NCBI GenBank assembly: GCA_004123355.1
Contig: SCHM01000004.1
Location: 6,909,017-6,973,016 of the forward strand
DNA: 64,000 nucleotides
Direction: 5' to 3'
DNA from: Amphirosellinia nigrospora
Lineage: Eukaryota; Ascomycota; Sordariomycetes; Xylariales; Xylariaceae
Shown here: piece after piece, positions 1 through 64,000 of the stretch
How positions within the stretch are numbered: the first letter of the stretch is position 1
Layout of the letters: each line of letters opens with the position of its first letter
The notes under the pieces: generated by a model
Databases searched by the model: none
What the model saw: the letters and a program-made list of their open reading frames with translations, nothing else
Told to the model about the DNA's origin: nothing
Made by a program: the position numbers and the translations under genes

Positions 1-3000
1 TGCGAACTTTTAAAGTATTATTTTAAGTAATTTTTTTAAATTTATTTTTTTTTACAGCTTTTAGCTATTTTTTAGTTTTTTTAATAGTTTTATTAATTTA
101 AGGTTATTTTATAAAATTTAAACAATAGTTTAAATAAGTTTTTAAAATTATTTATAAAGTATTATTTTTATTAAAATTTTATTTTTTTAATTTATTTAAT
201 ATTAAAAAGTTTTTTATAATAAAGTTATAATATTTATATTTGTTTTATTTTTTATTTAGGTTTTTTTTATCGAGATTATTATTTCGTTTTTAAGCTATTT
301 AGTAGCTTAGTTTAATAATAAATTATTTAAGTATTTTATAATTAATTAGCGTAATATAAATTAAAAATATATTAGTTCGGAAATATTTTTAATTAAAATA
401 TTGCTGGTTTTATTTTTTAATAATTTTATAATATTAACGTATTAATAAATAATTTAATTTATTTAAAAATTAATTAATTATTTATAACTAACGTTTTTTT
501 ATAATAAATATTTAGTTTTTAACTTTAAAGTTTAGTTTTTTTAATAATAGTTTTTTTTTTAAATCGTTTTTTTTTATTTATTTTAAAATTTATTATATAG
601 TTTTAATATATTTTTTTATTTTTATTAATTTTTATACTTTTTTTTAAATAATATATTTTTTAATTAATATATTAGTTATATTTATTATATAGTTAAGCTA
701 GTTATAATAATTAAATATAAAAAATTTAAATAATATTTATAAAATTATAATTTTATAAATTTATATAATAAAAAGCCGCTATAAAATTTATAATAAATAA
801 AGCTATTTTTAATTATTTTAATAATAGTTATAAAAAAACGTAATTTTAGTTTAAATATTTTATAATAATTTTAGCTTAGTTTATTAATTTATAATATTTT
901 AAAAATAATAGTTTTATATAATGCTAAAGATTTTCGCTAGTTTATTAATAAAAACTAATATAAACTAAAGCTTTTTATTAAAATTAATTTTTTTAATAAT
1001 TTAAAAATCCGAAAAAGTTTTTATAATATAAATAAATAGTTTAAACTATTATTATTATTTTTATAAAATATTAATTATAATAGTTTATTAGTTAGTTAAT
1101 TATTATAAATATAAACTTTTTTTTATTTTATTAGTTATTATTTTTTAAAATTTATTATTAAATATTAAAAAAGTTTTAAAAAAATTAGCATAAGCTATAA
1201 TAATTTAAATATTTTATTATAAAGCATTTAGCAAGCTTATATTTTAAGTAGTTTTTATATATTAATTATAATTTTTATTAGTTTTAGCTATTAATATTAT
1301 AATATAAATTTATAGTTTTTTTATTTAAAATAAACAATTATAATATAATATATATTTTTTTAAAATATAAATAATAAATTATTTATTTTAAGTATTATAA
1401 ATCGTTTTTTATAAATAATTAAATTTTTATTTAAAATTTAATTTTTGCTTAAGCTAGTACGGGCTTTTTTTTAATAAACTTTTAAATTTAAAAACTATTA
1501 GTTTATTATAATATTTTATTTATTAAAAAATTTAGCGGCTAAAATATTAATTATAGCTTTATTTTAAGTTTATATATAATAGCTATATATTAATATATTT
1601 TTTCGGGTTAAAAAGTAAATAGTAACGTTTTTTTTACCCGGAAAAATGCTAAATTTATTAACTAATTAAAATATAGTTATATATTTTTAGTTTTTTATTT
1701 TATTTTTTATATTTATAAATTTTTTTATTTTTTATAAAAGTTAGCTATAACGTTTTTAGATTTAAAGTATATAATAATAAAATTATAATTAGCTATTAGT
1801 TTTATTTATTTAATTTATTATAAGTTTAATCGTTATTTAGTACTAAAATATTTAAAAGCTTTATAATTAATAATAACTATAAAAAGCTAACTAGTTTAAT
1901 TGCTAATTTTAGCTTTTAATATTTAACGCTTTTATTATTATTAGTATTTTTTATTATAAATTTTATAGTTTAGTTTAACGTTATATAATATTTTAAAAAA
2001 ATATAATAAAATATTATTTTTTATTTTTTTTTTTTAAAATAATATTTAGCAGCTATTTTATTAAAAGCGTTTATTTTAACTTTAGTTTTTTTTTATAATT
2101 ATAATATATTAAAATAAAAATATAAATAAATGAATATTTTAGCTAGTTAAAAATATTTTAGTATTTTTATATTTATTTAAAATATATTTTTTTTTATTAA
2201 ATTAAACAAAAGCTTAATTACGTAGCTATATTTTATAATAAACTATTAGTAAAAATTATAAAATCTTACGAATAACTATATATTTTTTACTATAATAAAA
2301 TTCTTTTATTTTTTTATTATAGCAATTTTTTAAAGTTAACTTTAATATTATTATATTTAATAATAAAACTAAAATATTTTATTTTAATAATATAAAATTT
2401 ATATTTTTTAATATTAGCTTAAAAGCTAGTAGTTTTAAATCGCTTTAATATTTTTATAATATAAATCCGATAGTTTTTTAAATTGTTTAAAAATACTAAA
2501 ATATTATTTATATAAACGCTATAAAAATTATTTAAATATTTTTTTAAAACGTTATTTATATATTTTTAAAATATCGCTAGTTTATTAAACAAACTAAAAA
2601 ACAAAACTTTATATTTATATAATTTATATTTAGTTTTAAATAATAAAGTTTTTATTATTTAAATATATATAAATTTTATTAAACGTTTATTAAATATTAA
2701 TTTTTATAAAAATTTTAGCTTTTATAATATAAGCTAATATTTTTTTAATTAAAAATATTAAATATTAATTTTTTTTTGTTAATACGTTAATTTTATAATA
2801 ATTTACGTAAAATTTAAATTTTTTATTAGCTTTAAATATAAATAAAATAAATATAATAAAAAGCATATTATTAAGTTTAATAAATTTTTTTTTAAGTTTT
2901 TTTATATATTTTTTACTATTTTAGTTTTTTTAAAAATATATAATAAACAAGTTATTAAAAAAATCGTCCTAGCTTTTTTTAAAAACGAATTTAATATAAT

Positions 3001-6000
3001 AATTTATTAATCGATTAAATAATAAAATATTTAAATTTATTTTATTAAAAGTTTTAAATAAATAATAATATTTTTTAAATATTTATTTTTATGCTTTATA
3101 ATTAATTTTTTTTTTTTTTCGGGAAAAAGCTCGGTTTTTTATTTATTTTATATAATTAAATCGATTTTATATATGCTTATAATATAAATTTATTATTTTT
3201 CGCAAAATATACGTTATAAAAATAAAATAGTTTTAATTATTATAATATTTGCTATTAGTTATGCTTATATTATTTTATTACGTTTTTTATAACTAGTATA
3301 GCTATATTTATTATATTTTATATTAACTTTATAAATAAAGGTTTTTACGTATATTTTAAAGGTTAAAATTTACGTTTTTAATAATAGTTAATTAGCGTTT
3401 ATTTTAACTAGTTTTTTATTATAGTAATTATTAAATCGGACTTTTTTAAAAATAACGCGTTATTTTATAAGCTATTTTATTAGCTTAAAGATTTTTTTTT
3501 TTAAACATAATAGTTATATAAAAAGGTTAGCGTTAGCTAACTTTTTTATAACGTTTTATCGGGTATTTATTTAAAAATAAAAGTTTGTTTAATATTATAA
3601 GCTTATAAAATAAGGTTACGTTTATAATATATAATGTTATATATTTTTATAGCTTTTTAGAACTTTTGCTATTAAGTATTGTTTAAACGTTTCGGGTTTA
3701 TTAGTTTAAAAAACGCGTTTTTTAAGTAATTAAAGGTATTTTTAATAAAAAAATATAATTTTATTATTAAAAGTTAAGCAATATATTATAAGTTTTATAA
3801 AATATTTATTTATAATAAAATCGTGCTTTATTTTAATTATAATTAAAAGCATTTTTTTTAAAGTTTTTTTTTATAAATAAAATTTACTAGTAAAGCTTTT
3901 TTAATATTTTATTAAAACTAAATATTATATTTAAAATTATTTTTAGTTTAAACTTATTTTAATAAAAACGTTTAATTTATTTATTATATATTTTATATAT
4001 TTTTTATTTATAAAAAAATATCCGTTAATTTTTATATTAGTAAAATAGTTATAAATAATAAATATTTTTTTATTTAATATTAAAATATATAATATTAAAA
4101 ACGATTTTTTTTTAAAATATAGGTTTAAAAAATCTTTTTTATTATTAATATTTTTATTTACCGACGTTTTTTTTAAAAAAAAGTTTATTTTCCTTAAATT
4201 AAACTTTTTTATATTTTTTTTAAAGCTTTTTTTTATTTTTTTTCGTTTATTAAACGTATAAAATAACTAATCGCGCTTTTTATTTAGCTGCTATTTTTAT
4301 TTTTATTAAATATTCTTTCGAATATAGCTATATTTTGTAGTAAAAATATTTTTTTTTTTTAATAATTATTTTTTTATTTATAATAAATCGGGTTCTCGGT
4401 TTACTAAAAAATATAAATAATTTATTATTATTATTATTATTACTAAAAATAAAAATCTATTATTTTTAAACTAAATATAAAAATTAAACGGCTTAAGCTA
4501 ATATTAGTATTAATATTTAAACTATTAACGTTATTTAAAACTATTTTATAGCTTTTATTTTAACATTAGTTTTTTTTAGTTATAAATAAACTATTTATAT
4601 ATAAAATAAAAATTTTAAATATAAGCTTTATTTAAATATTTGCTTAATATTTAATTTTTAAAACAAATAAAAAATCGAATATAAAACTTTTTTTTTATAA
4701 TAAAAATAAAATATTTTATTTTTTAATAAAACAAACGAAATTATTTTTAAAGCTTTAAAACTTTTAAAGATTTTAATTTAAAAATAATTTATTTTATATA
4801 AGCTTTTTTTTTTAGTTAATATTATATATTATTATTTAAAATATTTTATTAATTTTTCGGATATTATAATTCGGTTTAGGTTTTTTTTTTTAAATAAAAC
4901 TATAAATTTTTAATAACTTTATTTTTTAAGCGTAATTTAATATTATTTATTTTTATATTATTTATAGCAAACTAATTATAATTAATATTAAATAGTTAAT
5001 TATAGTTTAAAACTATATTTTAAAATTAATTTTATTTTAAATAAAATTCGAAAAAAATTTATATTTTAATTTTATTTAATTTTTTAATATATTTACTATT
5101 TTTAGCAATATTTATATTAAACAAAATAATATTATAATTATTTTTAATTAAATTAATAATAGTTTAATTAGTTTTATTTAATTTTTTTTTTTTACGTTAA
5201 GTTTAATTAAAATATAACGATTTTTTTGCTAATTATATTAATTTTTTTTTTTTTATATTATAATAGTTTTATAGTATTTAAAATATTATTAAAATTAATA
5301 TTAACAATATTACTTTTTTAGTAAAAATTTTAAATTAAATAGTTATAAATATAAAATATTAAATATTAAACTTTTATTTTTTAAAAAAAAGCTTTATAAT
5401 TTTTAATAAAACGTTATTAAAAACTTAATTTATATAATTATTAAAATCTAAAAATATAGCTTTATTAATTTTATAATTATAATAAAATAAAAGCTTAGTT
5501 TATTATTTCGGACTATTAAAGCAATTAGTTTATTAATAGTTATTTAAACTTAATTACGCAAAATAGTTTATATTTTAATATATCGGGGTAAATTAAAATA
5601 TTTTTTATAAAACTATTTATAAATATTAAAAATAAGGTTTTTAAAAACGTTTTAAAACTCGTTTTTTTTTTTTTTTTTTTTAACTACAGTATAACTAGCT
5701 ATATAAATATTAGCAATAAGTATAAATAAATTAAACAAAAAAATATATTAATAAAATTTGTTTTTAAAATATTTTTATAGGTATAAAAATATAAATTAAT
5801 TAAATTGCTAAAATCGAAAATAATTTTTTTCGGGTAATTACGCGGGCTATATTAGCCGTAATAGCTATATTATTATTTTACTATAATTTAATATTATTAA
5901 AATTTTTGCTTTAGCGTTAATTATATTTATATAATATTAAAAATTTTTGTTTTAACGTTAATCCGAATTTAAAGTCGAAAAATAATAAACTTTAATTAGT

Positions 6001-6190
6001 ACAGCTAGCTATAATAAAAATATAAATTGCGCAAATTAATATATTTACTCGAAAAAAATATTAAATAAATTAAAATTTAAAAAAATATTAAAATCGGTAG
6101 TATTAATTTTTTAATTATTACGATTAATATCTTTTATAAAAGCAAAGCTCCTAGTTAAAGTTCTATTTATATATTAATCGAGAGATACTA
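1..6190 (-). mobile_element. RIP-degraded Ty3/gypsy LTR retrotransposon (fossil)
   Basis: The block is almost entirely A/T, with CpA/TpG rare and TpA abundant, as RIP leaves it. On the minus strand the polymerase is still readable through the stop codons. At about 2440-2620 there is a reverse transcriptase palm, with a box reading YINNILVF at 2494-2514 where the family has YxDDILVF. The two Asp codons have become Asn by G-to-A change. At about 2190-2280 follows the thumb/RNase H linker (FYNFY, then FIIKYSYVIK), and then an INAF remnant of the RNase H TDAS motif. The order RT then RNase H runs toward lower coordinates, so gag and the 5' end lie toward 6190. No intact ORF remains. The left end lies outside the window and the LTRs were not delimited. 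Confidence 0.8.
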
Positions 6191-6330
6191 AGCTAAATCT
6201 AAGATCTAGCGGCTAATTTTATATATTAGGGATTTGTGTGTGTGTACGGTAGGGCTAATTATGTGACTTTAGGTGGGTCCTGCAAGGACCTACTATATCC
6301 ACTGTATCCGTATCTGGTCAGCCACCCGTG
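6190..6330. repeat. Less-mutated GC-richer island inside the left RIP block
   Basis: About 140 bases of mixed composition sit between two A+T blocks and begin with a short TG repeat. The island contains a 9-bp hairpin with a GCA loop at 6273-6293 (arms GTGGGTCCT and AGGACCTAC, one G:T pair). It could be the preserved end of the adjacent retroelement (LTR) or a separate short repeat. No second copy was found in the window, so the identity is open. Confidence 0.4.
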
Positions 6331-6730
6331 ACTATAATTATTAATTTTTTTAAATAAGTTTATATAAAAAAGTTTTTTTTATTTTTTTTTATAAATTATT
6401 ATATTCTTATTATAATTAGATTTTTTTTACTAAATATAAAAATTATTAATAGTAAATAATTTTTAAATAATAATAAGTAAAATTATTTTTTTTATTTTTT
6501 TGCTATATATTAATTAAGTTTTTTATTATAATTATTTTTAATTAATATTATAAAATAAAATAAATAATAAAAATAGTTTTTTTTTTTAGCGTAAAATTTA
6601 TATTTATTTATACTATATTTAATTTTATTATTTTTAATCCGATATATATTTAAGCTTAAGCTTATATTTTAATTAGTTAATTTAAAAATTATAAATAGAA
6701 TATTTAGCTAGCTATCTTAATAAAAAGAGT
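6331..6730. repeat. RIP-type A+T-rich repeat remnant
   Basis: This is the same composition as the block to its left, again with almost no CpA. Nothing coding can be read in it. The change to normal composition occurs over roughly 6700-6800. Confidence 0.6.
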
Positions 6731-7577
6731 TTTTAGGCTTATAACCTGCTAAAATAAAAAGTATACAAGCGTACTATTTAGCTACTTAACTATATGATAG
6801 AGTAGGTGGGATGACCTGTTTATATACACGATGGATGCCTTGTGCCCTTGTACAGTACCTGTGGTGACTCCTTGACCTAGTATTACTTCAGCATTCGTCT
6901 CAGCTCAGTGGCCGAGACCCTCACCAACGCCAGCACCAAGGTCTGTCCAACCTCAGCCCGGAAAGCCCGCTGGAATTGGACGCACATGGAGAAGCAGCTG
7001 AGCTCTATGGTAGCACAGAAATGCCAGAAAGGGTAGGACAAGGTTGGTGATTGGAGATGACATACGGCGTCAGCTGAAGCATGATAAATTGTCGGAGCAC
7101 GCGTATAGTCAACTTCTCGACTTGACAACGTTCTGCGTTCGTAATGTGACGATATAGTGCGGCTTTTCTGCATTCAGTTCGCAACCGTACGCAGCATCAG
7201 TCTTGCTTCATACCGCTTTTCTGCTCATAGTGTGTGTAGATTTTACTCCGCATAGGTAGATTATATTGTGAAGGCCAATGCTGTGGGCTTCGCAAATGCC
7301 GACCAGCCGAAAAGGGAAAATGAGAGATGTTATCACTCAGACTCGAAGTTTTAGAAGGGTGTGATAAAATAGTTGCAGTCGGATATGATATGCAGGTGAC
7401 TATGAAGATCATAATTTTATGACGAGAGTACTAGTATGAGATGAAAGTTTAGGAAAGATCCAACTCTCCTCATTTAACATCCCGGCTCTCCGTCAAAGTC
7501 CTGAGATAATCTGCTATCCTAACTCCATCGTATGTACATGCGGTCCCAAACCTCCCAAGTCTCTCGCTGATGCAAGC
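6731..7577. other. Intergenic; no gene recognised
   Basis: Only short unsupported ORFs are present. An 18-base stretch at 7180-7197 is identical to part of the NLR gene (11340-11357), where it encodes the conserved QPYAA segment of the N-terminal domain. It may be a trace of a second, lost NLR copy. Confidence 0.4.
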
Positions 7578-8697
7578 TTAGCTCGGGGTAAGCTTCAAGA
7601 GCCGGCCACTAGGACCATCCTCGATCACCCAGATGGCGCCGTCCTTGTCCTCTCGGATACCGCGCATGCGCTTACCCATTGAGATACGCTGAGCCTCCTT
7701 CGCTGTGTCACCAGTGATGGTCACGCGTACGATTGATTGTGAGCTGAGACTGGTGATGATGGCATTGCCCGTCCAGCTGGAAAACAGGTCGCCCTTGTAG
7801 ATGATCAAGCCGGCCGGGAGATGACGGGGACCCAGAAGGCCTTGGGTGGTTCGATATCTGGGCGTGTGCTGTGCGCGGGGATCGTCCGGCCGTCGTAATG
7901 GCGGCCCTCGGACACGACCGGCCAGCCATAGTTGGCGCCCGACTTGATCAGGTTGAGCTCGTCGCCACCCATAGGCCCCATTTCGACCTCCCAGAGACGG
8001 CCCTGGGCATCCCAGTCAATGCCTAGCGGGTTCCGGTGGCCTAGCGACCAGATCTGCGCCTGGACGGCGCCTTGGCTGGCGAATGGGTTGCCTGCGAAGG
8101 CGGTGCCGTTGTCGTACAGCTTAATTACCTTACCGAGGTTGCTGGTCATGGACTGGGCCGGGGTCATCTGGTTGATCTCACCGGACGAGATCCATAGCGC
8201 GCCGTCGGGGCCGAAGAGCAGGCGACAGGCGAACTGGAGTCCCCCGAGGCCTTCTGCGAGTGGCGCCAGATGACCTGGAGGCCCGATAGCGCGCCGCCGC
8301 CGTTGGTATCCAGCGTCAGTTTGGCCTGCGCGACTGCCCCGCCTGCACCGCCAGTGCCACTCTCGGCGTAGCTGAGATATATAATACTGTTCTCAGCGTA
8401 TTGGGGGTGTAAGGCGACGTCGTGAAGACCGCCCTGGCCGCCGTAGGCGACAGTAGGCACACCGGTGATAGTACCCGTGGCCTTGGTGGCCGGGTCGACG
8501 AGACGTAAGTTGCCTCGTCTCTCGGTGACGAGGATACGGTTGTCGGGTAGGAAGGCAATCGCCCATGGCTCGGCATGGGTGGTGATAACTGTCGACGTGA
8601 ACGGTTGCTGGCGAGTGTCCAACTGTTGCGATGGCACGGCCAAAGCACCGGTCACCAATGCCAGAGCGTAGGTGAGAGAAAGTCCGAGATGCATCAT
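7578..8697 (-). CDS. Secreted PQQ-dependent glucose/sorbosone-type dehydrogenase, two frame breaks
   Basis: Glucose/sorbosone dehydrogenase family: six-bladed propeller enzymes that oxidise sugars with PQQ, usually extracellular. The start at 8697 gives an N-terminal hydrophobic signal peptide (MMHLGLSLTYALALVTGALA). Family landmarks follow in order: the WAIAFLPD blade motif, GGQGGLHDVALHP, LFGPDGALW, SLGHRNPLGI, the GPMGGDELN motif followed by NYGWP, and a C-terminal RMRGIREDKDGAIWVIED blade. The chain is complete but lies in three frames. The first switch is at a G run (plus-strand C5 at 8241-8245) and the second at a C run (plus-strand G3 at 7816-7818). One added base at each gives ASGGLQFACRLLFG and VISPAGLIIYKG, both family-like. 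I read these as assembly errors, although real inactivation is possible. A TATA-like box lies about 110 bp upstream. Confidence 0.82.
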
Positions 8698-10805
8698 TTT
8701 CAGGGCGCCCTTTGCTTCCCAGTATATTGTGTTGCTAGACAATCGAGGGTTAAGTGGCTCGCGTCGTGTGGAAGCTCTTAAGTTGTATGTCCCCCAAGGT
8801 AGGTAGGTATATAAGAAGTGGGAGGGCTCGAGCAACCTCCTGTCCAATTTCAGGCTATTCCCGGCCTTCGACGACGTGGTACATGTAAGGTTAATCAGTG
8901 TATCTGCACTTTATAACCGTCCCTATCACCTGTATCCTATAATTCTCCATGGATCGACAGGTTTGGCAAAAGCCCGGCATGGCATTCCTACCCCAATCCG
9001 GCACGACCTTGTCTCTGTCACGGTGGCTGCCGGCGCCAAGACTGGGTTGTGTGCTATAATTTTCTGGGCATCAATATACAAGTTATCAAACTGGTCGTCA
9101 TCGTTCTTCTTCCCTGCACGATACGGGGGTTCTCGATCCGTCTCCGCTATCTTAGAATGTGTGATATCATTGTTGAGCATAACAGAGTCAAATGCTTACT
9201 ATCCCGTTGGGGCCGGAATTATTACGTTTTCAAGCGAAAATAGCGGGGGCCAATCATATGGGTCAGAACCCTTCCAAGAAGTTCACTAGTAAAAAAGTCC
9301 AGACAAACTGCAATACAGAACCAAGTCGACATTAATGTCCAAGATGCCACTGATCCCAACAGTTCCTTTTCGAATTACTACACAATGCAACGCCGCATTG
9401 TTGGCACGTGTAATAACGGAGTATTGCTGAGATGGTCGATTTACAGTTTACTAGTTATGATTGATTTAACAACATATTTCGTTGTTTGAAAGAACATAAG
9501 GGACACAAACCATGTTTTGTAAGTTGTATCTTCAGGTGCTGTTGTATCGTAGAAGACTCTTTAGAACTTGCTAATGCGCTGTTTTGAATTGCCACTTCCT
9601 GGCCAAACCTCTCCAAGATCTCAGAATATAGGCACTTGCAAAATCTATTCCGACTTATAATAGGCTTCTTTCGGTTGTGAAGTTAGAAGTACGTATTTGT
9701 AATAGCCACTTCTATTTAGATTATTAGCTTAGTAAAATATGAAAGGAAAGTGCTTCATACCAAGTAGAGACAGTTATAACAGGACGAAACTTGAAATGGT
9801 AATTAATCTTATATTAGTTAGAGGAATTGCGAAAGTTAAGCAAACATCGACCACCTCTGGGAAGTAACACAGAGTCAATAGAATAATTATGTCATGTAGC
9901 CATGAAGCTACGAACAACGGAACAAGTACCGATTTAGTTATAAACGACCAAGTGATATTGCTGTTGTTAATGACGCTTGGTAGATCTGATACTATAAATG
10001 CCTATTGTAATTAAATACGATATATTCATTATGCTTCGACTAATACCGTATATTGTCCCTAATTACCAACCTTGTCTTACCCTTTCCGGTATTTCTATAC
10101 TACTATTGAGCTCGGCTACTTCTTTCTATATGTTTAATTTTATTAGAATTTTAGAGTGAGGTTAAACAGATATTGGTGCAACGTTATTAGGATTTTGCCC
10201 ACGGGCTAAGACGATCGATGATTTGGACAATAAGCATTAAGAAATTGCGGGATTCGGGACTTACTCAGGCAAGGTTTATCAGATAGGTAGAATAATACAA
10301 TTTTATGGGTTTCTACAGATTTAATTAGGCATTAAGAAAGTTAGAGCTAGTGGGATCTCCGCATGCACCACCACGTTAAATCGACGGTTCGCGCCTAGTA
10401 TCTAATGTTACATCCGCGCGACAAATGCGGTTTTATTACGTCGCGATGTATGGCGGCAGGAATCAAAAGCCAGCAGTCCCGCTCATAGTGCTCCAATTTG
10501 CAAAAACTGTTCCGGTAGAAATTTTTACTATTTACTAACTTTGCTTAGCCCGGTACGGGTATCGTGGTCATGTAGGTAAATAAACATATGCAGGAGGCGC
10601 CACAAATTTGATCAGTGACTCCGTGACAGGGCGTCACAGCAAGCATTCTGATAGGTTGGCGATGCTTGGCAATGGTCTCCAACCACGCAGTAACCGCACA
10701 GCCCTCAATTTTGACTAAGGAAATATCTCTCTTTTAACAAGAGCTGCGCATTAATGCTCTCCGCCTCCTATCTTTCATCGCCCTCAGCCCCGACATTTTG
10801 AGAAC
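8698..10805. other. Intergenic; no gene recognised
   Basis: This is the shared 5' side of the divergent dehydrogenase (-) and NLR (+) genes. It is moderately A+T-rich from about 9300 to 10350, without the extreme CpA loss of the flanking blocks. No coding signal, RNA gene or clear repeat was seen. Confidence 0.4.
8808..8813 (-). promoter_or_regulatory. TATA-like box upstream of the sugar dehydrogenase gene
   Basis: TATATA on the minus strand about 111 bp upstream of the chosen ATG. It is supported by position and sequence only; no transcription start is visible. Confidence 0.3.
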
Positions 10806-13800
10806 ATGAAACGATTTTTCTCGGAAATTAAGAGCCCGCTAAAACGACAAGGGAAAGTCGGCGGCGCGCAGGATCAACAACACTCAAGCATCACTACCCA
10901 TCCACAAACTCTCGCAACTTGCATCGTACCATCCATCCCGACATTCCTATTCCCAATACCACCGAACCTGCCTCGGCCACTGCGAATGAAATCTCACTAC
11001 CTACTCCCGTCCTGAGCCATGATCTACCGACAATCCAAGACGCGGAGCCCGATATTTGGGCTGCTGCATACAAGAAGTTCGCTGAACGGGAACATGAGCT
11101 AGCCCGCGATTACAATACTCATTTGGGTACTGTCTCAAGCGGCGATGATACTGTCATGGGGACCGGTTTCTTAAGCCCCGGTTCGGCAAAATCCGTCGTG
11201 GAACAACTGCAAAAGACCCGAGAGGATAAACAGTGGCACGTCACTTTCCGCGGCAAAGACATTAAGTTTAGAGAGCAAGCCGAGAAGCTGACGAAAGTCC
11301 TCCTTTGGAGCAATGGTGTTGTTAAAGATGCACTGAGTGCGCAACCGTACGCAGCATTAGCATGGTCTGGCGTTTCAATCCTCCTTCCCGTAAGTGAATA
11401 GTAACTGTATTACATCACAGCACTAATGATAATACAGCTTCTTACCACTGGAGCCGCGAAGAACGATGCTATTCTCTCTCATTTTGACGAAGTTTATCGT
11501 ACCCAGATATATTGGAAAGCCTATCAGGATATCTCCCGAGGAATTTCTCTCAAATGACAATAGCATGATGACCGATTTGATCGAACTGTACTCACACATC
11601 TTTGAGTATCAAGCGCGGACTATATGTCACCTTTCAAGCGCTCAGCTCTCTCGTGCGTGGCAGAAAGTCGCCGGCTGGGATGACTGGGAAAAGCAGGCCT
11701 CTCATGTAAAAGATCTGAGCACGCACTGCAAAGAGCGCATGGAAACTTATCAAGACCAAGCAACTCAAGAAAGGTGCAACCGGCAGCTAGAGGAGATATA
11801 TAGATCACGAGCGGCACTTCAACAAATCTATGAGCTTTTGGAGGAAGAGAGGAAACAACAGAAAAACGACCATAAAGACCGGCTTGAGCGGGAACTGCTT
11901 GCCGACCTAGCAGCAGATCATGAAGAATATAAGAACTTTAACCCTACGAAAGTTCAAAACACGTGCGGATGGTTTCTAGAAAGCGATAGTTTCCGTTCCT
12001 GGCGTGATAGCGAAGAATCGAGCCTCCTCTGGGTCTCGGCCGGCCCTGGATGTGGAAAATCTGTGCTCTCACGATCATTAATCGACGAGTGTCAGCTCTC
12101 TACTAGCGCCGCAACCTCTATTGTCTGCTACTTCTTTTTTAAGGACGGTGATGAGAGGCGTGAGCACAGCGCCAACGCCATTTCCGCTATTCTCCATCAA
12201 CTTTTCATACGGGATCTAACTGGCAATTTCACGAGCCATGCCCTACCCAGACACAAGAATTATGGCAAAGCTCTAGCTACAAACTTCTCCGAGCTCTGGG
12301 ACACTCTACTTGATTGTGCCGCCACTCCAGATGCCGGAGAGATCGTCTGTGTTCTCGATGCCCTCGATGAGTGCAGGGGAAACGAGAGGAACGCCATTAT
12401 AAACAAGCTAATATCTTTCTTTTCCGACACTACGCAGGCATCTCATCGCTCATCTAGACTAAAGTTCCTCGTCACGAGCCGGCCCTATGATACAATTGAA
12501 CAAGCAATCGGACCTTATTACATTCTTGCTGCTTGCGAATTGATGGAGATGATCACTCTACAGCTGTCAGTGAGGATATTGACCGTGTGATTGATGTTAA
12601 GATCCCAGAATTAGTGGGTAATCTTTCTAACGAAGATCGTCGCCGCATTGCCGAGCGGCTCAAAGGAATGGAAAATCGGACATATCTCTGGTTACGTCTA
12701 ACATTCTCCATAATTAAAGAGAGCCCCAGTGATTACAGCAGACCCTCAGATGTCGAGGTTCTGCTGGATAGTCTTCCCGACGAGCACTCCAAGGCATATG
12801 AGAGAATCCTTGGCCAAAAAAAGTCAAAGTATACTCGTTTTCTTTTCCAGCTTATGCTTGCTGCGACACGACCTCTGAGCATTGATGAAGCGAACTATGC
12901 GCTTGCATTGGCGACAGTGAAAATTCCATTCACATCCCATTCGAAAGCCAAGGAGGGCCTCTGGGATACCGAGTCATTTAGGAAGATGGCAAAGAATTCT
13001 TGTGGGCTCCTCGTCGATTTTCATGACTCAAAGTTATCTTTCATCCACCAAACAGTGAGAGAGTTTCTGACAGAGCACCCAGGTGAGGGTGGCGAGTGGA
13101 ATTGGAGAGGACGCTTTAGGCTGCCCGAATGTCATAATTTGATGTTCCTTTCTTGCTTTCATTATCTACATCTACCGGAGTTGGATATTTCTGTTCAGGA
13201 TACAATGCCAAATGAGGATTTCTATCCATTATTTTCTTATGCAGCGCGGCACTGGCCCTTCCACTATAGAGAGCAGGATGTTGATACACGTGCCAATCTA
13301 CTTGGCAGAGCGCGGAACCTATGTCACGTCCGTTCAGGGAAGACTAAGATATGGACCAGAGTCCATGATAGCAACCTATGTTTAAATGGCACCGAATTAG
13401 ACATCGCGGCTTACTGTGGACTGGAACTAGTGGTCCGTGCTATCCTCGATGAGGATGCCACTATTGAAGCAAATGACGAGTACTATAATAGAGCGCTATT
13501 TGCAGCATCACTGACCGGATTCCCAGTTGTGGTTGAAATGCTTCTTGATACCGTGGCTAACGTAAACGCACCCGGTTGGTGGGGTGGTTTCACGCCACTG
13601 CAGGCAGCAGTATCTCTTGATCATTTGGGGGTGATTAGAGTGCTGTTTGAGAAGCGAGGGAGCAAGTCGAGGTTAGCAAGACTACTGTGACAATAGCCGC
13701 AGGGCTTAAAAACATGCCAAAGAGATTATGGCTCTGATTCTTAAGAAACGGGGAAAGGACTGCCAGATTGACAAGAGTACTATGGAAGGCATGATAGACA

Positions 13801-14511
13801 GATATCCCTTTTGGAGAAACATTTTACCTTCAATTTAGAGAATGAGGAACAAATCTATGTTACCGAAGGCGCTATAGCAGCGGTAACGAGAGCAACTTCT
13901 TATGGGGATGAGCTGGCGGTGTTGCTTTTGGACAAGTGGAAGGCACAAGTCCAGGTTACGGAGGCCGTCATGGTCATGGCAGCGGCAGCTTCCAGCAATG
14001 TGATTATGACTTTAATCCTTGAGAAGGGTGGAGAGCAAGCTCGGGTAACCGAAGCTGTCTTGTTAGCGGCGGCAAATAATCCCATTGGGGAAGATATCAT
14101 AAGTCTACTCCTTGACAAACTGGGGGAACAGGTCCAGGCCCAGGTAACTGAAGCTTTTTTGATAGCGGTGGCAGATTCTTACTCTGGAGAGAAGGTCATA
14201 GCCCTACTCCTTGAGAAAGTAGGGGAACAGGTCCAAGTAACTGAAGATTTTCTGATAGCGGTGGCAAAGAATAGTGATGATGGGCTACCGATTATGGCCC
14301 TACTTCTTGAGAAAGTAGGGGAACAGGTCCAGGTAACTGAAGCTTTTATGGAAGTGGTGGCACAGAGTCTTATGGGCCACAGATCATAGCTCTTCTTGTT
14401 GAAGCAGGAAAGCAAATTCAGGTTTCCGATGCGTTTGTGGCAAGGGTAAGGAATCTTTTTATGGATGAATGGATGGCATCTCTGCTTGAAAACGTGGCAA
14501 AACAAGATTAG
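10806..14511 (+). CDS. NACHT NTPase with ankyrin-type and degenerate LLLEK repeats (fungal NLR-like), several frame breaks
   Basis: Fungal NLR (STAND) receptor type, a family linked to self/non-self recognition and heterokaryon incompatibility. In order: an N-terminal basic MKRFFSEIKSPLK; an NACHT_N-like domain (IWAAAYKKF to QPYAALAWSGVSILLP); an intron at 11390-11437 with a CTAAT branch; a helical linker; then NACHT with Walker A GPGCGKS, FFFKDGDERR, Walker B VCVLDALDEC and sensor FLVTSRP. Next come the winged-helix part, ankyrin-like repeats (TELDIAAYCGLELVV, TPLQAAVSLDHL) and about ten 31-33-residue repeats. The frame breaks at 10832-10919, 11440-11560, near 12533 (T2), 13657 (G3), 13719 (A3), about 13790 and 14360. 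Most need one added base, three of them in homopolymers. The break after the intron goes the other way. The stop is at 14509-14511. The frame state is uncertain: partly assembly error, possibly also decay. Confidence 0.8.
13636..14511 (+). repeat. About ten tandem 31-33-residue repeats at the NLR C-terminus
   Basis: The unit is approximately LLLEKVGEQVQVTEAFLIAVA followed by a variable stretch. The units at about 14180-14350 are nearly identical at DNA level, while the outer units are diverged. Highly similar repeats of this kind are the usual ligand-sensing, fast-evolving part of fungal NLRs, but this unit is neither WD40 nor TPR and is only loosely ankyrin-like. Confidence 0.75.
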
Positions 14512-15813
14512 GTTACAGAGCTGTAGCAAGAAAGTCGGCAAGGAATGAATGAAACTACATGGCTTTTGTCTAATCCCTATATGTATCTTACATGACTATA
14601 TGAGCATTTTCCTTTTAGACCGATATTACTAGTTTGCCACCTATCTTACTGTCGATAAAACATGTTTATTTTATTCGACGCGTAATGACATGACAACTAC
14701 CCCGTTCCTGATATACGTTAGCAATATACATTTATAATATAGTAGAAAATTCCTAAAAAATCCACCGGCTTAAATCATAAGTCTTATTACCGTCGCCGTA
14801 CTCTCCAGCCCAGGAACTACGGAGCCGGTCAAGTCATTCTAGGGATACGCTCTCACTGTCTGCCGTCAGCGCTAAGTGGGGTGCGATAGTCGTTGACACC
14901 ACGAATCCGGACGCTGTAAATTACAGGGTGTAAGCTTTACCATTAACGAGGTAGTCTCAGTACCATCTGTGGAAGCTGAAACGGGGGATCGACGCCTCTC
15001 CAATGTTTAAAGAGGCGATCTATGGGTCATGGATAAGTTGCGGCCCCGAACGGCTACTTCAGCGGCCGAACTACGAAATTTCAGAATATGGAGATGCGGG
15101 GGCTAGCTCAGGACCGTTGATGAGACAACTCTTCAGCTTTTTACCAGAGACCCGGCATGCCTCGCCGTGGGCCCGCTATCCGCCGCCCATGTCGACCCGG
15201 TCCCCGCTAGAACTTTTGCCCGGTCATTTTGGCCGGCAGACCCCTGGTCCAAGACTTGGCACCTAGCGGCTAGACCGTTATCTCGGAGAATGAGAGTGAC
15301 TCGAAGTCCGAATTGGGTTGGCCCAAGGCCTCCAGCAGGTATGCCTCATCCGGCATATTGCCGTCAAATAGGCAGCCATTAATCAGATGCCCCAGGCCCA
15401 CACGACTCTCATTGAAAACAACAGATTGATTGCAACGATTCATGCAACGGGGCCCTAACGATGGTTACTTGATGGCGCGTCAAAGACTAACAAAGAGGTG
15501 GCTCAGTGACTAAGGCGTTTGGTCTTGGCGCCTATTGGTCAGGTATACGAACTTCCCACCCGCTAGAGCATCAGATGCGGAATTTGAACTTCCCGCGGCA
15601 ACGTGGCGGCAGGCAGGGGCGGGAAGAGTTAGGCATCCGCACAATTCCAAGGAGTAACGAGAGCCCATGCGCAAGTACAAACACGCGTCAAATAAGGAGG
15701 TTCTGAAGAGAAATCCAGTATATAATCAATGAAGCTCCAAGCAGATTGATTGATGATTCATGTCTACCAAATCATCCAAAGAAAAGTCAGCACATATTCC
15801 AACCATCATCATC
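14512..15813. other. Intergenic; includes a tRNA-like/SINE-like segment
   Basis: No protein gene was recognised. At 15501-15605 there is an A-box-like TGGCTCAGTGACTAAGGCG and, about 80 bases on, a B-box-like hairpin (GCGGAA, loop TTTGAAC, TTCCCGC). No acceptor stem pairs, so this is not a functional tRNA. It could be a tRNA-derived SINE head. Confidence 0.3.
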
Positions 15814-17112
15814 ATGGCACCCTTCAACATCCTCATCGTCGGCGGAGGCATCGCGGGCCCGGGCGCCGCTCACTGGCTATCGCGTATTCCTGGCGCCAAC
15901 ATCACGATCATCGAGCGCTCCGCAGAAATGCGAGCCTCGGGCCAACAGTTGGACATCCGCGTCGCAGGCGTGGATCTGATGAAGAAGATGGCATCGAGCC
16001 AGCCGTGCGAGCCGTGCGTTGCAAGGAACCCGGCACGCAGGTCATCGACACGGATGGGCAGACAAGGCCTACTTCCCAGCCGCCGAGCACGGCGGCGGAG
16101 CCAGAGCATGACGTCCGAGTACGAGATCATGAGGGGCGACCTAGTGAGGATCTTGTACCGTCTCACTGAGGACCACCCGAACGTGCGACACGTGTACGGC
16201 GTGACGGTTCAGGACTTCACGCAGAGACGAGAGCGACCCCGACGGCAAAGTCCACGTGACTTTCTCCGACGGCCGCCAGGACGATTACGACCTCGTGCTC
16301 GCTGCGGACGGAACTGGCTCGAAAACGCGCAAGATCATGCTCGGCCCCGACGCGCCCGATCCGCGACACAGGACAGGTGGCTACATCGGTTATTCAGCAT
16401 TCCCTCGCAGCCGTGGGACTCGGACAGGTCGACGGTGTGCCAGCTGCCTGGATCTCACATGTCGCGGATGATATTGACCCGGAAAGACTGTGCGGAGCTG
16501 ACCCGCATCTACATGATGCTGAACAAGCGGGACGATGCCGTCGATGCGGCGCTCAAGTCCGGAGATTTAACCGCTTTGAAGAAGGCGTTGGCTCATATAT
16601 ACGAGGGTGGCGCGTGGGAAACCCCGCGATTCATGGAGGCTTTGCTCAATGCGCCCGAAGCCGACGACCTATACTGCACGCCATTCGAAGAAGTTCGGCT
16701 TCCCGTGGGGTCTTGGTCGAAAGGGCGAGTTGTTCTCATCGGTGATGCGGCACACTCCGGTACAGCAAACGGATACGGAACCTCGTGGGGCCTGATAGGA
16801 CCTTATCTTCTTGCCGGCGAGCTTGCGACTCGATATGCGAAGGATAAGGCCCTGCCTACCGCATCTATTATAGAAGCAGCAAAGGAATATGAGACATTGT
16901 GGCGCCCGATAGCGCTTTCAGGCCATGGAGGAAATGAGTGGCTTGGGTCCATGCTTCCTCCCCGGTCGGTCATCGGTATCAACATCATGAACTGGATCGC
17001 TGGGGCCTTTGCGTATCTGAGGCTCGATAAGTATATTGGGATCGATGGGGCGATCGGGAAATGGAAGCTTCCAGACTATCCCGCATTGGATCAATATCAT
17101 GAATCGAATTAA
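15814..17112 (+). CDS. FAD-dependent monooxygenase (aromatic hydroxylase type), frame-scrambled in the middle
   Basis: Class A flavoprotein monooxygenase, which would use FAD and NAD(P)H to hydroxylate a small, often aromatic substrate. The start at 15814 is preferred to 15760 because it places the dinucleotide-binding motif ILIVGGGIAGPGAA at the N-terminus, as in the family. The C-terminal half shows VVLIGDAAHSGTANGYGTSWGL, the second FAD-binding (GD) motif. One frame is open from end to end, but it is not the ancestral frame throughout. Between about 15990 and 16395 the conserved sequence moves through the other frames (EPAVRAVRCKEPGTQVIDTD, KAYFPAAEHGGG, then HVTFSDGRQDDYDLVLAADG) and returns at FSIPSQPWDSDR. 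One added base at 15990 (G2), 16064 (A2) and 16393 (T2) repairs three of the switches. The switch near 16235 needs a two-base change. Confidence 0.8.
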   Translation: MAPFNILIVGGGIAGPGAAHWLSRIPGANITIIERSAEMRASGQQLDIRVAGVDLMKKMASSQPCEPCVARNPARRSSTRMGRQGLLPSRRARRRSQSMTSEYEIMRGDLVRILYRLTEDHPNVRHVYGVTVQDFTQRRERPRRQSPRDFLRRPPGRLRPRARCGRNWLENAQDHARPRRARSATQDRWLHRLFSIPSQPWDSDRSTVCQLPGSHMSRMILTRKDCAELTRIYMMLNKRDDAVDAALKSGDLTALKKALAHIYEGGAWETPRFMEALLNAPEADDLYCTPFEEVRLPVGSWSKGRVVLIGDAAHSGTANGYGTSWGLIGPYLLAGELATRYAKDKALPTASIIEAAKEYETLWRPIALSGHGGNEWLGSMLPPRSVIGINIMNWIAGAFAYLRLDKYIGIDGAIGKWKLPDYPALDQYHESN

Positions 17113-19054
17113 TTAAGATATTTTATCACCTATAGCTTGTTAGCGGGCGTTTTGCTTGTCTTTTCCAGAGTTCGATTTACTCTCTCATTTGTATAGTATT
17201 AGAAAAATACCAGATACCCCCCTCTATAATAACCAAAATGAAAGTTCAAAAGCAGCCATGTTTATAATTTGCACATGATAGAATATAGGCTGCCCTATTG
17301 AATTCTTGTTTTGGCCATGCCATTAGGGATTATACATCTTTTCATCAATGTCGTATAAATTATGTCAGCCTATCAAGTATTTATCAGTAAACTAGACATA
17401 TGCTTGCAGCTTCTTAAAGACCAGAGACATATATGCATATTTCCAGAGATTGACTTACCAAGGTGTTCGAGCCCTTCCCGCAATAACATCTATACATATA
17501 CCCTCAAACTTAAGATTCTTGCTGGTAAATCTTGAGAGACTCCAAATATTGTCAACAGGCTGGGACATTATTCACCTGCCGTAGGGCAGGTGAGGGGGAG
17601 CCTGACTAAACCCCGTCTGCACTTGCTAGTAGGCGGATAACTTCATTAGACTGTAGAGAACTATAGTAGAAGTAGTAGGTTGCTGAGTGATTGCATGGTT
17701 AATATACCTTAGTAATAGATAAGTGCGACAATATTAGCAAAAACATGATGAACGTACCTAGTCTGATATCGGGATTATACTTCTCTGAGTTCATAGTCAG
17801 AGCTACTCCTACATAACTAGCCGTTTAGACTAGTCGAGAGCAGGCGTGTATATATATGCGTACAATATGGCCCGAAGACAATCTCCGGAGCTAGCGAGTC
17901 CTATGCGATCCCGGCCCGCCCACTCGGAGATAAAACAAAACCTAATCGTCATCGTCAAGCTCAAAATCCTATCGAATCAACTTCAAACAATAATCACGCA
18001 TAAACTATCTAGGCATCACGTTAAGTACTCAAGGTAATCAATCAACCGCTTACCTAATTGCACGTCCGCATTTGTGTATGAAGTCGAAGGATGGAGAGAA
18101 TCCGGCCCAGTTTTCGAGCCCGAAGTCCGAGTTTATAGCTCATCCAACCTATTATTACATAAGATAGCTTACCGCAATCGCGCGGGTTTGCGGCTCGCTT
18201 CTTCGAAAAGGAACGCGAGGTTCTTATGCACAATAACTTGAGGGTTGATTATCAATCTCAGATGTAAACACTTTGACTAAACCAGCAGTACCGGCAACAA
18301 CTAGCTACCCGAGACGGGGAACCACAATCAGATCGATCCTGATCCCCTTCATCGACGATGTAGGTTACCACGATCCGCTCGATGTTTCTTAATACCTAAT
18401 ACCGCAAACATATCCCTTTGAGAACCGCCCGGCTCCGTGATTTTATTTATACTATTCCATTTTGCGCGTAGTTCCGCCTTTAACGGCACGGAGCTGAGGC
18501 GGTACGTAAGGGGGGCTTCTACTGCCGTGCTGAACCGGCGAATATGGGAGCCGGAGTTATGAGATACCTAAATAGGAATCATATACTTTTAGTGTCCTGA
18601 GCCGTCATGACTAAGGTAGGAGCTACTCTATATCTGAAGGATGTGCATGATGGGCATCCGGAATAAGAGGTCGCATAACAATATCCGACCGAGATCTTGC
18701 CTCGTCGCCCTTGATTCCCGATATCTTCGGCGGCTGAGATGACGAAATTTTCTTCGCTGCGCCGCTTAGCCCTGTATCGACGGGGTGGTGATGTCCATCC
18801 CACAATCATGTGGATGCTGGGCATGAGGGTACTGGGACGTTATTCGTCCGTCTTGGTCTTTACAAATCAGATATCCGACGGCTGAGAGAATGGAGGCAGT
18901 AGTTGGTAGCTAACATCTACCTGGAGGTCAAGATACTACTTAAACTCGCAGCTCCCCTCGTGGTATCAACGGCTATTCCCATAGACTATACACAACATCA
19001 CAACTCCCACACAACGCAAAACACATTTTCTCCTACCCCTATCTACAACCCACC
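17113..19054. other. Intergenic; no gene recognised
   Basis: There are only unsupported short ORFs. One perfect hairpin at 17573-17592 is listed separately. The segment is long enough to hold the MDR promoter, but no defined site was identified. Confidence 0.4.
17573..17592. other. Perfect 8-bp hairpin with a 4-base loop
   Basis: CACCTGCC, GTAG, GGCAGGTG. It lies about 460 bp downstream of the monooxygenase stop, too far to be an obvious 3'-end element. Function unknown. Confidence 0.5.
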
Positions 19055-20084
19055 ATGGCACCAACCAACAGAGCAGCCTTCTACCCTCCGACAAAGCCCC
19101 GGCGCTAGTCGTCGATTCAGCCCCCTATCCAACAGCCGCCGCCGACGAACTAATCGTCCGCGTATCCGCGACGGCGATCAACGCCGTCGACTTCAAGATC
19201 CAGGCCGCGGGCGCCGCCGTCTTCCCCTTCGTCAAGTATCCCTTAGTGGGCGGCTTCGACGCCGCCGGGACCGTCGTCGAGGTCGGCGCGGGCGTCGCCG
19301 CGCACAAGCCCGGCGACCGCGTGCTCGTGTTCCCGGGCGACTTCGCCTCGCGCGAGGGCGGGTTCCAGAACTACGTCGTCGCGCGGGAGGAGTTCACGAG
19401 CAAGATCCCCGCGAGCGCCTCCTTCGTCGATGCCGCCGTGTTGCCGACTGGCATCGCCACCGCCACGACCGCGCTGTTTCAGTACGTGGGGCTGGAACCC
19501 CCAACCGTCGGCACGAAGAAGAACAGCCGGGACAAGACGGTCCTCGTGTCGGCGGGCGCGGGTGTCGTAGGCAGCAACGCGATCCAACTCGCCGTGGCAG
19601 CGGGCTACGAAGTCATCACGACCTCGTCGCCCAAGAACTTCTCGTACTGCACATCGCTCGGCGCCGCGAAGGTATTCGACTACAATTCTCCCACCCTCGC
19701 CGCCGACCTCAAGTCCGCCCTAAAGGGGAAGGAGCTAGGAGGCGCCATCTCATGCGTCGTCGAGAGCAACGCGGTCGTATGGGAGGTCGCGGCCGCCAGC
19801 GAGGGAGCAAGAAGGTCGCCTGCACGATCTTGTTCTCGCAGGACGGTGTGCCGAGGGATTACCACGGAGATGGTCCACGCGTATTGATCAAGGGCGACCC
19901 TCTCGCCAAGGCCATCTTTGAATATTTCTTGCCCCAGGCGCTAGAGAGTGGGGAGTACAAGTTTGAGCCGAGGGCGCGGGTCGTCGGAAAGGGATTGGAA
20001 TCAATCCAGGCTGCGTTAGATGTTTGCAAAACGGGCTATATGTCTCGCGAGAAGCTAGTTGTTACGCTTGAAGATGAAGCATGA
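19055..20084 (+). CDS. MDR-family oxidoreductase (ToxD/enoyl-reductase-like), two frame breaks
   Basis: Medium-chain dehydrogenase/reductase of the zinc-free quinone/enoyl reductase branch often called ToxD-like. It is expected to be a cytosolic NADPH-dependent enzyme, and the substrate cannot be told. The protein starts MAPTNRAAFYPPTK. It then shows the GroES-like part (AINAVDFKIQAAG, GGFDAAGTVVEVG), the Rossmann motif VLVSAGAGVVGSNAIQLA and the family signature AAKVFDYNSP, and ends EKLVVTLEDEA. It uses three frames. The switches at 19096 (a single G, where GG gives KAPALVVD) and at 19803-19805 (G3, where G4 gives SEGSKKVACTILF) each need one added base. A longer reading frame beginning at 18903 overlaps this gene but is out of phase over the N-terminal two thirds and should be ignored there. 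No introns were seen. It lies 1.9 kb after the monooxygenase on the same strand. Confidence 0.8.
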
Positions 20085-21262
20085 GTGAGTAAATAAATAA
20101 ATACATATCTGAGGTTGAAACTGTTAATGTACCTGTCATACTATTGAAAGCTAAGGTCACTCGGTTTGTGCGCTTGCCTTCTTCGCTGCTTGCGTTGTAG
20201 GTATTTCAATAAAAATCTAGATAGCTTCCAAGCTAAAAAGGGAAAACAGAGAGTGATTGCTTACCAATACAACGGCCGAGGTTCCATCATGTATTTACAA
20301 CAAAATGAAAGGTCTGATAATCGAGATGTGTCCAGACGGAGGAACACACGGCGCGATAGGTTTAGCCTGAACGTATGGCGACGTATACAGTATTGTCCTG
20401 ACCGTTCTTTTCGTCAACTCATAAGTACTTGGCATCAATACAATATCCAGTAAGCAATCAAAGCGGTCGAGAATTAAGGCAAAGTGTGACTGGTCAAACA
20501 TGCGTGGAATGGCTCTCCCTACGAGTATTGGTAGTTCGCCTGCCATTCTCATAAAATGCAAGAACCACGTTTGCATAGTTGACCATGTCCATCTTTTGAG
20601 GTATCAATCATTACATGTATCCACGATCCTAATACATCCGGGCCAGAAAAACAAACACCCCAACCAGCTCCGATTACCGAGTTGCTCAGCAGCCAAAGTT
20701 AAAGATTAGTATCCGGAATCTCAGCCACCTGGGCCTGCTCCATTTTCGTCGGGTTATTCCACCATTGGCCTGAGTACATCGCCTGTATCGTAAATGCGAC
20801 AGAAAGTGACAATTTTCGAACGTGTATCCTGATTGAGAAGTGATAAAGGGATTGCGAATCTCGCAATTATTAAGTAGAGAGGCGGCCGTAGTTGCATAAC
20901 AAGACCACGTCCGCATCCATGTATTTAAAACCATGTTAAATCAAATATAGTCGCTGTACCAGACATGAAAAACCAAGTGTCAGAGATCGAGGTATCGCGA
21001 TAGTGGGGGTGGGAAGGATGTCGATGAAATGGAACAAGAAGAAGAATCAGGTCTCCAGGCATGAATACCCAAGACCGAATCGGAGAGGGGAGTACGGAAG
21101 CCGTACGATCGAACAAGCCACAAAATCAAGAGGTATATATGCCTGCAACGCCGGATAAATATGAACCCGAAGACAAAGAAGAATCTAGTTGTGTATGTAC
21201 ACCGTCGTCCGGCCATGGATTAGCTCGCAGTCAAGAGATCAAGCAGACGCTGTGCTAGATCA
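20085..21262. other. Intergenic between convergent genes
   Basis: This holds the 3' flanks of the MDR gene (+) and the homeodomain gene (-). Nothing further was recognised. Confidence 0.4.
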
Positions 21263-23178
21263 TCAAGGGTGCGACATATGGTCCGGGGATAGACTCGATT
21301 GTTCGACGGGATCAAATTGCACCAGCTGGTTCATGTCCAATTCTGCTTGGCTAGCGTCGCCATAGGCAGGGGAATGAGGATGCATAGGCAGATTGATACT
21401 ATGTTTTGAGTACATTTCGTTGAGACTGTGACCATCTTCTGAAATAGCAGACTCGCCCATAGGGTAGAGATCCGCTGACGACGGTCGCTGCATCATGGAG
21501 AGTGGGGGAGACTGCTCGACGATGGCGGGATCGCCGTGCTGGCTGCCGTAGGAAAGTGGTGACGCCGGCTGTGGATTTGAGGCATGGGTGAGAGGAAGTT
21601 ACCACTGTACGGAGTGTGTACTGGAAGTGGTGTCCCTCTGGGCCTTGCGAGAAAAAGTTGGGGCTGGCATATTCCGAGGGCGCGGTGGCACCAGCGGAAA
21701 GAGGGTATGACCGCATATCCATGCCGTAGCTCGCTTGCGTGTCTATACGCAGATGTGACCCAGCATTGAGCCCTTGCGGGGTTGTGGTACAGGGCATAGA
21801 TGTTGGGGTTGGGGTTGAGGCTGGCTCTCACCCGGGTGTTGGATGTAGAACGACGGCATGGGTGTCTGGAACATTGAGAAATCGACAGCGGTGGGGACTG
21901 AGCGACTGCGTTGCCTTTTATGACCAGGTCCACGTAGATTGTGTGCATGGGGCTGACTCCCACTGGGACTCTTGGAACATGCCGAGTGAGGTGGACCAAA
22001 GTTGGGTTGCGAGGCAGGACGATTCGTGGGCGACACGGGAGCCGACACCGACAAGGCGTGATTCATGTCGTAGGGGATCGGGTTGTGCCGGTTGGCAAAA
22101 GACTCCAAGGAGACCAGCTTTGCCAGTTGCCCGCTCAAAACTTTGGGGTTACCGCCAAGGTGATGAACATAGCACTGAGTTGCCTGCTGGTCCTCGGTGA
22201 AATCGCCGCATTGGAAGAACCCGTTCGAGTTAGGGGACGAGTCCATGTAAAAGTTAGGGGGTCGGTTAAGCTCGATCACGATCCCACCAAGTTTGCTACC
22301 ATCTCCTTCTGCGTTCTCTAGAAAAATGTTCTTAATAGCACTAAAGTGGTACTCGATCTTATACCCAGCCTGGTCGTTGTTGATATAGTACGTCATGGTG
22401 CATTTTTCAGGGGAGTAGAATATGATGAGATCCATCGTGTTCTGTCCTACACGAGTCCACTTGCCAATGCTGAGCGATCGGCAGGTCAAGTGATGAATCA
22501 CTACGGTTTCGTTAGCAAACAGCCGAGATAGCGGCCACGGGAACAAGTAGTATACTTACGAACTTTGCCCTGTCCACTCTGGTCACCACCCAGCATCATC
22601 GAACCGTACGGCATCAAGCCAGTACGTCCCATGTAAGGCCCGCCAATGCCCTTGCCAGATTCCATTGCCTGCATGGCGAGATAGGCACGCATGGACTGGG
22701 AATTGAGTCGATGTCTTCGCCGCTTTGCAGACTCTTCTTGCCAGGAGCTTAATCTTGGCACGTCTAAAGAGGTCCGGGTCAGTAGAAGAGCGCAGCAGGG
22801 GTGAAGACGCAGCACATACGGTTCTGGAACCAGATCTGGACGGACTCTCGGTCATGTTGATTTTTCGGCTATCCTCTCGCGCACAGTGGCAGTGGGTGTC
22901 GGGTTTTGTTGAACTCGACCTCGAGCGTGGTTAGCTGGTCCTGTGTTGGCCCGCTGGCGTTTCTGGTTCTTCTGCTGTTGGGTCAATGTGCTCTTGCGGG
23001 GAGGGCGCTTCGAATTCATGTTGTTGGGTGTCTGTCCGGACGCAGCCGACTTGGGCGATGGTGACATGCTGGCTTGGTGCCGATAGATCCAGCGGGGGTG
23101 AGGCTGGATGGCTCGGGGGTGGAATGGGTGGCGACTGGGGTCCAGTGCCGTGTGCTCCATCTTCATCGGGGAATCCAT
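21263..23178 (-). CDS. Homeodomain transcription factor (PHO2/HTF1-like group), many single-base frame breaks
   Basis: Nuclear DNA-binding regulator. The start at 23178 gives MDSPMKMEHTALDPSR. A basic NSKRPPRKSTLTQQQKNQKR leads into the homeodomain, whose third helix reads VQIWFQN, then an intron at 22764-22819, then RAKIKLLA. A second intron at 22501-22559 (GTAAGT, branch GCTAAC) precedes a well-conserved fungal domain (IHHLTCRSLSIG, RVGQNTMDLIIFYSPEKC, GGIVIELNRPPNF). A Pro/Ser/Gln-rich tail ends DHMSHP. The frame breaks about ten times. At 22904 (A4), 22861 (A5), 22845, 22819-22820, 22738 (A2), 22698 (C3), 21831 (G3), about 21617 and 21504 (C5), one added base restores the family sequence; runs are given for the coding strand. 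A break near 22945 looks like an inserted base. Homologues of this group control conidiation or sexual development; the exact orthologue is uncertain. Confidence 0.78.
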
Positions 23179-23823
23179 CGCCAGTTCAATGTCGAGGCAA
23201 ATTCCCGTACGCTGACGGAGACTTTGTATTGGGTGAGCGAAGTGCAAGGCGTGTGTGAAGCAACGAGATACAGCTCGGGCGGTATCTTTCAATAGCAGCC
23301 AAGGACAGCCAGCGACAGCAATGAGGCGTTAAAGAAAGTGGTGAAAGAAAAACTTCTTTCAAGTTTAGGTCTGAAGGAGTGTCGTTCCGAATCCTCGATG
23401 CAAATAGTCGAGGCGGGAATGGAATACGTGATTCGTGACGCGGTGATCGCGCGTAGTAGCCTGCTGCTGGTGCTGTTGATGATGGGTATTATTGATACTG
23501 CGGGAACTCGACGATCGGAGTTAATCGACGGGTGTTGAGCGCGTCGTCGCGGTGGTTATGAAGCCCAAGGAATGAAATGGGCCCGAAAGGAGTGACGGTG
23601 CCCGTAATGGCTACAAAGGTTGAAAAGGAGTGTGGATGGAAGAAAAAAGTGAAAGAAAAAAAAGGGCTAAAGAATTGCCGAAAAGGGTCGACGATACTGA
23701 TGATGGGGAAGAAAGACTAGAAGGATACGAAGAAAAAGAAGGGAGGAGAGGGGGGAAGAGAGGAAAACCCCAGGCACGAGGATTGGGTGGGAAGGGGAGC
23801 CAGCCAGTCAGCAAGTGGGCGGA

Positions 23824-23871
23824 AGCACTGGAGCACTGGAGCACTGGAGCACTGGAGCAATGGAGCGCTGG
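23824..23871. repeat. Six 8-bp tandem repeats (AGCACTGG)
   Basis: Four exact units followed by two with one change each. A triple 7-bp repeat (GCAGAAT) lies nearby at 23956-23976. Both are in the upstream region of the homeodomain gene. Confidence 0.9.
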
Positions 23872-26800
23872 TGGGAGGTGGGAGGTGGTGGATGCGCCGG
23901 CTGCTGTTAGGCTACTGAACCCAGCAGCGAAGCGTGCAGGACCAAGGTGCAGCGTGCAGAATGCAGAATGCAGAATGTAGGTACCCGCAGTAGTGTGCTG
24001 TAGCGTGTGTAGGTCCTAGACAGGTAGGTGTGGACGGCTTGGATCGTGGATGGTCGAACGTGAGCAATGCAATGGTGCAGGTGGTGCTGGCATTGGGTGG
24101 TGTGGGTTGTGGGCTCTGCTGCTCTTTTGAGTCGACGGCGGGCAGGTCGACCACTGCAACGCCAGTTCCTCGACCGGAGCAGAGGCCCAGTGAGGTGGCC
24201 CACTGCCCAACCTCTGCACACCAAACAGATACACACCGTACCCTGTGTGCAGCCAATACAGCGACGTGGAGTGGTGGAGTGGTAGCACGGGGACGCAAGG
24301 GCCAAGCCAAGCACAGTGCATCAACACGCCTGCCGGAGGCCCTGGCCTGACCCTGTGGCCCGCCTGTGCTAGTGGGCAGTTTAGGCCCAAAATAGGCGCA
24401 GGGCACCACCAAGACAACTGGACATCTGCAGCTCCAGCACAGTACATGGCACAATGCGTGCCTCCAGGATCTCTGTCCAGGATTTATTCTTCCCGCCGTC
24501 GGTTTGCTCTTTTAGCCCTTTCTGGGCCACGTCGAGGCGGTCTAGCCTCGAGCGGTTAAGCGTGTTTGTATCGCGGCCAAGCTCAGGCACTCCCGCATTC
24601 CACTCCTTTCCCCATCCAGCCTGATTGAACCACCCAGTCCGACTTTTTCCTCTCGTTGCATGTCGCCTGTTTCAAACCACAACGCCGTACCATACTGTGC
24701 CTGACCTTCGCGGTACCTCCCGCCGTAAATGTTTTTTTTTCCCTTCCCCTTTGCTCCTCCGTCCCCTTTAAAAGACCGTGACCGATCGGACACCGGCCAT
24801 GTTCATGGTCCACGTACTATTAGTTTAGTATGTAAATAGTACACACAAGCTGGCATCTTTTGCGTTCAAATGCCGGACTACCGCTGACCGCTCGGAATCC
24901 CTCGAACCTACCAACACGTACTATTCGGATTACTTAGGAGGTATTGTAGGTATTGATTGGTGTTGATGCCGCACGTGTGCCATACCGTACGGCGTAAGTA
25001 CTGCTGCATGCTTGCGCCACTTGCCCCTGATCTGATTGTCAATTGTTTACACCCGAGTTCCTATGAGGAACATCTACCGCACCTAGCACGAGAGTACTAC
25101 CTATACGCAAGTAGGTGATACCATCCTATCTATAATACGTATATGTGTAAGTTGGTATATCATAAAATCATGAAATAGCTGACCACTTTCGTCTACATCG
25201 TTAAGATTCTTCAGGCAAGTGCCCTTGTCTCCATACCAAACACTGTTGTGTTTTTCACATCCGCTTCAGCCGGCGCCAGATAAGGCAAGGCGATGCTGGC
25301 GAAGCTAGGGCCATGTCTTGCATGTGAGTACCTAGACTGGGAAGAGAATGGCGTGGCGTGAAGCTTACCCGGCCGCTAGACGGACCGCTTGTATTTTTTT
25401 ATTTTTGCTCGGCTTGGCGAAGTTGATCGTCAGTTTCTCCTCACGTCACTATCGCGCGCGTCTTTTCTCTCTCCCACTCCCCAAATACGTTAGTGGCTGG
25501 CTGTCCTACAGTACGTAGTACCTCTGCGATGGGGTGTATACCCCCCAAGACCGGGTCACAGTATCCTCTCAACTACAGAATTTGGCCACCATCGTCATGA
25601 TCGACTAGGTACGCTGCGAGAATAAATACACCAAGGTACACTACGAAGCGCGGTCAGTACTGCGTGGGTTTACATCGCCCATCGAGTTTTGTCAATTGAT
25701 CAGGCGCCCATCCTCTGCTTGCTTTACATTGCATATCCTCCCCAATCTTCGGATATCAGCATTGCCGACGGATCTATGATTTGAGGTTAAAAAAGTCCTA
25801 CAGCGCTTGGGATCAAAAGCCCGCAGCCGAGTGACACAGCCGGACGGGATATTCCTGTGGCAACAACCACTTGCACGACAACCGCCCAATCAGCATCGTG
25901 CCAAGCCCTCTCGTTGACTGCTTTGAACGCAAGGAAAGGGGGCTCGGCGCCACAATACAAATACTCATGCCTAGCCCATTCTCGATAGCGCGTCATACCC
26001 GTCCGTCTATGGCCACCAAGCCATCGTCAACTCTTACCCTGTTATCATGTCTTTCTATCTCAAGTATATTCAATGCTTTTGGCTTGTCCATTACAGACAC
26101 GAGATGTGTCGTTTAGACTGGGGCAGTTTAAAATATTTATACTATCTCGTCAGATAATAATGTCGGCAACAATCACTCACTTTATAATAACGAATGTATA
26201 TTTTCCCGCATTCTATACTACACACGCGGAGGAAGAGGAAAAGAAAAGATAACCCAAGTGTTTGCCAAGCTGCTGACAGGAACACACAAAAATCTAGCCA
26301 CAGCCTCTACCTCGTATAGGCGAAGCATCGGTGGCATCCGGTCAGGTATCCCTGCACTTTTTTGTCTATGGTGCCAGTAGCGCGTCCTATGTGGCCAGAA
26401 TTGTGGCCGTTCTAGGTCGTACCAGACCGTGTGATGCATCAGCTTAGTGGTCGACTTGCTCGATTAGGACGACTGGTTCTTGAAACATCTTGCTATTCTC
26501 TGCTCGCACATCATTCCACCAGCCGTCCTGTGACTGATGACTAACTATAATGCTATATCTACAATGTAGCATATGACGATATTTTGTGCTACGTGGTTAA
26601 CAAAAAGCACTCTCGTACGTTGGTAAATAAATAAAAATTACGAACTATTCAGCGTCCCGCCGTCTTCTTTCTACAACAACGCGTCTTTCTGCGTACGCTA
26701 TGATTCATATCTGAGTCGCGTCGTAGGCACGTCTGCAGATACCATGATACTCGGCACTATAATCGACTTACATAGTACAGCACGTCCACCTGCATCTTGA

Positions 26801-29440
26801 AGCTTTAGCTGACGCCCACTTACGGAATGTCCCGGCTTTTTCATCACATATTCTCCCAATGCAACACTACATTTCCGAACCTTTTAATGGAAAGGACGAC
26901 TACTAGTGTACATATCTCGCGAATCACATTTGGTGACTCGAGAGCAAGCGGTATTCCAGAGACACATTTACGTCTACACCAACGATCCTCGGCCAGAGCT
27001 CGGGAGCGGAAAACACAAACAATCAAACAGCCAGCCCTCTATTATGCGGGGCATTTACAGTGCCCATCAGATGTATTAAACTGTAAGGACACCTCTTCCG
27101 GCTTCTGAGAAACCCTGAACGCTAGCCCCAGAGGAGGTGTCACGCGTTCTGGTTGTCCACGGCCGTACCTTGCAGCGTGCAGCCTAGCCCCTGAGCTAAA
27201 GTGCCCACTGGCAGGGTACCCCTGAAAGCCCGCCCAGGCCGCCCTCCACAAACGTCTATCTAGCTATATTCGGCGACTTCAAACAGGACGACGATTCAAT
27301 TGGTTCGCGGCATCCTCTCGGCAAATCGTGGCTCTCGCTCTCGCTCACGCTCAAGCCACACCTCGACTTTGGCTGCCGTCCATATTCGACTGATCTCTTA
27401 GTCTGCCCTAAGCCTTCGTTGATTGTGCTTAAATCTGAGGTAAGAAATCCTCCGACCTCGATCTTAGTTCTTACAGTAGAAGATTCTCACGCCACCTTTT
27501 AGAACAAAAGAAGGTACGTACTTGGCTTGGTCTAATCTATATGTAGGTACTCTGGGGTGAACGGAGCACAAACAACAAAGTACAAAAAGTGGTGTCTCTC
27601 TACTCCGTATACCACACAAAAATCTATATACTGTATCCACGGCAGTCCAGCGTCAATACAGCTGGGGCTTCGTTGCATGACCAACTACGCTTGCAACGTT
27701 GGGGCTCAATACGACACTGACACTGCAGTCGTCATTGGGCCCGCCATTCACATACAAACTAGGGCCTATACATAGTACTTGACAACAAGCTGAGTTGGAT
27801 CCTGTGCTTCCATCGAGCATAAGTCACTTCATGTTGCCTTGCACATTGTACATTGCAGGCCGTGACATTGGCCCGCGTCAAACGGCTCACACCCGACGGC
27901 TGCAATATGTGGATCTAATTAGCAGCGAGACAGAAACATTTTTGCGGCGTTTTGGGGTATGGTAGCAGTAGCCCAACACTATCTACGGCAGGCTACATCT
28001 TATAGGAATACCTAAGGGAATGTAGATCCGCAGCTCAAAGTGCTCAGGTAATAAATAATAAGCTCTCAACCCGGCCAGCTTATTCGAAGCTGATTCCCAA
28101 GGTCACGTCCATCATTGTTTGTCCGAATAACTTAATCCTTGACATTGCATTGAGTGGTAGTATTCCTTTCGCTAATGCGTCAGGGCACGGCATGTGGGCG
28201 TTCATCCCATTAGAAATATGGTACCATAAAGTATAGGGTGGTTGTCCAGGTTGGTGGTGCATGAATTCAATTGGGTAATGCACCAATGATCGTGAACAAG
28301 CTGGACAATACCCCATGTTCCTGCAGATAGATCAGCCTGAGGGTCGAATGCCCGGGTCGCATCTATCGAGTTGCAGTCAGCGACAAAGCGCTACCACGGG
28401 CAATGCGCAAGTGGTAAGTGGTTTATTTTCCCCACACAGCCCAACATTCCAGACCCAAGTGCCGAAGAAAAAGCTCGCGCGATCTAACCTGCCTACCTTA
28501 CGCCCGGCCTAATCCAGCGTCTGGTCTATCTAGCCTGGGCTGTCGACCGGACCCTGTCTACCGATTCTGCATGGCACTGACTATTGACACCAACATGGCA
28601 CGAAGCACTTTTTGTCCTGCCAAGACTGCCCTACTCACAACCCAAACAGGGAGAGATCGACGATCAGCCGGGGGGCTGCATCGAGATCCCACCAAAGAGC
28701 GAATCCAATGCCGCTAAGTAGACTTAATAAATCATATCCTATTACTCTTATCATGCCACATGTCTAGTCAGTCTAGTATACTCTGTAGATATGTGCCTGG
28801 GTATGCACACTCTATCGTGGTCTCCCAGCTGCCCGGTCCAAAAAAAGGGGCTGCGACCCTGCGGACTGGAAGGGGTCCATTTATCCCGCCATTGCGTGAT
28901 AAGTAGAAAGCCTGCCGCGGATAACATTGGTCATATCTCAATCCAACGTTTTGCGACAAAAATCAATAACAGTTGTACCGATTAGGACCAATTACGTCGC
29001 CTCAGACTACGCTCTAGCCTAAATGGCCCAAAGGGGTTTCAGGGCTGATTGATAAAGATCAATCAACATCCCGGCACCTCGCTTAATCATAGCAAGACTT
29101 TTTATTCCCCTAGTTTGCTTTCCCCTCTCTCCTCCTCCTCCTCCCCCCCGAGGCCAGGCTGTCAATGTACCCCGTGATCGGCCTGATTCTCTCCCCATCC
29201 TGTCTACGTAGGTGTATGGTTGATCTACTCGTAAGTGTATATAAATAAGTTATTCTCCACCGAAGTCCTAGCACGTGTCGAAGAGAAGCATCTGAAACAA
29301 GTTCGAGAAGCGCCAAGCCCCGCGACTCAGTCCGCGCGGCTCTAATTGCCTGTTTAAAAGCGGCTCTACGTAGGCAGTCTAGCGCATTCCATTCGCGACG
29401 GCTCGCTCGTGTTGTGATTATGCCCGGGTGTGTGTACGCA

Positions 29441-29469
29441 CAACAACACTACCCGGGTTAGTGTTGCTG
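29441..29469. other. 29-bp near-perfect palindrome centred on CCCGGG
   Basis: The arms CAACAACACTA and TTAGTGTTGCTG are complementary apart from one base and a one-base offset. It could be a dimeric regulator site or cruciform; no function can be assigned. Confidence 0.5.
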
Positions 29470-30648
29470 TTTGCTTCAGAGGTTCCCCGCTCGTAGATCC
29501 GGCGTGGTGGTCGCTATGCTTTTTTCGGTGTCATGACTAATTGGTTCCTGGACTGGTGACACGGCTCTTCACACGGGTTTCATGTGCGGTGAGGCGCATA
29601 GTCTCTTGAGGCTGAAGGGGTATTTTTAGATTCGCGCGCATGATGATGTACGGCGCAGGCTATATCATGAAACGATATTAACTGTATTTGAGGGTAGGTT
29701 CGCCGCACTACTGGGAGAGACTTAAAGTTGAGACTTGAGACGAACCGGTCATGATGTGATACACGCGTAAGACAGAATTGTGTTGTTAGGACCTCGCAAG
29801 TCCGAGTATAGGGCCTATATTGACATCTGTTGCGAGTTTGGTGGTCTCCATGAGCTAGCCCTGGCTATATATATTCAGTCTCTTTGCTCTTCAGGTCTAT
29901 CTTGGAGCTCGGGTCACGTATCGTGAGATTAGGTGATGCCTTGTCACGGGAGTTGGTAATGCTAAAATGGCAATTATAAGCATGAATTATAAGCAGGAAA
30001 ATGATTATCTATGTCACGGAGTCACCACAGACAAAAAGGATCATCTGTAAATAATGATATTGCATTCGCAGAGGTAGATTTAGAGACCTTCGCGCAACGA
30101 CAAGTAAAGGTTACTAAGCTTGCTAATGAAACTAAGATCAAGCCAAGTAATGTATGCGAGTGGGCTGAATAAGCATACCTATACAGCGACCCATTTCATT
30201 AATGCACACAGAGAAGCAAGCTACCTCGCGTGTATAGGTAGATAAAGCCTTCCCTGCTATACAGTAGTTGAGTTACGACATCGCTCTGTCTACGGTGGTA
30301 GTTCTTGATTCTGTTGGTCTCCATGGGTCTCTGTTCCTGTAGTATACAGCTGGATATTGAATGAAAAACATGCCCTCTATCTGGCAGCTGGTTACCCGAT
30401 TTCCAAGGCTTACTTGCTACCAGCGGAATTAAATGCTCTGCCTCTTCAGGGGTTACTGGGATTTTTAAAAAGAGTTTTGCACTAATAGAAGCCGAAAGAC
30501 TCATAGTTGTGGGATCGACCCGTGGTGAGGGCTCCAGACCGGGGATCTCTCCAAGTCTTGATGACTGAGTACTCAAGGAAATAAATTACATGAATCTCAG
30601 AACAACGCATTCCTGTCTCGACACAATCCGTTCCCTAAGCTCGCAAGG

Positions 30649-32638
30649 TTACAGCTCAATCTTCCTCCCAAACCTCGCCACCTCCCTTACCTTCTTCGTT
30701 CCCATATATCTATCCTTCACTTTCACATACTCCGACAATACCCTGGATGGTCCTGCCGTCGTGAAAAGAATATTGAACATCGTGCCCGCCCGTCCCTGTC
30801 GCTCAAACAAGATATCTAGAAACTGTCGGCACCACGAGGACCCGTTCCCCAACTCAATGTCATTTAATCCATCAATGACGCAGTACATCAGCATAGGCGT
30901 GCGATCTAGCAACGCCCGTAGTACTTCCAGACTCGCGCCCCATGATCCATCCCCCCCTTTAAATTTGCAAGGTTTTCTATGCTGATATCCAACTCTTGTT
31001 CATCGCCGCCAAACTGGAGTAGCTGGTGAATCAGACTGTAGACTACTCCTATCAACCCTACTTGCTCAATGCTCATTCCCGCCCGCATTTTGTCGTTCTG
31101 CGGCCGCTGGCAAAAATGCGAGATGAGCGGCGTCTCCGCCTTCCACGCCGATGTCACGACTGCCAGCGCAGCCGCTCGCGCGCTCGTTACCACCCGACCT
31201 CGTAAGGGCTGGATATCCACAATGTGCCTGGCTCCACGTCTTCAAGCATCCAAGTACGTAGCTTGTGAAGAGCACCGTCCTCGGTTATCCAAGAGTCTCT
31301 CCCTGAGCTTAATAGGCCGGGACCTTCGTCGCCGATGACAAAGGTCTTGATGTTGTTGCCGTAAGTGCGGGCCTCCGCACGTCTTGTGCTAGAGGAGGCT
31401 ATTTCTTCGATCTCATGTGTCGGCTCGACTGCGGGGCGGCCTGATTTCGCTGTTGATATGGTCCCATGTGGGTTGCCGCTGTTTGTCAAGGTCGTCTCCA
31501 TGAGCACTAGCATCCGACGTCCAGCTAAGGTTTCCAATGATTCGTAGTCTCGCCTCTGGCGTTGCAATTCGGCCCTCAACTCCGAATAATCGCTGCTGAG
31601 TATAGCAATCCTAGCGATGCTGCTGATGGAAGCCTCACGATATAGTTCGTTAATGCAATCCTCTATGTCCTTCGTCGCATCGGTACATCCCTTCTTTAGG
31701 TTCTCGTTAAAGCTGGAGAATACTCTGGAATGCTTGGAATGTAGATACCACTGTATAGTGTCACGATAAAACTGGAACATGCGAGCGTAGATACTGGCAA
31801 GCCTTTTTCTCAGTCGACGCGTTTTTATAACCTTGATGAGATCTGAGCATGTGGCAACCTTATCAGAAATATTTGCAACGGATTTAGATAATGTTTCAGC
31901 GATGTCAGTATGATTCTTGGCTGCCTAGCGTGGTTGGTTAGTTCTAAACTGCTCGTGCACCTTGCTTTCATCTCTTACCTTCACTAGGCAGGAAAGACTT
32001 CCGGCTAATACCGAGGTGTAAACGTTTTGCGACGGAAAGATTGTGAAGAGGCTCTTGTGGTCGTCAAGAGTACCACATATTTTCTTGAAACCATCATATA
32101 TCTGTTTGACAAGTGCTCAGCATGATAGGTGCGATCATTTGGAGTTTGACTCACAGGCCCATGGCTTTGCTTCCAATCCTTCTCCAAATTATCGATGGAC
32201 GCCTTGAGCTCGTTGAAATCACGGACGGATATTTCGAGTACTTCGATCGCCTTGGTTTTCGCTGACTTGGTTGATATGCCTAGGCGTTGCATCAATGAAG
32301 GTTTCATGTTTTCGTAAAATTCATCAACCACCAGCTGCAACGCCTCCTTAGCAATTTCCGCAACATCGAAATCTTGTGATCTGTCATTATCAGATATGAA
32401 CCATAGTAGGCTAAGAGATGGCCTCACGAAGTGTTGGTATCCGTTGGATCTTCGTAGAGTAGGCGCATTCGCCTCCTTTCCTCTATATATTGTTCTGCGT
32501 CTATCTCCGCTTGGGCTGATTTGGTCGACCGCTCCAGTTCGTTGGTCCCGTCAGTTGGTCCGTGAACTGGCGAATCATAACCCTGCCCTCAAACCTCTCA
32601 ACTTCGAACGCATCGAGTGCCAAACTCGAACTGGCCAT
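30649..32638 (-). CDS. DUF7708-type fungal protein with a NACHT-like core lacking a P-loop
   Basis: The start at 32638 gives MASSSLALDAFEVERFEGRV. An N-terminal helical region with RPSLSLLWFISDND leads into the DUF7708-like part (YDGFKKICGTLDDHKSLF, ARMFQFYRDTIQWYL, CINELYREASISSIARIAIL). The introns are at 32102-32154 and 31925-31978. The C-terminal half follows the NACHT pattern: TLWISSPYEVG where Walker A would be, LISHFCQRP, LIGVVYSLIHQLL, a Walker B-like MYCVIDGLNDIE and a sensor-like FNILFTTAG. The GxxGKS lysine loop is missing, so nucleotide binding is doubtful. Frame breaks near 32540, 32425 and 31193 (plus-strand C3) and near 30925 are each fixed by one added base. It is divergent from the AAA+ gene, 611 bp away. 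The family function is unknown. I infer a degenerate STAND-like protein. Confidence 0.7.
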
Positions 32639-33249
32639 CTTGAACTCGATGTTTGTTATAGTTATATTTATAGAACAGAGTAGGCCACCTTTGCAAGAAA
32701 TTGCTACCAGGATTGCTTGCCAAACGTGATGTACAACGGCTCGCCTCTCACATATTGCGACTCTAAATGTTGCACTTGTAGCCTAATTCGCCACTCATAA
32801 GCGAATTACAGCAATAAATGACACTAACGTCACCACACTGCATGCAGTCGCCTCTGAAGCCTACCTTATCTTGATTTCTCATTGGCTAAGTCTCAATCGG
32901 AGGTTAGGGTGGGGGAAGTCTTACTGCTGAAGGAATTTTTCATGCTTCAACATCTGTCAGCAAGCCCCGTCTGTGTAGATAGCAAGCTGAATATAGGTAT
33001 TTCCCCTCTTTAGGAATGTGATTTGACGTAATGAGGCCGTGGCGCTCAAGGCGACTCGACTCGACTCTGCCGAGTGCTTGCCACGCTATTTTGAGATACC
33101 CCCAGCTTCCTTGATATCTTTATCTCTCCTTCTTCCATATCAACAAGGCTCTGACCATTTCTGCCCCTCTTCGCGAAGATTGAGTCCGATTTCATTACTT
33201 ATCTTCCCTTTCATCAACCACTAAGGGTTCACGTCCGTTGCCATTTACA
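32639..33249. other. Divergent intergenic promoter region
   Basis: These 611 bp separate the start codons of the DUF7708 gene (-) and the AAA+ ATPase gene (+). They may be co-regulated; no specific binding site was identified. Confidence 0.4.
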
Positions 33250-36200
33250 ATGACTAGCCACGAAGCAAATAACTCTGTTATCGAAACCCCAGTACCCTCT
33301 AATGGAGAGTCCGGTGCTTCCACGATAGATACTTCACCTATTGGAGCGACCTCTACTCATATTGATGACCTCGGAAGTTGTGACCTGCCAGAAGATCCGG
33401 GAAGCGCTAAGCTTTTGTTCTGTTACCGAGAAACTGGCCTTTTCTAACATCCATAAAGCCAATGTCGTCACGAATAACCCACCCAACCTTCGGATCGCGG
33501 TAGGGACAGCAGAACTCATTGTTCCAGTTGGAGATTCTAGGGCTAAAACCATCGATGCGAGGAACGAGGAAGCGAACATATCAACTAATGAAGAAAATCG
33601 CCCGGAGATAACCCCTTACACAAAAAAAAAGTTCATAACTGTGCGGCACTATGAAGGGGACTTCTTTAAATTACCGTGGGATCTCTGTCAGACGCGCGAG
33701 GTCCGCGGCATTCTATACCTCTATTTTTTATTGCTAACTTCTTACAGGGTATGGAAAACCTCGTCAAGGTCACCTATGAGGACGAAACGGCAAAAAACGA
33801 TATCACGAATGGCAAATACAAGATTTATACCGTTGATGGAAATCGAATCGTTCGCGATTGGTGGGACATGTTAGTACAGCCAGACTGGAAAGTCGTCATC
33901 CGTCTTGATTCGCGGAAAGGGTCCGGCGGTGCTTCCTTGCCAGATCCTGCCTCTAATTTTGACCACTGCTCTGATGATGTGTTACACGGATTTTCAGCCC
34001 TCGTTTATTTGTTCCCTTTTGGGTTATATTGGCTACACAGGCCCAACGGAGGTCCGTTAGGGTAGCCCGAAATCTGTGTATATATAGGCTAGTCAGGTCC
34101 CGAGTCCTCTAGAAAAGAATCTGGAGAACAAAAGGTCCTTTAACGCCATAGCCAATTATTAGATCTGAAGGAATGAAGCTATTCCTAAGCCCTTAAATAG
34201 AGCCCTTGTGATAGATAATTGGCTACCACTCGAAGCCCCTCTTCCCTTTCGCAAAACGAAAAGTACCCCCCTTTTTCGCGCTAGCTTGACCAGGCCTTGC
34301 GACGAGAAATATTGCCTAGTGCCTACTCCGCGCTAGCGAACAAGTGCTTCGATTAACTAAGTCTACAAAAAGAATTACCCAAGAAGAATTACCTCTCCCG
34401 CGCTAGCTATCGGATAACTTCTCGATTCGACCAGGTTATGCAGGATAAAATATTAAAAGCAAAAACCTCGAATTACGCTAGCATAACCAGGTCCTGCGAT
34501 AAGGTACCCAGACCTACACCCCCAGGCATAGACCTACATACCCAAGCACAGACCTACACCCCTAGGCACAGACCTACACCTATATACCTATACATAGACC
34601 TATACACAAACCCTTTCCTTTATTGCGCTAGCATTGCTAGGTCCTGCAAAATATAAACCACGAATCTCGAGGCGAGCCTTAAGAAGGAGGAGGATAGTAT
34701 CACACGGATTTTCAGCCCTCGTTTATTTGTTCCCTTTTAGGTTATATTAGCTATACAGGCCCAACGGAGGTCCGTTAGGGTAGCCCGAAATCTATGTATA
34801 TATAGGCTAGTCAGGTCCCGAGTCCTCTAGAAAAGAATCTAGAAAGCAAGAAGTCCTTTAACGCCATAGCCAATTATTAGATCTAAAGGAATAAAGCTAT
34901 TCCCAAGCCTTTAAACAGAGCCTTATAACATAATGGTCGAGGCGAATCTAAAGAAGAAAAGCAAAATAATGGGACCGTTCGTGCACCAAAAATTACCTAC
35001 AAGATCTCATACTACTCGTCGTATGGGCCTTACGGGCAGGGACCACTACTTCGTAGCTTCTCCTATGATAAGGCTGTCGTACTGGAGAGGCCAAGTTCCA
35101 AAGCCGACGAGTTTCGTGTCCTCGAGGAGAAGACAGCCGTGATAGTTGCACGGGACAGCGAAGATTATTACAAGAAGGGTATCCTGGGCCAGAAGCCTAA
35201 ATTGGATGTTGGCGACATGGTGGGCAGGAAAAGCTTATGCATCCACTCGCCGTTTTTACTAAACATACTGCGGTCAATCATCAAGTACTCCTCGTCAAAA
35301 ACGTCTGGAAATAACGCAGATGAGTTGGAGTATGGTGAATTTTCATATCCCTATGCAGACCTCTTTTACCACAAGGAGGACCTACTCAACAGCAGGAATA
35401 ACTACTGGGCCACGAGCGAATCACACATCTGAATACAATGCGGTATGTGATCGCCACATCGACTTTTTACTCGAATATCTCGAAAACGAGCCGATCGTCC
35501 AGCAAAAAGCGTCGGAAGAGAGATGGGCTAAGAAGACACCAACGACAACTTTTGCAGGATTTTGGCTGCTGATGAAGCCAGGGTCCGATGTGTACGTCGA
35601 AGAGGATGGACAGTTAAACGCGTACGTGGTTGACAGGGTGTCTGGTGGTATTAACTTTGAACCTCATGGCCCATCGTCTGTCAAGATTGAGAGTTATGTA
35701 ATTCGTGTGTGGAATATGGTATACGATGGGCAAGTGTTCAGACGACAAGCTAAAAGCATTGAGGTGCCGGCGTTTGACAATGAGAGAGACATATTGTCGC
35801 TACCGGTGTTCCCGGTGATGTTTCAAGACAACAAAGATGGTGGTGCACGGAAGAAACAGCTTATCGACCGCGGGAAGAAGGCTTTTCAATACTCTAAATG
35901 CCCTATATTCTTAGAGTACACCGGTTTAGGCCTTAAGCCAGGTTGGAAAAAAGTGAGCGGCTGATGAAGCGTCGAGACGGATCTATTTGATTGCCTTGCT
36001 AATAGCCTCTTTAGTACAACCGAGCCCGAGTGATAGTTGAGCATGAAACTCAACCATGGAATGAAATCGGATTCACGGAACCGGAGGAAGTCACAATTGA
36101 TGCTGGAAGACCGCCTGGAGCACCTATGATACCTGGGCCACCTGTGGCACCTTGGGTATTGCGAATGCGCCATATAGAACTTGACCCAATGTACACATGG

Positions 36201-37583
36201 TACTTGGCAAGAAGCAAACGGACATCGGTGAAAAGGCAAGAAGCCCGCGCTGCGAGTGCAACGACTGCAAGATTATCAACACTGCGCAGGAAAGATATAA
36301 TACAGTAACTTTCGGACTATGACAAGATCAGTCCAAAAGAGACTAGCGAGCTTTCGGATCATCAGTACATGCTGTGCATGTCTCACATGTTTGGGTTTAT
36401 CTTGAAGGATCGTAGCTATGGTAAGCACCTCTGGAACTCTGTTAATACCTAGTAATGTACTTACCTCTACTTTAGATCTTCTCGACGTCGACTGTCTATC
36501 TGACGTCAGAATAGTGGAAAATGCCATTGATCGATTGGTCATGCGACCAGAAGCGAATAAGGACACAATCAAGGCGATCGTCAAGACGTACACAGAAAGC
36601 AGTCAAGCAGGCCTCTTCAGCGCCGATTTCATCCAAGGGAAGGGAGAAGGCCAGATTTTTCTATTACATGGACCTCCAGGGACTGGGAAGACGCTGACGG
36701 CTGGTATGCATAACGCTTGATCAACCAAGTCGATACTGACACTTCACCAGAGTCTGTCGCAGAGTACACGAGGCGGCCGCTGATCAGTATTACTGCGGCC
36801 GATTTGGGCCACGAACCCATCGAGCTCGAAAAGAATCTCCTTCGGTTTTTTACAGACGCCACAAACTGGGACGCAATTGTGTTGCTCGACGAGGCAGACA
36901 TCTATCTCGAGAGGCGTTCAACTAACGATCTCAGACGCAACAGTATTGTATCAAGTAAGAGCACCTAAGAAGATCAAAAAAGAGTTGCTGATAAATCCAT
37001 TTTGCTACAGTCTTTTTGCGTGCAATGGACTACTTCCAAGGCATTATGTTTTTGACTACAAACCGGGTGGGCCATTTTGACGAGGCGTTTATGTCTCGCA
37101 TCCATCTATCGATTGGGTATGAGCGCCTCGACGAGCAAGCACGGGGGTTAATATGGGAAAACTTCTTTCGTAAGCTCAAGGAAGAACATAAGAACGGCGG
37201 ACCAGAGATCCGCTATGAATATGAGGCAAAAGAATATGTCAAAAAGAGCGAGGAGGTCAGGAAGTTGCAATGGAATGGTCGTGAAATTCGCAACGGTAAG
37301 TATGGTCTTACCCTTATGATTCAATGCTGACTTAATGATTGAAGCTTTCCAAACCGCTGTTGCACTGGCTACATTCGAAGCCAATACGGCCAAAGAAAAG
37401 GGTATCCCCAACGAAAAATGTATTCCAGAAATCAAGGAGGGCCACCTTACGCAGGTCGTGAAAATGTCGGCGGCATTCAAAGAATATATCACAGCGACGC
37501 ATGAAGGTTACGAGGATGCAGATTATGCATATAAGCTAGGGAATCGAAATGACACAAGAGGGGGCGAGGTTCGCAGGAAGTAG
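33250..37583 (+). CDS. AAA+ ATPase with N-terminal DUF7025-type region, interrupted by an LTR element
   Basis: The start at 33250 is MTSHEANNSVIETPV. The N-terminal half matches the fungal DUF7025/AAA architecture (EGMENLVKVTYEDE, then YDKAVVLERPSSKADEFR, VRDWWDML, FAGFWLLMKPGSDVYV). The C-terminal AAA+ module has Walker A LLHGPPGTGKTLTA, Walker B IVLLDEADIYLERR, a sensor-1-like FLTTNRVGHFDEAFMSRI and a lid region. Introns: 33701-33747 (donor GTCCGC), 35953-36014, 36421-36475, 36704-36750, 36955-37010 and 37296-37344. A 951-bp LTR element (33980-34930) sits in an exon. Without it and one target copy the frame reads SDDGRGESKEEK, without a break. Other frame breaks lie near 33410, 35405, 36206 (G2, one base short) and 36312. 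As sequenced, the allele is disrupted. The substrate is unknown; relatives resemble unfoldase-type AAA+ proteins. Confidence 0.82.
33980..34213 (+). repeat. 5' LTR of the TRIM-like element
   Basis: 234 bp, aligned end to end with 34698-34930. It contains a short inverted repeat (AACGGA GG TCCGTT) conserved in both copies. Confidence 0.88.
34510..34610 (+). repeat. About 20-bp tandem repeats inside the TRIM-like element
   Basis: AGACCTACAC-type units begin at 34510, 34530, 34550, 34570 and 34596; the first three intervals are exactly 20 bp. Five (G)CGCTAGC motifs occur elsewhere in the internal region (34278, 34330, 34400, 34476, 34625). Confidence 0.85.
34681..34697 (+). other. Polypurine tract of the TRIM-like element
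   Basis: AAGAAGGAGGAGGATAG abuts the 3' LTR. It is the usual plus-strand primer in LTR retroelements and fixes the element's orientation as plus. Confidence 0.7.
34698..34930 (+). repeat. 3' LTR of the TRIM-like element
   Basis: It differs from the 5' LTR by 19 transitions, no transversions and one single-base gap by my alignment; most differences are G in the 5' copy and A in the 3' copy. Confidence 0.88.
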
Positions 37584-39576
37584 GGCCAAAACATGATAAT
37601 CTTGGATATATAGCAACGATTCAATTTGGTGGATACCTCTCATAATTGTATAATTATCAAATCTTTTCGGAAGTTATAATTAACTTTGACTGTAGGCGGC
37701 ACATACTATCTTTGTTCCAGCTTCCTGAAGCAGGTGTTTGATACCACATAACGCTTTAAAACCTACAGATACGTCAAATATTAGCGACATGCTTCATATA
37801 TGTAGCAGGCAGAACTACATCTAGATCGGGTAGAGGACACCCGAGATATTCATTCCTGGATGAGCTTGGTTGTCCTGTGCTTTGGTCTTGGGGCCTAGGC
37901 CATATTTCTCGTCAGGGTAGGGGATGCCAGGACAATGGCCCCCCCCCCCTCTAAACCAAAAATATCACCCCTTATTGGCAAGAGCCCTCTTAGCAATTTG
38001 CTATGCTTTATGAGCGAAAGATATCTTACATCCTACTTATGAAAGCAGTTCGTCGCTTCATAATACCCGGTTAATTAGGGTTGGGAATGGGTACTACTGT
38101 AAGTTTGGCGGAGTTATTATTTGATGTCAACATGGCTCGAGTTGTAATGTAGAAATGTCTCGGTTCTATAGTGGCTTCAACACCATGGAGTGGCACGACA
38201 TATGGCTTTGTCACATGGCTCAGGAGATGCGAAAAAGGAAGGAATCTTAAGGCGTTTGGTTAAAGCCGTGCACTGGAATGGTATATTTGCATAATATAGT
38301 CCGGGCTCGCCATGTACATGGTAAAAGCACTAGGAGATGACGATACCTATGCTACTCACAGCGTTTAAGCGCAGTATTAATTATTACCAAAACTAGAACC
38401 TATTTTAAAAGTAGCTTGGGCCACGGTAAATAATACGTACGAACATTTCATAGTCTCACACAAGCATTGGCACACACATTTCCATAATTACATAGACTCT
38501 TATACCTTGAGCCATACTACTAAGTATACGAGGCAGACCGAATGCCAGGAACAGGGATATAGATATAGGGATTAGACAGAACAAAGAGACTCTCTGTATA
38601 TAGTCATTAGTCACATAAAGCCCACGGAGATGGCTTCACTGGTTCTCCCTGCAACAGCAGATGTCTACACCCTATCCCTAAAAGGTCACTGACACTGAAA
38701 AAATTGAATATATTACTAAGTCTACCGCGAATAAGATGTGAAAGCGACCTCATCACTGATGATGCTAAATTTCTTCAGCGACTTGACTGACGGCGCCAGA
38801 AACCATGCTTGCGTCATGAATTGATTCACTAACGCGTCCGATCGTTCGACTTGTTCTCGGTAACAGGTAATTTAGTAAGAAATATTTAGTGCGCTGAGCA
38901 ATTATGCTCCAGTAAGAGCGGGTCGTAGTTCTTGGTGATAAGACTTGCTTGCAAGTGTGGGAATTGACAATGTCGTTATATGATCCAACAATTTCGTGGT
39001 GCGAGGTGAGTGCACATGGTTCTTTGCCTCAAAAATACGTCATCGAATGTCAGGGGTTGCCAACATGAGCAAATTTCGACTAGCTTCATACCACCTGACA
39101 ACATATACCATGATGATGCTCCAATATATTATCGCTAAAGAAAATGACAATGTGCTCAATCCTACTCATAACGCTTTGCGATAATCTACTTATTTGGCCC
39201 TGGTAACCCCGCTATGAACGAGTTTTTGATGCAGCTTTTTCTTACGAGCCCGTCTATTGGTGCGATTGCATTTATTTCTACCCAAAGGGGTAATTCTACA
39301 TCACAATGTTCACCGCATGCGAAACATGGGTCTATATGTCCGGACCACACCGGAGTTTGGCAGGTTGATTTCGCCGCAAATTCGGTCCGTACGGGTTCTT
39401 ACAGCTCGGATCTTGAGTGCTTGTTCTCAGTCCGGGAAATGACCCGTGCATGGGATAGTATAAAGCTAGGCCATAGCGATGCCCATCTGAGACTCAGATC
39501 TTAGGTAAGTTGTCAAGGTATTCAGGGTTTCCACCGTTTCCGCAAGCTCAGAGAAGACCTGCCACCGTTGTTAAGG
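37584..39576. other. Intergenic; no gene recognised
   Basis: Contains an 11-base C run at 37939-37949 and no family-matching ORF. Two plus-strand ORFs (38996-39184 and 39214-39504) carry no recognisable motif and are not called. Confidence 0.4.
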
Positions 39577-41344
39577 ATGCAGATACTAAGTATCCTTCTT
39601 CCGCTTCTCGTCAGCGGCTGTACCGGGCTCCACCATCGGGAGACCGTAAGCAACGCTATTCCTCCTAGTCAGGACCCATGGTATACCGCGCCACCGGGCT
39701 TCGAGTCCGCAGCACCAGGCACGATCCTCCGCATCCGGCCGGACCCGAGCAACATTACGGCGGTCGCAGACGCCGCCGCAGCCTACAACATCCTGTTCCG
39801 ATCGACGGACACGCGCTACCGGCCGTCATGGGCTGTAACGACATTTCTTGTGCCCAAGAAACCCCTGCAAACCAGAGACGTCAGCGATAGAGCGGCGGGG
39901 GACAGCAAGCCGGCATTACTCTCTTATCACGTTCCCTATAACTCTGCTAGTGTCGATGCTAGCCCAAGTTACCTCCTCTCCACGAATTTTGGTGTGAACG
40001 GGCCGGGGGTCACGCCCCAAACGGCTTACATCGCTGATGCGCTTAGCCGTGGCTGGTATGGTTCGTTTATCTCAACGCTGCTTGGGCTTCACCCATAATG
40101 ATATCCTGCTTTGAAAGCCATGTCCTTAACTCACCATGAGCTCACTAAATTGGGTTAAAACTAACCTGACACATTACAGTCAATGTCCCAGACTTCGAAG
40201 GCCCAACAGCGTCCTTCGGGGCCGGCCCACAAGCTGGCCATGCAGTTCTAGACAGCGTTCGCGCTGCGCTATCGTCAGATCCATTACATACTAAGCCCGG
40301 TAATGCCCGTTATGTTATGTGGGGGTACTCAGGAGGCTCGATAGCAAGCACCTTCGCGGCCGAATTACAGGCTTCGTACGCGCCCGAGCTGAACTTCGCC
40401 GGCGCCGCCCTCGGCGGCATAGTCCCGGATCTTACCGAGGTCTTCAGCAAGCCGATTGGCAACAACTCTGCGGTGATACCCGCGGCCTGTTAGGCGGTAA
40501 GTATTGAAATCTCACCTGGACCATAACCCTATAGCATCATCACCTTATAGAGCTCAAACTCCTAGTAGTTGATTCGCTAATAGCTCTCTGTCGTGTGATA
40601 GTTACTGCGCAATACCCTGCTGCGCGCAAATTCCTCATCAGTCAATTGAAGACGTCGGGTCCGTATAACGCAACAGGTTTTCTGCGTGCGTTGAATTTCA
40701 GTGCTCCGCAATCGCAGGCGTACTTTGGCTTCCAGAATATCAGCGAGTTTTTCGTTAACGGGCTCGGGGCAATTTACAAGGCGCCTGAACTGGTTCGCGT
40801 CTTTGGGGATAACGAGTACGAGGGCTATCACGGGATCCCGCAGATGCCCTTGTTCGTGTACAAGGCGATTCACGATGACTGTAAGTGGTTTTCTCTCATT
40901 TTCGTATTTCTATCTTTGTCTCCTTATGCTGCTCAACTTGTGCCCCTCCTTTCCCATCCCACGTGCGGACAATTCATAAGCAGGCAAGAGATAAGAGAGG
41001 ATACCGATCGTATAAAAGGGACATCGAATAGATCAGAGATAGAAAAAGCTGACTTAGTGCTCCCTCCCAAATCTGTAGCCAACGGCATCGCCACATCTGA
41101 TGATCTCATATCTCACTATTGCAAAGTTGGCACGAATATCCTATACCACCGAAACACGATCGGCGGGCATGCGGATGAGTTCATCAACGGCGTACCGCGG
41201 GTGTTTGAGTTCCTATCCGCTGTGCTCGATGGATCTTACGCGCAGAAATACAATACTACCGGCTGTACCTGGGTCGATGTCACCGTCAACGTTACGGCCC
41301 CGGCTAGCGGCGAACTTCGAGGTCAGCTACTTGTGCGGGGGTAA
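39577..41344 (+). CDS. Secretory lipase (LIP-type, alpha/beta hydrolase)
   Basis: Extracellular triacylglycerol lipase of the Candida secretory-lipase family. The ATG at 39577 gives a hydrophobic signal peptide (MQILSILLPLLVSGCTG). Next come QDPWYTAPPGFESAAPGT, an N-terminal landmark of the family, and then the nucleophile elbow in MWGYSGGS. The likely acid is in TSDDLISHYC and the likely histidine in GGHADEFI. The introns are at 40061-40179 (donor GTTCGT; joins to give GWYVNVPDF), 40497-40601 (joins to LLGVTAQYP) and 40881-41078. The last is 198 nt with no in-frame stop, so an ORF reads through it, but the intervening residues are foreign to the family. One frame break before the second intron is at 40484-40485: a third G would give IPAGLLGV. 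With that base the gene looks intact. Confidence 0.83.
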
Positions 41345-42203
41345 AAGTATGGCTTGGTTAGGAAAAATTGATATTGTGATCGTTAAAAAAACATAGCCAT
41401 TTTACTATCTAGGTATATACAGATGCTAGCTAAGAAAATGGAAGCTATATGTAATTTTCCCACTTCGGAAGCACAAGATATCTCTGCAGATAACCTACCT
41501 ACCTAGGTAGGTATTAAGTACCTATGTATGATATCCGCTTTGATTGATACTTGCCACTTCATTAGAGAAGGCTAGTAGCAAAATGGGGAACCCACTTACC
41601 TAGTTAGGCAAGTACCCCTTCCCCTAGAAATTAAGCTTGGTCGGTAAATCGGCCAATCAAGAGAAGGCTCCACTACGAGACCCGACTGTTTCCCTAACCA
41701 CTTCTCGAAGCTATTCGCAGCTTCATTCATCCTTCCGCTGTTAACCTTCACTTCTACGGCAACCTCCCATTTCTCCCTCGCATTGCGCCAACTACGGACT
41801 GCCGTCCTCCTGCGACGCGCTGTAGCAACGCCCTCAAAAGTCCCCGCTTTGCACAGTGCCAAAGACCTTGATTTAGAGTTTCACACAGCTGCACGCCTGC
41901 ACCCAAAGGCGTTTCCGTTCCCTCGTACCGTCAACCGCGAAACTTCAACTTCCGTTCTGCCACATCTCCACGCTGCGGTCGGCCGAGTAATCGTTTGCTA
42001 TATCGATCGATATATTTTCGGCACCTACGATTTTCGTTGGCTCTGCTTGAGTTTGGATTCCCCACGCATGACACAATCCAACTCTTACCCTAAGCACGCT
42101 ATCACCAATCCATCACGTCGCATAGCGCCGACCACGCCATCGTCGACTCTCTCCTTGTTTCCACCGCCCGCACTAGGAAAACAAATCAATCATCAAACAG
42201 ACC
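41345..42203. other. Intergenic: lipase 3' flank and TAF6 5' region
   Basis: A perfect 16-bp palindrome ACCTACCTAGGTAGGT lies at 41497-41512. ORFs over 41596-42250 are unsupported and probably lie in the TAF6 promoter/5' UTR. Confidence 0.45.
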
Positions 42204-43706
42204 ATGGCAACCAATCGAGACGCGCGTGGTTCTGCTCAAGAACCTGGTAACAAGCCGGCTTCGAATGAACCACGGCTCCTTTGGAACCCCGAAAACGTTC
42301 GAGACGTGGCCGAGTCGGTCGGCATCGCGTCTTTCAACGAGGAGGCTTTGCGTACCTTGTCACAAGATGTCGAGTATCGTATTGGTCAGGTCATCGCTGA
42401 GGCTGTCCGGTTCATGCGTCTAGCAAAGCGCACCTCGATGACCGTTAAGGATGTTTCTCTGGCCTTGCGCGTGTTGGATGTTGAACCACTCTACGGATAC
42501 GATGCGACGAAGCCGCTCCGATACGGAGAGGCTACCATGGGTCAACCTTTCTTCTATATCGATGACGAAGAAGCCGATTTTGAACGAGTCATCAACGGTG
42601 CACTGCCCAAGGTCTCTCGCGATGCAAACTACACAAGTACGTATTTTTGGCGATGGGGGTGTGGCTATCCGCTATACGAACGATTGCTAACTCTTCTATT
42701 CACTCCAGTTCATTGGCTTGCTGTCGAAGGTGTCCAACCGACCGTTCCACAAAACCCTACATCCATGGAGGCGCGGACGCAAGATCTTCTACCCAAGGGT
42801 CCTGGTGCTAACCCTACCCTTGCCGCCCTTTCTGGACACGACAATCCTAATTTCAAGCCGGCTGTTAAACATGCCGTCTCTCAGGAACAAATCCTTTTCT
42901 TCGAGAAGGTTCAAGCCGCTCTCTTGGACGACAACCCCGATCCCGAGGTTCAACGACTTCGCCAGGCGGCTCTGGAAGCTGTTATTGCTGAACCGGGTAC
43001 CCACCAGCTAATGCCGTATTATGTCAACTTCATCTCCAACCAAGTTACACATTATCTGGACGACCTCTTTGTTCTGCGACAGATGATGGAGCTCGCGAAT
43101 GCTCTGATATCGAACGAACACATATTTGTCGACCCATACGCCAGTGCTCTGTGTGCCCCGGTTTTGACATGCTTGCTGGGACGACGGCTGGGATCGGAGA
43201 GTGGAAGCGATGCTGTCAAAGAGCAATATCAACTTCGTGAGATGGCAGCTTCTTTGATCGGACAAATCGCCAACAAATACTCGAGCACTAACAGATTACT
43301 ACGACCCAAACTGACTCGATCTTGCCTCAAGTCATTCCTGAACCCCACCATGCCGCCCCAAGTCTGGTACGGTGCGGTCCTCGGCATACTTGCCGCTGGC
43401 GGCTCCGAAGCTATCAAGGTCCTCGTGATGCCAAACCTAAAGGCGTTTGACTCAACGATGCTGCAGCCCCTGCGAGAGAAGAGCGAGGCCAACCTTGACT
43501 TTGAGATGGTGATTGGTGGCATTTTGAAGGCAACCAAGTCTCTCTCGGACGAAGATATTACGATGGACGGCGTAAACGGGGACACAAGCGATCGTGAGGC
43601 CAGCCAAGTCAAGGAATTCCTGGGCGACATCATCGGGGAGCGCGTGGTTCGGCTCGGCAACCACCACATCAACCAGGCCGTGCTCGACGCCATGAACTTT
43701 CAATAG
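42204..43706 (+). CDS. taf6: Transcription initiation factor TFIID subunit 6 (TAF6)
   Basis: TAF6 pairs with TAF9 through a histone fold inside TFIID (and SAGA) and is essential for RNA polymerase II transcription. The N-terminal histone fold runs from [19 protein letters not shown] through [18 protein letters not shown] to [11 protein letters not shown] (about residues 20-95). The conserved linker [17 protein letters not shown] follows, and then the TAF6 HEAT-repeat domain to the end. One intron, 42637-42708 (GTACGT, branch GCTAAC), is a multiple of three without a stop, so an unspliced ORF of 500 codons exists. Splicing replaces 24 foreign residues with NYTIHWLAVEG. No frame break was found over the whole gene, which makes it the only clean multi-hundred-codon gene in the window. 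Confidence 0.95.
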
Positions 43707-44318
43707 GACAGAAGATTCATGACACCAGAATACTCTCTTTCTGGACAAATTGAGGGGACTGATATTGCTCTGTGGAGAGGACGCGTGTATTGACGGGGAA
43801 ACGTAGGCGGCCATAAGTTTTTTTTATTTTTATTCGTTGTGTCTTACGGATCGGGCGGCGTTTGGTCAATACCCCTGGAGTTGGAACTAGCCAGACACTT
43901 ATATAGTGGCATCTTCTACTCCCGATCATGTAAATGGCGTTGGCTGTGCATTTGGGTGGAGTTCGAGGGAAAAGGTATGAAAAATTCCGAGCCGTATTTG
44001 AAGTACGGTGTTCATAGATGCTTTCAGGTGAAGTTAGAAGCCAGAATACAGCAAAAAAACCAAAACATAGAGGGACAGAAGAAATGTACAAGTGTTGTAT
44101 TCATGCATGAGATGTTTGTACACATCTCATCCACGCGTCATAGAAAAGCACCAAAAGGATGTCTGTCGGTACCTCTTGGCCTAACCAATACAGCCCCATC
44201 ATCACATATAGTCATCACTCTTCACCCGCACCTAGCCAGCTCGAGTTTATCAATAATTGTCATATTTTCCTTTCTTTGTTTTTACACTACAAGCCCATCC
44301 CTCGCCCCTCTATCTCGC
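43707..44318. other. Intergenic between convergent taf6 and sdhC
   Basis: 3' flanks of both genes. No further feature was recognised. Confidence 0.5.
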
Positions 44319-45101
44319 TCACAAGAATGCCGTAAGACCGAGGGCACTGACGAGACTCGCACCCCAGATCCCCCAGTTGCCGGCGTGGATGACGGGCTTG
44401 TTGAAGCCCTTGGCGAGGTCCCAGATGAGGTGGCGGGTGCCGTTGAACAGGTGGAACACGAAGGGCCAGGTGACGAGGAACTTGAGCCCGCCCTTGACGG
44501 CGAGGGGGAGGCCGGCCGCCGCGGCCGCGAGGGTCGTCGACTCGAGATGCCACCCCGCCAGCGGGGCCGCGAGGTACGAGATGGAGAACACGTACAGCGC
44601 CGCCGTGAAGCCGCCCCCGTGATTCGTGTCCACACCGAGGAGGAGAACCACGTCTGCTTGTAGTCGTAGGCCGAGAGATGCGGTGCGACGGGGCGCTGCC
44701 GACGCTGTGAGGCGAGGAGGGTCTGGGCTTCGTCGGGGGTTACTTTTTCGGTTGATACGGAGCTGGAGGAAGGGGGTGTTAGTCAGTTGGCTTGGCTTGG
44801 GCTGGCCGACGGGTGTTGGAGGGTGCAAGGTCACGGACCGGGTTTGCAGGCTTGTGAGCATTAATCTTGGGACGGCCTGGGAGAAGGCATTGGGTCGCGA
44901 GACTATGATGTTTCTGTCAGTCTGTATATTTGCGTGCTTGTTTCTTTTCGTGGCTTGCAAGCGCCGTCTAGAATGTGACATGTAGCGCCTCATCTTGAAC
45001 CGAGTGCCATATCATCCCCATGTCACCACCAAAGAAAGCTCGCACATGGTGCGTTCCGTACCTTGCTGCAGCGCCCTGACGCCAACTCGTTGAACGTTCA
45101 T
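44319..45101 (-). CDS. sdhC: Succinate dehydrogenase cytochrome b556 subunit (SdhC), one frame break
   Basis: Membrane anchor of respiratory complex II in the mitochondrial inner membrane; with SdhD it binds haem b and ubiquinone. Exon 1 starts at 45101 (MNVQRVGVRALQQ, a presequence). Intron 1 is 44903-45061. Exon 2 reads SRPNAFSQAVPRLMLTSLQT, and intron 2 is 44763-44838 (rare donor GTCCGT). Exon 3 has RPVAPHLSAYDYKQTWFSSS, the family's quinone-site region, then WTRITG, three hydrophobic segments and the haem-ligand region FHLFNGTRHLIWD, and ends ALGLTAFL. The frame slips at 44614-44618 (G5 on the coding strand): one more G gives RITGGGFTAALYVFS. The gene is essential for respiration, so an assembly error is much more likely than a true lesion. 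Confidence 0.9.
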
Positions 45102-46765
45102 CCTGACGGGTGTATGTACCGATCGATATTGCTGATGTCGAGAGACTTCGAGGTGGGTAGTGGCGCTGCGGCTTGCGCTATGGGAATTGGCGATGGCGGA
45201 TTGGACTGGATTGAATTGAGGTTTATCTCGATGCGCTCATGATTCCGAAGACAGCCCAGTGTTTCCCGAGGTCCCAGCCAGCCAATCGGGATCTAGTGTA
45301 GCTAATGTCAACGGCTTCTGCGTCCCCCACCTTACGTAACATGCTCTTTAACTATATATATGCACCTAACCATGCCCACCAGCAGCAGTCACGTGCCTTG
45401 GAAGCTTGGTCCGTGCGCGGTTGGCGGGCACCTGCAAAAACTTGTCGTGGCGCCAATTCGGCATTTCTCTTCTTTCTTCTTTTCCTTCCTCAGATAGACC
45501 GGCGCGTTCGGGCTGGCGACGTTTTTACTCGACTTGAACGTCGCGCAAGGCCGCGGACGACCTTGTGTCGTCGTGGACGCGCCCAGAGGAAAGAGATCCT
45601 TCGTTAATCTCGGCACCGTGTTCTGTTTCCGTCTCGGTGCCGTTTCATTCTGAGATCTACATTTGTTTGCATTCTGTCGTTGATGTGATTTGTGCTTCGC
45701 TGCAGTCTATGTGCTGTTTTTATCTTGACTTCGCCTTGCCTCGGCTTCTGTTTGACTGGATGTCGCTGAGAAATCATCGCGATCGTGCGTAGCTCCGTCA
45801 AACTTGTTTTGCTCAACCAAGGTCGAGAATAAGGTACTACCGCAATTGTGATTATATGCAATCTTTCCACCCCGCGAATAGGTTGGACTACGTGCGAAGA
45901 AAATAATGGCTAATGTTGAGTTTGGTTGTACGAGAAAAGCAGAAACTTTTGTCTGGAGATATGAAACAAGCGCAGAAGCACTCTCGTGCTCAAGGGTATA
46001 GTAGTATCGGTCTCAAACTACTTGACATAGGTGACCGCCTATACTAGCTACCTCCAATTAGACGTTGGAGAATTACATAAGGTAATGGGTTTCCTTGCTC
46101 CCTCGGCAGTGGCTTGCGACGTGGCGACCTTAATCCAAGAAAGGCTATTGTCATCGGGTTTCAGATGGCCATCCCAATTCCCCTGGTGCGACAAAATCTC
46201 CGACGGGGAGATATTTCCCTATTTGGACCTCTCCCATCTTCTTAGCCCGTAGCACAAAGCTCCGTTAAAAGCTTATTCCACTTGGATTTTCATCATGTTT
46301 CGATTGTCATAGGTTTCCTCACATACCTTCCTCTCTGCGCTGTTCATCGTCGCATCAGGCGCTCGTGCTTGTTTCGGGAGGCTTTGTCAACGGCTGTGGC
46401 GTTGTCATGAGTTAAGGGGGCGCGGGGAATCAATAGTACGTTTACACATGTCATCCTACTTTTCTCGACCTTCTCATTCTAGCCCATCCAAACGCTGGTG
46501 TTATGCTTTGATGCTCATCCTACTTTGTTTTCGTAGTGTATATCATCAAATATGACAAAGGCTCACTCCTTTGCACTTTCAGCTTCGGAAAGACTGGGGC
46601 CGGCTGCTGTTCAGCTCCGTGGCGGAGGCGGCGCGATTCCTCGGCGCCACACCCGTAATATGATGCTGAAGCCCATCACGTAATCTACTAAGTCCATATA
46701 GACGCCCAACGGTAGATACTGTACCAAGATATGCTGGGTCCACTAAACTATTAATCAACAGTTGG
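45102..46765. other. Intergenic up to the right RIP boundary; no gene recognised
   Basis: sdhC promoter side. A pyrimidine tract ending in CAG near 45465-45495 resembles an intron acceptor, but no flanking exon was found. The ORFs here carry no family motif. Composition changes sharply to A+T at about 46765. Confidence 0.4.
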
Positions 46766-46789
46766 CCCATTTTTAATAATCAATAGATA

Positions 46790-47215
46790 GTTTATTTATT
46801 TAAGCGTTTGAAATTATTAATGTTAATGTATTTAAATAGTTTATTAGGTTTTAATATTTAAAAATTTTTAACGCTTAAGATTTTTTTAACGTTTAATTAA
46901 CGTTTAATTAACGCTAATATTTATAAACTATTTATTAATAATTAGTAGCGTTAATTAATAGTTTATTAATTTTTAAGCGTTAAATTAATATTAAAGCTTT
47001 ATTAATTAATAGTTTATTTAAATTTAAACGTTAAACTAACGTTAAAGTTATATTAATTAATAATTTGTTTATATATTAACGTTAATAACTTATTAATTAA
47101 TAATTTGCTTATATATTAACGTTTAATACGTATAAATAAATAGTTAATAAGTATTAACGCTTAATAATTTAAACGTTTTAAACTAGTTTAATATTTAATA
47201 GCTATTTAATATAAA
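46790..47215. repeat. Left TTAACG-rich terminal repeat
   Basis: Many TTAACG/CGTTAA hexamers at irregular spacing. It matches the right copy in the same orientation. Confidence 0.55.
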
Positions 47216-50200
47216 TTCCCCCGAATTTTTTTTTTGTATAAGCTATAATATTTTGCTATTATTGCTATTATTATCGCTAATACTATTATTATTATATTAT
47301 TATTATTATTATTATTATTGTATTATTATTGCTGCTACTTTTTTTAAATTAAAATATTATAAATAAATAAATATAATAAATTTTTTTTATTATACCCTAT
47401 GCGTACTTTTACCCTTATTCCTTGCTTTTACCCCTTATTGCTACTATGCTTTTTTAATATTTTAATCCTTTTTTAACGGATTAATTTTTTATTTTAGCTA
47501 TAAAAAATAAAACGTATTATATAAGTTTTTATTTAAATAAATCTGCTTATATAATATAAAAGTTAAATATATATATAGTAAAAAGCGGAAAAAGCTACTA
47601 AAAAAGCCGCTAAAAAAGCTAAAAAAAAAAAAAAAGCTAAAAAAAAAGCTACAAAAAAAGCCTTAAAGCTTAACTCGGATAATAACTTAGATAATAATAA
47701 TAACGCTGCTAGCACGTTATCTCCGGCCTGCTTATCCTTATTGCTATTATAGCCCGAGCTTAAGCTAAAGCCTAAGCTTACTTTTTTATATATAAATATA
47801 AACTTTGCTTAAGTTTTAAAATATTTAAAATAATATAAAACGTAGTTTAATTAAATATAGCTTTTTTTTATTATTTTTGCTAGCTTTTTTAATATAAACG
47901 AACTTAAAACGTAATATTTTTTAAATATTATATATTTATAATATAAATAAATAAACTATATATAATAAAAGCGCTACGCTAAAAAAGCTAATATTAACTT
48001 TTATAATAAAAGTATTTTTATTATAAACGAGCAAAATATTTATATAGCGCGCGAAATATATTAAAAGTATTTTTTTTAAAGAAAAATTAAAAAAAATCGG
48101 GTTTAACTAACATTAAATAAAATTATTAGCCGTAATTTTAATCTTAATAAATAGTACGCTATATTTATTTATAATAAAAAAAACTATTAAATATAATTAA
48201 CTTTTAGTATAAACTTTTAAATATAAAAAAAGCTTAACGTTAATTTATAATATATAACTAATAACTATAATATAAAATACTATAAAATAATTTAATAAAA
48301 TATTTTTAAACTTTTTAATTATATTACTATATAAAAAAACTAATAATTAAATTATTATTATATTTTTTAGTTACGCTTTTATATTATAAATAATAATAAT
48401 TAAATAATTAAATAATATTATTAATTTATATATAGTTTTAAGTATAAAAGCACTTTAATAATAACGAAAACTTAGCGGATCTTTAAAACTTTATTATTAT
48501 ATCTTAAACGCCGCTTTATTAGCTAAAATTTAACGTTAGTTTTTTTAGAACTATTTTTATTAATTTTATAATTATTTAAAAGATTATATAAATAATAAGG
48601 CGTTAAACTAACGTGGCTAGTATTTTTATAAGCATATATAACTTTTTATTATTTATTTATTTTTTATACTATTTGTTTATTTTTTATATTATTTATTTAT
48701 TTTTTTTAATGTTTATTTATTTGATTTTTTTTTTATATAGTAGCATATTAGTATTATTATATATTTTAAACGCTTTTTTATTATTTATTTATTTTTATAA
48801 TACTGTTTTTTATTTTTTATACTGTTTTTATTTTTTAAATACTATTTTTTATTTAATTATTTTTTTATATAATAATATATTATTATTTTATAATATATTT
48901 TAAACGCTTTTTAATTAATTAATTTTTATATATAAATTAGCTAATATAAAAATAAAATTATAAAAACAACTAATTTTAAAAAGCGTACGTTATATATATA
49001 AAAGTTTATAAGACTAAATATAGCTTATAAAAGCTTAAAACATATAAATCGCATAATATATTATTATATTTTTATATAATAATTTTAAAAGTATTTTATA
49101 AGTATTTTATGCTAAGCTTTAAAGTTAATATAGTATTTTTAAACAATATATTCTATTTATTTTTTATTATTTTAATTTCGGTAATATAAACTTATATGTA
49201 TAAGCTAATATTATATATAATTTAATAAATAAAAACATTTTACTAAAAGTCCTTTAAAATAAAAAAGCCGCGGTTAAAAAAAGCTAAGCTCGATATTACG
49301 TTAACTTTAGCGTATACTTAGCTCGCGCCTTTTTTTTTTTTAATAACGAAAAAAAAAAAAAAAACAACTAAAAAAAAAAAAAAAAAAAAAAAAAAATAAT
49401 AATAATAATAACAAATTTTCGTTATTTTTTTAAAAGTTAATTATCCTTTTTATATTTATACTTTTTGTTTATTTTTATTATATTATTTATTAGTTACTAA
49501 TAAAATTATTTAATTCTTTTAATATTTTAACTGTTTAATATAATAATATTTATAAATATATAAATATAAATATTTTATAAGTAGTTATATTATAAAATTT
49601 TATAGATTTATTAAATTTGCTAAATATTTAAATATATAATTTAATTATTTTAAACTATTTATATAAATAAACCTTTTAAGTTTATATAAATTAACTTTAT
49701 TTTTATTATATATGCTTATAAATTTAATTTAAATATTTTTATAAATTTACTGCTTAAATATAAATTTGTTGTTTAAAAATATTTATAAATTAAAGTTAGC
49801 ATGCTTATAAATTTAAGTTAATATACTAATTAATACTAAGTTTTTATGCTATATTATTAAATAGTTATTTATTTATTAGCAAGCATATATAAACGCGCAA
49901 GTTTATTACTAGTATTTTATTAATATTTTATAAACATTTTACTAGCTCTTGCTAATATTAAAAAAAAGCGCGCGTTTATTAACGTTCTTACTAAATAAAA
50001 ATACAAATATATCGCGCATAAATTTTTTACCCCGTTTAAAATATATATTTTTTTAAAGCTAAGCTTTTTTCTTTTTTTTTTTTTTTTTTTTTTTTATATT
50101 TTAATTTATTAGATACTTTATTATTATTAATATTTTTTTTATTTAATATTATTATTTAAATCCGGTTTTTTTAGTTTTTTATAAATATATTATTTATTTT

Positions 50201-53200
50201 TAGTCCATTATACTTTAAATAAACTTATTTATATAATTATTAATATATTATATCGATTAATTTATTAGTTTTATTATTTAGCTTTAATTATTTAGCTTAA
50301 ATAAAAAACTATTCGAGCTGCTAAAAAATAATTTATAAAAAACTATAGCATTAAAGCTATATTTATCGATAAAAATAATAAAAATATTAATAATAATAAT
50401 AAAAAAAATAAATATAACGTTTTTTTTAACTTTAACTATATAAATATTTTACGTATTATTTATTATAAACTATAAACTATATATTTATTATTTATTACTT
50501 ATTACTTAATAAGCGGGCACTTATTATATACTATAAGCGTATACTAATAACTAATATATAAAAAACTTTAACTTAATTAAACTTAATAAAACTATTTTTT
50601 AGCTTTACGAAATTAAAATAAACGTTATATTAAACTTTTAAAGTTTTATTATAAACGAAAAAAACCTAACTGTTTAAAATAAAAAGCTTTTATTTATTAA
50701 TAAGTTATAACGTTTCGCAAACTTTTAAAATATTAATAAAAATTTATTTAAAAATAAAATATTTAATAATAATATTTTTATTATATTTCGCGGCGTTTTA
50801 ATTAATAATTTTTTTAATTTTAATATAATATTAACTAATAAATAAATATTTACTAGCTTTTTAAATATAGCTAAAAATAATAAATATATTTAAACTATTA
50901 AAAACTAGTTTAAACTTGTTTTTATTGTTATATATTTATTTTTTTTTTTTTAACTTATATATAACGTTTAAATTATAAGCTTAATTAAATAATATTAATA
51001 ATATTATATATTATTTATTATAGTAAATTTTAATTAATTATATTAAAAGTTTTTTTTTTTTTAAAATTATTAATAATATTTTTTTATTATTTATTATTAG
51101 TATATTAAAAAAAACTATCCGCTAATAGTTTTTTTTTTTACTTTATAATAAGTTTTTATTACTTTTTAATTAAAAAAATATTTTTAATTAAATAATAATT
51201 TAGTTTAATTTTTATTTAAAACTTTTATTTTTTTAATATTATTAATTATATTAATAAACTATTATTATTTAAATTATAGAAAAAAATATTTTTTAGTATA
51301 ATTAAGCTTATAAATAAACTTAAGTACTTTTAGTAAACTATTATTAAACTTTTTTTATTTAAATAACTTTAAAATAGTTCGCTCGATTTTTAATAGTTCG
51401 TTTATTTTTTTTTTTTAATTTTATAATTTATAAATATTATAAAAATAACTATTTATATTATTATTTTAATCTTTAAAATATTACGCTTAAAATTATTATA
51501 ATTAAATTTATAAAATATAAAAAAATTAACGTTTGTTAAATAATTATATTAAGCTAAAAATTTAAAAAAATAATAAAATAGTTTTTTATATTAAGCTTAT
51601 AGTTATTTTTATAATATATTAGCTAGCTTTTATAGGTTAAAAAGTTATTTTAAAAAATATTTAAAAAAAAAAGTTTTTAAAAATAAATAATTATTAATTA
51701 AAAACTAACGGTTTTTTATTTAAAAAAACTATATATTTAAACTATTATATTTTTTTATATTAATTATTTTTTTAATAGTTTTATAAACTTTGCTTAAAAT
51801 TATTTAATAATAAATTTTATTTATTATTAAATTTATTATAAAATAAATATTTATTTAGTTTGGTTTTTTTTATTATTAAAATAATTTTTATTTAAAAAAA
51901 ACTTAAATATTAAAAGTTTTCCTAAAAAACGTTAGTTTAAACTTTTAATAAAAAATATTAGCATATTTATTATTTTTTTAGTACTTTTTATAAATAGTTT
52001 TAAATTATATTAATTAATATATAAATTAATTATAAATATTATTATTTAGTTGTTATATTTTAAAAGTTTTAACGTTTATGTTAAATAAATATTATATTAT
52101 TTATATTTAAACCGCACGCTTTAATAATAAAAACGTTTAAAAACAAATAAACATAAAGCTATAAAAACTAAAAAAAAGTTCTTTTATCGAAATTAATAAT
52201 AAAGTTTTATACGTTTTTACGTATATTTTTATTTTAGCTAAAGATTTTTTATAATAATAAAAAACTTTAAATTTTACTAATTAATAACTAAATAAAATTA
52301 TTAAATATATAAAATAATATAATTAAATAAAATAATTTAAATATAATTTAACTAGTAGTAAATATTAGCAATATTACTATAAGATTTTTTATTAATAGGA
52401 ATTTTTAGGCATTTTATGGACTAAATAGTTTATTAAAGCTATTACTACGCGTTATAACTTTACGGTCGAAATATTAGTTTTAGCTTTAATATTTTTAGCG
52501 CTAAATATTATAAAATTTCGGCCTATAAATATAGCTTATTTTAAATATAATAGTTTAATTAAAATATTTTATTTATTAATTATTAATTAAGTTTTAATTT
52601 TTATAAAATATTATAAATATTTAAAAATAATATATTTTTTTTTAAAGCAACTTAATTAAAAAGTTTTTTAATTATTTTATTATATTTATAATATTTTTTA
52701 TTAAAGTATAATTACTAGTTAATTATAGCTTTGTTTTTATTTTGCTTTTAGTTTAAAAATAAGCTATAATATATTAAAGCTACTTTTTTTATTATTATTA
52801 TAGCGGTATTTAAATCTAAATTATTTAGTTTTTTCGAAAAAACTTATAATATTAACCTTATTAATATTATTATTAAAGTTTTTATTAAAAACGTTTATAT
52901 TAATATCTTACTAACTATAAACTGTTTATTTAATAAAAAACGTTATTATAAATCTTTTAATAAATAAATAAAATTTAATCGATATTTTTTTTAAAAAGTT
53001 TATTATAATAGTAATACGTATAGTTATTATTAGTTAAAAAAACTGCTTAGTATTAATTAACTTTATTACTATTTTTTTTGCTACTATAATATTTAACGCT
53101 AATAAAATTAAGGCTAATTAAAGCGCTATTAATTAAGCTTTTATTTTTTAATTAATTAAAAAAATAAAAAACTTTTATTTAGCTATAAAATTAGTTAAAC

Positions 53201-55254
53201 TTTTAATTATTAAATTAACTAAATATAAGCTATAAATATTAAAGCTTAATATTTACGTTAAGCTTTTTATAATAATATTATAAATAAATATAAATTAATA
53301 TTTATATTTTTATAATTATATTCGAGCTTAAATATAAATAAGTTTTATTAATTTATTTTTTTATTATTAATATATTAGTAAATATTAACTAATTTAATAA
53401 ATTCTAAAAAAAAATCGTTTATATAACTAATTATTATTTTGTTAAAAAAAACTTATTTGCTTAAAAAAACTTTACTTAAACTATAAAATTTATATTATTT
53501 AATTCGTTCGAAATTACTTATTTTATTTTAACTTAATAAATTAAAATATTATTAATTAATATTATTGCTTTTTTCGTTAGTTTTTTAAAGCTAAAAAAAA
53601 ATAACTAGTACTGTTAAAAATATTTTAAAATTTATTTTTAATAATATAGCTATTATATTTATTAATAATAATAATTACTATAAACGTTTATATTTTCGGA
53701 TAATTATAAAATAACGTTATATTTAATACGTTTTATTAGTTTAAAAGTTTAATATAAATATTACGTTTTATTAAACTATAATATTTATATATAAAGATTT
53801 ATATAGTTATTTAGTAACTATTAAAAGATTTTGCAGTTATTAAAGTAATAAAAATATATTTTTTAAGAAAGTAAATAAGTATATTAATAATTTGTAGAAA
53901 TATTTAATAATCCGGAAAAATATTTAAAAAGACTTAAAAGGAAAAGCTTTTTATATAAACGAACTTAAACTTTATTTTGCTTATATTTTTATAAACTATT
54001 AAACTTTATATTAATATATTAATTACTAAAGGTTTATTACTTTTTATTATTTTTAAAAACTTATTTATATTTTTTTATTGTTAAGTTTATAACTATTATA
54101 TAGCTTATATACTATTAATTAATTTATACTATTATAATATTTATAAATTAGTTTTTATACCACTATAATATTTATAATAATATATTTTAATAAAAAAATA
54201 AATAATAACTTTATAATAACTTTATAATAAAATAATAAAATAATAAAATAATAAAACAATAAAACAATAAAATAATAAATAATTAATTAAATATATATAA
54301 AGATTTAACTACTCGCGTTATTAAGTAGCAAGGTTAATATATTTAGTACTAAAATAATTTATTTAAAAAAAGTATAGTTATTTAAACTATATATTTATTT
54401 ATAACGCTATATAAAATATATCTAATTTAATATTTAATATTTAATATAACCTTTAGCACTTAATCTTAATATTTAACGCTTAATATTATAAACTTAAGTA
54501 AATCACCTTATATATATAACTAGCTAATATAAGTTTAAGTTAAAATAAACTATAGGTTTTTTTATTTATTTCGCTTTTAAAAAAAAAACAAAAAAAAACA
54601 GATTAATATACTAATAAGCTTTCGATTTTTATATATTAAGAGCTAATTATTTTAGGACTTTTTTTGCTTAAAAATCTAGTTTAATATATAGTACTTTTTT
54701 ATAAAAATTCGAAAAATAACTAAAACTATATTTTTAGCCCTACCGTTAAAAACTAAATATTTTTATAAATTAAAATATTAGGTTTATATAATAATAATTT
54801 TTAACCTAAAAATAATTGCTAATATAAAGGATAAAATATAAAGCTTTTTAAAAATTAATTTTAAATGCTTATTTATATTACCTTTTTTTTTTTATACGTA
54901 TTCCCTTTATATTTATTTTTTTTTATATATTTATTTTATATAGCTATTAGCTATATATTTATTTATATACTTATTTATATATCTATTAATAATTTAATTA
55001 ATTATAATATTATAATTAATATTATTAATTAATTAAATACTTTTGTAGCGATTAATATATATATATATAGCAGCCATTTATTATTAGTTCGGGTATTTAA
55101 ATTAAATTTAAAATAAATTCAATTAATTAATTAATTAATTACTTTTAATTATACGTAATTTAGTAAATCTAGATCTAGATTTAAAATCCTGTAACTTTAG
55201 TCCTATAACTTACAAATAAAATCAGCTTAAACTAAAAAGCGCTATAATTATAAA

Positions 55255-55630
55255 GCATTATAATAAACGTTAATATTTAATAGTTTTTAACGTTTAATAT
55301 TTTTAACGTTTAATTAATATTTAATTAACGCTTAATATTAACTTTTATTAATAATTAAATAACTTAACGTTAACTTATTTTTAACGCTAATAATTTTTAA
55401 CGTTAAATCGTTATAACGTTAAATTAATTATTAACGTTAATAATTTTAAACATTAAAATTTATTAACGCTAAAAATTATTTTAACGCAATAATTTCTAAT
55501 GCTTAAAATCTTTAATATTTACGCGCGCATTAACGTTTAATACTATTAAACTATTTATTTTTATAAATAATCGCTTAAGTATTTATTTTAGTTAATACGT
55601 TAAAAATTTTTAACTATTAATTAACGGTAT
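55255..55630. repeat. Right TTAACG-rich terminal repeat
   Basis: Same hexamer-rich texture, and it shares the run TTTTAACGTTTAATTAA with the left copy. Confidence 0.55.
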
Positions 55631-55639
55631 TAAGTGGTT

Positions 55640-58201
55640 AAAGGGTACAATATTGTACGTAATAAAAAATAAAATAAATATTTATATATATTAATTTATT
55701 TTTTTTAATTATTCGTACGAAAGTTAAGCTTTCGTGCGGAGAATTTTTTATATAAAAAAAATTCTGCTATAGTATACTGTATAACCGAATCGGGCAAAAA
55801 TACTAACTTAATTTTATCGTATAACAATTAATATTATATAATTAATTAGCTATTATATATAATTAATACTAATATATTAACTTTATATATAAATAATATT
55901 ATAATATTAATATTAGCTTTTTTTTTTTTAGCTATAGCGTACTTTTATACGATTATTTTATTTATATATAAAAAATCTAAACGTAAAAAAAATATTAAAC
56001 ATATCGTACAATAAATGCGTAAATAAAAAAGCGCCCAAATATATAAATTGCTATTTTTAAAATACCCGGTGCTTATATAACCGTACGTAAGAAAAAAAGT
56101 TAGCAAGTACAAATAAAAAGGCTAACTTATATATAACTATTATAATAATTCCTTTGTTTAATTGCTTAAATATCCTAAAAAATTAAATAATACGTTGCTT
56201 TTTTTGGGTATAAATTTTAATCGTTATTTTTGCTAAATTTTCTAACTTTTTTTATTATTATATATAATATTTACTTTTTTAAATACTTATATAATAATTT
56301 ATTTTATATATTTAGCTGCTATTTTATTACGAATATATTTTTTATAGTTTTTTAATAAATGCTTTAATTTATATAAAATGTTTATTTATAAAACTAGAAT
56401 TTTTAATATTTAGTTTAAAATATATTTAATAAATATATTAGCTAGGTTATTTTTACTATTAATTTATTATATTTTAAAGATTTTTTTTTTTTCGTATAAT
56501 TTTTAAAAAAATATAATATTTATTATTAATTTTTTTTTTAAGTTATTTTTAGCTTAACTAAATAGTTATATAATAATTTAAAATTTAAATAAAAATAATA
56601 AATTTAAAAATAAGTTATATTTTTTATAATTTTTTAAAATATTATATAAAAAATAATAATATTATTAAAACTGCTAATTATATTATATAATTTATTAGCT
56701 AAAAATATTTTGCGTAACTTTTTATATTTATTTGAATTTTAGTATATAATATTATTTTCGATTTTAAAATTTAAATTTATTATATTTTTTATATAAGCTT
56801 TAATTATAAATATAATAATAAATTTAAACTATAAAGTTATATTTATATTATTTATAAATAATCCGTTTATAAAAATAAAAAGCTTTATATAATAAAAATC
56901 GAAAAAAAATAAATATAAGCTTTTTCGATAAATTATTTTTTATTATTTTTAATTTATTTGTTTAATTTTTAATATTATATAATTATAACTTAATAATTTA
57001 AATTATAATAATAAAATCGTATATAGTTTTAAATTAATATATATTATTAATATATATTTTTTTAATTTATTAAAAAATATAAGCTTAAATAAATTTTTTC
57101 GTATAAAAATTAATTTTAGCTAAATTTTTAGTTTAGCTTTTTTAAATTATTATAATATTTATTTGTACGAAAAATTTTTTTATTATTAAACTTAAATAAA
57201 TATTTAAAAATAAAGTTTTTTTTAGCTTTATACGAAATTTCGTTCGTTTAAATTTTTTTTTTTCGCGTAATAAAAAATTTAATATAATAAAGCTTAATAT
57301 ATTATCCGTTTATATTTAATTATTTTTAAAAATATTTAAACTATTATATATACTAATATAAATTATAAATTATATATAAATATTTATATTTTAAGTTTTT
57401 TTTATATAATATTAATAATATATTTTAAATTAATATAGCTTAAATTCGGCTAAACTATATAAAATTATATAATATTAATAAATAATTTTTAAAAAGTATT
57501 TTTTTTTTAGCTTTAAAAATAAATAAATATAAATTTATATAATAATTTATTTTTTAATTAAATATAAGCTTAAATAATATTTTTAAGCTATATAAAGTTT
57601 TAAAGTTTTATATAAAATAAAATTAAACGTTAAAATTAATTATTAGTTTATTTATTAAATCGTTAATTTAAATTAAATTAATATTTTTTTTAATAATTAT
57701 ATTTTTTATATAATAATTTAAACTTTTATATAGCTTTATAGTTTTTTTTAATTTTTTATAAAATAAACTTAAAAATATATTTTTTTCCGTAAATATTTAA
57801 TTATATATAATAAATTTAAAACGTTTTATATAATAAGTTTATTAATTTTTATTATATTTATTTTTTAAATAGTTTATTAAAAGTATAATAATTTTATTTA
57901 TATATAGTTTAATTATTAATTTAAAAGCTTATTTTTTTTTTATTAAAAAAATCTATAATATTTAAATATTATATAAATATATTTAAACGTTATATATAAT
58001 AAAGCTAAATTTTTTTTTTAGCTAATTATATTTTTTTTTAATAATTATTTAGCTATATAAATTATATATTATTTTAGTTTAAATTATTTATTTAAATATT
58101 TTTCGTATAATAATATAGTTTAATTTATATATTTAAAATATATTAATTTATTAATCGAACTATAATTATATTTAATTTTTCGATTGTTTTAATTTTATAT
58201 A
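55640..58201. repeat. RIP-degraded A+T-rich repeat, class unknown
   Basis: Extreme A+T and almost no CpA. No coding motif could be supported on either strand; a weak copia-like reading on the minus strand was rejected. Confidence 0.6.
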
Positions 58202-58330
58202 GTGTCATAGCCCTACTCTTTTGACCCATTTATTTAGGGCTGTGGCTGCATTGTGGCTGCCCTATAGGGAATGTGTGGCAGTATGGGCTAGGCGGTGTAA
58301 GGCGGTAGTATTAGGCGGTGTAGGGTATAT
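58202..58330. repeat. GC-richer segment, candidate LTR start, with AGGCGGT repeats
   Basis: Mixed-composition island in the RIP block beginning TGTCATAGCCC. AGGCGGT occurs three times within about 58290-58326. It is the likely less-mutated beginning of the plus-strand gypsy element, although its pair is not in the window. Confidence 0.4.
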
Positions 58331-61300
58331 ATTTATAAATATTTATTGTTATTTATAGGTTAATATATAGTATTTTTTTTTTTTTTTTTTTAAGTAGAAT
58401 ATTAGCTTTTAATATAAAATAAATTAAGTGTTTAAACTTTTTGCTTATATTATATTTTATAATATTTTATTTCGATTATATTATTATTTAAAAAACGATA
58501 AATTTTTATAAAACGAAAAAAAACTAAATTAGTTAAATTTAGCTAATTATATACGATAAAATGCTTAAAAAAGCTTTTAATAAAAAATAATTATTATAGC
58601 CTAGCGATTGGTATAGTTTAATATAAATTACGTAGCTAAAAAGTATTTGTATAAAATAAGCTTTATTAATAATAGCGCGTTTAAACGCGATTTATTAAAT
58701 AAGTTTTATTAATTTGCTTATTAAAAAGTAAATAAAATAATTAATTAGGAGTATATTATAACTAAAGGTTATAAAAAAAAAAAAATAATAATTAATTAAA
58801 CTTAAAATTTATATATTAGTACAATAAATATAATGTTTTATTAGATAATAAAGCTATAAAATATTATAAGCGATTTATTGCTTTAATTATAAAAAAGTAA
58901 ATTTATACGTATAAACTATCTGAAGTAAAAAAAAATACGAAACAAAGGTTAAAACGTTTGTTAAATATTTTATAACGAATAAAAAAACTATAGTTTTTTT
59001 ATTATTATTATACTAGGATAAAAAGCGTAGCTTATTTTAATTTAGTTATATATATAGTTATTTAATTTGTTAAAATATTTAAAAAAAACTTTAACGTTTT
59101 TTTTAACAAATATAAAGTTAAATTTTTTTTGTTTATTATAAATAGTAATATTGTTAAAAACTTATATAATATTATAAAAATTATAAGTATTATTATATAA
59201 AATATAAAATATTATTTTAATAGTATAGTTTATTATTTTATTTAAGTTTAAAAAAAACTACGATTTAAATAAAGCCGAATTTTAGTAGATAAAGCTATAA
59301 TATATAATGTTGCTTTAAAAAAAAATAACCAAACTATTTTACGCGGAAATATAAAGAAACAAAAAAACTATTAATATATTTAAAAATAAAATAGTCCGAT
59401 TAACTATTTTTATAAAACTTATAAACGTTAAACTTATTATTAAACGATTTATAGTTGTTTTTGTTATATTATATTTTAAGCATAAAGGTATTTTAATATT
59501 GTTTATATTAAAATAACTTATATAATAAAAACGTCCGTAACTAATAAAAACTAATTTATTAAAGTTAAGTATTTTTTTATTTTTATTTTTAATAAGTTTA
59601 TAGGTAATAAACCCGAGGTTAAGTTTAAATATTAGTTTATATTTTTAAAAAAAAAGCTTAAAAAAAATATTAACTATTAGTTAAACAAAAAAAAATAAAT
59701 TAACTATATTATTAGTTATATAAAAAAACTATATCTAAGGATTTAATATTGTTTATTTAAAGCTATAACTTTAATAGCTTGTTTATATTAATAACTTATA
59801 ATAAAATCTTAAAATATTTATATAGTTAGTATTATAACTTTAATAAATATAAAAAAGCGCGTTTATAATATAAATATTTATAATAAAAACTTTTAATAAG
59901 TTTTTTAAATTTAAGATTTAATTTATTTAATAGGCTAGTTTAGCATAAGTTAATAAAACTAAATATAAGCGCAATATATACGATATATTGCCCTAATAAT
60001 TAAATAAGCTTTATATTATTAAATTTAATAATTTAAATATATTTTTTTCGGAATATTACGATTATATTGCTATATATATACTATTAATAATAAAAGAACT
60101 TTTTAAAATAGTAATAAAATAAAAAAAAAAAAACAAAACTACTAGTAAAACAGGAAAAAATATAGCAACTAGTATAATACCCCGGACTTATTTTTAAAGC
60201 AATAGCTATTAAAGACCGCACTTTAGATATTATAGTATTATTTAAATAAAAACTATTAATAACGGGCAAAAAATATACGCTAAATTTAATTTTAAATAAA
60301 TAAAATTATTAATAGCAAAAAGCTAATATTTTATTTATTATAAACAAGGTTATTATAGTAGCGTTTATTTTATAAAAGCCGATTAAAAACGATTAAATAT
60401 TATTTACGTTAGTAAAATCGTTATAAAAGTTATAAAAAATATTTATTTAAACGAGCAGCTAAAAAATAACGCTTAAAATAATTAGTTTTTTTTCTTAAAA
60501 TAATTAAAATATTAGCATTAAAAATAAATATAAAAAAATTCTATATAATTTTTTAAAAAAGTTTTTAAAAAAAGACTTTTTATTTATAAAATATATAATA
60601 GCAAACAATAAACTTATATTATTTATATTAGCTTTACTTAATATAAAAGCAAACGTATATTTATAATAAGCGTGAATTTTTATAATATAAGTTATAAAGT
60701 ACTTAAAGCTAAAAAAAATAATAAAGTTTTAGCTTAATATAATTGCTAAGTATAATAAAAGTAATTTAAACTATAGATTTAGCTTTTTAATTATATTTTT
60801 AAGTTTAAAAACATATTATATTTAATGCGCCGCTTTTAGTAGTAAATATAAAATATAATATAATTATTAAAAAAAAGTTTTTTAATTACTATAATATATT
60901 AATAAATAGTTACCAAAAAAAATTGCTATTTTTTTTTAATTAAGAGCCTAGGTATTATTTAAAAAATATATTTATAAACGAAATAAAAAACTTAATCTAA
61001 GACTTTAGTTATTAATAAGATATAAATCGTTAAGAACATAATAAAGCTTAAAAATAAATATTATTATAATAATTATTTAAGTTAAGAACGTTACGTATAA
61101 AAAGCTGCCGATATTACTCTAAAACCGCGGCTATTATTACTAACTATTAAAAATAAACCTAAAAAAAATACCTTATAAACTAGTAAAATAAAGTAAGAAT
61201 TTGCTATAAATATACCTTTAAAAGCTAAAAAGCTAAAAAGTATATAAAATTTATATTTAAAATAATAGTATAGCTATACGATAAGATTATAAAATTAAAG

Positions 61301-64000
61301 CAAAAAGCTAAAGAACTTTTAAAAAAGCTTTTATTAAAAGCTTATTATTTTAAAGTATTTATTATAATTTTATAACCTTTATAAGCTAACTTTAATTTAA
61401 AAAGCAACTATATATAATAAAAAGTTAATTATATAATAAAAAGCTTTAAACGAAAAAATTATAAACTATTTATATAAAGCTTATTTTATATAAAAATTAT
61501 AGATAAACTAACTAAAAAAATTATTAAAAATAAATATAAACTATATATTATAAAAAAAAACGCTATTAGTTAATATAAATAAAAGCTAATATAAATTGTT
61601 ACTATTAGCGCGCTTGCTTTCGCGGCAATTTTACGCTAGGATAATATAGTAGCGTATAATATTATATTTTTATATAAAATCGAAAAAATAGTTAATCGGA
61701 AAAAAAAAGAATTATTGTTTAAAAATAAAGCAAAATTATATAAAAAAGCTTATCGTAAAATATTTAAGCAATATTATAAATATTTAATATTTTTAGTAAA
61801 ATAGCTTCGGATAAACTTTTTTTTTAGCGACTAAAAATAGATTATAATATTACTATTAAAAAAAACTAGAATTTTTAGGCTATAATATATTATATAAAAT
61901 ATTATTAAATAAAGCCGAAATATATTAAAAGTATATATAAAAAAATTTATTTAAAAACTTTATAAAGCTAATAAATATATTATAAGCTATACTTATATTA
62001 TTCGTTATAAAAAGCGATAGATCGTTATAATTTTGCGTAAATTATTAGAAATTAAACGGTATAACTTAAAAAAATCAGTACTTTTTTTATTAGTAAAAAA
62101 AACGTTATCTTAATTAGCTAAAGCTAAAATTTATATTAAAATCGATATATATTAAGCTTTTTATTATATTTATATCGCTAAAAACAATGAATAACTAACG
62201 GTTTTTTGTACTTAATATAGTATTTACTAGTTTAAAATATTATTATTTGGATTTATTAACGGTTTATTTATATTTTAACGTTTTATTAATAATACGCTAA
62301 AAAAATATTTAAATATTTATAATATATATCGATAATATTTTAATTTTTCTAATAATAAACTAAAGTAAGTAAAGTATATATAATAAAAAATATTGGCTTA
62401 TTTTCAAAAAACTAGACTATAAACCAACCTAAAAAAATACGAATTTTTAGTTATTCGAACAAAATTTTTAAGCTTTATTATAAATACTATAAATTTAAGG
62501 TTAACTAAAATAAAGTTAAAATTATTTAATATTAATAACTATTAATTAAAAACGGTAAAGCTATATTAAAAAAAGTTCGATTTTTTTTTAGATTTATAAC
62601 TTTTATAGGCGCTTTATTAAAAAATACGAACGGATCGCTAAGCTATTAAATAAATTAATTATAATAAAAGCAAACCTAATATAAATAAAAAAGTATTAAT
62701 AGGTTTTTAACGCGTTAAAAAAAGCGCTAATTTTTGTTTTTGTTTTTTAATATTTTTTATACGAATCTAAAACCTAAATAAAAACTAACTTATTAAATAA
62801 TATTATTATAAATAATTATTATAATATAACGGGCCTAATAACCTTTAAAAACCGGTAGTTTTTTTATTTAAAAACGTTATAAAATAAAAAGTTAAATTAT
62901 AGTATATTTAATAAAAAGTTATTAGTAATAGTTAAAAGCTTTTATATTAAAAGGCCGAGCTTATAAGATTTTAAAAATAAAAGCTTTTTATTACGATTAT
63001 TAATTATATTATATTAAAGTATTTTAGTACGAAAAAAGTTTTAAGCTTAAAATAAACTAAATAAGCAGAACTAATTATAATATATAATTTTATAATTATT
63101 TATTAACTAGGATTAAAAAATATTATAGCTAATATTTGTTTTAATTTTATAAAGATATAAAATATAAAAATAAATATGAAATAAATAACGGATAATAGCT
63201 ATTTTTAAGCTTGTTATAAGTATATAGCTGCTAAAAAGTATAATAATTTACGCCTTTAGAAATTTTAAACCGGTATTGTTGTTAAAAATAGTGCTAACTA
63301 ATGTTGTTTTAGCTACTAATCGTATAAATGCTAGTTTTAATAAATATTAGCTCTAAGTTTATATTAATATATATTCTGACTAAATAATGCTAAGCGATTT
63401 ATTTTTATATAAAATAAGCTTATAGTTTTAAAGATTAATAACCTAAGATATATATTATTAAAAAAGTATATAGCCGATTAATAACGGCGTATTTAAGTAA
63501 AAATAAAACGTATTATATAATATTATAAAAATATTAATAGCTAAGGCTATATAATAATGTTAAACGTTATATTATAAACTGTTATTGTTAGCTATTTAAA
63601 ATGTTACGCGATAAAACTTTTAAAAAGCTAATATTGTTAGAAGTTTTAAAGCATTTTTAGTAATATATTATTATTAACTTTAAAAGTTTTTTTAAAGATA
63701 AATATAAAAATAATATAATTTTTTGCGTTATTGATTAATTAATTAAGATTTTTTGGATAATTATGTATAAAAACGAGGTTATTGCTAAAAAAATAGCCGA
63801 AATATATTATTAAAGCTTTTATTAAGTTTTTAAATAGCTAAAATTATTTACGAATAATTAAAGATTATAATTTATAGCCGATTTTATAAATAAACTTTTT
63901 AAAATATATAGAATAAAACTAAACTTTTTTTTTGCTAATATAAATAAACTACTAAGCAAGTTAAAATTATATATTAATAAATAGATTAAAAGCTACGGCT
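58202..64000 (+). mobile_element. RIP-degraded Ty3/gypsy LTR retrotransposon, cut by the window edge
   Basis: Polymerase motifs are readable on the plus strand in gypsy order. RT with FGFING and a catalytic box reading YIDN at 62325-62336 (family YxDD, one Asp changed to Asn). Thumb/linker FYRRFIKKYERIAKLLNKL at 62601-62657, 19 codons with no stop. FNALKKALI of the RNase H start near 62715-62745. LKYFSTKKVLS of the RNase H end near 63010-63055. Integrase core remnants from about 63725 (VID, NEVIAKKIAEIYY, then FIADFINKLF). The probable 5' end is the GC-richer segment at 58202, beginning TGTCATAGCCC as an LTR would. The 3' end is outside the window. Confidence 0.82.

Follow-up and report, generated by a model that had tools for sequence, protein, structure and literature searches.

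The window analysed here, a stretch of 64,000 nucleotides, holds a block of ten genes. An initial annotation had reported nine of them as interrupted by changes of reading frame. Do these interruptions record the fate of the genes, or errors in the assembled sequence? The features of the block are as follows, with window coordinates and strand.

7578..8695, minus strand: glucose/sorbosone dehydrogenase-like gene (Pfam GSDH), in three frames with two breaks
10806..14510, plus strand: NACHT/NPHP3_N NTPase with ankyrin and DUF7104 repeats (Pfam), with a frame change near 12533
15814..17112, plus strand: FAD-dependent monooxygenase-like gene (Pfam FAD_binding_3), in frame pieces
19055..20084, plus strand: zinc alcohol dehydrogenase/enoyl reductase-like gene (Pfam ADH_N and ADH_zinc_N), with two frame changes
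21400..23330, minus strand: transcription factor-like gene with a PH_TRF2_HOY1 domain (Pfam) and a putative homeodomain (by eye)
30640..32640, minus strand: DUF7708 gene (Pfam), with a candidate break near 31193 that no family match confirmed
33250..37583, plus strand: ULD_2/DUF7025/AAA+ (AAA_lid_13) gene (Pfam), holding an LTR-flanked insert, with a candidate break near 36206 that no family match confirmed
33979..34930, plus strand: LTR-flanked, TRIM-like insert inside the AAA+ gene, with 226-bp direct repeats
39570..41344, plus strand: secretory lipase (LIP) gene (Pfam), with a candidate break near 40484 beside a possible intron
42177..43706, plus strand: TAF6 (Pfam TAF and TAF6_C inside a single ORF)
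44322..45103, minus strand: succinate dehydrogenase cytochrome b subunit, SDHC (Pfam Sdh_cyt), with one frame change near 44614

The frame breaks are truly present in the assembled sequence. In the GSDH gene, profile positions 2–112, 112–254 and 243–332 are spread over three overlapping ORFs, and no positions are lost across the breaks. In the NACHT gene, family profiles place NPHP3_N on one side of the frame change near 12533 and the downstream domains on the other, and inspection by eye reveals more frame changes past 13650 in the 3' part. The gene ends in DUF7104-type repeats (window positions 13830–14510), and its last part contains, by eye, a stop that could represent genuine decay rather than assembly error. 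The monooxygenase gene changes frame five times by eye between about 15990 and 16400, after which some 700 bp are clean; a codon-usage frame model detects one switch in this gene, near 16226, and two of its middle frame pieces had no Pfam match. The alcohol dehydrogenase gene changes frame by eye at about 19080 and about 19805, the second of which also appears in the frame model, and its C-terminal frame gave no match in the Pfam scan. The putative homeodomain, recognised by its WFQN motif, lies within 22821–22980 and by eye runs through frames 0-1-0-2-1, amounting to four breaks in about 160 bp; two of its pieces were scanned against Pfam and neither had a match. In SDHC, one frame carries the Sdh_cyt match from profile position 37 onward, and the N-terminal part reads by eye in another. 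The lipase match stops just ahead of the possible intron at 40484.

In total, 15 breaks were placed in the window: two in GSDH, one in NACHT, five in the monooxygenase, two in the alcohol dehydrogenase, four in the homeodomain and one in SDHC. Thirteen of them leave the frame expected of a one-base loss, and the remaining two that of a one-base gain or a two-base loss. The claim that nearly all breaks are losses therefore holds in that losses dominate, and has to be modified in that shifts in the opposite direction occur. The initial annotation also named 16 short runs at which one added base would restore the frame. Fifteen of these runs are exactly where it put them, and the run at 13657 is off by one. 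Among the breaks that it tied to these runs, those in GSDH and at 12533 in NACHT were confirmed by profiles, and those in the monooxygenase, alcohol dehydrogenase, SDHC and homeodomain were seen by eye with partial support, whereas those at 21504, 31193, 36206 and 40484 could not be confirmed. Its listing was also incomplete, naming three of the five monooxygenase breaks, one of the two in the alcohol dehydrogenase and two of the four in the homeodomain.

The surroundings of the gene block bring to mind pseudogene decay, in which real indels would have inactivated the genes of a dispensable block bordered by AT-rich, RIP-like sequence. The block itself has 49% GC, and it is enclosed by flanks of 10.7% GC (positions 1–6000) and 13.5% GC (positions 48001–64000), both with RIP-type dinucleotide ratios. 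Several of the broken genes (NACHT, monooxygenase and lipase) are of types that a fungus can often do without, TAF6 is intact, and one gene bears a genuine LTR-flanked insert. However, SDHC lies in the same block and is also broken, the GSDH profile is continuous over its breaks, and breaks also affect housekeeping genes on other contigs, where the density of frame switches is similar. Taken together, this makes decay a very improbable explanation. As pointed out in the initial annotation, TAF6 is clean, with both of its domains in one open frame; if breaks occur about once per kb, it is unsurprising that one of ten genes should escape them.

The evidence from other contigs comes from conserved families that were sought across the genome, namely CCT, HSP70, class I synthetases, myosin, P450 and HSP90. 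Genome matches numbered 25 for CCT, 20 for HSP70, 16 for myosin heads, 14 for the synthetases and 109 for P450. The junction analysis covered all CCT, HSP70 and synthetase matches, 15 of the 16 myosin matches and 37 of the 109 P450 matches; the last were those with an obvious neighbour, with some pairs passed over, so that no P450 rate can be derived from them. On other contigs, CCT, HSP70, HSP90 and myosin genes consist of abutting pieces in different frames. Among 60 junctions between neighbouring pieces, 30 were intron-like, one kept the frame and 29 were frame shifts, and 23 of these 29 leave the frame of a one-base loss. A strict count that accepts a net length change of at most four bases keeps 23 of the 29 shift junctions and drops six with a larger change. 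Together with three HSP90 junctions worked out by hand, these well-placed junctions comprise 20 losses versus six others; in three of these six the net length change is -2, so that two bases may have been lost. In CCT and HSP70 there are 16 shift junctions per 25.9 kb of matched sequence, or about 0.6 per kb.

The CCT, HSP70 and HSP90 shift junctions are located on six contigs (C1, C4, C5, C6, C7 and C8). HSP90, for which a single gene was found, is divided into four abutting pieces by three frame changes, one a loss and two gain-type, and its first piece additionally reads through two TAA codons. As HSP90 and CCT are essential in yeast, the fungus could hardly survive with both of them broken. 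Decay would be expected to stay within a single region or within genes that can be spared, which is contradicted by the broken SDHC in the window and the broken CCT, HSP70 and HSP90 genes elsewhere.

Another possibility is that the window alone is poorly assembled and the rest of the assembly is good. Its breaks are indeed clustered by eye, with five in a monooxygenase segment of about 400 bp and four in the roughly 160 bp of the homeodomain. The frame model, whose training set consisted in part of the sequences that were later scanned, gave five switches in the window, where it covered 7.8 kb of coding DNA (0.64 per kb). Four regions that were not selected for breaks gave six switches in 7.1 kb of coding sequence (0.84 per kb), and six regions selected because they contain a CCT or HSP70 gene split into several pieces gave 17 switches in 22.7 kb; five of these six contain a shift junction and one an intron-like junction only. 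The unselected regions were picked by round coordinates, and two further ones at 11–12% GC were excluded. In a benchmark, the model recovered 99 of 186 planted losses and made six false switches in 136 kb, a false-positive rate that is a lower bound because the benchmark blocks were already free of switches. As the model recovers only about half of the planted losses, the true rate is probably nearer to one per kb or more. The window therefore has no special status: its break density resembles that of the unselected regions. This similarity, along with frame-shift junctions on at least six contigs, leaves a purely local fault with very little probability, about as little as decay.

Breaks that occur genome-wide with one favoured direction might instead be mended in expression, by ribosomal frameshifting or by insertional editing of mRNA. 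That a genome can bear many frameshift sites is reported for Euplotes (PMC10235951, PMC4759687). Euplotes resembles the present case in that many genes of a single genome change frame; it differs in that its sites are reported to be +1 shifts at stop codons (PMC10235951, PMC4759687), whereas the shifts here mostly leave the frame expected after loss of a base and have no motif in common, and 5S rRNA genes vary too. Recoding is contradicted by several observations. A slippery heptamer of the form X XXY YYZ occurs in none of the 20 loss intervals, and no 4-, 5- or 6-mer is common to these intervals beyond what is seen in random coding intervals. Moreover, the shifts go in both directions, and losses are also found in 5S rRNA genes, which are untranslated. 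We consider recoding even less probable than decay or a local fault. A variant in which genes lack single bases genome-wide, and insertional editing repairs the transcripts of both protein-coding and some RNA genes, is the most improbable of the explanations weighed here.

The 5S rRNA genes are dispersed and belong to at least two sequence types. We compared 19 near-consensus copies, defined by at most eight substitutions; this left out 14 more divergent copies of the 33, one of which has a single-base gain. Six of the 19 read C4 for C5 and two read G3 for G4, and the same copies contain three other single-base losses and zero gains, so that eight of 11 losses sit in the C5 or the G4 run. The C4 form appears on several sequence backgrounds; three otherwise identical copies have it in common, and it could represent true variation. 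Length also varies among the 5S genes of the second type, which are outside this loss count. For tRNA, six identical copies were error-free; the comparison covered seven of 58 matches, six of them of one identical type, and is uninformative because these copies contain no run over three.

With broken CCT, HSP70 and HSP90 genes on other contigs, a similar density outside the window and losses in 5S rRNA, the evidence bears out the initial annotation in its choice of assembly error over decay. Its diagnosis is thus supported in substance, although its stress on homopolymers and on loss alone was overdone. Contraction of homopolymer runs was its proposed signature, and long runs appear only mildly enriched at the breaks; short runs near breaks are to be expected almost everywhere. 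A run of at least two lies inside 6 nt of 98% of coding positions, and a run of at least three inside 15 nt of 68%. As such runs are found near almost every coding position, mending a break by extending a short run is nearly automatic.

We therefore compared the loss intervals with planted losses, a test that supersedes an earlier one of 12 junctions against an undisturbed background (P 0.10). A run of at least four is present in six of the 20 loss intervals versus 3.2 expected under random losses (P 0.07), and the mean longest run at the 20 loss junctions is 3.15 versus 2.77 expected (P 0.02). Random losses and losses only in runs of at least three fit about equally well and are indistinguishable by this test. 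The data fit a mixture in which long runs suffer additional losses, as in published long-read errors (PMC12007338, PMC7500977). A model with losses solely in runs of at least four is ruled out, as seven intervals contain no run over two, versus 0.0 expected.

Published long-read assemblies offer comparisons. Of 305 conserved genes examined in nanopore-only assemblies of the fungus Drechmeria coniospora, fewer than one-sixth were at full length before polishing, and homopolymers were the site of most errors in the unpolished chromosome-level assemblies (PMC7500977). The likeness lies in the fact that most of the conserved genes tested there were not full length before polishing; the difference is that long-read polishing there added more insertions than deletions (PMC7500977), whereas here losses prevail. 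For MinION assemblies, the Kastor paper ties deletions to runs of 2–8 nt, mostly of 4–5 nt, with a few at non-repeated bases (PMC12007338). Those genomes are mainly bacterial and their errors were shown by reads and references (PMC12007338), whereas the errors proposed here are deduced from the assembled sequence.

We infer that the frame breaks are almost certainly residual indel errors, mostly one-base losses, of a noisy long-read consensus that was insufficiently polished. Noisy long reads would have yielded a consensus without adequate polishing, in which leftover indels, mainly single-base losses, persisted. In coding sequence these errors would occur about once per kb throughout the assembly; they would be somewhat commoner in longer homopolymers, and would strike housekeeping genes and 5S rRNA genes too. 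Several points weigh against this reading: the mildness of the homopolymer enrichment, which makes pure contraction of long runs too simple a model; the chance that the C4 form of 5S rRNA is real; the six clean tRNA copies; the two gain-type changes versus one loss in HSP90, together with the two TAA codons in its first piece; and the excess of insertions after long-read polishing in Drechmeria. If the breaks are errors, they are not a real feature of the genome and tell nothing about gene death or the biology of the affected genes. A density of roughly one break per kb of coding DNA would be enough to harm most genes. Until the present assembly is polished, its gene calls and pseudogene counts are untrustworthy, and so are inferences of gene loss drawn from it.

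The fungal assembly that holds the window comprises 48.1 Mb in 11 contigs. Eight of these were sized, four at 8.2–13.8 Mb and four at 1.3–1.5 Mb, and the latter might be small or accessory chromosomes. Two of six further stretches of the genome are AT-rich like the flanks of the window (11–12% GC). The genome seems to undergo RIP-like substitution and insertion, and neither process is the cause of the frame shifts. The LTR-flanked insert is a real mutation and not an assembly indel. It is about 950 bp long, and its 226-bp terminal direct repeats are 93% identical without gaps, with all 16 differences being transitions. It has at least 45 further matches in the genome; at least six matches, counting the insert itself, are long and at least 40 are shorter. 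An imperfect 5-bp repeat, TGATG/TAATG, is a possible target duplication.
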